Shown here: positions 1 through 64,000 of the stretch, one piece after another
Numbering within the stretch: position 1 is the first letter of the stretch
Layout: each line of letters starts with the position of its first letter
Assembly: GCA_950295325.1 (NCBI GenBank)
Contig: OX485805.1
Span: 58,120,758 to 58,184,757, forward strand
Length of the DNA stretch: 64,000 nt
Reading direction: 5' to 3'
Source: Polytrichum commune
Taxonomy: Eukaryota; Streptophyta; Polytrichopsida; Polytrichales; Polytrichaceae
Made by a program: the position numbers and the translations under genes
The notes under the pieces: model-generated
What the model saw: the letters and a program-made list of their open reading frames with translations, nothing else
Database searches by the model: none
Told to the model about the DNA's origin: nothing

Positions 1-663
1 CGGGAAAAATTGGCAACATTTCCTCGCGCAACAATCCTTGCCGGACACTAGACGGATAGATTCGTCCCCCAAAAGCCGATCCCGTCGACGCTCCTTATCT
101 CCGCGAGGCACACGGTTTGAATCATATCTACGGAGGCCTTTGCGAGGACGTGTTGTGGCCAACAAAGCTAATTGTGTTTGCTTATGCCGCCGCTCATGAT
201 CCCACAAACTCACTTCCTCATGTAGAACTCGACGAAGCGGCCATCGACGCAAGGAAAATCTCCATGTCACCGGGAACTCTACCGGAAGCAAAGAGTTCAA
301 GATGCACACGCCAACATCATCGAGACCTAGGGCGTTGGCATCGACACAATCACGGGGATTGGAGTTTCTACATATACCATCTGCCACCGGGACACCAACC
401 TCGTTGAGTAGAACGACATCAAGGCCAACCCATTGCTCCCTCCCGAAACCGGCACACAACGGAATGTCATCGTGGTCATCTCCGGAATGCAGAGATTGTT
501 CGTGGACTTCCAAAGATTCATGGGAGGATGTATCCACAAACACCCCCCTCACGTTTGGCACACCATTACTATCTGCCGACGGGGAAGACAGTTCACATTC
601 AGCATCGGATGACGATGCATACGTCGACAACTCCAATGAACTATCACCCACATGCAACGCCAT
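1..663 (-). CDS. E1 transposase-like protein, N-terminal 221 codons (runs off window)
   Basis: Reading the minus strand from an ATG at 663-661 gives an uninterrupted frame to the window edge. It matches the E2 copy starting at 15456 nearly residue for residue over its whole length. Both begin M-x-x-H-x-G-D-x-SLELST and share GFGREQWVGLDVVLLN, a basic stretch ending LRRWPLRRVLHEEVSLW, and a Cys-containing segment (CARKCCQFF here, CYARRCCQFF in E2). The start codon is chosen because both copies have ATG at the same aligned position. By comparison with E2, the rest of the protein resembles large uncharacterised transposase-like proteins carrying a DUF7869-type core (recognised from memory, not searched). 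This copy has no stop or frameshift in the visible part and could be functional. Confidence 0.7.
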   Translation of the reverse strand, partial: MALHVGDSSLELSTYASSSDAECELSSPSADSNGVPNVRGVFVDTSSHESLEVHEQSLHSGDDHDDIPLCAGFGREQWVGLDVVLLNEVGVPVADGICRNSNPRDCVDANALGLDDVGVCILNSLLPVEFPVTWRFSLRRWPLRRVLHEEVSLWDHERRHKQTQLALLATTRPRKGLRRYDSNRVPRGDKERRRDRLLGDESIRLVSGKDCCARKCCQFFP

Positions 664-985
664 ACAGCCTAGACCAACCACCAGGACATGATCAACCCAA
701 CCACCACCGCAATGCATACAAGAGAGGATAGAATATATGTGGAGATAAATGGCCCAAAATTGACAAACAAATTTTGGTGCACCATTGGAGAACCTCACGC
801 ACAAAGACGAACGCGCGTCCCAAAAAAACGTTTTAAGCATACGTCTAGGTTGTTCACTAATGTAAACAATACATGGACAAAGAGGAGAACACTCGGTAGT
901 CGTCCAGGAGGGCCCTGCTGTTCGGACCAGCGCCTGTCCACATACAACCGACGACGAAATCAGAAATCCGAGAACGCCACATGCA

Positions 986-2060
986 TTTACGAACGCGCGT
1001 TCGTGACCTCAGTAACTTCTCCATGTACATCCGGCGGCCTTCGAGATCCCTCAAATGAGAGCACCCTGAGGAATATCGGTTTTGTAGGTCAAAGTACCAT
1101 GTTGACTTAGGAACATGCGCGATATACTATCACAAGAGAACACTTGTCCATACGCACAAAATTAGCAAATCTGCAGATGATGCCTGAATCAACTCCAACA
1201 ATATTTTGAACACTGAGCACCTCCATATTGTGAATTTGATTATGTTGACTTTTGCGTACCTACCCATTTACGAACGGACGTTCGTAAATGGGTGCGACCC
1301 CGTGTTCACATCCTTCACGGACGAGCGATGAGCATATTTTTCTTGCTATTCTGTGTTCGTAAATTACTGCCATACTGATGTGCATGAATGAAGATGTGTT
1401 GCTGGATGCGTAGACAATAATGACATGTATTTACGAACGAACGTTCGTAAATTCCCGACCATCAGGTAACAATAGATACGGGTCAAATAAGTATGTATGA
1501 TCCTCGAAGGCATATTTACGAACGCACGTTCGTAAATGACTGTCATGGATTAAGTGCATGTGACTAACCATATGAGTACCTCAATCCAGAACATGCTCTC
1601 ATGTGGGATTTACGAACGCACGTTCGTAAATTACCGACCAACAGGTACCAATAGACAAGGGTCAAATATGTATGTATGAAACTCGAAGGCATATTTACGA
1701 ACGCACGTTCGTAAATAAATGCCATGGATGATGTGCATGTGACTATCCATGAGTAGCTCAATCCAAAACATGATCTCCTGTGGGATTTACGAACGCACGT
1801 TCGTAAATTACCGACCATCAGGTACCAATAGATAAGGGTCAAATATGTCTGCATGGTCCTCGAAGGCATATTTACGAACGCACGTTCGTAAATAACTGAG
1901 ATGGATTACGTGCATGTGACTATCCATATGAGTAGCCCAATCCAGAACATGCTCTCATGTGGAATTTACGAACGCGCGTTCGTAAATCCTTGCCATGTCC
2001 AGGTCCGAATCGTTTGTCTAAACCTGAAGCTCTTCATCTTTACGAACGTGCGTTCGTAAA
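986..2060. repeat. Family A palindrome cluster upstream of E1 transposase (10 sites)
   Basis: 22-bp sites with half-site TTTACGAACG, two variable bases and the reverse-complement half lie at 986-1007 (degenerate right end), 1267-1288, 1430-1451, 1515-1536, 1609-1630, 1694-1715, 1786-1807, 1871-1892, 1965-1986 and 2039-2060. They occupy the region just upstream of the minus-strand transposase start at 663, so they are placed to act as operator or protein-binding sites. The inner CG of each half is nearly invariant and the two central bases vary (CA, AA, GC, GA, TG). Confidence 0.9.
1430..1986. repeat. Iteron-like tandem array, about 178-bp unit, two palindromes per unit
   Basis: Roughly three direct repeats with starts near 1430, 1609 and 1786. 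Successive palindrome starts alternate in spacing: 85, 94, 85, 92, 85 and 94 bp. The sequence between palindromes is also conserved (for example the block around AACAGGTACCAATAG and the block around ATGCTCTCATGTGGGA). The array is part of the presumed transposase control region. Confidence 0.85.
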
Positions 2061-2595
2061 GTTCCGGTATTTACGGCGGTATATGCGGTAGGTACAGCCT
2101 GTACTGTACCTGGGTGGTGTAGGGTTGGCGCACACGAAATGGCTTGAGCGCGTTCGGTGAGGTCTGTAGAGCGCACACTTGCATGTGCCGCTGAAAAGAG
2201 CTTTGTTGTGGGGGGAAGAGCTTTAAGTACTTCACCCCGCTGGTTCAAAATCCCTTGGATGCTTTTTAAAAAGCAGATTCCCGCCGCCTTCTTTGACCTA
2301 ACAATCTCCCATTCCATCCATGCGGAATTATATAAATAGCATTGTCATGTATGGAACATGCCTTGCATGCACGCCAACATATTGAAAATATATAAATCGG
2401 TTGCACACCTTAGTTGTGACCAAGGTCTCATCGAAATATATGTATATACGTATATATATATATATATATATATACACATAATGTCTAAATATGGAGATGG
2501 TTAACATTGAATATTTAATGATTTGCGACTAAGGTATGAAGTCCAAGTTAATTGACAATTAATGCCTAATAAAGTTATGAATGTCGAAGTCATAG

Positions 2596-2636
<41 letters not shown>

Positions 2637-2966
2637 CAATGAGGTCAGAGTGGCTAAGAAACATGTTGCGGACGCCCCTAAAATTATAGGTATCATATGT
2701 TTCACATCAAAAAATGACCGTAATATGGTCACCAAGTGCATGAATACAACTAAAAAATCGGGTTAATCCATAATGGCTTGCACTAGGGTAGATTGAGGAC
2801 ACTATGAACTAATTATACCTAATAATATATGTAAGTTAGGTCTTCTTTCAAATGGTATCTAGGTGTGAAAATAAGGAATTAAAATGGCATGAGTAGGAAG
2901 GATTAATCAATTTGTAATGCTGCATAGTATGATAGCGTAATGATCATTGAGACTTGAAACCATACT
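2061..2966. other. Conserved transposase-distal intergenic block (homologous to 13214-14076 inverted)
   Basis: No gene is visible. The block aligns in inverted orientation with E2 13214-14076, including the segment around AAGAGCTTTAAGTACTT, the TATA-like run at about 2328-2338 (ATTATATAAATAG, pointing right), TA microsatellites at about 2450-2475 and 2597-2615, and a distinctive stretch at about 2762-2800 ending near TAGGGTAGATTGAGGA. Homology stops at about 2966, which corresponds to the point in E2 where E1 is inserted. Conservation between two diverged copies suggests a regulatory or structural role; a rightward transcript from the TATA-like box is only a possibility. Confidence 0.7.
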
Positions 2967-4259
2967 AGCTACCGTAACGTTGAATCATAGTTACAATTAT
3001 TATGTGTTTGACGTCCTATTGGAAATTGAATTTTCGTCCACTTGTTGTAAGGGTACGGATACACATTGGTTAAATGTTTATTAGATCATTGGTGATATTT
3101 ATAGTTGAATGCATTGTTCGATTGTTAGTTTAAGTTGACACATGATTAAATGAGTTGAGGTCCTATTGGAAATAGACTTTTAGGGTTTGGGGAAATGCAC
3201 TATTAATTTGGAATGGTGCATACAATAGTATGTACTTACAATTAATATATGTTTTGCATCCTATGAGAAGGATGTGCATCATCATAGCTTAAAGTGTTGA
3301 TATAAATTGAAGTCTTAAGACATGCATGTTATTATAATAAGATCGTGGATTGTGTGATGAAATTTCACTCAGAACTATTAAGGTGAAAGTGGGAATATTT
3401 GAAATTTCACTTATCACTTAAACCAAAGTTTTATCTCAAATCTATTAATTTGGAATGTGAAATTGACAATTGCCATCATTATCAATTATTATAGTTGTTA
3501 TGAACGGAATTAAGCATTCTCCATCCAACCAACATTGGTAGACCAATTTGACCTGCCCTCAGAAAACAACATGGCCACATATAAGAAAGGTTGGTAAGAT
3601 AAAAAGATGCAGGGATGTAGGGTTTAGGGTTTGCGGTTAGGGTTTAGGGTAAGGGTTTGGGGGTAGGGTTTAGGGGTTTAGGGTTTGTGAAAGTTGTGTA
3701 TGTGGTATTTGGGTTTAGGTTTTAGATTGTTACTAGGATACATTACACACACAAACAATATTGACTCCTCAAAAACCCTTGTAATTGCATTAACTTCATT
3801 CATCGCAAGCTCGTAGTTGATGCTAGCAAAATAGTTGACCACTCCAGAAATGCATTAGTTCAAGCTAACACCTAATATTAGAACTTGAATTGACATCCTA
3901 TCGTATAGCAACTCTGCGCAATCTCATATTATTATGAATTCTTTTTTGCATGTAATATTTATTTGAGGAACCATCGAATTAATTGAAAGATATCTAGCTC
4001 TTACATAAACTATATTTTAAAACACCATATATATATCTTTGGGGGTGGATTCTACATTGACAACCTAGGGAGTGACATGCATTGTTTATTACGAATTAAC
4101 TGAGCATATTTTCCTAAAATATGTTTACAAGGAATCCAAATGTAGAGGTACTAAGGAAATAAAACGAGTAAAATTCATGTATTTGAACTAAGCTTGTCAA
4201 GTTAATGCCTTAAACGCGTCCATTACATATAAATATGTCAAAGCATGAGAATAACATGA
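2967..4259. other. AT-rich spacer of E1 without recognisable gene
   Basis: No reading frame of note on either strand. The stretch is AT-rich with short repeats and contains the telomere-like tract described separately. It lies between the two divergent gene sets of E1. Confidence 0.6.
3616..3689. repeat. Interstitial telomere-like repeat (TTTAGGG type)
   Basis: Several degenerate copies of GGGTTTA with variants such as GGGTTTGCGG and GGGTAAGG run in one direction. This is the plant telomere unit. It sits inside transposon E1, not at a chromosome end, so it is probably a captured or regulatory repeat. Confidence 0.8.
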
Positions 4260-4490
4260 AGGGTTCCAATATACAACCATCTTCCATCTCCCATCGCATC
4301 CCATCACCTCCCATACCATCCCATCCCATCTCTCTCCCAACCCTAGCCAGTGGAGTTGTGCCACGTGGCAGGTGCTGGGAAACCCTAGCGGCGCACCTAC
4401 CTCCCCGCGCCCCTTCCTCTTCTCCTCATTTGTCATTTCGAGGAGAGGAGGAGCGGAGCGTTTAGAGAGCGAAGCTCTTGCTTTTTTTAG
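4260..4490 (+). promoter_or_regulatory. Probable promoter of the E1 fusion gene (G-box, teloboxes)
   Basis: A C/T-rich tract of CATCCCATC-type repeats (about 4275-4340) is followed by a palindromic G-box GCCACGTGGC at 4360-4369 and telobox-like AAACCCTAG at 4380-4388. The sequence then becomes GAGA-rich. This arrangement is typical of plant promoters and lies upstream of the leader of the plus-strand fusion gene. The transcription start is not identifiable by eye. Confidence 0.5.
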
Positions 4491-6007
4491 TCTTGAAGTT
4501 TTAAATTAGTTTTGTTGCAAGTTTTGAGAGATTTCAGATTGAGAGCTTGTGTGAAAGCTTTTGAGTTTGTGAAAGCTTTCATTGTGAAAGCTTGTGAGTT
4601 TGTGAAAGCTTTCAGTGTGAGAGTTTGTGAGTTTCAAAAGCTTGAGAGCTTGAGTAGGAAAGCTTCAGAGTTTCGGATTGAGAGCTTGAGGGTGATCTTT
4701 AGAAGCTTGAGAGTTTAAGGAAGCTTTAGAGTTGAAGCTTGAGAGTTTAAGGAAGCTTCAGAAGTGAAGCTTGAGAGTTTAGGGAAGCTTCAGAAGTGAA
4801 GCTTGAGAGTTTAGGGAAGCTTGAGAGTTTAGGGTTTGCTTAAGAGTTCAGAAGCTTGAGAGCTACAAGGTTGTGAGTTTTGTGTACATAGGAGTATACT
4901 AGGGTTTGTATATAAGCTGTGAAGGCTTGAGGTCTGCATTAGAGAGTTATCTGAGTGTGCATTTGAAAGGCAATTGAGTGTGCAGTTGTGAGGATTTCTG
5001 GGATTTTCAGAAAGAGAAGAAGCAGGGATTGCAGTGTGCAGCATTTCAATGTAATTTGTTATCCTTTCCAACTCCTCTCACATTCTGAAAATGTTGCTTC
5101 TTGAATTCAATTTCTTTTGTTACATGCAATGTGAACTATCACTCTTTTCTTCATGTTTCATTCTGCATCTCATTCTGCATCTCAATTGCTTTATGATTGA
5201 AGAATTGCATCATTCTGACCAAAATTTTGCAGGCACGGCTGCAAGCAGAGTAACTAATAAGTGAGTTATATACATATACATATATATACGTATTCGTATA
5301 TACACGAATACATATATGTACGGACAGGGGATCCCAAAACCATCACATATACGAACGCTCGTTCGTAAATGGACATACACTGCATACCCACCTCCATTTA
5401 CGAACGCTCGTTCGTAAATGGACATACACTGCATACCGAACCTCCATTTACGAACGTGCGTTCGTAAATACGCACTCCACGTTCTTTGAGATGATCTATA
5501 TTTACGAACGCACGTTCGTAAATATACTCAAAATATCACTCAGAAAGAACCTTAACTTAAATATGAACCTCTATGAATATCTAAAGAACAAATACAATTT
5601 TGCGAACACCAATAAGACAAATCACATGTACTTACGAAAGATAAATCAACCAAATATCCGAAAAGATAGACCAAATGGACATACTTACGAACGCACGTTC
5701 GTAAATGAATCCAAACCTATAAAACCTATATCTTTTACGAACGATCGTTCGTAAAAATAACCAAATATATTACAAACACATTCATGACGAGTAGTCTCTT
5801 TGATCTTCATATCTTTTACGAACGCTCGTTCGTAAACTCAATACTAAAAATTTATATGATCTTGCAACCCCTCATTTACGAGCGAACGTTCGTAAATATA
5901 ATTACATCAATTGCAAAGACGCATTAACACTGCGTAGTCTGTGGGATATGCATGTCACTTACGAACGTTCGTTCGTAAAGTCACTAATTGTTTATATTAT
6001 GTTGCAG
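4491..6007 (+). other. Leader region of E1 fusion gene with purine-rich repeats and probable 5' intron
   Basis: From about 4500 to 4860 the plus strand is built from short degenerate repeats of the type GAAGCTTGAGAGTTT. E3 has an analogous TTGAGAGATT-rich leader on its coding strand (57880-57420). The coding start at 6008 directly follows a splice-acceptor-like GTTGCAG, and E3 likewise has TTACAG immediately before its ATG. An intron in the 5' untranslated region ending at the start codon is therefore likely in both. Nine family A palindromes lie in the second half. Confidence 0.5.
5348..5979. repeat. Family A palindrome cluster in leader of E1 fusion gene (9 sites)
   Basis: Sites at 5348-5369, 5397-5418, 5447-5468, 5501-5522, 5684-5705, 5734-5755, 5815-5836, 5875-5896 and 5958-5979. 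Same 10-2-10 layout as the cluster at 986-2060. They lie between the promoter and the coding start at 6008, probably inside a 5' intron. Confidence 0.9.
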
Positions 6008-7303
6008 ATGGCAAGATCAAGCAGAAGCGCCATTGAGATGTTCGCGGTGAAGGTCGATGGCCTCCCAGAGTCGGTGTTAGACGATAACGGCAACGACAAC
6101 TATGTCCCCAAGGAAGACTTCATGGGGGAGTGGACGGCACTGCCAGAGAAGATCGGGGACGGCCTCTTCTGCATGCGCTTCACCTACGAGCTGGAGACAA
6201 GACCGGACTAGCCCGAACAGTGGGTTCAAATGAAGACGTGGGAGATAGAGTCCATAGAGGCCCAGGGGGAGTATGTAATTCTGGACATGAAGAACAAGAA
6301 GGATCATATCAACCTCTTGTTACATTTTCAGAAAAATACCTTCTCCTACCAATACGCCACCAATAACGTAGCGGAAGATGCCAAGCACTTCGACCTGGAC
6401 GGCCTCTTCTCCAAATATGCGTTGAGCCCATACTGGACTGCAAGGAAATTGAACGCCCTGGCATTGAACATCTCCAAATACAACAGTGTGGTCACTGAGG
6501 CAAACAAGAAGAAGAAGAGCCCCAGGAAACCATCCACATCAGGGGCAGGAGGATCTAGAAGTGCACCCAGGCCTGTGCCTTCCGCTAGCAGGGCGACGGA
6601 GGGCCCCAGTAGACACTCCACGCCATCGAAGAGGACAAGGGAGGAGATGGAGAAATCGGGAGTAACGGAGACCGCAGAGGTGACCTCGCCTGTCGTAATG
6701 CCCACCCCCTTGAAAAAGGGTGAGAACCCTGACGCTGTGAAGGCCACGAGGATCCTTCGAGACTTCAACAACTACTCGAAGGATTGCTGGCCCATGGGAC
6801 GCCACTTCACATTCAACGTGGACTGCTTCAAGTGCGAGATGTCCTCCAACAAATGGGTGGTTCGCTCTCGCGAAAGCGGTGGTGTGAAGTGGCAGATAAA
6901 TAATCTAATGAACAACGTCAAGTGGGACAGGCAGACCGTCTGCGTCATGCCGAAGGGGCTGACATCCCGTCCGACGGAGAAGGACTGGCCACGGATCCAG
7001 AATGGAGAGTTCTGGATCATAGACGGCCAACACAGCTTGGAGGCGTCCCAAATAATTCTCAAGGACGACAACTTCCAGCATGAGCTGAAGGAGGACTTGC
7101 GCTACTGGAAGGCGTTCTTGGTGTGGTCGGACGATTGGGACAAGCTGCGGAAGATATCCACCTTCCTCAACTCCGGCAACAAAATCAAGGCCTTCGAGGC
7201 GTCGTGGGCAGCCAACATAGTGGCTGCAAGGGACGTCTGGGTCGCCCACGGGTGCCCCCCTAAAGAAAGGGAGAACGCGAAGACGCCGTCTCCACAATGG
7301 AAG
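6008..7303 (+). CDS. E1 fusion gene exon 1: ParB/DGQHR-like domain
   Basis: First coding exon of a gene reconstructed as four exons (6008-7303, 7425-8750, 8891-10324, 10944-11711; all junctions phase 0, GT-AG; about 1600 residues). The exon has a basic Ser/Pro linker (KKKKSPRKPSTSG) and then a domain with IIDGQHSLEAS at about residues 337-347, followed by FLNSGNKIKAFEASW. A DGQH(R/S) motif followed by a conserved Asn-containing helix is characteristic of ParB/DGQHR-type folds that bind DNA or cut it. E3 has the same landmarks (LIDGQHSVEAS, YFNMGNNKRAYQASW). An in-frame TAG at 6209-6211 interrupts the N-terminal part; aligned with E3 this is a Glu position, so a single substitution (GAG to TAG) would explain it. 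If the stop is real, translation could restart at the ATG at 6230. Function is inferred by similarity of motifs only. Confidence 0.65.
6209..6211 (+). other. In-frame TAG in exon 1 of E1 fusion gene
   Basis: The stop sits between a frame that opens at 6008 and the continuation of the same frame through 7303. There is no change of frame across it. E3 also has an in-frame TAG (56539-56541), but at a different aligned position. Confidence 0.85.
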
Positions 7304-7424
7304 GTGAGTTTACGAACGAACGTTCGTAAATATCTTTGACATTCAAATTTTCAAGTTCTTTGACATTCAAACTTACGAACGTGCGTTCGTATTTTGTGCG
7401 TTACTGATGTTTTTCTTGCTGCAG
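7304..7424 (+). other. Intron 1 of E1 fusion gene with two palindromes
   Basis: Donor AAG|GTGAGT and acceptor TTGCTGCAG. Palindromes at 7309-7330 and 7372-7393 fill about a third of this 121-bp intron; the first begins five bases into the intron. The matching E3 intron (55238-55498) has four family B palindromes at the same location in the gene. Confidence 0.85.
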
Positions 7425-8750
7425 GCATTCTGCGACGCGATGGTGGACAAGTTCTCCTCCATCGACATGAAGTCTACAACAACCAAGTCTGTCCTGGAGC
7501 TCAAGGGTGAGCTCCGCCTCATCTGTTGCAACAGGGACACTTGGGAGTTGTGGACACAATTTTTTGATGCGCACAGCTCGGGCGATCTGGTCAACCCCGA
7601 CACCGAGGAGAAGTACAGCGCGGAGAAGACCGGGGAGGCCCCTCCACTACTGAGGGAGTTCTTCAGGTCCCTTCAAGGGTTAACAGAGTCCGAGTTGCAG
7701 AGGTGCGCGGTGCATCTTCTTGGGAACACTGTGGGAAGAACCATCCCATACCCGAAGATATTTTTGAAGAGGCCAAGACACAAGCCCGGCACGTATTCCA
7801 TCAAGGAATGGTGCGAACACCGCAAGCTGAAGACTGCTGCAATGAGGGAGTTGAGCGCCCTAATACCAGAGTACGCACTCATCCTAGCCGACGGGGACAT
7901 TAATTGGGCCAGCTGGAAGATGTTCAAGGTCGACTACAACATCTCCGGACCCTCAATGCGTTGTCTTGTCAAGGAGCACGCCTCCATTTTGAAGCAGAAG
8001 GGGAACAAGAGGACAAAGAAAACCGAGACGGATCCCCAAGAGGTGGAGCAATACAGAAGCTTTTTGACACGGAAGAGGTTGGCCACATTCGAAGGAGTGG
8101 CCAGATTTTGTCTGTTGACAAAAGGAGTGGAGAGGGTGACATTTTCCAAGTGGGACCGGACCATGAGCAGGGCCGAGGTGAGGGAGGATCGACGGGGGTG
8201 CCCATTTGCCCTGATCGATTTCAGGGGGATCCCCGGTGCGTCGAGGCAGGGGGGGAAGGACATACCTTTCTACGACCCCTTCATGGCCAAGTTCAAGGAG
8301 CACAAGTCTCCGGACATGAGGGAGCCTCACGTTTGGCTGTGGATAGTCGAGCAGGAGAAGCTCTCTGCTGTAGTCGACCTGTACGAGAAGTCGATCAAAT
8401 TTGAGTACAGCATCTTCCACAGCACTTACGTGCCCGCCAAGACGGAAGGGATCGTGGCCATCAACGAGGCCAGGGGGAACAAACAGGTGGGGGCGGTCAG
8501 CCTCGTCTTCTTGACGTACAACGCGCTGCGGAATGGGCGAGCCCCTGTCAAGGCGAACACTACGTTCAAGAAGATCTACAGCATCCCCCATCCCCCTCCC
8601 AAGGATCTGCTGCAGGAGACCTTGTACACTGTCTTCCCGGCGATGGAACTCAGGTTGGAGTTCTACGTCTCCGTTTTGCAGAGCGTGGCAATAAGCGGAG
8701 AGACCGTGTACAACGTTTGTGGCGGCAGCAAGTTCATGTACGCTGCGATG
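7425..8750 (+). CDS. E1 fusion gene exon 2: N4/N6 DNA-methyltransferase-like domain
   Basis: 442 codons, fully open. It begins in a helical segment (MVDKFSSIDMKS, cf. MINKFSSIDNSS in E3). Its second half follows the order of beta-type N4/N6 methyltransferases: a strand and turn at the DPPY position reading FALIDFRGI (about residue 697), DPF shortly after, a hydrophobic strand VWLWIVEQEKL, and, at the exon end, GETVYNVCGGSK where the SAM-binding motif I (FxGxG) belongs. Exon 3 then opens with LGLVVNSFIEAIDEEDF, as in the C-terminus of these enzymes. E3 retains VFGGSK and MIDFRNI. The canonical DPPY is absent in both copies, so catalysis is doubtful and the fold may serve DNA recognition. Fused ParB-methyltransferase proteins are known in phages and bacterial mobile elements. 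Confidence 0.6.
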
Positions 8751-8890
8751 GTAAGCTCTCCAACTAATATTTACGAACGCTCGTTCGTAAAGTTCACCTC
8801 AACTTGTCTTGGGTTTGATGACATTGTTTCTCGTCGTTGATGTTTACGAACGCACGTTCGTATTTTCTAACGTATTTGCTTGAATCTCAG
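8751..8890 (+). other. Intron 2 of E1 fusion gene with two palindromes
   Basis: Donor ATG|GTAAGC, acceptor TCTCAG|ATG. Palindromes at 8770-8791 and 8843-8864. The equivalent E3 intron (53714-53905) contains three family B palindromes. In both elements the exon 2/exon 3 junction is ATG followed by ATG. Confidence 0.85.
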
Positions 8891-10324
8891 ATGCTGGGGC
8901 TGGTCGTCAACAGCTTCATTGAAGCCATCGACGAGGAGGACTTCCACGTGCACAGGGCGAAGGCCTCCACGATGGACCTGGAGGACATGTCCCTCCCGAG
9001 GACGGACATCAACATGCCCGTCGACGAAGGCATGCCCGCCATGGAGACGGACGACGACGAGCCCGCGCCCTCCTACAACGTCGAGGCGATCCTCCGATCC
9101 TTGGACGTCACTCCTCTCCGCATTTTGGCGCCGTCGGGAAATCCATCCGACGTGCAAGGGACTCCGGGTGGATACACGGGGTCGTCGGCGGGGACAACCC
9201 AAGATGTCCTCCCCGCGAGAACGTCTGGAGCGGAGGCATTCGGCACTCCCGGGGGATGCTCGACATCCGTGTCGCCCAGGCCGATCGTGGTTCCCAAGAT
9301 GGAGAACCTCGACCTTCTGGACCAACGGTCCCGACCGACGTTGGACCAGTACCGCAACACGAGGCGGAGGATGAAGAAGACCCCCTACGTGGAGCTGCCT
9401 CCGGGGGCAATCATCGAGGTCTCCGATGAGGACGAGGGCGACATGGAGATCATGGTCGAGCTGGGGGTAGACTTCGACAAGAACAAGCGGGTCAAGGAGG
9501 AGGCGTTGTCCGTCGCCGAGCTTAACGCCAAGCTCGAGCAAAAGATGAAGGAGGACATGGCGAAGGCGGCAGAGGAGAATGCCAAGAAAATGTTCGCAAT
9601 TCAGGAGGAGCTGAGGCAGTCCAACGAGAAGACGGACGCCATCCTCGCCATGCTCCAGCGTATGCAGAGCTTCTCGGCGCCCCCCCAGCCGGCCTACCCC
9701 TTCCCTGGAGGATACCCCTCCCAATCCCCTCCACCGGGCATGTTCACCGGAGGGCCTTCCCGCCAGCAGGCGCCCCACCCCACGCCTGTTGGCACTCCTC
9801 CGCCACCAGAGGTTCCCTCGACCACCTCCCACGATGCTGTGGCGGCGGCCATCCAGGAGGACGAGGATTTACGAACGCGCGTTCGTGAATCTTCAGGTCC
9901 TCCAGTCCTCACCCCTCCCCCTTCAAGGGTAGGACTGCCCTCATACACCGATGCATCGTCTTTCACCGTCGTCCCCATGGTAGTAGACAGACATGGCGAT
10001 GACTCTGCGCGACACACTGACATGGTCATTGTGGAGGACACGCAGGGGAGCCCCAATGACGCACCAGGGGTGCATGGGATGGACGTGGAAGAAACCCATG
10101 CGGCGTGGATGGAGGATGTCAGGATGGACGCGCTCGACCTGGGCGCCGAGGAAGAAGACGCGCTGCGCATCCAGGCGACACAGGCCTCTCAACCGGAGCG
10201 TGAGGCAGAGGCCATGGAGACAGAGGCGGCTGCAGCTGTGGAGGTTACGAACGCGCGTTCGTTAATCGTTGAGGAGGGACCTGCTGCTCGGTCCAGCGCC
10301 GCTACCCCTCCCCCCGATGACGAG
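8891..10324 (+). CDS. E1 fusion gene exon 3: methyltransferase tail, disordered and coiled-coil region
   Basis: 478 codons. The first 20 or so residues (MLGLVVNSFIEAIDEEDF) complete the methyltransferase-like fold. The rest is acidic, Pro/Gly-rich and low in conservation, with a charged coiled-coil segment around 9508-9670 (VAELNAKLEQKMKEDMAKAA and following). E3 exon 3 has the same plan with a different sequence (acidic tract, coiled coil, Pro-rich). Two family A palindromes lie in frame at 9868-9889 (coding LRTRVRE) and 10244-10265. The exon ends GAG|GTAACT; E3 ends GAG|GTAATA. Without splicing the frame would stop at 10337-10339, so a shorter isoform lacking the phosphatase-like domain is conceivable. 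Confidence 0.65.
9868..10265. repeat. Two family A palindromes inside coding exon 3
   Basis: Sites 9868-9889 and 10244-10265, both centred on GC/CG-type inner bases and both within open reading frame. The E3 exon 3 also carries two family B palindromes in its C-terminal part (45374-45395 and 45443-45464). Confidence 0.9.
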
Positions 10325-10943
10325 GTAACTCTCCTCTGAGAATACCATTTTTTAACGAACGCGCGTTCGTAACCTCTCTAACATCGCGATGTTTTTATCT
10401 TCATCGACATCCAGTGGCCTTGCGAGAGCCCTCTTCAGCGGTCCCCCCTTAGGGCCGAACAGTTTTGTAGGACACGGCATCATTTTGCCTTAGGAAAATG
10501 TGATAGACTATCACGTGAGAAATGTAAATATTCAACGGATTAATATATGAGCCTATGTTATCTGCATCGCGTTGCTTCAAATTCTCTGCCCTCGACCCCT
10601 TCTCGTATGTTGTATATGTTGATGAGATTATGTTGATTCTTGCATACCCACCTCATTCGCGAACGCTCGTTCGTGAAAGGCTGCGACCCACTGTCCACCT
10701 CATTCGCGAACGACCGCTCGTAAATGTACGTGTAGCCGCGCTCACGAACGAGCGCTCGTAAATGATGCGCACCGCCCCCGCAGCCTTCATTCACGAACGC
10801 TCGTTCGCAAGTGTGCCCTTGAGCACATTTTCCTTGCACTCTCCTCACTTCCTCGTCTTTCCCCATAATGCACCGTCTTCATTTTCTACGCAAAATTTCA
10901 TTATTGGATCATAGAATTAAACTAGTCGCGTTGTTCATCACAG
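10325..10943 (+). other. Intron 3 of E1 fusion gene with five palindromes
   Basis: Donor GAG|GTAACT, acceptor CATCACAG. Family A sites, several degenerate, at 10352-10373, 10656-10677, 10703-10724, 10741-10762 and 10790-10811. Alternatively this region could hold a promoter for a separate phosphatase-like gene; the matching phase-0 junctions in E1 and E3 favour an intron. Confidence 0.65.
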
Positions 10944-11711
10944 GACCCCCCGGAGATTGGTCGCAACCCCTCTACCAGTGGACCTCCCACCCGGAACAAA
11001 CCTTTCATCGTTTTTGACCTCAACGGGGTGTTGTGTCACACCCAACACATCCCAAGGGTCCCCACGCGTCCCTTCCGTCACCCCGACGAAAGGGACTACG
11101 ACGGCGAGCTCGACACCCTCATTAACCGCAAGGCTGTCCGCGCCCATCCCGGCTTGCGTGACTTCCTTCGCGAGGTGGTCGAGTTCGCTCACGTCATTGT
11201 GTGGAGCTCCATGGTCATGGAGAACACCGAGCCCATCGTGCACTTATTGTTCCGCGATCTCCCGAGCCCTTGCCTCGTCCTCGGCCAAGAGGACTGCGAC
11301 GAGCTGCTCGACGAGAAAGGTCAACCGGTGCCCAAGTTTGGCGGTCGGGGCGGAGGACAACAGTTCCTCAAGGTCCTCTGCTCGAGACTCTGGCGAGGCA
11401 TCCCCCGTCTGCAAGGGACGCCGCACGGGTGGTGGCCGACTCCAGAGAACACCGTCCTCATCGACGACAGCCCCACCAAGAGCGTCTTGAACCCCCCGGG
11501 CAACGTCATCTTCCCGGACACTTGGACCGGCGATAGGCAAGACACATTTTTGGTCGATAGGCTAGCCCCCTACCTTAGAAGGCTCGTGCTCCACGCCGGT
11601 AGCATCCCATTTTTTGTTAGGTCCAACCCCTTCGGCAATGCGGCACTAAGCCCCCGCGATAATGTATTCAAGAGCATCATGAGGCTCGCCAAACTCAATA
11701 AATTGATTTGA
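10944..11711 (+). CDS. E1 fusion gene exon 4: FCP1/NIF-type HAD phosphatase-like domain
   Basis: 256 codons including the TGA. HAD motif I reads VFDLNGVLCH (about residue 1377 of the fused protein), motif II VIVWSSM, and motif IV VLIDDSPTKS. Between them lies the FCP1-type insert including CLVLGQEDC. The nucleophilic Asp of motif I is present, but the second Asp (Asp+2, the general acid/base of DxDx(T/V)) is Asn. E3 has the same DLNGVL. Plant NIF-like proteins with DLNG are known, so this may be a pseudophosphatase-like branch. The protein ends AKLNKLI; E3 ends AKYNKFI. Whether this is the C-terminal domain of the fusion or a separate protein would be settled by transcripts. Confidence 0.75.
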   Translation, partial: DPPEIGRNPSTSGPPTRNKPFIVFDLNGVLCHTQHIPRVPTRPFRHPDERDYDGELDTLINRKAVRAHPGLRDFLREVVEFAHVIVWSSMVMENTEPIVHLLFRDLPSPCLVLGQEDCDELLDEKGQPVPKFGGRGGGQQFLKVLCSRLWRGIPRLQGTPHGWWPTPENTVLIDDSPTKSVLNPPGNVIFPDTWTGDRQDTFLVDRLAPYLRRLVLHAGSIPFFVRSNPFGNAALSPRDNVFKSIMRLAKLNKLI

Positions 11712-11822
11712 AATGCCTCCATGTCTTTGCTTGTATCATGTGGTTCACATTTACTAATGCTTGCTTCGTTTTTGGATGTCTTTTGTTGTTGTGATTGTTG
11801 TTGTTGTTGTTCTTGCCCATAG

Positions 11823-12823
11823 TCTGCCCCCATATGCGACGCCCCTGTGGTCGACGGCCCTTCCCGTCTCCTCTCGCCCCCTGCCTCCCCTTCCCGCGAC
11901 GTCACGGGCTTCCAAATGCCATCCCTCTACCAGTTCTCGGCGGTCGACGCGGCCTCGGCCGTGGATTACTCCCGCGACGTCGGCATCGACGACGGCGTCG
12001 TCAACAGCCCGCCCCCACCACTTGTCGCCCGCGCCTACGCCCCGTCGCCCTCCCCCCTCTCCAAGGAGAAACGGACGCTCGTTCGTTTGGGACACCTCTC
12101 GCCCTCGAGGGACGACGCCGTCGCTCGTCGCGGGCCGAGCCGGCGTCTCCGCATGGAAGGCCCCCGTTGCCACACCTCCCCCGCCGACTCCGTTCCTCCC
12201 CCCGCAACGTCCTCCGCGATCGTGGGCCCTCCACGCCTCGACTCCCCCCCGCCATCCAACATAATTGCAATAGTTCCATCGGCTCCGGATGCTCCCGTCG
12301 ACGCCCCCCTCGTTCCCACCGTTCCCCGCATGGACGTCCCCAAAGCCAAGGTGCCCTCCTCAACCCTGAACCCCTTTCTCGCTTTTGCTTTCCTTGTCTT
12401 CCGTTTGCGTGCCGTTCTCTTTACGAGCGCCCATCCCAAACCGCCCTCATTATTTTCCCCACTCCATTCCTATTCTTATCTTCCTATGACGTTGTTTCGC
12501 AGGTGGTTACCCGCTCGCTTGGTGCCCGGCCCTCCTCCACGTCCTCCTTGGATAGGCACGCCCTCAAGGCCGCATCTTCCGAGTCCGATCGTTGTCTGGC
12601 CCTCCGGAGAAGCGCAAGACGTTCCCTTTCGCAAACACCCTCGCATTCTACTTATAATACCACCTCTTACAATTCGGGAGCGCGTCCTAAAACATGCAAG
12701 AACGACACATATTCCTGTCCAGGCAACACACAAGGATACAGTCGTGGGCCTGAGATTTTTAGAGCCATGGAGGCCGCCAAAAAAAAGGGCTTAGCCGCAA
12801 AAAAAAATAATGGGTCGGACTAG
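11823..12823 (+). CDS. E1 small downstream gene (two exons, unknown function)
   Basis: Exons 11823-12350 and 12503-12823, joined in phase 0 (AAG|GTGCCC to TTTCGCAG|GTG). The counterpart in E3 is 43709-43356 plus 43230-42898 with the same intron position. Conserved pieces are VDAASAVDYS (YDAASTIDYS in E3), GVVNSPPP, RRLRME (RRLRMD), an SYNSG segment and GYSRGPEIFRAMEA (GYSRGAEIFRNVEA), then a Lys-rich tail. No known domain is recognised. The 11823 boundary is a splice acceptor (CCCATAG), so an upstream exon or an alternative transcript with the phosphatase-like exon is likely; the start codon is not identified. A degenerate family A palindrome lies in the coding sequence near 12069-12090. Confidence 0.55.
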
Positions 12824-13213
12824 TGTGACGTCTAGAAGCGTACTAGTGGGACGGACTCCCTAAATGGGCTTAGGTGTAGAACATATTTAAGTGCTTACTT
12901 TCTATGCTATTCCAAGTTACTCAAGACATTGATGGTATTTCCATTATAATTGTATTTCAATCCCAATTAATTCATTCAACTTCCATTCATTCTTCGCACC
13001 TTCCCTTCCATTCATAACGAGTTGTGATTTCATACGCAACTATTTTCATGTATGCCTCACATTTTTGTTCACTTCCATGCCTTTATGTATAATAATAGTA
13101 GCATACCATTATACATATGGAATTTTTAGTCGTCATTACTGGTCCAATTTTGAAAGGTGCATCCTTATATAGTCTCATAATCAACAAAAAGTCTCCAAAT
13201 ACCGAATATAGTG
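12824..13213 (+). other. E1 3' flank and right terminal inverted repeat
   Basis: Noncoding AT-rich DNA after the last stop. The terminal repeat occupies about 13171-13213: two AGTCTC motifs (AGTCTCATAA and AAAAAGTCTCC) then CGAATATAGTG. The core (AAAAGTCTCC, a short gap, CGAATATAGTG) is shared with 40161-40187 and, inverted, with 42361-42390. Confidence 0.75.
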
Positions 13214-14076
13214 TTAAGTATGGTTTCATTTCTTATGATTACTCTATCATATTGATCATTCCAACTTAATTAAACATTTCCATACATGCCATTTTATTTC
13301 ATTATTCCTATACCTATGGTTACATTTGAATTTAGTCCTAACTTACATCTAGTTATGATTAGATTCATATTATCCTCAATCTACCCTAGTACAAGCCATT
13401 ATGGATTAACCCATCTTTTTAATGGTTTTCACACACTTGTGAGCATATTACGGGCGTGATTCGATGTGAATCATATGGGCATTCCTATAATTTTAGGGGC
13501 CTCCACAACTTGTTTTTAATTGAGTTTACCTTAGTTATATATATATATATATATACACACACAATCACATTCATTCATAACATATATTAGGTTTCCATTG
13601 TCAATTAACTTGGACTTCACAACTTGGTCGCAAATCATTTAATATTCTATATTGACCAGCATCATATTCTGATATTATGTATCTATTATATACATATTTA
13701 TATTAATGAGACCTTGGTAACACCTAAGGTTTGCGACCAATTTACATATTTTCAATATCAAGTTGCGTGTATGCAATACATGTTCCTTACATAATGCTAT
13801 TTAATATATAATTGCGCATGGATGGAATGACATACTGGTAGGTCAAAGTAGGCGGTGGGAATCGGCTTTTTTAAGAGCATCCAAGGAATTTTGAACCATC
13901 GTAGACAAGTACTTAAAGCTCTTCCCCCCACTGCAAAGCTCTTTTCTGCGGCACACGCCGGGTGCGCTCCAGAGACCCGACGGAGCTCGCGGAAGGCATT
14001 TTCGTGTGCGCCAACCCCCACCTCCCAGGTACACGACAACCTTCACACCCGCATATACCGCTGTAAATACCGGGAT
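13214..14076. other. E2 intergenic block (inverted copy of E1 2061-2966)
   Basis: No gene. Contains a TA microsatellite at about 13538-13556, the conserved stretch TCAATCTACCCTAG near 13377, and AAGTACTTAAAGCTCTT near 13908, all mirrored in E1. Identity to E1 looks roughly three quarters by eye. Confidence 0.7.
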
Positions 14077-15318
14077 TTTACAAACGCGCGTTCGTAAAGC
14101 ACACGATCTGGCACATACATAAATGGGTCAGATAAATGATGGTGGGTAGTTTACGAACGCACGTTCGTAAGTACCGTCTAAGCAGTCCGAGTTCAGAGAC
14201 CTATAGATACACGTGCACATGGGTAGTCAAAGGCAGTGCATATGGATAGGCATATTCATATTGTAGATGTCATTGATATACGAACGCGCGTTCGTAAATA
14301 TGTACACCAGCCTCATAGAAATGTATACCTGTAGTTCGACCATTTTCCAGTTCTCTCCACAAGCATATAGGATGGACGGGTATTTACGAATGTGCGTTCG
14401 TAAATCACACGATCTGGCACATATATAAATTGGTCTGATAGATGATGGTGGGTAGTTTATGAACACACGTTCGTAAGTACCGTATAAGCAGTCCGATTTC
14501 AGAGACCTATAGATACACGTGCACATGGGTAGTGACAGGCAGTGCATATGGATAGGCATATTCATATTGTAGATGTCATTGATATACGAACGCGCGTTCG
14601 TAAATATGTACACCAGCCTCATACAAATGTATACCTGTAATTCCACCATTTTCCAGTTCTCTCCACAAGCATATAGGATGGACAAGTATTTACGAACGCG
14701 CGTTCGTAAAAGCCACATGGGATTATTGTGCACGCAGGCATCACCATCACTGATTGTTTTTGGACTTTCAATATGACAGTTATATGCGAACGAACGTTCA
14801 TTTCTCCTCACGGCCATTTCAAACGTATACTCGTAGATTCATCAAATTTCCGAACGTTCGTTCGTAAATACAACCTGGGATTATGTTTGCCGCATCCGAT
14901 ATTTTACTTAGAGACAAACATTGCTGCATGTAACCCCACAGTAGGGCAGAGAACTTACGGACGCACGTTCGTAAATATGACGTTCACTGATTTTCAAGTG
15001 AACGCCGGGATGTGGTACCTGTCATTTGCCACGACAGACAGGGTGGCATGTCTTCAGGTATCGTATGGCCTGAGTTATTGGAATTGCGCCGGGTCCAAGT
15101 GTGATTTACGTATATTATTTTGGGAAGAGCTTACGAACGGCCGTTCGTATATTTAACCTGTCCTTGGTTGGTGTGCTATCCTCGCTATGGTTGTGCAAAT
15201 CATATGATCACCCTTCACGAATGATATTTATCACAATTTGTTGCCGGTGTCAATTGCCATGGGATTTCCATGCAGTGTTTCCATGTCTTGGTATCCTTTT
15301 CGAACGTGCGTTCGTCTA
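14077..15318. repeat. Family A palindrome cluster upstream of E2 transposase (12 sites)
   Basis: Sites at 14077-14098, 14150-14171, 14277-14298, 14383-14404, 14456-14477 (degenerate), 14583-14604, 14689-14710, 14783-14804 (degenerate), 14847-14868, 14954-14975, 15130-15151 and 15297-15318 (degenerate). The position upstream of the transposase start at 15456 mirrors E1. Confidence 0.9.
14101..14712. repeat. 306-bp tandem duplication carrying three palindromes per unit
   Basis: Units 14101-14406 and 14407-14712 start with ACACGATCTGGCAC and share nearly the whole sequence. Within the second unit one palindrome half has mutated (TTTATGAACA at 14456). Confidence 0.9.
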
Positions 15319-15455
15319 TTTTTGTGGAGCCTTCCGTTCGTTCCCTTACAGTTGTTTGAGTTCTGGGCCATATATTTGGACATCTAATTTGTGCGCTCTT
15401 CTGAACATTGCGATGGTTTTTGTTTGTTCAGGTGTTGGTGGTTTGTTTAGGAACA

Positions 15456-16910
15456 ATGGAGATGCATTTGGGAGATATTTCATTGGAGTTGTCTACTAAT
15501 GCATCGTCCGCCGATAATGAATGCGAACTATCTTTCACGTCGGCGGGTGGTACTGACGTTACAAACGTGGTGGGGGTGCCTGTGGATGCATTCCCCGATC
15601 AGACATTTGAAGGGCTCGAACAATCTCTACATTCCGGGGATGACCACGGTGACATTCCGTTGTCTGCGGGTTTTGGAAGAGAGCAATGGGTAGGCCTTGA
15701 TGTTGTTCTACTTAACGACCTTGGGGTACCGGTGGCAAATGGCATATGTCGAAATTCCGATCCCCGTGATTGTATTGATGCCAACCCCCTCAGTGACGAC
15801 GATGTTGGTGTTTGCATCTTGAATTCTTTGCTTCCACTTGAGGTTCCGGTGACATGGAGATTTTCCTTGCGTCGATGGCCCCTTCGTCGAGTTCTACATG
15901 AAGAAGTAAGTTTGTGGAATCATGGGCGGCGGCACAAAGAAACGCAATCAGCTTTGTTGGCCAAATTACCTCCTCGCAAAGGCCTTCGCAGATATGATTC
16001 TAACCGCGTGCCTCGCGGTGATAAGGAGCGACGACGGGATCGCATATTGGGAGACGATTCTATCCGTCTCGTGTCCGCCAAGGACTGTTACGCGAGGAGA
16101 TGTTGCCAATTTTTTCCTCGCAAAAACATTAGGTCTCTTCGTGAAGAGATGTGGCTTGCCGATTTCCGTATGAGATTGGCAAAGAAACTCGAGGTCCACA
16201 GAAATGTGCACATTGACACCCATGGGCATAAGGTGGTCACACTAGAGAATGTGGAAGTGTGTTGTACCGCGTGGTATACCATCCATGCCGTGTCAAAGTC
16301 TGACTTTTATAGGTTTCAAAAGTATTCATCGTTGGGTCGCCGCTCTCGATTTCATGGAAATTTGGACACAAAGAAACCTCGGGAGGCTACACTCCAAGCC
16401 TCGGCGACACTCTCCACGATCATAGTACCATTGGCCGATGCAATGCCCCACAAGACGAGGACATTGTCATCAGGGAGAAAGTTGTTCAAATGGTGTTGCC
16501 CACGGGCACAAAATGGAAGAACATATTAACGGACATCAACGAAGTGGGTCGCATAGCGGGATGTGAGCCCATTTCTTTGTCCAAATTGAGTGTGATTAAA
16601 AACCAACAGTTTGCGGAATACATTTTGAAGAGACCCGGAGACAAGTTCGCTAGGTGTACGACGTGTGAAAAATGCAAAGGTCTTCGAGACGCCCACCCCA
16701 TAGGCACTGAATCTCATACCAGACACCAGACAAAATATATTGAGCATGTCAACAACCAAGAGGCACACCGTCAAGATTACTACAAAAATCGTGCTCTATC
16801 TATAATAAGGCCCACAGAGGTTCTAACAGTTATCCATGATAAAATGGACCACGCTAAGACCGCATGCCCTTGTTATGCACGCAAAATAAAGGCCACGGAT
16901 GGTCTCTTCA
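15456..16910 (+). pseudogene. E2 transposase N-terminal and middle part
   Basis: Open from 15456 to the single-base frameshift near 16472; the second frame carries on to 16910, where an LTR begins. The part after the frameshift encodes the Cys-rich FARCTTCEKC segment and QDYYKNRALS. Removing the solo LTR and one copy of its CTTCA duplication joins GGTCTCTTCA to AGTTGCCCGTG and reads DGLFKLPVAITG, showing the insertion was precise. Confidence 0.75.
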
Positions 16911-17884
16911 TGTCGCAACCCTTGCTAAGCCCCTTAGCAATCTTGCCAATTTTCAATTCTAGCAAAGGTTACGAGCGCTAACCATTCGCATTCCGCCATG
17001 CTAATGGTTAGCTCCTCTTACCCCGGACCTTATAGTTCATAGGAGGGAACCAACCCTCCTACTTTGCTTTCGGGACTCACCCCTTAATCGTTAACCCATT
17101 TCCCCAATGTGGACTTCCATCCATGGAAGTCCAATCCCATGTTGATCATCGCGTTGCTGGAGCAACACTACAACAACCCGAACCATACTAGGCAACTATG
17201 GCCTCACATTGGGCCAATGCCCATGGAGGCCGTGCCGTTCGGCCTCGGGTGGGTGAGGCCACACTACCTCACCCATATAAGCCTCTAGGACTTCACGCGG
17301 GGCCCCTACCCCACCGTCAACCAACCTCTTGTCTCTCTACCAAGAGTTGGGGCCAAGTGGACATTTTCCTTTAGCTGCTGGGCCTAGAACCCCCCCAGCA
17401 GCTTCAGACCATCATAACTTCCTTGTATGATGTCTGATCATAACAACCAACCACTCCATCTTCATCTACGCTTCACGTAGATGCCGATGGACTCCTCACT
17501 TGCTCCATTTGAGCAAGTCTTGAGGAAGTTATGCCTGTTTGAACCTTGGCAGTCCCGGGAATCACTCCCAGGCACTGCTGTACCAGGGCGCTGTCCCGGG
17601 ACAGCGCCCCACTCAAATGGCCATAACTCCTAGCTCACACCTCGGATTGAGGTGTTCTTGAGCTTTCTAGAATCACCACGCCATGAGCTACGCATAACTC
17701 ATGGCCTTACCCTTGTGCCTCCTAATCTTCGTGGGTGGGAGGCGTTCCCAACGCCCGGGGCCCTCACCCACACTAGGATCACTTGGGCCCTCTCACCAAC
17801 GGCGCCACAAGTCCCGGGTGTCACTCCGGGGTCCCCCTTGTGCCCATGGTGTTTCGGGCACTCCTCATGGAGAGGTGCGCGACA
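16911..17884 (-). mobile_element. Solo LTR of the R family (minus orientation)
   Basis: 974 bp, TGTCGCAACC...GCGCGACA, flanked by perfect 5-bp duplications CTTCA (16906-16910 and 17885-17889). It has no internal region, so it is the product of LTR-LTR recombination. It interrupts the E2 transposase gene. Confidence 0.9.
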
Positions 17885-18066
17885 CTTCAAGTTGCCCGTG
17901 GCTATCACAGGTTCGTATGAAATCACAACGACGTGTTCAAAGTCTATCAAATTTTCTGGAGTGTGTTTGGCAAATGTTCAACTCCATACATCCATTTAGT
18001 AGTTATTCCATTTCATCCAATTTTGTTCACGCATCGTTTGTTTTTTCCAGGTATGATTGCGCATGG

Positions 18067-19040
18067 TGTCGCGCACCTCTCCATGAGGAGTGCCCGAAAC
18101 ACCATGGGCACAAGGGGGACCCCGGAGTGACACCCGGGACTTGTGGCGCCGTTGGTGAGAGGGCCCAAGTGATCCTAGTGTGGGTGAGGGCCCCGGGCGT
18201 TGGGAACGCCTCCCACCCACGGAGACTAGGAGGCATGAGGGTAAGGTCATGAGCTATGCGTAGCTCATGGCGTGGTGATTCTAGAATGCTCAAGAACACC
18301 TCAATCGGAGGTGTGAGCTAGGAGTTATGGCCATTTGAGTGGGGCGCTGTCCCGGGACAGCGCCCTGGTACAGCAGTGCCTGGGAGTGATTCCCGGGACT
18401 GCCAAGGTTCAAACAGGCATAACTTCCTCACCACTTGCCTGAATGGGGCAAGTGAGGAGTCCATCGGCATCTACGTGAAGCGTAGATGAAGATGGAGTGG
18501 TCAAGTGTTAGCATCAGACATAATACAAGGAAGTTATGATGGTCTGAAGCTGTGGGGGCTTCTAGGCCCAACGGCTAAGGGAAAATGTCCACTTGGCCCC
18601 AACTCTTGGTAGAGAGACAAGAGGTTGGTTGACGGTGGGGTAGGGGCCCCGCGTAGAGTCCTAGAGGCTTATATGGGTGAGGTGGTGTGGCCTCACCCAC
18701 CCGAGGCCAAACGGCACGGCCTCCATGGGCATTGGCCCAATGTGAGGCCATAGTTGCCTAGTATGGTTCGGGTTGTTGTAGCGTTGCTCCGGCAATGCAA
18801 TGATCAACATGAGATTGGACTTCCATGGATGGAAGTCCACATCTAAGAAATGGTTACCGATTAAGGGGGTGAGTCCCGAAAGCAAAGTAGGAGGGTTGGT
18901 TCCCCTTCTATGAGCTATATGGTCCGGGGTAAGAGGAGCTAACCATTAGCATGGCGGTATGCGAAGGGTTAGCGCTCGTAACCTTTGCTAGAAAGGAAAA
19001 TTGGCAAGATTGTCAATGGGGGCTAGCAAGGGGTGCGACA
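18067..19040 (+). repeat. R1 5' LTR
   Basis: Starts TGTCGCGCACC and ends GGTGCGACA. Contains several inverted repeats, including a 24-bp perfect palindrome at 18342-18365 (arm GGGCGCTGTCCC), and a TATA-like GGCTTATATGGG near 18667. Confidence 0.9.
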
Positions 19041-19042
19041 CT

Positions 19043-19054
19043 TGGTATCAGAGC
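19043..19054 (+). promoter_or_regulatory. R1 primer binding site (initiator tRNA-Met)
   Basis: TGGTATCAGAGC two bases after the 5' LTR; standard for many plant LTR elements. Confidence 0.9.
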
Positions 19055-19055
19055 A

Positions 19056-19990
19056 GGGTTCCAATTTTTGACCTACCACTTTGAGGGAAGCATGGCTATC
19101 AAATAAGCGGGTAAGGATGGTGACCCGGGGTTTCCAAAAGGTTGTGAGGCTCATATTGGAACAAAGATCATTTGTAAATGGAATTTGACCATACCATTGG
19201 TTCTAATGACAATGGTGGGCATGAGGGTGGATTCGGTAAGGAAAATGGAGGAGTGCTTTGAAAAGGGCTCCCGCAAACCTCAAAAAAACATTTGGGGCCT
19301 AGAATACCGAAAGCACCCAAAACCTTGGAGGGCATTAATGTTGGATTGAAATTCCAATTCGAAATGCTTAGAAGGCGGTGATGTTGCAAGGAACTTGGGG
19401 CACATGAGGCACGCGGGGTCTCTTAAGGCGTATATGTGCGAATTTCACACCCAAATGAATGGTACATCTAGGATGGACGAGCTTTCTAAGAAATGCATCG
19501 TTTTAGGTGGGTTTCAAAAGGGGGTGGTGAAAACCATGTTCAAGACCCCAAAGCTTCTTGAGGACGTAGTGCGAATCATAAAGATTTGAAGAGCATTGAA
19601 GCCGATGGTCCTAAGAAGAAGTTGGGCGGCACATCACCCCAAAGTGGGTTTAGCCGAAGGAGGTCCCAAGGAAATGAGCGCAAGTAGTTTGGCCCATTAT
19701 ACCAAGGCAAATCATGCTAGCTCGTGCCGCGGACGGAATGTGAGAAGGTGGCTTGGTGGTACCAAGCTAGATCATATTTGTGCCACGGACGGAGTGTTAA
19801 ATGTTGGCTTTGCGGACCAAGCCAAACTCATGGTGTTGCCCAGGACCAAATGTTAGACGATGGCTTTGTGGCCAAGGCTAGTAGCCTTAAGCCAAGGCCA
19901 ACTATTTTATACCTTGATGCTCAAATGAATGGGACAAACGTCTAATGGGTTGACAAAGAGGCAAGCCATGCCTTCTTGAGCCCAAAACTC
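19056..19990 (+). pseudogene. R1 gag remnant with zinc-knuckle remnants
   Basis: A Gag-like stretch reads LSKKCIVLGGFQKGVVKT near 19480-19540. It is followed by remnants of a zinc-knuckle repeat region (about 19720-19870, recurrent GCCGCGGACGGA-type DNA), shorter than the six-unit arrays in R2 and R3. Multiple stops and frameshifts. Confidence 0.65.
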
Positions 19991-20006
19991 ACAAGGGAGT
20001 TGGGGC

Positions 20007-20720
20007 TTGCCGATTGATAGAGCGGGCAAGCCCACCAAGGTGCGATTTGGAAAGGGCGAACCGCATGAGACAAAGGAGGCCGCGATGCATGTAACCTTTC
20101 AATGTGGGACATTGGATTTTTGTCAAAATTTCACACCATGTGAAATAGATGAAATGCATGTCATTGTGAAGGCCGCCTACTTTGAAACTCACATGATAGA
20201 TGTGAGGTGCAAGCCGGTGAGCTTGCGGTGCATTTGTGATGTCTTGATGGCAAAGAATTGCACTACAAATTGACAAGGACTCCTATGGTAGGAAGAACCA
20301 AGCCGAATTTGGTCTTAATGGACCAAATGAATAAACGGAAAAACATAATAATAATGGTCTTGGTTCAATTGGAGCAACTCCAAGGAACTCATGGGGAGGC
20401 TAGGAAAGATGGGCCTCCCCCAAACCACATTGGTGGGATGTTGGTGAGATACAAGGATGTATTCACCAATGTGTTGCCCAAAAAGTTACCGCCAAGGAGT
20501 GAAAAATAACTTTGCTCAAGGAGAGATTGAGTTCTTGAGGTATGTGGTGACAAAGGAAGTTGGTGGACGAACATGAAAAATGTCAAGGCAATCCAAGAAG
20601 AGAATTGGTCCTTGACTCAAGAAAAGGGTTTAGGTCATTTGTTGGCCTAGCCAACTACTACCACCACTTCATTTGAGGTTTTCCTAAGGTTGCTAGGACC
20701 TTAGTCAATTTGTTGAAAAA
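20007..20720 (+). pseudogene. R1 protease region and truncated reverse transcriptase
   Basis: VRFGKGEPHETKEA and FCQNFTPCEIDEMHVIVKA correspond to the protease/linker part of Ty3 pol. After DVFTNVLPKKLPPRSE the sequence jumps directly to the end of RT (FAQ.EIEFL near 20513-20540, then LANYYHHF-like residues). The whole RT palm with the YxDD motif is missing. The same junction is present in R2a, R2b and R3. Confidence 0.75.
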
Positions 20721-20721
20721 A

Positions 20722-21640
20722 TGGCTATACCAAGAGTGGGATGAGCCTTGTCACCAAGCCTTTGGGGAGCTTGAAAGCAAGTTCTCTTCGCCGCCCGTGC
20801 TTAAGTTTGCGGACTTTGACAAACCTTTTGAGGTGCATACGGGGGCGAGTGACTTTACCATTGGCGGATGTGGATTCAAGACGGATGACCATTGCATATG
20901 AAAGCGGTAAGCTTAATGGTTGTCGAACCTTGTCCGGCATGTGCAACAAATGGCTATCCCAAGAGTGGGATGAGCCGTGCCACCAAGCCATTGGGGAGCT
21001 TAAGAGCAAGTTGACTTTGCCGCCTGTGCTCAAGCTTGCGGAGTTTGCCAAACCTTTTGAGGTGCATACGGGGGCGAGTCACTTTGCCATTGGCGGATGT
21101 TGATCCAAGATGGAGGACCATTGCATATGAGAGCAATAAGCTCAATGGTTGTTAAACCTTGTCCGGCTTGTGCAAGACATGGCTATCCCAAGAGTGGGAT
21201 GAGCCGTGCCACCAAGTCCCTGAGGAGCTTAAGAGCAAGTTCTCTTCGCCGCCCGTGCTCAAGTTCGCGGAGCTTGACAAACCTTTTGAGGTGCATACGG
21301 GAATGAATGACTTTGCAAATGGTGGATTATTTGTAAGATGGATGGCCATTGCATATGGGAGCATGAAGCTCGATGGTTGTCAAAGAAGACAACCAACTCA
21401 TGACAAAGAACTTCTTTGTCGTAGTGCATTGCTTGAAGATGTGGCGACACTATTTGGTGTCGCACAAAGCAAAGGTCTACATGGACAATGTGCCCTAAAA
21501 GAATTTTGACATACAAGGGCAAGTGAGCGCCAAGTCATTGCGGTGGCATGATAATTTGGCGCTTATGAAGGTGGATTTGATCCACAAACCGGACCGTGGA
21601 TATGTGGTGCCGGATGCGCGAAGTAGACTGGAAGAGTTCC
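20722..21640 (+). pseudogene. R1 RNase H with tandemly repeated segment
   Basis: CAAGAGTGGGATGAG recurs at 20731, 20960 and 21189, giving a 229-bp period. Each unit encodes EWDEPCHQ, PPVLKFA and PFEVHTGASDF, the start of Ty3 RNase H. A period that is not a multiple of three shifts the frame at each unit. The remainder (DKELL..., SAKSLRWHDNLAL in another frame) follows to about 21640. Confidence 0.75.
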
Positions 21641-21759
21641 AAGCAATGAGAACCATCCAAACCTTGTGGCTAATGTGTGCCGGCAAAGGAAACTTGTGAT
21701 GCAAGATACGGGAGGGGTAAATTAACTACCCCAAAGCACAAAAACTTTTAGGTGAGCTT

Positions 21760-22726
21760 CGCAAGAGCAAGGTGCTTGAAGAGGTTAAGTTGGTGGACGG
21801 ATTGTTCAAGTGCAAGCAAAGTCGGGTATATGTGCCACAAGGCAAGTTGAGGCTATTTGTTTTGAAGGAGGAAATGATAGTTCTATTGCCGGCCATAGAG
21901 GTGACAGAAAAAACCGCCATAGAATGGTGTCATGGAGACACCATTGGCGGTGCATAAAGGAGGATATAACCCACTTTGTGAAGGCTTGGATGAAGTGCCA
22001 AGTGAACCGAGCCTCTTACCAAAAGCAAGGCGGTTACTTGCAACCGTTGCCTATCCCGCCGGGGCCATGACATAGTATATGCATGGACTTGATCACAAGT
22101 TTGCCGGAGTCACATGGGTATGATGCCATCTTGTTGATGGTAGAGCGGTTTGCCAAGTTGGCACACATGGTGCCGATTGTGGGAACCGCCACCGCGTTGG
22201 AGACCGCATAGCCTTTTCTCAAAGGATGGTTGAGGCACCACGGGTTGCCAAAAGTGATTGTGTGGGATCAAGATCCAAAGTTCACAAGTGCATTTTCAAT
22301 GCATTTCTCTAAGGAGGTCGGAATGAAACTAAGGTTTAGGACGACCTTACATTCCCAAATGGATGGGAAAGCGGAGCGTGTGAATGGAGTCTTGAAGCAA
22401 TACTTGAGGAACTCGGTGGGGGCGGACCAAGGAGATTGGGCGGACTATGTGGGTCGAGCGGAGTGTAATTGAAATGTAGCCACGCACTTGGCTACCAAGG
22501 GGTGGTCTTTGGTGGTGGCTTATGGAGTGGATGCGCTCCAACCTATTAACCTAGCTCTCGAGGGGGCACATTCAACACTAGAGTTCAACCAAGATGGTGA
22601 GGACTTGGCCAAGAAGCGTGAACAAGTCTTGGAGATGACCAAGTTGTTGGTGGAGAAAGCCCGAAGGTGCTACGGAGTGCAAATCAATGCCGGAAGACGC
22701 GAAGTGGAGTATGAGGTGGGCCAATA
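21760..22726 (+). pseudogene. R1 integrase
   Basis: An HHCC-like zinc segment (GHRGDRKNRHR and CMKCQVNRASYQ region), the first catalytic Asp in MDLITSLPESHGYD, the second in VIVWDQDPKFTS and Glu in GKAERVNGVLKQYLR are visible. Stops interrupt it, including TAG at 22209-22211, which is at the same place in all five copies in the window. Confidence 0.75.
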
Positions 22727-22736
22727 AGGTGTTGTT

Positions 22737-23190
22737 GAATGTGGACAACTTCACCTTGCCCAAAGGCCTTACTCCAAAAGTTCATGTCCAAAATTGGAGC
22801 TTTGTTTTCCATTGTGGAACAAGTGTTCAAGGACATGTACAAGTTGGAATTACCGCCGGAGATCAAAGTGCATCCGACATTTCATGTCTCATTACGAAAG
22901 TCAGTTTAGGACGACACCTTGTGGCCCGATCACAAGCAAGTGATTAGGCCACGTCCCGACCTTGTGGAGGTCATTTGGAACATGAGGTAGGAGGGCATCC
23001 TCAAGTGTAGGAAGCCCAAGTGAAAAGGAAAGAAAATGTACAAAGGAGTACTTGGTGAAATGGTGAGGATATCATGAGAAAGAAGCCGCTTGGGTGGCGG
23101 CAAGAGACATGGTGAACACCAATGAATTGGTGAAGCACTTTGAAGAAACTAAGGCTAATGATTCCAATAAAATGAAGCGTAGGCATTGAT
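22737..23190 (+). pseudogene. R1 integrase C-terminus and chromodomain-like end
   Basis: Pieces such as VLLNVDNFTLPKGLTPK, then a W-x-A-A-R-D-x-V-N-T-NELVKHFEE segment near 23095-23150, resemble the linker and chromodomain of chromoviruses. Frames are broken. Confidence 0.6.
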
Positions 23191-24003
23191 GAGGACATCA
23201 ATCTCCTTTAGTGGGGGAGAGACGCTAGTAGCACACTTAGCTTTGAGGCTAATTACTGCACAACATGAACTTGTTCTTTGGCTTAAGGGAATAAAGTCCA
23301 AACTTTAGTGGTGCAAAGAAAAAAGTATGAGATGAGGTCCTAGTCTTGTACTTGTGCTTGGTTAATGGAAGAGGGGGAATAGATATGCCAAACTAGGTTG
23401 GGTAAGCCGAGTAATTGGGGGCCATGGCTTAGAGGGGCCTTGGATAAAACCAAGAAACTTCTTAGTTGTGGGCTTGTCCGGGCGGGGACAAGGTGATGGC
23501 GCGTGCTCATAAAAGTGCTACCCGCGAGCTAACGAGAGTTGGCGCATGGGAGTCATGAACCCATGTCTCGAAAGAGCAAAGTGGGAACCGAGTCGGGCGG
23601 GACTTGGCATCACCCCCGTGCGATCGAGGCGTGGCTTAACAATGGAAAGCCATCTCGGAGTTGCAACCGAGACAACTTAGTGGAAGCGTTGAGGTCTCGC
23701 CTAGATGTGTCAGGTTAGGCTAGTGTAGCCTAACGGGGGAGGCCCCAAAGGAGGGGCAACCCAAGTGAGTCCCAAAGTAGGTGGGTCTAGTATAGGTTAG
23801 GTCCTTGGAGGAGAGATCCAAGGTCGCTAACAGACCACCTAGGAACGACACCTTTGGGACTATGCCAAATTTGAAGATGCATTGTGGGGGTCGCGCCCTA
23901 AGGTAAACACAATGCCGCACCATAGAGGATGGCAACTTGAGAATTGGTGTGCCGACTACGAGTATAGTCGATGAGGGCATCGACTCCGTTTGGTGGGGGT
24001 GAG
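23191..24003 (+). other. R1 3' noncoding region with polypurine tract
   Basis: About 800 bp after the pol end without convincing coding sequence. It ends in a purine-rich TTTGGTGGGGGTGAG directly before the 3' LTR, which fits a polypurine tract. The same region is present in R2a, R2b, R3 and R4. Confidence 0.6.
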
Positions 24004-24977
24004 TGTCGCGCACCTCTCCATGAGGAGTGCCCGAAACACCATGGGCACAAGGGGGACCCCGGAGTGACACCCGGGACTTGTGGCGCCGTTGGTGAGAGGG
24101 CCCAAGTGATCCTAGTGTGGGTGAGGGCCCCGGGCGTTGGGAACGCCTCCCACCCACGGAGACTAGGAGGCATGAGGGTAAGGTCATGAGCTATGCGTAG
24201 CTCATGGCGTGGTGATTCTAGAATGCTCAAGAACACCTCAATCGGAGGTGTGAGCTAGGAGTTATGGCCATTTGAGTGGGGCGCTGTCCCGGGACAGCGC
24301 CCTGGTACAGCAGTGCCTGGGAGTGATTCCCGGGACTGCCAAGGTTCAAACAGGCATAACTTCCTCACCACTTGCCTGAATGGGGCAAGTGAGGAGTCCA
24401 TCGGCATCTACGTGAAGCGTAGATGAAGATGGAGTGGTCAAGTGTTAGCATCAGACATAATACAAGGAAGTTATGATGGTCTGAAGCTGTGGGGGCTTCT
24501 AGGCCCAACGGCTAAGGGAAAATGTCCACTTGGCCCCAACTCTTGGTAGAGAGACAAGAGGTTGGTTGACGGTGGGGTAGGGGCCCCGCGTAGAGTCCTA
24601 GAGGCTTATATGGGTGAGGTGGTGTGGCCTCACCCACCCGAGGCCAAACGGCACGGCCTCCATGGGCATTGGCCCAATGTGAGGCCATAGTTGCCTAGTA
24701 TGGTTCGGGTTGTTGTAGCGTTGCTCCGGCAATGCAATGATCAACATGAGATTGGACTTCCATGGATGGAAGTCCACATCTAAGAAATGGTTACCGATTA
24801 AGGGGGTGAGTCCCGAAAGCAAAGTAGGAGGGTTGGTTCCCCTTCTATGAGCTATATGGTCCGGGGTAAGAGGAGCTAACCATTAGCATGGCGGTATGCG
24901 AAGGGTTAGCGCTCGTAACCTTTGCTAGAAAGGAAAATTGGCAAGATTGTCAATGGGGGCTAGCAAGGGGTGCGACA
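24004..24977 (+). repeat. R1 3' LTR
   Basis: 974 bp, apparently identical to 18067-19040. Confidence 0.9.
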
Positions 24978-25095
24978 CATGGCCATGGGGATGTTAAGTA
25001 TGCCCATTATGGTTTGGATTTTTACCCTGGAGATGCTAACCACACGGTGGGTTCATTTGCAAGATTCTTGCGTGATCTTGAGCAGCCACTGGTAC
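24978..25095 (+). pseudogene. E2 transposase fragment between R1 and R2a
   Basis: 118 bp encoding HGHGDVKYAHYGLDFYPGDA and following residues through RFLRDLEQP. It continues from 18051-18066 once R1 and one CATGG duplication are removed. The next coding sequence, at 39198, does not join directly: a central part of the protein is missing. Confidence 0.75.
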
Positions 25096-26067
25096 TGTCG
25101 CAACCCTTGCTAAGCCCCCTTGACAATCTTGCCAATTTTCAATTTTAGCAAAGGTTACGAGCGCTAACCATTTGCATTCCGCCATGCTAATGGTTAGCTC
25201 CTCCTACCCCGGACCTTATAGTTCATAGGAGGGAACCAACCCTCCTACTTTGCTTTTGGGACTCACCCCTTAATCGGTAACCATTCCTTAGATGTGGACT
25301 TCCATCCATGGAAGTCCAATCCTATGTTGATCATCGCATTGCCGGAGCAACACTACAACAACCCGAACCATACTAGGCAACTATGGCCTCACAATGGGCC
25401 AATGCCCATGGACGCCTTGCCGTTTGGCCTCGGGTGGGTGAGGCCACACCACCTCACCCATATAAGCCTCTAGGACTTCACGCGGGGCCCCTACCCCACC
25501 GTCAACCAACCTCTTGTCTCTCTACCAAGAGTTGGGGCCAAGTGGACATTTTCCTTTAGCTGCTGGGCCTAGAACCCCCAGCAGCTTCAAACCATCATAA
25601 CTTCCTTGTATGATGTCTGATCATAACAACCAACCACTCCATCCTCATCTACGCTTCACGTAGATGCCGATGGACTCCTCACTTGCCCCATTCGGGCAAG
25701 TCTAGAGGAAGTTATTCCTGTTTGAACCTTGGCAGTCCCGGGAATCACTCCCAGGCACTGCAGTACCAGGGCGCTGTCCCGGGACAGCGCCCCACTCAAA
25801 TGGCCATAACTCCTAGCTCACACCTCCGATTGAGGTGTTCTTGAGCATTCTAGAATCACCACGCTATGAGCTACGCATAGCTCATGGCCTTACCCTCATG
25901 CTTCCTAGTCTCAGTGGGTGGGAGGCGTTCCCAACGCCCGGGGCCCTCACCCACACTAGGATCACTTGGGCCCTCTCACCAATGGCGCCACAAGTCCCGG
26001 GTGTCACTCCGGGGTCCCCCTTGTGCCCATGGTGTTTCGGCCACTCCTTATGGAGAGGTGCACGACA
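25096..26067 (-). repeat. R2a 3' LTR
   Basis: 972 bp, TGTCGCAACC...GCACGACA. Confidence 0.9.
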
Positions 26068-26869
26068 CTCACCCCCACCAAACGGAGTCGATGCCCTCAT
26101 CGACTATACTCTTAGTCGGCACACCAATTCTCAAGTTGCCATCCTCTATGGTGCGGCATTGTGTTTACCTTAGGGCGCGACCCCCACAATGCATCTTCAA
26201 ATTTGGCATAGTCCCAAAGGTGTCGTTCCTAGGTGGTCCGTTAGCGACCTTGGATCTCTCATCCAAGGACCTAACCTACACTAGACCCACCTACTTTGGG
26301 ACTCACTTGGGTTGCCCCTCCTTCGGGGCCTCCCCCGTTAGGCTCCACTAGCCTAACGTGACACATCTAGGCGAGACCTCAACGCTTCCACTAAGTTGTC
26401 TCGGTTGCAACTCCGAGATGGCTTTCCATTGTTAAGCCACGCCTCGATCGCACGGGGGTGATGCCAAGTCCCGCCCGACTCCGTTCCCACTTTGCTCTTT
26501 CGAGACATGGGTTCATGACTCCCATGCGCCAACTCTCGTTAGCTCGCGGGTAGCACTTTTATGAGCACACGCCATCACGTTGTCCCCGCCCGGACAAGCC
26601 CACAACTAAGAAGTTTCTTGGTTTTATCCAACGCCCCTCCTAGCCATGGCCCCCAATTACTCGGCTTACCCAACCTAGTTTGGCATGTCTATTCCCCCTC
26701 TTCCATTAACCAAGCACAAGTACAAGACTAGGACCTCATCTCATACTTTTCTCTTTGCACCACTAAAGTTTGGACTTTATTCCCTCAAGCCAAAGAACAA
26801 GTTCATGTTGTCGAGTAATTAACCTCGAAGCTAAGTGTACTACTAGCGTCTCTCCCCCACTAAAGGAGA
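26068..26869 (-). other. R2a 3' noncoding region
   Basis: Same noncoding region as R1 23191-24003, inverted; begins with the complement of the polypurine tract CTCACCCCCACCAAA. Confidence 0.6.
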
Positions 26870-27648
26870 TTGATGTCCTCATCAATGCCTACGCTTCATT
26901 TCATTGGAGTGTCTAGCCTTAGTTTCTTCAAAGTGTTTTACCAATTCCTTGCCGTTCATCATGTCTCTTGCCGCCACCCAAGCGGTTTGTTTCTCATGGT
27001 ATCCTCACCATTTCACCAAGTACTCCTTTGTACATTTTCTTTCATTTTCACTTGGGCTTCCTACACTTGAGGATGCCCTCCTACCTCATGTTCCAAGTGA
27101 CCTCCACAAGGTCGGGAGGTGGCCTAATCACTTGCTTGTGATCGGGCCACAAGGTGTCGTCCTAAAATGACTTTCGTAATGAGACATGAAATGTGGGATG
27201 CACTTTGATCTCCGGCAGTAATTCTAACGTATACATGTTCTTCAACACTTGTTCCACAATGGAAAACGAAGCTCCAATTTTGGACATTAACTTTTGGAGT
27301 AAGGCCTTTGGGCAAGGTGAAGTTGTCCACATTCAACAACACCTTATTGGCCCACCTCATACTCCACTTCGCGTCTTCCGGCATTTACTAGCACTCCGTA
27401 GCACCTTCGGGCTTTCTCCACCAACAACTTGGTCATCTCCAAGACTTGTTCACGCTTTTTGGCCAAATCCTCACCATCTTGGTTGAACTCTAGTGTTGAA
27501 TGTGCCCCCTCGAGAGCTAGGTTAATAGGTTGGAGCGCATCCACTCCATAAGCCACCACGAAAGACCACCCCTTGGTAGCCAAGTGCGTGGCTACATTGC
27601 AATTACACTCCGCTCGACCCACATAGTCCGCCCAATCTCCTTGGTCCG
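26870..27648 (-). pseudogene. R2a chromodomain-like end and C-terminal integrase
   Basis: Minus-strand pieces include VLLNVDNFTLPKGLTPK and LEGAHSTLEFNQDGEDLAKK. The integrase is cut at 27648 by insertion of R2b and resumes at 34703. Confidence 0.7.
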
Positions 27649-28620
27649 TGTCGCAACCCTTGCTAAGCCCCCTTGACAATCTTGCCAATTTTCAATTCTA
27701 GCAAAGGTTACGAGCGCTAACCATTCGCATTCCGCCATGCCAATGGTTAGCTCCTCCTACCCCGGACCTTATAGTTCATAGGAGGGAACCAACCCTCCTA
27801 CTTTGCTTTTGGGACTCACCCCTTAATCGGTAACCATTCCTTAGATGTGGACTTCCATCCATAGAAGCCCAATCCTATGTTGATCATCGCATTGCCGGAG
27901 CAACACTACAACAACCCGAACCATACTAGGCAACTATGGCCTCACAATGGGCCAATGCCCATGGACGCCTTGCCGTTTGGCCTCGGGTGGGTGAGGCCAC
28001 ACCACCTCACCCATATAAGCCTCTAGGACTCTACGCGGGGCCCCTACCCCACCGTCAACCAACCTCTTGTCTCTCTACCAAGAGTTGGGGCCAAGTGGAC
28101 ATTTTCCCTTAGCCGCTGGGCCTAGAAGCCCCCACAGCTTCAGACCATCATAACTTCCTTGTATGATGTCTGATGCTAACACTTGACCACTCCATCTTCA
28201 TCTACGCTTCACGTAGATGCCGATGGACTCCTCACCTGCCCCATTCGGGCAAGTGGTGAGGAAGTTATGCCTGTTTGAACCTTGGCAGTCCCGGGAATCA
28301 CTCCCAGGCACTGCTGTACCAGGGCGCTGTCCCGGGACAGCGCCCCACTCAAATGGCCATAACTCCTAGCTCACACCTCTGATTGAGGTGTTCTTGAGCA
28401 TTCTAGAATCACCACGCCATGAGCTACGCATAGCTCATGGCCTTACCCTTGTGCCTCCTAGTCTCCGTGGGTGGGAGGCGTTCCCAACGCCCGGGGCCCT
28501 CACCCACACTAGGATCACTTGGGCCCTCTCACCAACGGCGCCACAAGTCCCGGGTGTCACTCCGGGGTCCCCCTTGTGCCCATGGTGTTTCGGCCACTCC
28601 TCATGGAGAGGTGCGCGACA
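27649..28620 (-). repeat. R2b 3' LTR
   Basis: 972 bp; its second half matches the R1/solo subtype more than its partner. Confidence 0.9.
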
Positions 28621-29422
28621 CTCACCCCCACCAAACGGAGTCGATGCCCTCATCGACTATACTCGTAGTCGGCACACCAATTTTCAAGTTGCCACCCTCT
28701 ATGGTGCGGCATTGTGTTTACCTTAGGGCGCGACCCCCACAATGTATCTTCAAATTTGGCATAGTCCCAAAGGTGTCGTTCCTAGGTGGTCCGTTAACGA
28801 CCTTGGATCTCTCCTCCAAGGACCCAACCTATACTAGACCCACCTACTTTGGGACTCACTTGGGTTGCCCCTCCTTTGGGGCCTCCCCCGTTAGGCTCCA
28901 CTAGCCTAACGTGACACATCTAGGCGAGACCTCAACGCTTCCACTAAGTTGTCTCGGTTGCAACTCCGAGATGGCTTTCCATTGTTAAGCCACGCCTCGA
29001 TCGCACGGGGGTGATGCCAAGTCCCGCCCGACTCGGTTCCCACTTTGCTCTTTCGAGACATGGGTTCATGACTCCCATGCGCCAACTCTCGTTAGCTCGC
29101 GGGTAGCACTTTTATGAGCACGCGCCATCACCTTGTCCCCGCCCGGACAAGCCCACAACTAAGAAGTTTCTTGGTTTTATCCAAGGCCCCTCCAAGCCAT
29201 GGCCCCCAATTACTCGGCTTACCCAACCTAGTTTGGCATATCTATTCCCCCTCATCCATTAACCAACCACAAGTACAAGACTAGGACCTCATCTCATACT
29301 TTTCTCTTTGCACCACTAAAGTTTGGACTTTATTCCCTCAAGCCAAAGAACAAGTTCATGCTGTAGAGCAATTAACCTCGAAGCTAAGTGTGCTACTAGC
29401 GTCTCTCCCCCACTAAAGGAGA
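28621..29422 (-). other. R2b 3' noncoding region
   Basis: Inverted equivalent of R1 23191-24003; nothing coding recognised. Confidence 0.6.
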
Positions 29423-30892
29423 TTGATGTCCTCATCAATGCCTACACTTCCTTTTATTGGAATATCTAGCCTTAGTTTCTTCAAAGTGCTTTACCAATTC
29501 ATTGGCGTTCATCATGTCTCTTGCCGCTACGCAAACGGCTTCTTTCTATCCTCACCATTTCACCAAGTACTCCTTTGTACATTTTCTTTCCTTTTGACTT
29601 GGGCTTCCTACACTTGAGGATGCCCTCCTACCTCATGTTCCAAATGACCTCCACAAGGTCGGGACGTGGCCTAATCACTTGCTTGTAATCGGGCCACAAG
29701 GTGTCCTCCTTAAATGGCTTTAGGAATGAGACATGAAATGTCGGATGCACTTTGACCTCGGGCGGTAATTCCAACTTATACATGTGCTTAATTACTTGTT
29801 CCACAATGGAAATCGAAGCTCCAATTTTGGACATGAACTTTGGAGTGAGGCCTTCCGGCTAAGTGAAGTTGTTCACATTCAACAACACATTTTGGCCCAC
29901 CTCATTCTCCACTTTGCATCTTCCGGCATTGACTTGCACTCCGTAGCACCTTCGGGTTTTCTCCACCAGCAACTTGGTCATCTCCAAGACTTGTTTACCA
30001 TCCTTGGCCAAGTCCTCACCATCTTGGTTGAACTCTAGTGTTGAATGTGCCCCCTCGAGAGCTAGGTTAATAGGTTGGAGCGCATCCACTCCATAAGCCG
30101 CCACGAAAGACCACCCCTTGGTAGCCAATTGCGTGGCTACATTGCAATTACACTCCGCTCGACCCACATAGTCCGCCCAATCTCCTTGGTCCGCCCCCAC
30201 CAAGTTCCTCAAGTATTGCTTCAAGACTCCATTCACACGCTCCGCTTTCCCATCCATTTGGGAATGCAAGGTCGTGCTAAACCTTAGTTTCATTCCGACC
30301 TCCTTAGAGAAATGCATTGAAAATGCACTTGTGAACTTTGGATCTTGATCCCACACAATCACTTTTGGCAACCCGTGGTGCCTCAACCATCCTTTGAGAA
30401 AAGGCTATGCGGTCTCCAACGCGGTCGCGGTTCCCACAATCGGCACCATATGTGCCAACTTGGCAAACCGCTCTACCATCAACAAGATGGCATCATACCC
30501 ATGTGACTCCGGCAAACTTGTGATCAAGTCCATGCACATACTATGTCATGGCCCCAACGGGATAGGCAACGGTTGCAAGAAACCGCCTTGCTTTTGGTAA
30601 GAGGCTCGGTTCACTTGGCACTTTATTCACGCCTTCACAAAGTGGGTTATATCCTCCTTTATGCACCGCCAATGGTACCTCTTTGACACCATTCTATGGC
30701 GGTTTTTTTCTTTCTCCTCTATGGCTAGCAATAGGACTATCATATTCCTCCTTCAAAACCGATAGCCTCAACTTGCCTTGTGGCACATATACCCGACTTT
30801 GCTTGCACTTGAACAATCCGTCCACCAACTTAACCTCTTTGAGCACCTTGCTCTTGCGAATCTCACCTAAAAGCCTTTGTGCTTTGGGGTAG
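29423..30892 (-). pseudogene. R2b integrase and chromodomain-like end
   Basis: The integrase core is open over 30386-29859, with VIVWDQDPKFTSAF and GKAERVNGVLKQYL. The shared stop (complement CTA at 30405-30407) separates it from the first-Asp part (30600-30394). Frames are broken elsewhere. Confidence 0.75.
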
Positions 30893-31960
30893 TTAATTTA
30901 CCCCTCCCGTATGTATCTTGCATCACAAGTTTCCTTCGCCGGCACAGATTAGCCACAAGGTTTGGATGGTTCTCATTGCTTGGAACTCTTCCGGTCTACT
31001 TAGCGCATCCGGCACCACATTTCCACGGTCCGGTTTGTGGACCAAATCCACCTTCATAAGCACCAAATTATCATGCCACCGCAATGACTTGGCGTTCACT
31101 TGCGCTTGTATGTCAAAATACTTTTAGGACACATTATCCATGTAGACCTTTGCTTTGTGTGACCCCAAATAGTGTCGCCACATCTTCAAGCAATGCACTA
31201 CGGCAAAGAAGTTCTTTGTCAAGAGTTGGTTGTCTTCTTTGACAACCATCGAGCTTCATGCTCCCATATGCAATGGCCATCTAATTACACATAATCCACC
31301 ATTGGCAAAGTCTTTCACCCCCGTATGCACCTCAAAAGGTTTGTCGAGCTCCGCGAACTTGATCACGGGCGTCTAAGAACACTTGCTCTTAAGCTCCCCA
31401 AAGATTTGGTGGCAAGGCTCATCCCACTCTTGGGATAGCCATTTCTTCCACAAGTCGGATAAGGTCGGATAACCATCAAGCTTAACGCTCTCATATGCAA
31501 TGGCCATCCATCTTACATTAACCATCCGCCAATGGCAAAGTCACTTGCCCCCGTATGCACCTCAAAAGGTTTTTCAAGCTCCGCGAACTTGAACACGGGT
31601 GGTAAAGAGGAACTTCGTCTTAAGCCCCTCAAAGACTTGGTGGCAAGGCTCATCCCACTCTTGGGATAGCCATCTCTTGCACAAGTTGGACAAGCTTCTA
31701 CAACCATGGAGCTTAATGCTCCTATAAGCAATGGTCATCCATCTTGGATCAACATCCGCCAATGGTAAAATCCTTCGCCTTCATGTGCACCTCAACATGC
31801 ACATGAAAACCCGGAAACTTAACCACATGTTGTGAAGAGAACTTACTCTTGAGCTCCCCAAAGGCTTGGTGGCAAGGCTCATCCCACTCTTGGGATAGCC
31901 ATTTTTTCCAACATGTTGACTAAGGTTCTAGCAACCTTAGAAAACCATGAATGAAGTGGT
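30893..31960 (-). pseudogene. R2b RNase H with repeated segment
   Basis: Repeated minus-strand blocks encoding EWDEPCHQ and PFEVHTGASDFAIGG, broken by frameshifts; same tandem structure as in R1. Confidence 0.65.
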
Positions 31961-32745
31961 GGTAGTAGTTGTCTAGGCCAACAAATGACCTAAGCCCTTT
32001 TCTTGAATCAAGGGCCAATTCTCTTCTTGGATTGCCTTGACATTCTTCATGTTCGTCCACCAACTTCCTTCGTCACCACATACCTCAAGAACTCAATCTC
32101 TCGTTGAGCAAAGTTATTTTTCACTTCTTGGCGGTAACTTTTTGGGCAACACATTGGTGAATACATCCTTGTATCTCACCAACATCCCACCAATGTGGTT
32201 TGGAGGAGGCCCATCTTTCCTAGCCTCCCCATACATTCCTTGGAGTTGCTCCAATTGAACCACGACCATTATGTTTTCTATTTTTCATTTGGTCCATTAA
32301 GACCAAATTCAACTTGGGTCCTCCTACCATAGGAGTCCTTGTCAATTTGAACTTCAATTATTTGCCATTATGACACATCATAATGCACCGCAAGCTCACC
32401 GGCTTGCACCTCACATCTATCATGTGAGTTTCAAAGTAGGCGGCCTTCACAATGACATGCATTTCATCTATTTCACATGGTGTGAAATTTTGACAAAAAT
32501 CCAATGTCCCACATTGAAAGGTTACATGCATCGCGGCCTCCTTTGTCTCATGCGGTTCGCCCTTTCCAAACCGCACCTTGGTGGGCTTGCTTTCTCTATC
32601 AATCGGCAAGCCCCAACTCCCTTGTGAGTTTTGGGCTCAAGAAGGAGTGGTAGCCTCTTTGTCAACACATGAGACATTTCTCCCATTCATTGAGCCTCAA
32701 GGTACAAAAGATTTGGCCTTGGCTTAAGGCTACTAGCCTTGGCCA
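31961..32745 (-). pseudogene. R2b RT remnant and protease region
   Basis: The RT end and the protease/linker meet at the same deletion junction (about 32108-32135) as in R1. VRFGKGEPHETKEA is read from about 32590. Confidence 0.7.
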
Positions 32746-33710
32746 CAATGCCATCGTCTTACATTCGGTCCTCGGCAACTTGGCTTGGCTTGGTCCGCAA
32801 AGCCAATTTTAAACATTTCGTCCGCGGGACAAATTGGTTTGGCGCCACAAAACCAATTTCTAATAGTTTGTCCGCAAAACAAACATGTTTGGCTTGGTAG
32901 CACAAAGCCACCTTCCCACACTCCGTCCGCGGCACGAACATGAATTGCCTTGGTAGGACAAACCCACCTCCCAACATTCCGTCCGCGGCACAAGTATGAT
33001 TTGCTTTGGAAGCATAAAGCCACCTTTCAACATTCCGTCCGCGGCACCAACATGTTTTGCCTAAGTAAAATGGACCAAACAATTTGCACTCATTTCTTTG
33101 GGACCTACTTTGGCTAAAGCCACTTGTGGTGATGCGCCGCCACACTTCTCTTTGGGACCATCGGCTTCAATGCTCTTGCAAACTTGATGGTCCCCACCAT
33201 GTCCTCAAGAAGCCTTAGGGACTTAAACAAGGCATCCACCACCCGCTTTTAAAACCCCACCTAAAATGATGCATTTCTTAGAAAGCTCGTCCGTTTTAGG
33301 TGTATCCTTCATTTGTGCGTTTGAATAGCGCACATAGGCCTTAAGAGGCCCCGGGTGCCTCATTAGCACCAAATTCATACCAACATCAATACCTTCCAAG
33401 CATTTCGAATTGGAATTTCAATCCAACAGTAATGCCCTCCAAGGTTTTGGGTGCATTCGGTATTCTAGGCCCCAAATGCTTTTTGAGGCGTGCGGGAGCC
33501 CTTTCAAAGGACTCCACCATTTTCCTTACCGAATCCACCATCATGCCCACCATTGTCATTAGAACCAATGGTACGGTCAAATTCCATTTACACATGATCT
33601 TTGTTCCAATTTGAGCCTCACAACCTTTTGGAAACCCCGGTTCACCATCACAACCCGCTTATTTGATAGCCATGCTTCCCTCAAAGTGCTAGCTCAAAAA
33701 TTGGAAACCT
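32746..33710 (-). pseudogene. R2b gag with zinc-knuckle array
   Basis: Six or so repeats of about 57 bp (19 codons) centred on GCGGACGGA-type sequence at 32750-33065 (seen here as the complement TCCGTCCGC) fit an array of decayed CCHC zinc knuckles. A Gag-like region lies at 33100-33700. No intact frame. Confidence 0.65.
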
Positions 33711-33724
33711 GCTCTGATACCAAG

Positions 33725-34697
33725 TGTCGCAACCCTTGCTAAGCCCCCTTGACAATCTTGCCAATTTTCAATTCTAGCAAAGGTTACGAGCGCTAACCAT
33801 TCGCATTCCGCCATGCTAATGGTTAGCTCCTCCTACCCCGGACCTTATAGTTCATAGGAGGGAACCAACCCTCCTACTTTGCTTTTGGGACTCACCCCTT
33901 AATCGGTAACCATTCCTTAGATGTGGACTTCCATCCATAGAAGCCCAATCCTATGTTGATCATCGCATTGCCGGAGCAACACTACAACAACCCGAACCAT
34001 ACTAGGCAACTATGGCCTCACAATGGGCCAATGCCCATGGACGCCTTGCCGTTTGGCCTCGGGTGGGTGAGGCCACACCACCTCACCCATATAAGCCTCT
34101 AGGACTCTACGCGGGGCCCCTACCCCACCGTCAACCAACCTCTTGTCTCTCTACCAAGAGTTGGGGCCAAGTGGACATTTTCCTTTAGCTGCTGGGCCTA
34201 GAACCCCCCAGCAGCTTCAGACCATCATAACTTCCTTGTATGATGTCTGATCATAACAACCAACCACTCCATCTTCATCTACGTTTCACGTAGATGCCGA
34301 TGCACTCCTTACTTGCCCCATTTGGGCAAGTTATGAGGACGTTATGCCTCCTTGAACCTTGGCAGTCCCGGGAGTCACTCCCAGGCACTGCTGCACCAGG
34401 GCGCTGTCCCGGGACAGCGCCCCACTCAAATGGCCATAACTCCTAGCTCACACCTCCGATTGAGGTGTTCTTGAGCATTCTAGAATCACCACGCTATGAG
34501 CTACGCATAGCTCATGGCCTTACCCTCATGCTTCCTAGTCTCAGTGGGTGGGAGGCGTTCCCAACGCCCGGGGCCCTCACCCACACTAGGATCACTTGGG
34601 CCCTCTCACCAACGGCGCCACAAGTCCCGGGTGTCACTCCGGGGTCCCCCTTGTGCCCATGGTGTTTCGGGCACTCCTCATGGAGAGGTGCGCGACA
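33725..34697 (-). repeat. R2b 5' LTR
   Basis: 973 bp, flanked by GTCCG on the outer side. Confidence 0.9.
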
Positions 34698-34702
34698 GTC
34701 CG

Positions 34703-35405
34703 CCCCCACCAAGTTCCTCAAGTATTGCTTCAAGACTCCATTCACATGCTCCGCTTTCCCATTCATTTGGGAATGCAAGGCCGTGCTAAACCTTAGTTTC
34801 ATTCCGACCTCCTTAGAGAAATGCATTGAAAATGCACTTGTGAACTTTGGATCTTGATCCCACACAATCACTCTTGGCAACCCGTGGTGCCTCAACCATC
34901 CTTTGAGAAAAGGCTATGCGGTCTCCAACGCGGTGGCGGTTCCCACAATCGGCACCATGTGTGCCAACTTGGCAAACCGCTCTACCATCAACAAGATGGC
35001 ATCATACCCATGTGACTCCGGCAAACTTGTGATCAAGTCCATGCACATACTATGCCATGGCGCCGACGGGATAGGCAACGGTTGCAAGAAACCGCCTTGC
35101 TTTTGGTAAGAGGCTCGGTTCACTTGGCACTTTATTCACGCCTTCACAAAGTGGGTTATATCCTCCTTTATGCACCGCCAATGGTACCTCTTTGACACCA
35201 TTCTATGGCGGCTTTTTCTTTCTCGTCTATGGCCGGCAATAGGACTATCATATTCCTCCTTCAAAACCGATAGCCTCAACTTGCCTTGTGGCACATACAC
35301 CCAACTTTACTTGCACTTGACCCATCCGTCCACCAACTTAACCTCTTTGAGCACCTTGCTCTTGCGAAGCTCACCTAAAAGCTTTTGTGCTTTGGGGTAG
35401 TTAAT
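34703..35405 (-). pseudogene. R2a integrase, N-terminal part
   Basis: Continues the integrase interrupted by R2b. Contains the first catalytic Asp segment MDLITSLPESHGYD and WDQDPKFTS, with the shared stop (CTA at 34914-34916). Confidence 0.7.
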
Positions 35406-36420
35406 TTATCCCTCCCGTATCTTGCATCACAAGTTTCCTTCGCTGGCACACATTAGCCACAAGGTTTGGATGGTTCTCATTGCTTGGAACTCTTCCTGTC
35501 TACTTAGCGCATCCAGCACCACATTTCCACGGTCCGGTTTGTGGACCAAATCCACCTTCGTAAGCGCCAAACTATCATGCCACCACAATGAGTTGGCGCT
35601 CACTTGCGCTTGTATATGTTAAAATACTTTTAGGACACATTGTCCATGTAGACCTTTGCTTTGTGCGACCCCAAATAATGTCGCCACAACTTCAAGCAAT
35701 GCACTACGGCAAAGAAATTCTTTGTCATGAGTTGGTTGTCTTCTTTGACAACCATCGAGCCTCAAGCCCCCATATGCAAAGGCCATCCATCTTACATTAA
35801 CAATCCATCATTGGCAAAGTTAATCACCCCCGTAAGCACCTCAAAAGGTTTGTCAAACTCCACGAACTTGAGCACGGGCGGCGAAGAGAACTTGCTCTTA
35901 AGCTCCCCAAAGACTTGGTGACAAGGCTAGTCCCACTCTTGGGATAGCCATTTCTTTCACAAGTCGGACAACTATCGAGCTTCATGCTCCCATATGCAAT
36001 GGCCATTTTTTTGTTACATCAACATCCGCCAAATAAAGTCCCTCGCCCCCGTATGCACCTCAAAAGGTATGTCAAACTCCGCGAACTTGAGCACGGGCAG
36101 CGAAGAGAACTTCGTCTTAAGCTCCCCAATGGCTTGGTGGCACGGCTCATCCCACTCTTGGGATAGCCATTTCTTGTACAAGCCGGACAAGGTTCGACAA
36201 CCATGAAGCTTAATGCTCTCATAATCAATGGTCATCCATCTTGGATCAACATCCGCCAATGATAAAGTCCTTCGTCTCCATGTGCACCTCAAAATGCTTA
36301 TGAAAACCCGGAAACTTAACCACATCTTGTGAAGGGAACTTGCTCTTGAGCTTCCCAAAGGCTTGGTGACAAGGTTCATCCCACTCTTGGGATAGTCATT
36401 TTTTCAACAAATTGACTAAG
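35406..36420 (-). pseudogene. R2a RNase H with repeated segment
   Basis: Tandem units with SQEWDEPCHQ and PFEVHTGA as in R1; frames shift between units. Confidence 0.65.
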
Positions 36421-37240
36421 GTCCTAGCAACCTTAGAAAAACCTCGAATGAAGTGGTGGTAGTAGTTGGCTAGGCCAACAAACGACCTAAGCCATTTTCT
36501 TGAGTCAAGGACCAATTCTCCTTTTGGATGGCCTTGATATTCTTCATGTTTGTCACCAACGTCCTTTGTCACCACATACCTCTAGAACTCAATATCTTGT
36601 TTAGCAAAGTTATTTTCATTTGTTGGCGGTAACTTTTGGGCAACACATTGGTGAATACATTATTGTATCTCCCCAACATCCCACCAAAGTGGTTTAGGGG
36701 AGGCCCATCTTTCCTAGCCTCCCCATAAGTTCTATCGAGTTGCTCCAATTGAACCACGACTATTATGTTGGCCATTTTTCATTTGGTCCATTAAGACCAA
36801 ATTCAACTTGGGTCCTCCTACCATAGGAGTCCTTATCAATTTGAACTTCATCTCTTTGCCATTATGACACATCATAATGCACCACAAGCACACCGGCTTG
36901 CACCTCACATCTCTCATGTGAGTTTCAAAGAAGGTGACCTTTCCAATGACATGCACCTCATTTATTTCACATAGAGTGAAATGTTGACAAAAATCTAATG
37001 TCCCACATCAAAAGGTTACATGCATCGCCGCCTCCTTTGCTTCATGCGGTTCGCCCTTTGCAAACCGTACTTTGGTGGGCTTGCCGGCTCTACCCGTCCG
37101 CGAGCCCCAACCCCCTTGTGAGCTTTCGGCTCATGAAAGAGTCCGTTGCCTCTTTGACAACTCATGAGACATATCTCCCATTCATTTGAGCCTCAAGGTA
37201 TACATGACTTGGCCTTGGCTTAAGGCTACTAGCCTTGGCC
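36421..37240 (-). pseudogene. R2a RT remnant and protease region
   Basis: RT core absent; same junction near 36590-36630. The protease/linker part is more decayed than in R2b. Confidence 0.65.
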
Positions 37241-38210
37241 ACAAAACCACCATCTAATTCTCCGTCTACCGCAACAATATGTTTTGGCTCGGTCCGCAAA
37301 GCCAACTTTTAACATTTCGTCCGTGGGACGAATTGGTTTAGTGCCACAAAAGCAATTTCCAATAATTTGTCCATAAAACAAACATGTTTTCCCTTGATAG
37401 CACAAAACCACCTTCCCACACTCCGTATGCGGCACGAACATGAATTGCCTTGGTAGGACAAACACACCTTCCAACATTCCGTCCGCGGCATGAGTATGAT
37501 TTGCCTTGGAAGCATAAAGCCACCTTTCAACATTCCGTTAGCGGCACCAACATATTTTGCCTAAGTAAAATGAACCAAACAATTTGCACTCATTTCTTTG
37601 GGACCAACTTTGGCTAAAGCCACTTGTGGTGATGCGCCGCCAAACTTCTCTTTGGGACCATCGGCTTCAATGCTCTTGCAAACTTGATGGTCCCCACCAT
37701 GTCCTCAAGAAGCCTTGGGGACTTAAACAAGGCATCCACCACCCGCTTTTAAAACCCCACCTAAAGGATGCATTTCTTAGAAAGCTTGTCCGTTTTAGGT
37801 GTATCCTTCATTTGTACGTTTGAATAGCGCACATAGGCCTTAAGAGGCTCCGGGTGCCTCGTTAGCACCAAATTCATTCCAACATCAATACCTTCCAAGC
37901 ATTTCGAATTGGAATTTCAATCCAACATTAATGCCCTCCAAGGTTTTGGGTGCTTTCGGTATTCTAGGCCCCAAATGTTTTTTGAGGTTTGGGGGAGCCC
38001 TTTTCAAAACACTCCTCCATTTTCCTTACCAAAACCACCCTCATGCCCACCATTGTCATTAGAACCAATGGTATGGTCAAATTCCATTTACACATGATCT
38101 TTGTTCCAATTTGAGCTTCACATCCTTTTGGAAACCCCGGGTCACCATCATAACCCGCTTATTTGATAGCCATGCTTCCCTCAAAGTGCTAGCTCAAATA
38201 TTGGAACCCT
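37241..38210 (-). pseudogene. R2a gag with zinc-knuckle array
   Basis: 57-bp tandem units at about 37300-37565 and a Gag-like region up to the primer site. No intact frame. Confidence 0.6.
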
Positions 38211-38224
38211 GCTCTGATACCAAG

Positions 38225-39197
38225 TGTCGCAACCCTTGCTAGCCCCCCTTGACAATCTTGCCAATTTTCAATTCTAGCAAAGGTTACGAGCGCTAACCAT
38301 TCGCATTCCACCATGCTAATGGATAGCTCCTCTTACCCCGGACCAATAGTTCATAGGAGGGAACCAACCCTCCTACTTTGCTTTCGGGACTCACCCCTTA
38401 ATCGGTAACCCATTTCCCCAATGTGGACTTCCATCCATGGAAGTCCAATCCTATGTTGATCATCGCGTTGCCGGAGCAACACTACAACAACCCGAACCAT
38501 ACTAGGCAACTATGGCCTCACAATGGGCCAATGCCCATGGACGCCTTGCCGTTCGGCGTCGGGTGGGTGAGGCCACACCACCTCACCCATATAAGCCTCT
38601 AGAACTTCACGCGGGGCCCCTACCCCACCGTCAACCAACCTCTTGTCTCTCTACCAAGAGTTGGGGCCAAGTGGACATTTTCCTTTAGCTGCTGGGCCTA
38701 GAACCCCCCAGCAGCTTCAGACAATCATAACTTCCTTGTATGATGTCTGATCATAACAACCAACCACTCCATCTTCATCTACGTTTCACGTAGATGCCGA
38801 TGGACTCCTCACTTGCCCCATTTCGGCAAGTTATGAGGACGTTATGCCTCTTTGAACCTTGGCAGTCCCGGGAGTCACTCCCAGGCACTGCTGCACCAGG
38901 GTGCTGTCCCGGGACAGCGCCCCACTCAAATGGCCATAACTCCTAGCTCACACCTCCGATTGAGGTGTTCTTGAGCATTCTAGAATCACCACGCTATGAG
39001 CTACGCATAGCTCATGGCCTTACCCTCATGCTTCCTAGTCTCAGTGGGTGGGAGGCGTTCCCAACGCCCGGGGCCCTCACCCACACTAGGATCACTTGGG
39101 CCCTCTCACCAATGGCGCCACAAGTCCCGGGTGTCACTCCGGGGTCCCCCTTGTGCCCATGGTGTTTCGGGCACTCCTTATGGAGAGGTGCGCGACA
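38225..39197 (-). repeat. R2a 5' LTR
   Basis: 973 bp; subtype differs from the LTR at 25096. Confidence 0.9.
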
Positions 39198-39785
39198 TGG
39201 TGACACCCGTACGACTTTGACACAAGGATTTTGGCGACAAAGTCGTTTGACGGTTGTCGAGTCCGATACTATGTTTTTCAGCAATGGAGACGTTCGTGAA
39301 GAGTTCGCAATGGATGAGCATTACGTTGGCCCTGCCCGCAATCGACCGGCACCGTCGTTTCATGTAGGTGTTGATTGTCATGAAGGTTATTTGGTCCTCG
39401 TACGAGCAGGGGATGAGGAGCATCCCAAGCCAATTTGGTTGGTAAAAGCATTGTCTTCACCCAATTTTGTTCGAACTAGCGCAACTTTCGTCAAATTGAG
39501 GTGGAATATTGTCGTCCAAGCACTAAAGACCAGAACGTGCTACGCACTTATTTAGGTTGGGACACCAAAAAGAATTTTAAGTGGACAGTGGACTCAGCGT
39601 ACACACCGGTTTGGATAAACACGGATACTATACTTTGTGCTTGGAAGCCGCGCAAAGGTTCCAACACAGAAACAATGACCATCCCCCAAAAACATATAGA
39701 TTTTGCCAAAGACAACTTGGCACGTATTGCAGTTGCGAAAAATGACGCCGAGAATGGATATGAAGCGGAAGATGGAGATGGGTAA
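39198..39785 (+). pseudogene. E2 transposase C-terminal part
   Basis: Begins right after the R2a LTR. The frame reading GDVREEFAMDEHYVG and PIWLVKALSSPNF shifts near 39470-39490 into the frame reading EYCRPSTKDQNV and YLGWDTKKNFKW, ending with an acidic tail and TAA at about 39783-39785. It is 402 bp from the end of the element. Confidence 0.7.
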
Positions 39786-40187
39786 ACATAACATAGGTGA
39801 AAGTTAACGGCGGGAAAAACATTAGTGCTTAGTAGTCTTGGTTTTTAATAGACTTAGTAGACTTGTCACACTCCATTGTGGTATACGTTTGGGATGTGCC
39901 ATCCAAAACCATAAGAACCTTACTTATGGGATGCGCACCCCGAACTCTATAATGACATAAACCATTTGTTTTTTAGATTCGCTTGTTATTTTCCACATGG
40001 AGTTCACGTTTTCATTATAATTGCAATTTTCTATTTTTAGTATTAAGAATATTCTTTACGTGCGAATTTTTAAATTGTCATGTTCTTGATGTTCCCAACA
40101 TTCCATATGCCCACAATATTGGCATCCCAAACTATGGGCATATTTTATTTTGAGACTTTCAAAAGTCTCCGATTAACGAATATAGTG
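39786..40187 (+). other. E2 3' flank and right terminal inverted repeat
   Basis: AT-rich noncoding DNA after the transposase stop. Subterminal motifs resembling each other in opposite directions occur near 39888 (GTTTGGGATGTGCCA) and 40120 (TGGCATCCCAAAC). The end itself is 40161-40187, AAAAGTCTCC then CGAATATAGTG, with an adjacent GAGACTTTC that makes a small hairpin. The next three bases are TTT. Confidence 0.75.
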
Positions 40188-42360
40188 TTTATTGTGACTG
40201 CTTCCCACAACTTTGTTGTTGTGTGTCATATGTAGCTTAAATATTATTTTTATTTGTTTAATTTCAATTTTCAATGTTAATGAGTTTATCATAACTAGGA
40301 TTTAAGCAACTATGGACTAAAGACTTGTCCAAAATTAATAATGCATTTGAGAGTATTTTTTTTTTTGCATAGTTGCAGCATGCACATTGCAAAACGATTT
40401 TTTTTTTGGGGGGGGGGGGGAGAAGCTAGAAGAATATAATGAAAATCCCACATATACATACTTTGAGAAGCAATATGGTCAAATCATTTCTCTAGATGTG
40501 TGTTTTCTCACAAACAACATAGTGTGCATGCAACTAACACATGCTACAATAGGATGTGCAATCGGCTTCTACGATTAGTCGCTATCATTTCTATCATAGG
40601 ATCCACCGATACAAGTACACACATAAGTTTTCATTTTGTCCAAAATTCATGCATAAGTCTAGATTTACTTAAAAACGTAGTTCATGCATGTTTGGTCATA
40701 TCGTTGTGTGTTTGCACGTCTATGTTTTTGCTTGTTATCACAAAATTTGTGCATAATTTTGAACTATTATCCAAAACTCCGAATTTACCTAATATCAATT
40801 CACATTATACATGATTACTTGTTAATATATCTAGCTAAATAGATAAAAAAATACTCTATCCAAAATCAACCCATTTAACCTATGCATAATATTCTAAGAA
40901 GATTGGAATATTTTATTAGCCAATTTGAGCCCCATTTGAGCCCCATTTGAGCTTATATAAATGACCTAGTAAACTCAAATACATGCCACATATATGACCG
41001 TTTATTTGTTAGTCACCGTTGTCAAACGTGGCTTTAATTCCACCGAATCTTTTGTTTGAATAATTTATGCTAAATACGGATTCAATACCACAAACCTAAT
41101 AGCATATGATTTCAATACTTGGCAGGGGGGTTTGTAGATATCATCCCCCCCCCCCTTTCTTGAACGGTTGATAAGAGGCTAAGAGGGGCCCAACAAGGCA
41201 AGAGCCTGCCCTAGAGGTGAAGTAAAAAGATGAAATTCCACACATTAAAAGTAGACACGGTAAGTGACTGTGGCCACTTGACAGATAGCGTGATCCGACA
41301 AACATAGAATGGTGTGGTCCCAAGCTTCAAATTTGGTCATTAGTTGTCAAGGCTTCCCGGCACAAACTATGAGTCCAAACTCACCCCACTCAACTTAGTG
41401 TAAGTTACCTCTTTTTGATATGTTGCCGCTAACCCTCCCCTACGAACTTTCATGGGCTCGTGATCCGGTGCTTCCACGTAGCTCCCGGCCTCCCGCAAAA
41501 AAATTCTAAAAAATCTCAGATTCCGATTTAAAACTATTGTCTGCTCCGTCCGACTTCAAAAAAATAAATTGCCCTTGCATTCTGAAAGGCCGCTTGTATG
41601 GCCTTATCAACTAAAATGAGCCAATTGGGCCATTATGAGACAATCCGTACCATCATAATTGATGAGATCTTCCATATTATAATTGATTATTTGTATGGTT
41701 TTATAAACATGTGTGGGTGTATTGGAATGGTTGAGTTGTATTTTAAGAACCCTCAACGGGTATTCTCTCGTACCAACTAGCAATCATTATGTTCCCATCA
41801 CGTTCCCTACATTAAATTGAGTGGACCAATTGGCTCATTTTAGTTGATAAGACCATTTGTTCATATAACCCATATTGAGTGCACTTCATCTTCAAGGTCC
41901 GAAATCCACAACATATGTTTCACTTCCATTGAGTAAGTAAGCAATTGATTGGGATATCATTTTTGAAGTGAAACCGGCAGTAAGGCATGTAATTGACTTG
42001 GAAGTCAAAAATATTACAAAACCCTCATTAGCGCTGAGGTTATAATTTTTTTGACTTGTCATTGAAAGGGTCTTTGTTATTCTAAGATGGAACTAAATTT
42101 AGTGTTTTTGTTTCAATATGTTTATTTTATAATATTTAAGTTAATACCTTCTATTTCCACAAGTATTTATACACATTCAGACTAATAAAGTATGATTGAA
42201 TGTAATTAAGTCTAAAGAATCCTAATTAAGCCCAATTAAATCAGAAAGTATGCTTATGAAACTAATTAATTATAAAATACACTTACTGGAACTAATCGTG
42301 ATTTAATTCAAATATGAGGAATGATGTGCTTAATTACGCTTGTTTAGACTTCATTATGAA
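40188..42360. other. Spacer between E2 and E3 (possible host DNA)
   Basis: No gene recognised. AT-rich, with a T-run then G-run at about 40400-40422, a C-run near 41145 and a foldback element at 41603-41851. No family A or B palindromes seen here. Confidence 0.55.
41603..41851. mobile_element. Small foldback/MITE-like element
   Basis: A perfect 26-bp inverted repeat: left arm 41603-41628 (begins CTTATCAACTAAAATG), right arm 41826-41851 (ends CATTTTAGTTGATAAG). Weaker complementarity continues a few bases outward. No coding capacity. Superfamily uncertain because a clear target duplication is not seen. Confidence 0.7.
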
Positions 42361-42402
42361 CACTATATTCGTTAAATTGAGACTTTTTGGGCATTTTGAG
42401 AC
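42361..42402 (+). repeat. E3 left terminal inverted repeat
   Basis: CACTATATTCG, a short AT gap, GAGACTTTTTGGGC and TTTTGAGAC. Aligns with the complement of 13171-13213. Confidence 0.8.
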
Positions 42403-42897
42403 ATTCACAGAAATAAGAACAAGGATAAATGGAACACATATTGGAGAAAGTTGTAAGATGCGAACACTTTGAAGCGGGTGTTTAGAACAAGATCCCCATT
42501 AATAACTCATATTTGGGATTGTTTAGGGTGGGCAATCCAAACCTTAGGCCAAGTTGAAGGGGAAATCTTAAAACATTCATATTATCGCACAAAAACTTGT
42601 ATGAATATGGTTTAGGTAGGGCAATCCAAACCATAGATCATATTGAAGGGGAAATATGTGAACCAATATAATATAACATACAAAATATTCCAAACTCATA
42701 TTTGTGATGGTTTAGGTAGGGCAATCCAAACCTTAGACCATATGGAAGGGGAAATCATGTGACACTTATATTATTGCAAAAATAAACATACAAAGTGTGG
42801 CATGTAAAATGCATAGCATGCTAACACCACACATCCATTGGATAGTGCGACCCAAAATGTTCTTGCCTATGGCCCAAAACCCTACGCCTACTATGGC
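42403..42897. repeat. E3 subterminal region with three direct repeats
   Basis: Three copies of GGTTTAGGTAGGGCAATCC (or close) followed by AAACCTTAGACCATATTG and AAGGGGAAAT, with the GCAATCC part at 42532, 42621 and 42721. Subterminal repeats near the end of CACTA elements are classical binding sites for an element protein; that role here is inference. Confidence 0.75.
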
Positions 42898-43709
42898 CTA
42901 TCTAGCCTCGGAGACTACCTCTTTTTCTTTTGCTTCATTTTCTTTTGCTTTTTTTTCTTTTACCTCTTTTTCTTTTGCCTCTTTTTCTTTTGCTACGGCT
43001 TCTTTTGCTCGCATTGCTTCAACATTCCTGAAAATCTCCGCCCCGCGACTATAGCCATTCTTGGGGTGACCGCCATCAATAACACATTTTGGATTCCGTC
43101 GGCCGCCCGAATTATACGACGAAGAATTCGAATACGATGAAGTGGACTGTCTTGAATTTCTGGTCATGGAGTAGAAACGCTCCAACTCGACGGACGCACT
43201 AGCCCGCATAGGTCTACGGGTGGGAGCAACCTGCAACGCGTCAATGCAAGACCACATGTGTTAGTTTAGGGAGGAAGACCCAAACGTGTCACACGTTCAT
43301 TTTTTTAGAGCAAAATGATTGTAATGCGCGGTTAACCATGTGTGGGGGGGTTCACCTTGTCACCGGGGCCATTCGCGTCGGAGTTGGCGAGGAGGGGCAA
43401 GGTGTCCCGCAAAGGAATAGGAAGGGTTCCACTCTTCGTTGGCTGAGCGTCCATCCGTAGCCGCCGTTGAGGTGTAATACTGCCGCCAGGCCGAGAGGGG
43501 GACGTCCGGACGCATTTGCGATTTATGCCCTTGAGCGGCGACGGGGACGGAGAATGCCGGAAGATTTGCTTGGGTGGGGGGCTATCGACGACGCCGGCGT
43601 CAAGAGGCTCCTTGGAGTAGTCGATGGTGGACGCGGCATCGTAGACGGTCTCGTAGAAGAAGCTCCCCAAGTTTGATTCGCTGACGATTTCAATCGAGGG
43701 CTCCAAACG
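42898..43709 (-). CDS. E3 small downstream gene (two exons, unknown function)
   Basis: Exons 43709-43356 and 43230-42898, phase 0, intron GACAAG|GTGAAC to GTTGCAG|GTT. Counterpart of E1 11823-12823 with YDAASTIDYS, GVVDSPPP, RRLRMD, SSYNSGGRRNPK and GYSRGAEIFRNVEA. It ends in a highly charged Lys/Glu repeat tail (about 15 units of KE-type, pyrimidine-rich DNA at 42915-43015). The upstream boundary is a splice acceptor (TTGCGCCAG), so a first exon is missing from this call. Unknown function; conservation of both sequence and intron between diverged elements argues it is a real gene. Confidence 0.55.
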
Positions 43710-43828
43710 CTGGCGCAAAAAAGGAAACAAAACAAAACCCAAGGGGAGGGGGGCAGGGGGGAGCATGAGAAAATCGATATACAATTGAGGCATAATATAT
43801 CACACACAATGGCACACCATGTAGTATC

Positions 43829-44641
43829 TCAAATGAATTTATTATATTTTGCGTGAGCGTACAACTCTCTGTACATATAGTCCTTCGGATCCATGTATCT
43901 TTCACCTATCGGATTACAACTAAGGAACCGGGGCACGGGTAGTCCGCTCCCCACGAGCGTTTGAATGTACTTAAGTAGGTCTAACAAAAAACGGTCTCGG
44001 ACCTTCTCGACCGTCCACGTGGGGCAAACTATGAAGTTCGAGGTCGGGTTCAAAATGTTTTTGGAAGCGCTGTCGTCCATCATCAACGTGTTGTCACGGG
44101 TGGGGCGAACGTCGTAGGGACAGCCGACCATGGTCGGATGCTGGTCCCATACGACTGGCTTCAAGACCTTAAGAAATTGGTTTACGGCGGGGTTGTTGGG
44201 CTTCTTCACAACCTTGCCCTCGGGGGTGTATAATGTTTTACAAGAATCTTGTCCTAGGACCAAGCACGGGGGTTGGAGTCCCTTGAAGATGAACTCCACG
44301 ACGGCCTGGGTATTCTCGGACTTCATGGAGCTCCAAATGATCACCCACCATTTGGATAGGGCGACCTGTAGGAAGCGCCGAAGCCACGGGCGGAGGTACA
44401 CTAGCTTGCTTTTGATGTACGCGGGGGGACCATCGTAGTTGGCGTCCTCGGGCTTGCAGAAAGGGACCGTTGGAACCCTCGGACAATGCACGCACTGGAC
44501 AAGGACCCCGTTGAGGTCTAGCACCAGGAACCGGGTCTTGGGAGGCGAAGGTGGCGAGGGCAAAATCGGGGGGACCACCGCGCTGTCCTCCACACTCCTC
44601 GGAGAGGATCGGTGGGGAGCCGCGACGCTATGCTCCGAACC
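43829..44641 (-). CDS. E3 fusion gene exon 4: FCP1/NIF-type HAD phosphatase-like domain
   Basis: 271 codons after acceptor CGCCGCAG (44642-44643), ending AKYNKFI and TGA. Motif I LVLDLNGVLVQ, motif II VIIWSSM, motif IV LMMDDSASKN, and CLVLGQDSC as in E1. The reading frame is open, so this part is better preserved than exon 1. The Asp+2 of motif I is Asn as in E1. The intron before it (44642-45094) carries one family B palindrome. Confidence 0.75.
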   Translation of the reverse strand, partial: GSEHSVAAPHRSSPRSVEDSAVVPPILPSPPSPPKTRFLVLDLNGVLVQCVHCPRVPTVPFCKPEDANYDGPPAYIKSKLVYLRPWLRRFLQVALSKWWVIIWSSMKSENTQAVVEFIFKGLQPPCLVLGQDSCKTLYTPEGKVVKKPNNPAVNQFLKVLKPVVWDQHPTMVGCPYDVRPTRDNTLMMDDSASKNILNPTSNFIVCPTWTVEKVRDRFLLDLLKYIQTLVGSGLPVPRFLSCNPIGERYMDPKDYMYRELYAHAKYNKFI

Positions 44642-45051
44642 CTGCGGCGACGAGCGAGAGAAGGCGGCGAGGACTATGTTATGCTATGTCCATCTCAAGC
44701 AGAACGGAAATTTTGTGCAAACACAAGAAGAATTGAACCATTGGTGGCAACAAAAACATACAAGGGGAACAACATAAATTGGGACACGGATGCAAACATA
44801 TGGGCGCCAAAAATAATAATTTTATTTTTACAAATCTCTATGTACAATTTGATGGGGGGGGGGGGGACCGCGGTGAACGAGGGCATTCACAATAATATCC
44901 TAATTCTACATCTACAAAATTGGTTGCGCGCCGCCAAGGTCGAGCGTAGTCGAGTGCAGGTGAGACGAAGGGGATCGCGGGGGGGCAGGGGGTGTGCATT
45001 TCCTCCTAGCAAGGGGGACACGACCACGCCAACAAGACAGTGACCCAGGAA

Positions 45052-45464
45052 GTTTGGGTCGGTCGACCCAAACTGGGAGGGCTCAGTGTATTACCTCGCC
45101 CTGGTCATGTCTCGACGATGTGGAAGCCTCCACCGTCCCCGCTGCCCCGCCTCTCTCGCCACCGCCTTCTCCGACGACGTCAGGAACCTTCTCCTGCAAA
45201 CGATCGGCAACAGGCCCTTGTCCTAAACCAATCTCCGCATGTGCATCATGCATGGGTTCATCGATTTGGTTAGGAATAGAGGTATCACCAGGCCCTTGCA
45301 GGCCTTCAACATCTAGCATGGCCGTGTCTAGTTGACACCCATGTTGGTCAAGGGAGGACTGCGCTGCAACGGGGTTTGGGTCGCCCGACCCAAACTGTCC
45401 TGCATGTGGAGAGGGCCCTTCGGACACTACAGTGGATGGTGGGTTTGGGTCGGTCGACCCAAAC
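45052..45464. repeat. Family B palindromes at the exon 3/intron 3 boundary of E3
   Basis: Half-site GTTTGGGTCG, two free bases, reverse complement: 45052-45073 (in intron 3), 45374-45395 and 45443-45464 (both inside exon 3, coding FGSGDPN and FGSTDPN on the minus strand). Confidence 0.9.
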
Positions 45465-45508
45465 ATCCTAGGGTTGTCCGATTGGTGAGGGGGCGCCATG
45501 ACTATGGG

Positions 45509-46501
45509 TGTCGCGCACCTCTCCATGAGGAGTGGCCGAAACACCATGGGCACAAGGGGGACCCCGGAGTGACACCCGGGACTTGTGGCGCCGTTGGTGA
45601 GAGGGCCCAAGTGATCCTAGTGTGGGTGAGGGCCCCGGGCGTTGGGAACGCCTCCCACCCACGAAGACTAGGAGGCACAAGGGTAAGGCCATGAGCTATG
45701 CGTAGCTCATGGCGTGGTGATTCTAGAATGCTCAAGAACACCTCAATCGGAGGTGTGAGCTAGGAGTTATGGCCATTTGAGTGGGGCGCTGTCCCGGGAC
45801 AGCGCCCTGGTACAGCAGTGCCTGGGAGGGATTCCCGGGACTGCCAAGGTTCAAACAGGCATAACTTCCCCAAGACTTGCTCGAATGGAGCAAGTGAGGA
45901 GTCCATCGGCATCTACGTGAAGCGTAGATGAGGATGGAGTGGTTGGTTGTTATGATCAGACATCATACAAGAAAGTTATGATGGTCTGAAGCTGCTGGGG
46001 GGTTCTAGGCCCAGCAGCTAAAGGAAATTGTCCACTTGGCCCCAACTCTTGGTAGGGAGACAAGAGGTTGGTTGACGGTGGGGTAGGGGCCCCGCGTAGA
46101 GTCCTAGAGGCTTATATGGGTGAGGTGGTGTGGCCTCACCCACCCGAGGCCGAACGGCACGGCCTCCATTGGCATTGGCCTAATGTGAGGCCATAGTTGC
46201 CTAGTATGGTTCGGGTTGTTGTAGTGTTGCTCCGGCAACGCGATGATCAACATAAGATTGGACTTCCATGGATGGAAGTCCACATCTAAGGATTGGTTAC
46301 CGATTAAAGGGGTTGGTTAGCGATTGAAGGGGTGAGTCCCGAAAGCAAAGTAGGAGGGTTGGTTCCCTCCTATGAACTATTGGTCCGGGGTAAGAGGAGC
46401 TATCCATTAGCATGGCGGAATGCGAATGGTTAGCGCTCGTAACCTTTGGTAGAAATGAAAATTGGCAAGATTGTCAAGGGGGGCTAGCAAGGGTTGCGAC
46501 A
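45509..46501 (+). repeat. R3 5' LTR
   Basis: 993 bp, TGTCGCGCACC...GGTTGCGACA. Confidence 0.9.
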
Positions 46502-46503
46502 CG

Positions 46504-46515
46504 TGGTATCAGAGC
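46504..46515 (+). promoter_or_regulatory. R3 primer binding site
   Basis: TGGTATCAGAGC, initiator tRNA-Met type. Confidence 0.9.
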
Positions 46516-46529
46516 AGGGTTCCAAGTTT

Positions 46530-47600
46530 TGAGCTCGCACTTTGAGGGAAACATGGGTATCAAAAATGAGGGTTATGATGGTGAGCCCGGGGTTTCCAAA
46601 AGGTTGTGAGGCTCAAATTGGAACAAGGATCATGTGCAAGTGGAATTTGACCATACCATTGGTTCAAATGACAATGGTGGGCATGAGGGTGGATTTGGTA
46701 AGGAAAATGGAGGAGTGCTTTGAAAAGGGCTCCCGCAAACCTCAAAAAACATTTGGGGCCTAGAATACCGAAAGCACCCAAAACCTTGGAGGGCATTAAT
46801 GTTGGATTGAAATTCCAATTCGAAATGCTTGGAAGGTATTGATGTTGGAATGAATTTAGTGCTAATGAGGCACCCGGGGCCTCTTAAGGCCTATGTGCGC
46901 TATTCAAACGCACAAATGAAGGATACACCTAAAACGGACGAGCTTTCTAAGAAATGCATCCTTTTAGGTGGGGTTTTAAAAGCGGGTGGTGGATGCCTTG
47001 TTTAAGTCCCCAAGGCTTCTTGAGGACATGGTGGGGACCATCAAGTTTGCAAGAGCATTGAAGCCAATGGTCCCAAAGAGAAGTTCGGCGGCGCATCACC
47101 ACAAGTGGCTTTAGCCAAAGTAGGTCCCAAAGAAATGAGTGCAAATTGTTTGGTCCATTTTACTTAGGCAAAACATGTTGGTGCCGCGGACGGAATGTTG
47201 AAAGGTGGATTTATGCTTCCAAAGCAAATCATACTTGTGCCGCGGACGGAATGTTGGGAGGTGGGTTTGTCCTACCAAGGCAATTCATGTTCGTGCCGCG
47301 GACGGAGTGTGGGAAGGTGGCTTTGTGCTACCAAGGCAAAACATGTTTGTTTTGCGGACAAATTATTAGAAATTGGTTTTGTGGCACCAAACCAATTTGT
47401 CCCGCGGACGAAATGTTTAAAGTTGGCTTTGCGGACCAAGCCAAGCCAAGTTGCCGAGGACCAAATGTTGGACGATGGCTTTGTGGCCAAGGCTAGTAGC
47501 CTTAAGCCGAGGCCAAGTATTTTGTACCTTGAGGCTCAAATGAATGGGAGGCTTGTCTCATGGGTTGACAAAGAGTTAAGGCATTCTTTCATGACCCCAA
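46530..47600 (+). pseudogene. R3 gag with zinc-knuckle array
   Basis: Gag-like region to about 47150, then about six tandem units of 56-57 bp from 47160 to 47470 (GCCGCGGACGG at 47183, 47239, 47295 and degenerate thereafter). The 19-codon period suits an array of CCHC zinc knuckles. Broken frames. Confidence 0.65.
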
Positions 47601-47621
47601 AGCTCACAAGGGAGCTGGGGT

Positions 47622-48330
47622 TTGCCGATTGGTAGAGTGGTGAAGCCCACCAAGGTGCGGTTTGGAAAGGGCGAACCGCATGAGACAAAGGAGGCCGCGA
47701 TGCATGTAACCTTTCAATGTGGGACATTGGAATTTTATCAAAATTTCACACCATGTGAAATAGATGAAATGCATGTCATTGTGAAGGCCGCCTTCTTTGA
47801 AACTCACATGATAGATGTGAGGTGCAAGCCGGTGTGCTTGCCGTGCATTATGATGTGTCATAATGACAAAGAATTGAAGTTCAAATTGACAAGGACTCCT
47901 ATGGTAGGAGGACCCAAGTTGAATTTGGTCTTAATGGACCAAATTAAATGAAATATGGTAAATATAATGGTCGTGGTTCAATTGAAGCAACTCCAAGGAA
48001 CTCATGGGGAGGCTAGGAAAGATGGGCCTCCCCCAAACCATACTTGTGGGATGTTGGTGAGATACAAGGATGTATTCACCAATGTGTTGCTCAAAATGTT
48101 ACCGCCAAGAAGTGAATTGCAACTTTGCTCAAGAAGAAATTGAGTTCTTGAGGCATGTGGTGACAAAGGAAGTTGGTGGACAAACATGAAGAATTTCAAG
48201 GCAGTCCAAGAGGAGAATTGGTGCTTGATTCAAAAAAAAAAGCTTAGGTCATTGGTTGGCCTAGCCAACTACTACCACCACTTCATTCTAGATTTGTTTT
48301 AAGGTTGCTAGGGCCTTACTCGACTTATTG
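47622..48330 (+). pseudogene. R3 protease region and truncated RT
   Basis: VRFGKGEPHETKEA, FTPCEIDEMHVIVKAA, then DVFTNVLLKMLPPRSE and directly the RT end near 48120. RT core missing at the same junction as R1. Confidence 0.75.
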
Positions 48331-49330
48331 AGGAAATGGCTATTCCAAGAGTGGGATGAGCCTTGTCACCAAGCCCTTGGAAAGCTCAAGAGCAAGTTCC
48401 CTTCACAAGATGTGGTTAAATTTCCGGGTTTTCATAAGCATTTTGAGGTGCACATGGAGACGTAGGACTTTATCATTGGCGGATGTTGATCCAAGATGGA
48501 TGACCATTGCTTATGAGAGCATTAAGCTCCATGGTTGTCGAACCTTGTCCGGCTTGTGCAAGAAATGGCTATCCCAAGAGTGGGATGAGCCGTGCCACCA
48601 AGCCATTGAGGAGCTTAAGACGAAGTTCTCTTCGCCGCCCGTGCTCAAGTTCGCGGAGTTTGACATACCTTTTGAGGTGCATACGGGGGCGAGAGACTTT
48701 ATTTGGCGGATGTGGATGTAAAAAAAAAAAGATGGCCATTGCATATGAGAGCATGAAGCTCGATGGTTGTCCCACCTTGTGCGACTTGTGGAAGAAATGG
48801 CTATCCCAAGAGTGGGATGATGTTTGTCACGAGTCTTTGGGGAGTTTAACACCAAGATCTATTCGCCGCCCGTGCTCAAGTTCATGGAGTTTGACAAACC
48901 TTTTGAGGTGCTTACGGGGGTGAATGACTTTGCCAATGCCAATGATGGATTGTTAATGTAAGATGGATGGCCTTTGCATATGGGGGCTTGAGGCTCGATG
49001 GTTGTCAAAGAAGACAACCAACTCATGACAAAGAACTTCTTTGCCGTAGTGCATTGCTTGAAGATGTGGCGACATTATTTGGGGTCGCACAAAGCAAAGG
49101 TCTACATTGACAATGTGTCCTAAAAGTATTTTAACGTATACAAGCACAAGTGAGCGCCAAGTCATTGCGGTGGCATGATAGTTTGGCGCTTCTGAAGGTG
49201 GATTTGGTCCACAAACCGGACCATGGAAATGTGGTGCCAGATGCGCTAAGTAGACCGGATGAGTTCCAAGCAATGAGAACCATCCAAACCTTGTGGCTAA
49301 TGTGTGCCGGCGAAGGAAACTTGTGATGCA
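48331..49330 (+). pseudogene. R3 RNase H with tandem segment
   Basis: CAAGAGTGGGATGA at 48346, 48575 and 48806 (period 229-231 bp). Each unit encodes EWDEPCHQ-like and PFEVHTGA-like residues. Confidence 0.7.
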
Positions 49331-49398
49331 AGATACGGGAGGGGTAAATTAACTACCCCGAGGCACAAAAGCTTTTAGGTGAGCTTCGCAAGAGCAAG

Positions 49399-50355
49399 GT
49401 GCTCAAAGAGGTTAAGTTGGTGGACGGATTGTTCAAGTGTAAGCAAAGTCGGGTGTATGTGCCTCAAGGCAAGTTGAGGCTATCGGTTTTGAAGGAAAAA
49501 TGTGATAGTCCTATTGCCGGCCATAGAGGAGAAAGAAAAAACCGCCATAGAATGGTGTCATGGAGGTACCATTGGCGGTGCATAAAGGAGGATATAACCC
49601 ACTTTGTGAAGGCGTGAATAAAGTGCCAAGTGAACCGAGCCTCTTACCAAAAGCAAGGCGGTTTCTTGCAACCGTTGCCTATCCCGTCGGCGCCATGGCA
49701 TAGTATGTGCATGGACTTGATCACAAGTTTGCCGGAGTCACATGGGTATGATGCCATCTTGTTGATGGTAGAGCGGTTTGCCAAGTTGGCACACATGGTG
49801 CCGATTGTGGGAACCGCCACCGCGTTGGAGACCGCATAGCCTTTTCTCAAAGGATGGTTGAGGCACCACGGGTTGCCAAGAGTGATTGTGTGGGATCAAG
49901 ATCCAAAGTTCACAAGTGCATTTTCAATGCATTTCTCTAAGGAGGTCGGAATGAAACTAAGGTTTAGCACGGCCTTGCATTCCCAAATGAATGGGAAAGC
50001 GGAGCATGTGAATGGAGACTTGAAGCAATACTTGAGGAACTTGGTGGGGGCGGACCAAGGAGATTGGGCGGACTATGTGGGTCGAGCGGAGTGTAATTGC
50101 AATGTAGCCACGCACTTGGCTACCAAGGGGTGGTCTTTGGTGGTGGCTTATGGAGTGGATGCGCTCCAACCTATTAACCTAGCTCTCGAGGGGGCACATT
50201 CAACACTAGAGTTCAACCAAGATGGTGAGGACTTGGCCAAGGATGGTAAACAAGTCTTGGAGATGACCAAGTTGTTGGTGGAGAAAGCCCGAAGGTGCTA
50301 CGGAGTGCAAATCAATGCCGGAAGACGCGAAGTGGAGTATGAGGTGGGCCAATAA
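49399..50355 (+). pseudogene. R3 integrase
   Basis: First Asp in MDLITSLPESHGYD, second in VIVWDQDPKFTS, Glu in GKAEHVN. The shared TAG lies at 49837-49839. The core downstream of it is open to 50355. Confidence 0.75.
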
Positions 50356-51644
50356 GGTGGGCCAATAAGGTGTTGTTGAATGTGGACAACTTCACCTTGC
50401 CCAAAGGCCTTACTTCAAAAGTTCATGTCCAAAATTGGAGCTTCGTTTTCCATTGTGGAACAAGTGTTCAAGGACATGTATAAGTTGGAATTACCGCCGG
50501 AGATCAAAGTGCATCCGAAATTTCATGTCTCAATACGAAAGTCATTTTAGGACGACACCTTGTGGCCCGATCACAAGCAAGTGATTAGGCCACCTCCCGA
50601 CCTTATGGAGGTCATTTGGAACATGAGGTAGGAGGGCACCCTCAAGTGTAGGAAGCCCAAGTGAAAATGAAAAAAAATGTACAAAAGAGTACTTGGTGAA
50701 ATGGTGAGGATACCATGAAAAAGAAACCGCTTGGGTGGCGGCAAGAGACATGGTGAACACCAATGAATAGGTGAAGCACTTTGAAGAAACTAAGGCTAAG
50801 GATTCCAATAAAAAGAAGCGTAGGCATTGATGAGGACATCAATCTCCTTTAGTGGGGGAGAGACGCTAGTAGCACACTTAGCTTCGAGGTTAATTACTCC
50901 ACAACATGAACTTGTTCTTTGGCTTGAGGGAATAAAGTCCAAACTTTAGTGGTGCAAAGAGAAAAGTATGAGATGAGGTCCTAGTCTTGTACTTGTGCTT
51001 GGTTAATGGAAGAGGGGGAATAGATATGCCAAACTAGGTTGGGTAAGCCGAGTAATTGGGGGCCATGGCTTGGAGGGGCCTTGGATAAAACCAAGAAACT
51101 TCTTAGTTGTGGGCTTGTCCGGGCGGGGGCAAGGTGATGGCGCGTGCTCATAAAAGTGCTACCCGCGAGCTAACGAGAGTTGGCGCATGGGAGTCATGAA
51201 CCCATGTCTCGAAAGAGCAAAGTGGGAACCGAGTCGGGCGGGACTTGGCATCACCCCCGTGCGATCGAGGCGTGGCTTAACAATGGAAAGCCATCTCGGA
51301 GTTGCAACCGAGACAACTTAGTGGAAGCGTTGAGGTCTCGCCTAGATGTGTCACGTTAGGCTAGTGGAGCCTAACGGGGGAGGCCCCAAAGGAGGGGCAA
51401 CCCAAGTGAGTCCCAAAGTAGGTGGGTCTAGTATAGGTTAGGTCCTTGGATGAGAGATCCAAGGTCGCTAAAGGACCACCTAGGAACGACACCTTTGGGA
51501 CCATGCCAAATTTGAAGATGCATTGTGGGGGTCGCGCCCTAAGGTAAACACAATGCCGCATCATAGAGGATGGCAACTTGAGAATTGGTGTGCCGACTAC
51601 GAGTATAGTCGATGAGGGCATCGACTCCGTTTGGTGGGGGTGAG
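50356..51644 (+). pseudogene. R3 chromodomain-like end and 3' noncoding region
   Basis: Broken chromodomain-like segment to about 50830, then about 800 bp noncoding ending in the purine tract GGTGGGGGTGAG before the 3' LTR. Confidence 0.6.
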
Positions 51645-52637
51645 TGTCGCGCACCTCTCCATGAGGAGTGGCCGAAACACCATGGGCACAAGGGGGACCC
51701 CGGAGTGACACCCGGGACTTGTGGCGCCGTTGGTGAGAGGGCCCAAGTGATCCTAGTGTGGGTGAGGGCCCCGGGCGTTGGGAACGCCTCCCACCCACGA
51801 AGACTAGGAGGCACAAGGGTAAGGCCATGAGCTATGCGTAGCTCATGGCGTGGTGATTCTAGAATGCTCAAGAACACCTCAATCGGAGGTGTGAGCTAGG
51901 AGTTATGGCCATTTGAGTGGGGCGCTGTCCCGGGACAGCGCCCTGGTACAGCAGTGCCTGGGAGGGATTCCCGGGACTGCCAAGGTTCAAACAGGCATAA
52001 CTTCCCCAAGACTTGCTCGAATGGAGCAAGTGAGGAGTCCATCGGCATCTACGTGAAGCGTAGATGAGGATGGAGTGGTTGGTTGTTATGATCAGACATC
52101 ATACAAGAAAGTTATGATGGTCTGAAGCTGCTGGGGGGTTCTAGGCCCAGCAGCTAAAGGAAATTGTCCACTTGGCCCCAACTCTTGGTAGGGAGACAAG
52201 AGGTTGGTTGACGGTGGGGTAGGGGCCCCGCGTAGAGTCCTAGAGGCTTATATGGGTGAGGTGGTGTGGCCTCACCCACCCGAGGCCGAACGGCACGGCC
52301 TCCATTGGCATTGGCCTAATGTGAGGCCATAGTTGCCTAGTATGGTTCGGGTTGTTGTAGTGTTGCTCCGGCAACGCGATGATCAACATAAGATTGGACT
52401 TCCATGGATGGAAGTCCACATCTAAGGATTGGTTACCGATTAAAGGGGTTGGTTAGCGATTGAAGGGGTGAGTCCCGAAAGCAAAGTAGGAGGGTTGGTT
52501 CCCTCCTATGAACTATTGGTCCGGGGTAAGAGGAGCTATCCATTAGCATGGCGGAATGCGAATGGTTAGCGCTCGTAACCTTTGGTAGAAATGAAAATTG
52601 GCAAGATTGTCAAGGGGGGCTAGCAAGGGTTGCGACA
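51645..52637 (+). repeat. R3 3' LTR
   Basis: 993 bp, same as the 5' LTR. Confidence 0.9.
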
Positions 52638-53783
52638 ATGGGGGCCCGAAGTGGTGGAGGGCCCAGAGGGGAGGAAGCTCCAGAGACGCGCCAGATGTTG
52701 GGGTCATCCACTTGCTGGACCGGCGCGTACGGAACTTGGTGGGGCCGAATCAAGTGCTGGAAGCTGAAAGACGATTGCGGCAAAGGCTGCTGAGGGATGC
52801 TCTGCGCAGGGAAGCTGGGGGGCAAGTGCGGGAAGGCGCTGGAGGGAGCCACCACCAAACCTTGTGCCCACATTCCTTGTATCACTTGTGATATCAAGTC
52901 GGCGTGGGACGGAGGTTGGGCCATCACCCTTTGACGCTCCTGCTCCAACAGGAGAGCCCTCAGCTTTGCGACCTCGTTCCGCATTGAGGGTTCTTCCGCG
53001 GCAGCGTTCTGCAGGCGGACTCGCTGCTCCTCGTCCCTCCTCATCTTCTCATTCGCCTCCTCCATAGTCAGGACCTCGGGCTTCACCCTAACCATGCCAG
53101 CAAACGCTGTCGGGGACGGGGGATCCGATCTTAGCCGTTTGGCGAGCTCAATGTCATCGTCGTCCTCGCTACTTATGGCAATGGTCTCCTCCACGGAGTA
53201 GTCGCCATACAGCTTCTTCCCGTTTAACTTCCTCCTCTCCCTGAACGTGGCGGTGGTGTCCCTGGAGTACATGTCCCGTGCATCGTCCACCGTCAGGACG
53301 GGCACCAGCTTACTTTGCGGGGTTGCCGCCTGCATCGCCTTCTTCCGTTGAGGGGCTTTGGATTCTTGCGTGAAGCCTGTTGCCCCTTCCTCCACGTCGC
53401 CTTCCTTCTCCGCCTCCTCGTGCTCCTCTTCTTCGTCCTCCTCGTCGACCTCGCCACCTTCTGTGCGGGACGGATTGCCCGGATGCAACTCGACAAGAGG
53501 TTCGGGTACTTGGGTTGTGGCCCTCATGGCCATTTCTTCCGGGTTGATCCGCCTCACCCTATCAAGAGGGTTTTCGCCCCCCTGAACAACCTCATCGACG
53601 TAGCTACCCGGGATCCAATCGAGGATGTCCATCTTCTTCGCCAGCGATCTCTGCGTCCTGTAAAATGGCAGATCGCCATCCTCTATGTAGGAGTATATAC
53701 TCAGCCCCGACATCTACACAATCCAAGTTATATAGACATTAGAATTAGGCGAGAGACATAAACAAGACCAAAAACAATATCTA

Positions 53784-53877
53784 GTTTGGGTCGATCGACC
53801 CAAACCAACACAGAGCCTAGTTTGGGTCGATCGACTCAAACCAACAAAGAGCCTAGTTTGGGTCGATCGACCCAAAC
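53784..53877. repeat. Family B palindromes in intron 2 of E3 (3 sites)
   Basis: 53784-53805, 53820-53841 (one mismatch) and 53856-53877, evenly spaced at 36 bp within intron 53714-53905. Confidence 0.9.
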
Positions 53878-53905
53878 TGCGCACGAGTTATAGAAAGTCG
53901 CTTAC

Positions 53906-55237
53906 CATGGCAACATAGATAGGTTTAGAGCCTCCGAAGACGTTGAAGATGCAGTCCCCTCTCCTCGTCAGCGTCCTCATCATTCTCACGTAAAATTCCA
54001 TCCGCAGCTCATCTGCAGGATAGTTCACGTATTTAGCCTCGTCGTAGAGGCACTTGTTGGTACCCAACCCTTCTGGAACTTGGAAGAGTTTGTCCATCTG
54101 GGATATAGGGTGGTTCGGCACCTTCAGCAACTCCGCTTTGTACACGAAGTACAAACACAAGACGTTGACGAACTTGGTCTTCTTGTCCCTCAACGTCGTG
54201 TAAGCCCCCTCCGCCGGTGCGGCGATGTAGTGAGACTTGGAGACTGCATACTCCGGCTGCAGTTTCCGGAGAAGCTCGTACACCTGCTCCGCCCTCCTAT
54301 CCTCGACTATCCAAAGCCAGATATCTACCTCCCAGAACTTAGGGCTTGCATAATCGACGAACTTAGATAGGAAGGGGTCATAGAAGAGGGTGCTCATGAT
54401 GCCCTCAAATGAGCTTCCAAGAATATTCCTGAAATCAATCATCCCAAAAAGAAAGCGGTCCCTTGTTTTCGTCCTTATCGCCATTCTGGCGTCTTGACCT
54501 GGCCAGCCCTGAATTTTCAACGGGTCGGTGGTGACAAGGTTGAAGTACGCTTCCCCTTCAAACTGGACAATCTTCTTCTCCTTGATGAAGTTCGAGAACG
54601 CACGCACTGTGTGATCCGGAAGCGCCCGGTTTTTCCCACCCTTCACCATCTTGGCCCGCAAGAAGTCGTCCCCCGCTTCCCTTATTAGAGCCGCCATGGA
54701 GGCACTGGTGAACTTATATTCATCTTTGAATGCTCTCCAGTTAGCCTCATGAACCTCGCCGTCCACGACAATATTCCTCTCTGGCACCAATTTATGCAGC
54801 TCCTGCACGATAGTCGTCTTCTTTTTCCTGTTCTCCGTCCATTCCTTCATGGTGTAGCATGAAGGAACGAAGGATTTGGGCTTTACGAAGACAATCTTCG
54901 GGTGCACCCAGCACCTCTTGGCCGTGGGTGCCACGTGCAGGATGTGAGATGCCGCCTTTTCCACCTCCGTCTCTGACAGCCCTTGAAGAGTTCTAAAGAA
55001 CTCTCTCACGAGAGACTTCATCTGCTTGAAGCGCGAGGTTTGGCTGAAGAAAATGCCAGTGTCGGGGTCGATCAAATCCCCCGTCTCGTGCTTTTCAAAC
55101 ACGGTTTTCCACTTCCTCCAAACTGAGTCAGATGTTGTAATCAAGTAAATCTCCCCCTTGAGGTCGCTATATTTCTTCTGCTTGTGGCTCGAATTATCAA
55201 TGGAGGAGAATTTGTTGATCATTTGGTATTTGAAATC
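53906..55237 (-). CDS. E3 fusion gene exon 2: N4/N6 DNA-methyltransferase-like domain
   Basis: 444 codons, fully open, between acceptor GTGCAG (55238-55239) and donor ATG|GTAAGC. Aligns with E1 exon 2 along its length: MINKFSSIDNSS, FFRTLQGLSETEVEKA, FLFGMIDFRNILGSSF at the catalytic-loop position, FYDPFLSKF, DIWLWIVEDRRAEQ, and GDCIFNVFGGSKPIYVAM at the SAM motif I position. The motif I is closer to the canonical FxGSG than in E1. DPPY is replaced by IDFR as in E1. Preservation of a 444-codon open frame between two diverged elements indicates past selection on the protein. Confidence 0.65.
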
Positions 55238-55327
55238 CTGCACGTCCACAAAACAGAACATTTGAATGCGTGTTAGATATGTACATGTGATTTCCAACCC
55301 ATATCATGACCAACATCTGCAACAACA

Positions 55328-55489
55328 GTTTGGGTCGATCGACCCAAACTAAAAAAATACAAGACTCCAACAGTAGTTTGGGTCAATCGACCCAAACTAA
55401 ATAAACAAGGCTGCATCAGGAGTTTGGGTCGGTTGACGCAAACTAAATAAACAAGGCTGCATCAGGAGTTTGGGTCGGTCGACCTAAAC
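55328..55489. repeat. Family B palindromes in intron 1 of E3 (4 sites)
   Basis: 55328-55349, 55376-55397, 55422-55443 (degenerate) and 55468-55489, within intron 55238-55498; spacing 46-48 bp. Confidence 0.9.
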
Positions 55490-55498
55490 AATACTCAC

Positions 55499-56823
55499 CT
55501 CCCATTTGGGATTCTTGTCATTCGCATTCTCCCTCTCCTTGGGAGGCCTACCATAGAACTCCCACACCTCCCGCGAGGCCATGATATTCCTTATCCAGGA
55601 AGCTTGGTAGGCCCTCTTATTATTTCCCATATTGAAGTACCGGGAGATGTCGCTGAGCTTGGTCTCGTCGTCAGACCACACCACCAGTGCCTTCCAAACC
55701 TTCAGCTTTTCCTTCTGATTGTTCGGATCATCCCACTCATTCATGAGTTGGATTTTCTTGGATGCCTCCACGCTGTGCTGGCCGTCTATGAGCCAAAAAT
55801 CGCCCTTCTGAATTGTTGGCCACATTTCCGGTGTAGGCATTTTCTTGAGACCCTGTGGCATCACTACTATCGTTTGCCTGTCGTCTTTAAACTGCTCGCA
55901 AACGATCTGCGCGATTATCCAGTCAACGTAGGCGTCCTCCTTTGCCCGGACACACTTCTCCGGTGGCGCTAGATGGCACTGGCTGATGTTCACGTCGAAC
56001 TTGAAATCCCTGCCTATGAAAAAACAGTGGGAGCATTTCGTCGTGAAATTGTTCACGATTTTCTGCAGCTCCCCTACATCCACCTCTTCGCCGGGCTTCG
56101 GCATGCGCAACTCCGGTGAGACTGGCTCGTCAGTCATCACAGATGACTCTTTGCCCTCTTGGATGGAGTTGTTTGACGGCTCCCAGAAGGTGTAGGCGTC
56201 TCGCTATCCGCAGGTGTTTGGGAGGGAGTGGTCCTCCGCGAGTCAGCCGGTACTGGTTGCGGCTTCCTCACCGATTGAGGTCTTAACGACCCTGCTCCTT
56301 CCTCTGTGGGAGCTTTCCACCTCACAAGTTGCTGTGATTTGGTTTTGCTTTGCAGGTCCTTGTTCAGCACGGTTATTGCATGTTTTAGTTTTGTGAACCG
56401 GCTTGAGACCTTGGTATTCGATGTACTCCCATCGATAAATATTGTCTCTGGCTTGATAACTTCCGGTTCAACACAGGACTCTATTGCATAGAGTGCGTCG
56501 AAAGGCTCGGAGAACTGGTGCATGAACATATGCGCGTTCTACACAGCCGAGTTCTCGAGGATGACATCGGTGTAGTCTCCAAGAGACTGTACCGATGCGA
56601 CCTCCCATCCCGTAAGAGTAGCCCAGGTGTGTTTCTCCACGGTTCCCACCTTGATAACAAAAATCATTTTGTATGTTGAGGCTTTGACTACTTGAATAGA
56701 CCAAGCGAGGACAAGCCCGTCCTTAGGGGAATAGGAGTCATCCTGCGGGGTTTCGTGCTCCTGCCACAACATGTCCGGCGCAGGCATGAACCACCTTTCG
56801 CCGGGTCTTTTCTTTGGAGCCAT
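55499..56823 (-). pseudogene. E3 fusion gene exon 1: ParB/DGQHR-like domain, with stop and frameshift
   Basis: Starts MAPKKRPGERWFMPAPD right after acceptor TTCTTACAG. The DGQHR-like domain (VVMPQGLKKMPTPEMW, FWLIDGQHSVEAS, YFNMGNNKRAYQASW) ends at donor GAG|GTGAGT. Two defects: an in-frame TAG at 56539-56541 (aligned to a Lys codon in E1) and a one-base frame change near 56140-56165 in the Ser/Pro linker after TTPSKRAKS. Either this copy is dying or the N-terminal part is translated separately. The DGQHR-like domain itself is open. Confidence 0.7.
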
Positions 56824-56849
56824 CTGTAAGAAAATAATGTGCAATGTTA

Positions 56850-57235
56850 GTTTCGGTCGTTCGACCCAAACATCTACGACATGAATAGGTTTAGGTGGAT
56901 TGTATATTTATATATTTCAGCATCATTTGTATTGATAATCAGAATGTTTTGATTATTGGGTGGATTTGCATTTTATATTGTTTGTGACATGCAGGATTAC
57001 TTGATATTTTTCCTTGATACATTCCTTGATTATTATTTTTGGGTGGATGTGAATTTTATATTGATGCAAAAATCATGGATTTCTTTATGAATTTATAATT
57101 AGAAGACTTTGTTTGGGTCGTTCGGCCCAAACATGATGCTTTGTTTTGTGTTTGGGTCGGTCGACCCAAACAAGAGGCTGTGTTTGGGTCGACCGACCCA
57201 AACCTGTGGCCGTGTTTGGGTCATCTCCCCAAACT
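56850..57235. repeat. Family B palindromes in the leader of E3 (5 sites)
   Basis: 56850-56871, 57111-57132, 57150-57171, 57182-57203 and a degenerate one at 57214-57235, upstream of the coding start at 56823, mirroring the cluster at 5348-5979 in E1. Confidence 0.9.
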
Positions 57236-58271
57236 TTCGTATTTTAATGTAATTTTAAAAAGTTGGCACGTAGCATATACAATACTTATGCGTTGTGTAT
57301 GCTACAATACCTTCAATTGACAAACACTTATTGCATATAATAAAAGAAAATACCTTTGTTGTATGTAGCAGTTGTTGTAAACAGTTGCTTTAGAACAGGT
57401 GTTCTTCTTCCAATAACACAGAAACAGTTGAATGTAACCTCTCACACAAATCCACAATCTCTCATACAACTCCTAGATCTCTTTTGAATCTCTCAAACAA
57501 CAATTCAATACTTCAAACAACCTCTGAATCTCTAAGAACAAGTGAATCTCTCAAAACAATAACTGACTCTCTCAAATGACTTAGATATCTCTGAAACAAC
57601 AATTGAGTGTTTCAAACAACCTCTGAATCCCTAAGAACAAGTGAATCTCTCAAAACAATGACTGACTCTCTCAAATGACTTTTGTATCTCTCAAACACCT
57701 CCTGATTATCTTATAGAACTCCTAAATCTCACAAACTCTCCAACTACAATACAGCCTCCAAAACCCGCAAGCTTAGAATGTTGGAAAACCCTTCAACAAT
57801 CTTCTACTTACTTCACTCTACAACAATCACTCTACTAACTCTCACGCACTCTAAAACTCTCTCATTAGGTTTCTGTTCTATTGCAAACATTTCCTAACTT
57901 CTACAGCAAGAGAAGGGAGGGAAGGAGAAGAATCAGTAGGCGCCAAAAGCAACAAGAAGAAGGGAGGGAAGAGAAGAAAATCGCCACCCTGAATCGCCAC
58001 GGCGCTTCGCGAAAGCGGCGCTTCAGGAGAGGCGGCGCTTCCACAAGAGGCGCGGAGCGAATGCTTGGCGCGGAGAGAGAGAGAAAGAACGAAAAGTTGT
58101 GACGGCTGGGGTTTTGTATGCCTCGGGAATTGGCCCCCAACCGCACGAATAGGGTGCCAACGGGATTAGGGCACCAACGGAATTAGGGTTACGGGGAACC
58201 CTAAATCCTAAAGCCAAACTGTAAACCCTTAGCGGGCATTAGTATTTTCAAGACACTTTGGAGTACCCTAA
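57236..58271 (-). promoter_or_regulatory. Leader and promoter region of E3 fusion gene
   Basis: On the coding (minus) strand there is a TTGAGAGATT-rich leader (57880-57420) with a direct repeat of about 99 bp (CAACCTCTGAATC at about 57519 and 57618). Before it lies a CT-rich region (58090-57890). The sequence GGCATACAAAACCCCAG near 58125 could contain a TATA-like element. Overall design resembles 4260-5340 in E1. Confidence 0.45.
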
Positions 58272-58802
58272 TGGGGCATTCCCACCTGACTTTAGTTAAG
58301 ACCCTCACTATTTTATAAAGACCGGGTAAAGCTCCCTCGGTTATAGCGGAGGCATCCGACTATCCCAATGCACCTACAAGAACTTGCTCCGGAGATTTTC
58401 AAGTAGGTTTTAGTTAAGTAGCTTTCACACATGTTCATGGTTTTATCTACCAAGCAATGAATGTTGGGTAGTTTTTGTCCCATCCCCAAATGCCTTACTA
58501 CTCACCTATCTTACCATCGGTTTTTGTTAATGAAGCTCCTCGTGCCCTCATAGCTAAGACTAAAAAGCAACCAATCACAAGGGTGGGAGGCGACACTTTT
58601 AAAATTCCTATATTCTTGCCTAATGTTTAGGTACCGATGGGAGCGTCGGTGGTTGAGGCTTAAAACCTCCACTTTTAAGCCATGCCACATCATTTGCCAC
58701 CTAGGCTCGGCACTAAAAAGAACCATATGTGTGAAACCTAGATAACTAAAACCGCATTTAGTCTAATACTACTTCTAACTAATGTCAAGTGGGAATGCCC
58801 CA
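58272..58802. mobile_element. Tourist-like (PIF/Harbinger-type) MITE
   Basis: 531 bp with imperfect long terminal inverted repeats beginning TGGGGCATTCCCAC and flanked by TAA on both sides (58269-58271 and 58803-58805), the 3-bp TWA duplication typical of PIF/Harbinger. No transposase. Confidence 0.7.
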
Positions 58803-60139
58803 TAAGGTGCACATCAAATGCGGTATTCTACAAAATGAAACCATTTATACAACTAATGCATTTTTACAACGCAACGTTATGCTAAAACTAAGACTTAACC
58901 CCTACTCACATGACACCATAACCTAAATTTCCCAAACAAATTGAAATCATTGGTTTCTCTTTTGTTTGAGCAAGTTAGAAAAATAATACAATTGCGTGAC
59001 ATTTAACGATGTAATCGTTGACATTTAGACTTTACCAATGATGCCAAGAACTCACACAATATGCAATGAATAAAAAATATAACCCCCGTCCCCCAACATG
59101 AAATTCGGAAATTTAGGATATTTGAATATGTTTGCTAAATGTATACCTTCCCCAAGAGCATTTTCTCAGGGTTTGGAATTGCATGATCCTTATGTCAAAA
59201 TGCTAACATGCTCAAGTTTTTAGTAAATCCCTTACATATTCACTTGAATGAATCACATAGTCGCCAATAAACCATGGATCGTGATATATGTACTTCGAAT
59301 GTGATATAAAAGTAAATCGGAGAACCACAACATCAAATGAAGCCCTTTGACGCAATCATGTTGTTATTGAATGTTCCCTCCACGTATATTACATAATGGC
59401 GCATGTGAGCCCAAAATGGTGTCCACATGTGGTGATTAACTCTTCGAAACCAATTTTAGTTTGACTTTGATGTGTTATGAGTATTCACAAAACATAAAAA
59501 GAGTGAAGTGTGGTTTGGATTTAAGTTTAGGCATTAGAATGTGTTGTGTAGTTATTTCAAGGTTTGATTTCAATAAGAGGATGCCTTGATTATGTGAGTA
59601 AAGGGTAAGGTGAGGCAAGGTGAGCTCCGCGGGTTAAATGCCCACTTTTGGATCCACCTTGGTAGTTTAGGAAGAAGGAAGCTTGGTGGAAGGGGATTAG
59701 TCCCTACTTTGAAGGTGAAGGTTAAGGGATTGTGATTGGAGGTGCTAATCCTCCCACCCTATCCTCACCTCTCTCTCCCTCTCTCCCTCTCTCCCTCTTT
59801 GCTACTTAAGGTGTTCTTTCTCTCATTTGCAACTCTCTCCATCAAGCGCTCTCAAGGGAGCAAGCTCTAAAGAGCTTGAGCCATGTGTGTGTTACATTAG
59901 TTTTTAGTGAAGTTAATTAGTCAAGCTCTCTCTCTCAAGGCCTCCCAAGTGAGGGGGTTCTAGAGCTTAAGTTTGCATGTAGTGATTAGGGGTAGTTGGT
60001 TAGAGTAGTGTGTTAAATTAGCCCATGACTTAGAAGTAAAAGAAAGAAAAGAGAAGAAGAATTTAGAAGACCTTGATTAGCGGATGGGAGGGGTTGTATT
60101 AAGGTTAGCAAAGACTATAAGGTTAAGGAGTTGATTGCT
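58803..60139. other. AT-rich region without recognised gene
   Basis: No convincing coding sequence. A CT microsatellite (CTCTCTCCCTCTCTCCCTC) lies at about 59770-59800 with TACTTAAGG shortly after and a GAGCTTGAG-rich stretch, which could be a promoter and leader pointing right, possibly of the missing E3 transposase gene. This is a guess. Confidence 0.4.
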
Positions 60140-60585
60140 AGAAGGGGCCTCGGCTTGGGCTTCAGCTAAGCAGCTGACTGCTAGAAGGTTAAGAGCGACT
60201 GCTGGAAGGTTAAGCAGCTGACTGTTGGAGGCACCTCAGCTTGGGCTTCAGCTAAGCAGCTGATTGCTGGAAGGTTAAGCAGCTGACTGCTGGGAGGGCC
60301 TCGGCTTGGGTTTCAGCTAATCAGCTGACTGCTGTAAGGTTAAGCAGCTGACTGCTGGAGGCACCTCGGTTGGGCTTCAGCTAAGCAGTTGACTGCTGGA
60401 AGGTTAAGAACGACTGCTGGAAGGTTAAGAAGCGACTGTTGGGAGGGCCTCGGCTTGGGTTTCAACTAATCAGCTGACTGCTGGAGGCACCTCGGTTGGG
60501 CTTCAGCTAAGCAGCTGACTGCTGGAAGGATAAGAACGACTGCTGGAAGGTTAAGAACGACTGCTGGAAGGTTAAAGAGCGACTG
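60140..60585. repeat. Complex tandem repeat tract
   Basis: Irregular tandem units of GCTGACTGCTGGAAGGTTAA with longer blocks GGGCTTCAGCTAAGCAGC and GGAGGCACCTCGG. Ends where R4 begins. Confidence 0.85.
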
Positions 60586-60589
60586 CTGG

Positions 60590-61562
60590 TGTCGCAACCC
60601 TTGCTAGGTCCCTTAACAATCTTGCCAATTTTTGTTTCTAGCAAAGGTTACGAGCGCTAACCCTTCGCATTCCGCCATGCTAATGGATAGCTCCTCTTAC
60701 CCCGGACCAATAGTTCATAGGAGGGGAACCAACCCTCCTACTTTGCTTTCGGGACTCACCCCCTAATCGGTAACCCATTTCCCCAATGTGGACTTCCATC
60801 CATGGAAGTCCAATCCTATGTTGATCATTGCGTTGCCGGAGCAACACTACAACAACCCGAACCATACTAAGCAACTATGGCCTCACAATGGGCCAATGCC
60901 CATGGAGGCCGTGCCGTTCGGCCTCGGGTGGGTGAGGCCACACCACCTCACCCATATAAGCCTCTAGGACTTCACGCGGGGCCCCTACCCCACCGTCAAC
61001 CAACCTCTTGTCTCTCTACCAAGAGTTGGGGCCAAGTGGACATTTTCCTTTAGCTGCTGGGCCTAGAACCCCCCAGCAGCTTCAGACCATCATAACTTCC
61101 TTGTATGATGTCTGATCATAACAACCAACCACTCCATCTTCATCTACGTTTCACGTAGATGCCGATGCACTCCTTACTTGCCCCATTTGGGCAAGTTATT
61201 AGGACGTTATGCCTCCTTGAACCTTGGCAGTCCCGGGAGTCACTCCCAGGCACTGCTGCACCAGGGCGCTGTCCCGGGACAGCGCCCCACTCAAATGGCC
61301 ATAACTCCTAGCTCACACCTCCGATTGAGGTGTTCTTGAGCATTCTAGAATCACCACGCTATGAGCTACGCATAGCTCATGGCCTTACCCTCATGTTTCC
61401 TAGTCTCAGTGGGTGGGAGGCGTTCCCAACGCCCGGGGCCCTCACCCACACTAGGATCACTTGGGCCCTCTCACCAATGGCGCCACAAGTCCCGGGTGTC
61501 ACTCCGGGGTCCCCCTTGTGCCCATGGTGTTTCGGGCACTCCTCATGGAGAGGTGCGCGACA
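60590..61562 (-). repeat. R4 3' LTR
   Basis: 973 bp, TGTCGCAACC...GCGCGACA, same subtype as the LTR at 33725. Confidence 0.9.
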
Positions 61563-62364
61563 CTCACCCCCACCAAACGGAGTCGATGCCCTCATCGACT
61601 ATACTCGTAGTCGGCACACCAATTCTCAAGTTGCCATCCTCTATGATGCGGCATTGTGTTTACCTTAGGGCGCGACCCCCACAATGCATCTTCAAATTTG
61701 GCATGGTCCCAAAGGTGTCGTTCCTAGGTGGTCCTTTAGCGACCTTGGATCTCTCATCCAAGGACCTAACCTATACTAGACCCACCTACTTTGGGACTCA
61801 CTTGGGTTGCCCCTCCTTTGGGGCCTCCCCCGTTAGGCTCCACTAGCCTAACGTGACACATCTAGGCGAGACCTCAACGCTTCCACTAAGTTGTCTCGGT
61901 TGCAACTCCGAGATGGCTTTCCATTGTTAAGCCACGCCTCGATCGCACGGGGGTGATGCCAAGTCCCGCCCGACTCGGTTCCCACTTTGCTCTTTCGAGA
62001 CATGGGTTCATGACTCCCATGCGCCAACTCTCGTTAGCTCGCGGGTAGCACTTTTATGAGCACGCGCCATCACCTTGTCCCCGCCCGGACAAGCCCACAA
62101 CTAAGAAGTTTCTTGGTTTTATCCAAGGCCCCTCTAAGCCATGGCCCCAATTACTCGGCTTACCCAACCTAGTTTGGCATGTCTATTCCCCCTTTTCCAT
62201 TAACCAAGCACAAGTACAAGACTAGGACCTCATCTCATACTTTTCTCTTTGCACCACTAAAGTTTGGACTTTATTCCCTCAAGCCAAAGAACAAGTTGCA
62301 TGTTGTAGAGCAATTAACCTCGAAGCTATGTTTGCTACTAGAGTCTCTCCCCCACTAAAGGAGA
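61563..62364 (-). other. R4 3' noncoding region
   Basis: Inverted equivalent of R1 23191-24003, starting with the complement of the purine tract. Confidence 0.6.
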
Positions 62365-64000
62365 TTGATGTCCTCATCAATGCCTACGCTTCTTTTTATT
62401 GGAATGTCTAGCCTTAGTTTCTTCAAAGTGCTTCACCAATTCATTGGTGTTCACCATGTCTCTTGCCGCCACCCAAGCGGTTTCTTTCTCATGGTATCCT
62501 CACCATTTCACCAAGTATTCCTTTGTACATTTTCTTTCCTTTTCACTTGGGCTTCCTACACTTGAGGGTGCCCTCCTACCTCATGTTCCAAATGACCTCC
62601 ACAAGGTCGGGAGGTGGCCTAATCACTTGCTTGTGATCGGGCCACAAGGTGTCGTCCTAAAATGACTTTCGTAATGAGACATGAAATGTCGGATGCACTT
62701 TGATCTCGGGCGGTAATTCCAACTTATACATGTCCTTGAACACTTGTTCCACAATGGAAAACGAAGCTCCAATTTTGGACATGAACTTTTGAAGTAAGGC
62801 CTTTGGGCAAGGTGAAGTTGTCCACATTCAACAACACCTTATTGGCCCACCTCATACTCCACTTCGCGTCTTCCGGCATTGATTTGCACTCCGTAGCACC
62901 TTCGGGCTTTCTCCACCAACAACTTGGTCATCTCCAAGACTTGTTTACCATCCTTGGCCAAGTCCTCACCATCTTGGTTGAACTCTAGTGTTGAATGTGC
63001 CCCTTCGAGAGCTAGGTTAATAGGTTGGAGCGCATCCACTCCATAAGCCACCACGAAAGACCACCCCTTGGTAGCCAAGTGCGTGGCTACATTGCAATTA
63101 CACTCCGCTCGACCCACATAGTCCGCCCAATCTCCTTGGTCCGCCCCCACCAAGTTCCTCAATTATTGCTTCAAGACTCCATTCACATGCTCCGCTTTCC
63201 CATCCATTTGGGAATGCAAGGCCGTGCTAAACCTTAGTTTCATTCCGACCTCCTTAGAGAAATGCATTGAAAATGCACTTGTGAACTTTGGATCTTGATC
63301 CCACACAATCACTCTTGGCAACCCGTGGTGCCTCAACCATCCTTTGAGAAAAGGCTATGCGGTCTCCAACGCGGTGGCGGTTCCCACAATCGGCACCATG
63401 TGTGCCCACTTGGCAAACCGCTTTACCCTCAAGAAGATGACATCATACCCATGTGACTCCGGCAAACTTGTGATCAAGTCCATGCACATACTATGTTATG
63501 GCCCCGGCGGGATAGGCAACGGTTGCAAGAAACCACCTTGCTTTTGGTAAGAGGCTCGGTTCACTTGGCACTTTATTCAAGCCTTCACAAAGTGGGCTAT
63601 ATCCTCCTTTATGCACCGCCAACGGTACCTCTTTGACACCATTCTATGGCGGTTGTTTCTTTCTCCTTTATGGCCGGGAATAGGACTATCATATTCCTCC
63701 TTCAAAACCGATAGCCTCAACTTGCCTTGAGGCACATACACCCAACTTTGCTTGCACTTGAACAATCCGTCCACCAACTTAACCTCTTTGAGCACCTTGC
63801 TCTTGCGAAGCTCACCTAAAAGCTTTTGTGCTTTGGGGTAGTTAATTTACCCCTCCCGTATCTTGCATCACAAGTTTCCTTCGCCGGCACACATTAGCCA
63901 CAAGGTTTGGATGGTTCTCATTGCTTGGAACTCGTCCGGTCTACTTCGCGCATCCGACACCACATTTCCACGGTCCGGTTTGTGGATCAAATCCACCTTC
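62365..64000 (-). pseudogene. R4 chromodomain-like end, integrase and RNase H start
   Basis: Minus strand: LEGAHSTLEFNQDGEDLAK and VEKARRCYGVQINAG (62839-63162), the shared stop complement CTA at 63355-63357, and LVDGLFKCKQSWVYVPQGK (63577-63795). A further stop near 63160 breaks the core. Confidence 0.7.

Follow-up and report, generated by a model that had tools for sequence, protein, structure and literature searches.

Palindromes of seven types and one geometry track the protein encoded by the elements that carry them

How a protein that binds DNA at many sites changes specificity jointly with those sites is a long-standing question. It is raised by a 64,000-nucleotide stretch of the Polytrichum commune genome (the window), in which elements that encode related proteins carry 22-bp palindromes of identical design and different sequence. 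A preliminary description proposed that these palindromes and a protein that binds them diverge together, as in ParB and parS. We asked which protein might read the palindromes, whether protein and site types correspond among relatives, and what such a pairing might do for the element.

Two palindromes share one geometry

We scanned the window for A sites, TTTACGAACG-NN-CGTTCGTAAA, and found 41 with at most 3 mismatches in 20 positions (17 perfect), every one within 986-15318. The equivalent scan for B sites, GTTTGGGTCG-NN-CGACCCAAAC, returned 14 with at most 3 mismatches (8 perfect) between 45052 and 57203, and a damaged fifteenth lies at about 57214-57235. These counts bear out the approximately 40 A sites and 15 B sites previously noted, and shuffled sequence contained neither kind (100 dinucleotide shuffles for A). 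At this threshold, window sites are confined to three elements: E1 (30 A sites), E2 (11 A sites), and E3 (the B sites). As first described, both kinds have ten-base arms ending in CG around a free centre (10-2-10); the central dinucleotide takes 11 forms over the 41 A sites and 5 over the 14 B sites. An extra A flanks the A-site arms in 28 of 41 sites on one side and 31 of 41 on the other.

E1 and E2 features are as follows.
986..2060, no strand: E1 upstream cluster, 10 A palindromes, partly within ~179-bp tandem repeats
5348..5979, no strand: E1 leader-intron A palindromes (9); intron about 5233-6007
6008..7303, plus strand: E1 exon 1, protein start, conserved IDGQHS
7309..7393, no strand: E1 intron 1 A palindromes (2); intron 7304-7424
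7425..8750, plus strand: E1 exon 2, helical part, then predicted methyltransferase-fold domain (exon residues 223-442)
8770..8864, no strand: E1 intron 2 A palindromes (2); intron 8751-8890
8891..10324, plus strand: E1 exon 3, A palindromes at 9868 and 10244
10352..10811, no strand: E1 intron 3 A palindromes (5); intron 10325-10943
10944..11711, plus strand: E1 exon 4, NIF (NLI-interacting-factor-like phosphatase) domain, motif DLNG
14077..15318, no strand: E2 upstream cluster, 11 A palindromes
15405..16910, plus strand: E2 transposase-like coding sequence, adjoining the E2 cluster, frame-disrupted

E1 sites are thus spread over the upstream region (10), leader intron (9), intron 1 (2), intron 2 (2), exon 3 (2), and intron 3 (5). 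The two exon 3 palindromes fall in different codon frames, so what is conserved is the DNA rather than a peptide. Exon 1 contains one in-frame TAG at about 6209. The 3-prime part of E1 (11712-12824) has no A site at up to 3 mismatches and one at 6 mismatches (12420). The E2 cluster is related, in inverted orientation, to the upstream region of E1; both contain tandem repeats, and between the two the sites align while the intervening DNA aligns poorly. A solo LTR at 16911 cuts the E2 transposase-like coding sequence, and this incomplete gene matched DUF7869 alone (E 5e-4, below cut-off).

E3 features are as follows.
43829..44683, minus strand: E3 exon 4, NIF domain; start approximate
45052..45073, no strand: E3 intron 3 B palindrome (1)
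45374..45464, no strand: E3 exon 3 B palindromes (2)
53784..53877, no strand: E3 intron 2 B palindromes (3); intron 53714-53905
53906..55237, minus strand: E3 exon 2, 36% identity to E1 exon 2
55328..55489, no strand: E3 intron 1 B palindromes (4); intron 55238-55498
55499..56823, minus strand: E3 exon 1, conserved IDGQHS, one in-frame TAG and a frameshift
56850..57203, no strand: E3 leader-intron B palindromes (4), the damaged one nearby

The B sites are distributed over the leader intron (4), intron 1 (4), intron 2 (3), exon 3 (2), and intron 3 (1). Common placement of A and B sites therefore holds for the leader intron, later introns, and exon 3, but not for the upstream cluster: E3 has no site at up to 3 mismatches from 57204 to an LTR retrotransposon at 60590.

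A sites cluster across the genome

A genome-wide palindrome search, run for A, identified 2,909 exact sites in the moss's own genome and none of a reversed control pattern. Consistent with the expected association of sites with elements, 84 of 86 distinct places among the matches listed have another A site within 2 kb. Two of the listed genomic clusters coincide, to within 30 bp, with 14 of the window's 17 exact sites. Among the genomic A sites listed, the window spacing of 1351 bp (5958 to 7309) recurs twice and that of 1461 bp (7309 to 8770) once. IMG/VR viral contigs contained no A or B sites.

The class of the elements

The elements had been taken for CACTA transposons, an assignment that the window does not support. 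We found no pair of CACTA/CACTG ends in the window (at most 2 mismatches in 14, equal 3-bp flanks, 0.8-25 kb apart), though ends may lie outside it. The lone candidate end, ACTAGTG at 12819, serves as the stop codon of an ORF for which E3 has a counterpart. A second CACTA hallmark is a Tnp2-type transposase; the incomplete E2 coding sequence matched DUF7869, below cut-off, and nothing else. Two other known systems share features with these elements. Family-specific motifs in non-coding element DNA, partly in tandem repeats, are a VANC-type feature, and palindromic sites inside the element that encodes the protein are a ParB-type feature. Pfam identified neither VANC domain (DUF1985 or DUF287) in eight E1/E3 exon ORFs, 7 exon 1 relatives, or 58 exon 2 relatives, a search that very remote forms could escape.

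The encoded protein has a putative ParB-like part, a predicted methyltransferase fold, and an NIF domain

The exon 1 part of one relative, P0002, may adopt a ParB-like fold, according to a low-confidence model. ParB-family chains came first among its structural matches: ParB, Noc, KorB, PadC, and sulfiredoxin account for 12 of the best 50 listed, and 6 of these 12 also cover the following helical part, at high rmsd. The proposed likeness to ParB/parS gains from this comparison to the extent that a model weak in this part allows. Sequence profiles (Pfam, NCBIfam, PHROGs) gave weak hints for exon 1; PHROG 1033 'ParB-like partition protein' matched 2 of 16 exon 1 proteins (best E 0.071) and DUF1015 matched 1 of 7 (E 0.02). 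Where ParB proteins have an arginine-rich nucleotide motif, the E1/E3-type protein has IDGQHS.

Exon 2 is predicted to contain a methyltransferase fold, with a better model than exon 1. The best 50 structural matches listed are all methyltransferases, mainly N6-adenine or N4-cytosine. The catalytic motif of beta-class amino-methyltransferases, DPP[YFW], is absent from 68 of 68 proteins examined: the D is kept and is followed by F, W, or Y and then by R, C, or K, not by PP. E1 exon 2 has DFRxxP where DPPY/W would stand. The NIF domain of E1/E3 exon 4 scores above the curated Pfam cut-off (53.7 and 49 bits versus 21.8). NIF and FCP1-SCP phosphatases have the catalytic motif DxDx, which is absent from this exon; E1 and E3 both have DLNG.

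A PDB sequence search gave best E values of 0.75 for exon 2 and 0.46 for exon 1, and nothing at 0.001 for the NIF exon. None of 81 pattern-matching stretches in viral contigs or 68 in prokaryote genomes was confirmed as a relative of exon 2; at that search sensitivity nothing points to bacteria or viruses as the source. Rfam returned no matches at gathering scores.

Seven half-sites track the protein trees

Further families with other half-sites had been predicted, and protein relatives in public contigs together with the window indeed have seven types: TTTACGAACG, TTTACGGACG, TTTACGNCCG, GTTTGGGTCG, GTTTCGGTCG, GTTTGGGCCG, and GTTTCGGGCG. All are 10-2-10 with an inner CG. Intron sites of relatives are visible as translated sequence because the gene models continue past splice sites. 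We examined 137 read-through tails (3,275 residues), excluding P0001, P0002, P0012, and P0050; perfect palindromes ending in CG, with gap 2, are encoded in 75 tail windows. The same tails gave 0, 1, 0, 3, and 0 palindromes at gaps 0, 1, 3, 4, and 5, and 20 shuffles gave 0-3. Strict site patterns had no match in exon cores over 64,098 residues. The TTTACGNCCG half-site is based on few tails (P0032 and P0093), and P0092, read by hand, favours G at its open place.

We then compared site types with protein trees, using strict, automatic labels; among proteins that extend 7 or more residues beyond the exon, these cover 36 of 69 for exon 2 and 41 of 59 for exon 1. The trees include 68 of 82 rows and 71 of 94 rows, the 94 with one reference row; E1 and E3 are among the rows, and ambiguous A/C labels (5 for exon 2, 6 for exon 1), the mixed P0052, and labelled rows that were too short were dropped from the counts. 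The seven types require 6 changes on the exon 2 tree (30 rows) and 6 on the exon 1 tree (33 rows), the minimum possible in each case; 1000 shuffles never required fewer than 11 on the former, and shuffles never fewer than 12 on the latter. P0052 has both GTTTGGGTCG and GTTTCGGTCG half-sites and is an apparent intermediate between site types. Candidate columns for specificity residues could be listed but gave no clear answer, the derived types having too few proteins each.

Co-divergence of protein and site is thus favoured by the fit of site types to the trees, but such congruence is expected in any case, because protein and sites share one element and are inherited together. Site types, trees, and predicted folds taken together lend support to both the co-divergence and the ParB ideas.

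A protein that may cover its own element

We infer that the element's own protein reads the palindromes and covers the element, most likely against silencing as VANC does – a reading to which we give about an even chance. The palindromes would be binding sites for the protein of the element's own exons 1-4, predicted to join a ParB-like domain to a helical part, a methyltransferase fold without the catalytic motif, and a NIF domain. Both arms would be read by a symmetric assembly, probably dimeric, and numerous sites over the promoter region and introns would allow the protein to coat its element. The match would be maintained in each lineage, with a shift in specificity entailing a shift of sites across the element. 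The likeliest use would be to hold element DNA open in the face of silencing, a role that VANC proteins have on VANDAL transposons. A more specific version, possible though doubtful, is a ParB-parS-like system in a eukaryotic transposon lineage, in which a nucleotide-switched clamp would load at the element's dozens of parS-like palindromes, spread, and block host silencing. On that equally tentative version, the ParB fold would be fused to an adenine methyltransferase and a phosphatase, both retired, with at least seven co-changing specificities.

The pairing could also serve ParB-like ends with no silencing role, with the protein clamping or spreading on the DNA so that copies are tethered, paired, or segregated, or so that the element forms a single nucleoprotein body. 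parS is likewise a palindrome, and chains of ParB, Noc, KorB, and PadC matched P0002 exon 1 first; but the model is of low confidence, a chromosomal element has no need of partition, and numerous scattered sites suit coating better than one loading site, and we consider this use unlikely. Much the same holds for autoregulation, in which the sites, bound by element protein or transposase, would act as operators that govern the element's own promoter and its splicing: clusters do occupy the leader intron and the upstream stretch separating two divergent genes, but in both E1 and E3 all later introns and exon 3, distant from the promoter, carry sites too.

That the sites are cis-elements for transposition, comparable to the TNPA-bound subterminal repeats of En/Spm, has a precedent in the dedicated binding protein and family-specific subterminal motifs of CACTA elements, according to the available part of PMC2613891. 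Concentration of sites in the gene's introns, their absence (at up to 3 mismatches) from the 3-prime part of E1, and the lack of element ends in the window make this improbable. Spread by tandem duplication and conversion followed by inheritance, with no reader at all, would agree with the tandem repeats of the E1 and E2 clusters and would predict congruence with the trees. It does not readily explain symmetry retained across seven types with both arms changing together, spacing constant at 2, or, in E1/E2, flanks that decay before sites, and we consider it similarly improbable. Reading by a host protein is the most remote of these explanations, as seven specificities that track the element's protein trees would be unexpected for a host factor. 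We also considered that the palindromes might act as RNA hairpins, and do not favour this reading.

A ParB-like domain in use by a eukaryotic mobile element would widen the known reach of the fold. Seven types of fixed geometry on one protein family, with the apparent intermediate P0052, make the path of specificity change directly testable, and matched protein-site pairs might serve as orthogonal DNA-tagging tools.

Comparison with known systems

Among the literature matches listed, mostly from outside the subscription literature, we recognised neither a ParB-like transposon protein nor these palindromes. The elements resemble ParB/parS in having palindromic sites and a specificity that varies among relatives, and the modelled ParB-N-like fold and following helical part align with ParB, Noc, or KorB in some matches. 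They differ in belonging to a transposon in a eukaryotic genome, in the added methyltransferase-fold and NIF domains, and in having many sites where parS sites are few. parS also differs from the A and B palindromes in sequence and length.

Phages and archaea encode fusions in which a ParB fold is joined to N6_N4 or MT-A70 methyltransferase domains, and ParB-fold proteins are frequently found on mobile elements, according to the available part of PMC12704722. The joining of a ParB fold to an adenine/N4 methyltransferase fold is common to those fusions and, as modelled, to E1-type proteins. That part of the source describes no transposon with its own palindromes, and E1-type proteins differ in lacking the catalytic motif (68 of 68 examined). 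TNPA of En/Spm is likewise an element-encoded DNA-binding protein with family-specific motifs, as described in the accessible text of PMC2613891, a 2008 soybean CACTA paper that deferred the rate of protein-motif co-evolution to future work. The moss elements yielded no CACTA ends, their sites, as far as can be seen, are not in subterminal positions, and the Pfam domains are unrelated.

In Arabidopsis, VANC proteins target short motifs carried by VANDAL (MULE) transposons, according to the available portions of PMC5735166 and PMC10398659; the VANC21 motif is YAGTATTAY, of 9 bases (PMC5735166). Differences from VANC are that the moss sites are 22-bp palindromes, some in coding exons, that Pfam lists no DUF1985/DUF287 in the E1/E3-type protein, and that anti-silencing is demonstrated for VANC in those portions whereas we infer it here. 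Both systems, as far as those portions describe VANC, have an element-encoded protein and short motifs in introns, upstream regions, and other non-coding element DNA, with fast-changing tandem repeats that hold motifs and related families that differ in motif.

Palindromes and genes of the three elements

Both of the 22-bp palindromes reported in the preliminary description, with their 10-2-10 design, are present in the window. Allowing up to 3 mismatches in the 20 specified bases, we identified 41 A sites (17 perfect; 986-15318) in elements E1 and E2 and 14 B sites (8 perfect; 45052-57203) in E3, and neither type occurred in 100 dinucleotide shuffles at this threshold. The free central dinucleotide and the consensus arm, including its inner CG, hold over the window sites. 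Identical placement holds in part: E1 and E3 alike carry sites in the leader intron, in exon 3 and in each of introns 1-3, but upstream clusters are confined to E1 and E2, and E3 has no site with up to 3 mismatches from 57204 to a retrotransposon at 60590. Three imperfect palindromes, 89 and 100 bp apart, lie behind the E3 gene (42521-42731); they read GTTTAGGTAG-GG-CAATCCAAAC twice and GTTTAGGGTG-GG-CAATCCAAAC once, retaining the outer GTTT/AAAC with altered inner arms.

Features of the window

6008-7303, plus strand, E1 exon 1 (preceded by a leader; all E1 introns GT-AG)
7425-8750, plus strand, E1 exon 2
8891-10324, plus strand, E1 exon 3
10944-11711, plus strand, E1 exon 4
16911-17884, solo LTR inside the E2 transposase-like gene, CTTCA on both sides
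about 18067-24977, LTR element, matching flanks CATGG
about 27649-34697, LTR element, matching flanks GTCCG
about 45509-52637, LTR element, matching flanks ATGGG

E3 carries the same gene as E1 on the minus strand (36% identity in exon 2; 41.5% over 236 residues in exon 4), with exon 4 encoding a NIF domain in both and E3 exon 3 interrupted by an LTR retrotransposon. E1 exon 1 is interrupted by an in-frame TAG at 6209, and E3 exon 1 (55499-56823) by another in-frame TAG and, near 56200, by a frameshift; both copies look decayed. The style of the gene and of the retrotransposons would fit a land plant as host. A conserved coding stretch 3' of exon 4 (E1, 11823-12823; E3, about 42899-43799, minus strand) shares DAASxxDYS and GYSRGxEIFR and perhaps represents further exons or a second gene.

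E2 is related, in reverse orientation, to the upstream region of E1. On their other side, the E1 and E2 clusters are flanked by a transposase-like gene (best preserved copy, 15405-16910), whose pieces, joined by typing, gave a weak Pfam DUF7869 match below the cut-off (E 5e-4). Since we found no inverted repeat with a target duplication in the window, the CACTA membership assumed earlier is unproven. ACTAGTG at 12819 resembles a CACTA end but was rejected as one, being the stop codon of an ORF that lies downstream and is matched by one in E3.

A sites across the genome

Exact A sites number 2,909 across the 407.8-Mb genome, versus none for a reversed control pattern in the same sequence. Among the 86 distinct places listed, 84 have a second A site within 2 kb. 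Also among the places listed, two clusters match the exact window sites at a single offset, 14 of 17 of them to within 30 bp, though the background is high, because the wrong orientation still gives 11 and 9 matches. Firmer evidence comes from spacings obtained by subtraction among these places: the 1351-bp interval (window 5958 to 7309) recurs exactly in two clusters and the 1461-bp interval (7309 to 8770) in one. A transposase-like match (55% over 47 residues) adjoins one cluster; the comparison covered L001-L004, all taken from that cluster.

Sites persist while their flanks change

The E1 and E2 spacers align well, at 76% over 942 positions. Inter-site DNA of the two clusters is poorly alignable, and many palindromes stand nearly unchanged and in register, a comparison biased toward intact sites because sites were chosen by consensus likeness. 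In the flanks of both these clusters CpG is depleted (observed/expected 0.64 and 0.66) and TG+CA is in excess (1.44 and 1.47). This loss is a local sign rather than a rule, since other flanks vary (E1 leader intron 0.88, intron 3 0.93, E3 intron 1 0.34). The two sites in E1 exon 3 differ both in codon frame and in the peptide that they encode, so what is kept is the DNA sequence. E1 upstream 893-1327 is a 65% identical copy of the exon 3/intron 3 region (10259-10716); the gene may therefore be the origin of some of the upstream cluster.

Further half-sites and their agreement with the protein trees

Three overlapping searches (12, 79 and 88 hits) yielded 168 protein relatives, with a contig for all but two. 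Their gene models apparently continue across splice sites, making intron sites visible in translation: A sites as LRTxVRK, YERxFV and FTNxRS, B sites as VWVxRPK, LGRxTQT and FGSxDPN. The relatives' tails contain five additional half-sites, as the suggestion of further families had anticipated. Back-translation of the tails gave 75 windows with perfect CG-ending palindromes at gap 2, versus 0, 1, 0, 3 and 0 at gaps 0, 1, 3, 4 and 5. Twenty residue-shuffled sets gave 0 to 3. Strict site patterns were absent from the 64,098 residues of exon cores; in a looser test, CG-ending windows numbered 0 of 31,225 in cores versus 38 of 1,248 in tails (exon 2), and 3 of 29,749 versus 38 of 1,145 (exon 1).

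With strict automatic labels, seven types require 6 changes, the minimum possible, on both the exon 2 tree (30 rows) and the exon 1 tree (33 rows); 1000 label shuffles never gave fewer than 11 and 12, respectively. Subsets are weaker, with 2 and 3 of 1000 shuffles equally low for B only and 63 and 4 for A/C/D only. Hand labels, again with seven types, gave 6 changes for exon 2 (37 rows; 7 if the mixed protein is its own state) and 7 for exon 1 (42 rows), where B2 appears twice and the relative P0121 conflicts with its B4 clade. The proposal that protein and site diverged together agrees with both trees; the main caution is that congruence alone is no proof of interaction, because site and protein share one element. 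The introns read through are mostly not the same for exon 1 as for exon 2, and the two data sets recover the same seven types. This recurrence, the joint change of the arms and their constant geometry speak for a reader.

Two relatives, P0052 and P0123, combine GTTTGGGTCG-type with GTTTCGGTCG-type sites in their tails (P0123 on a looser reading) and are possible intermediates of a specificity switch. Two others, P0068 and P0134, form a branch of their own (47% and 49% to E3); the longest contig of each has the same length, 5939, so they may be exons of one element.

A possible anti-silencing role

On the reading that we consider most likely, the element's protein would bind its own palindromes and would keep the element open against silencing, by analogy with VANC, the anti-silencing proteins of Arabidopsis VANDAL transposons (PMC5735166); we put the chances of this pairing of protein and site, with that use, at about even.
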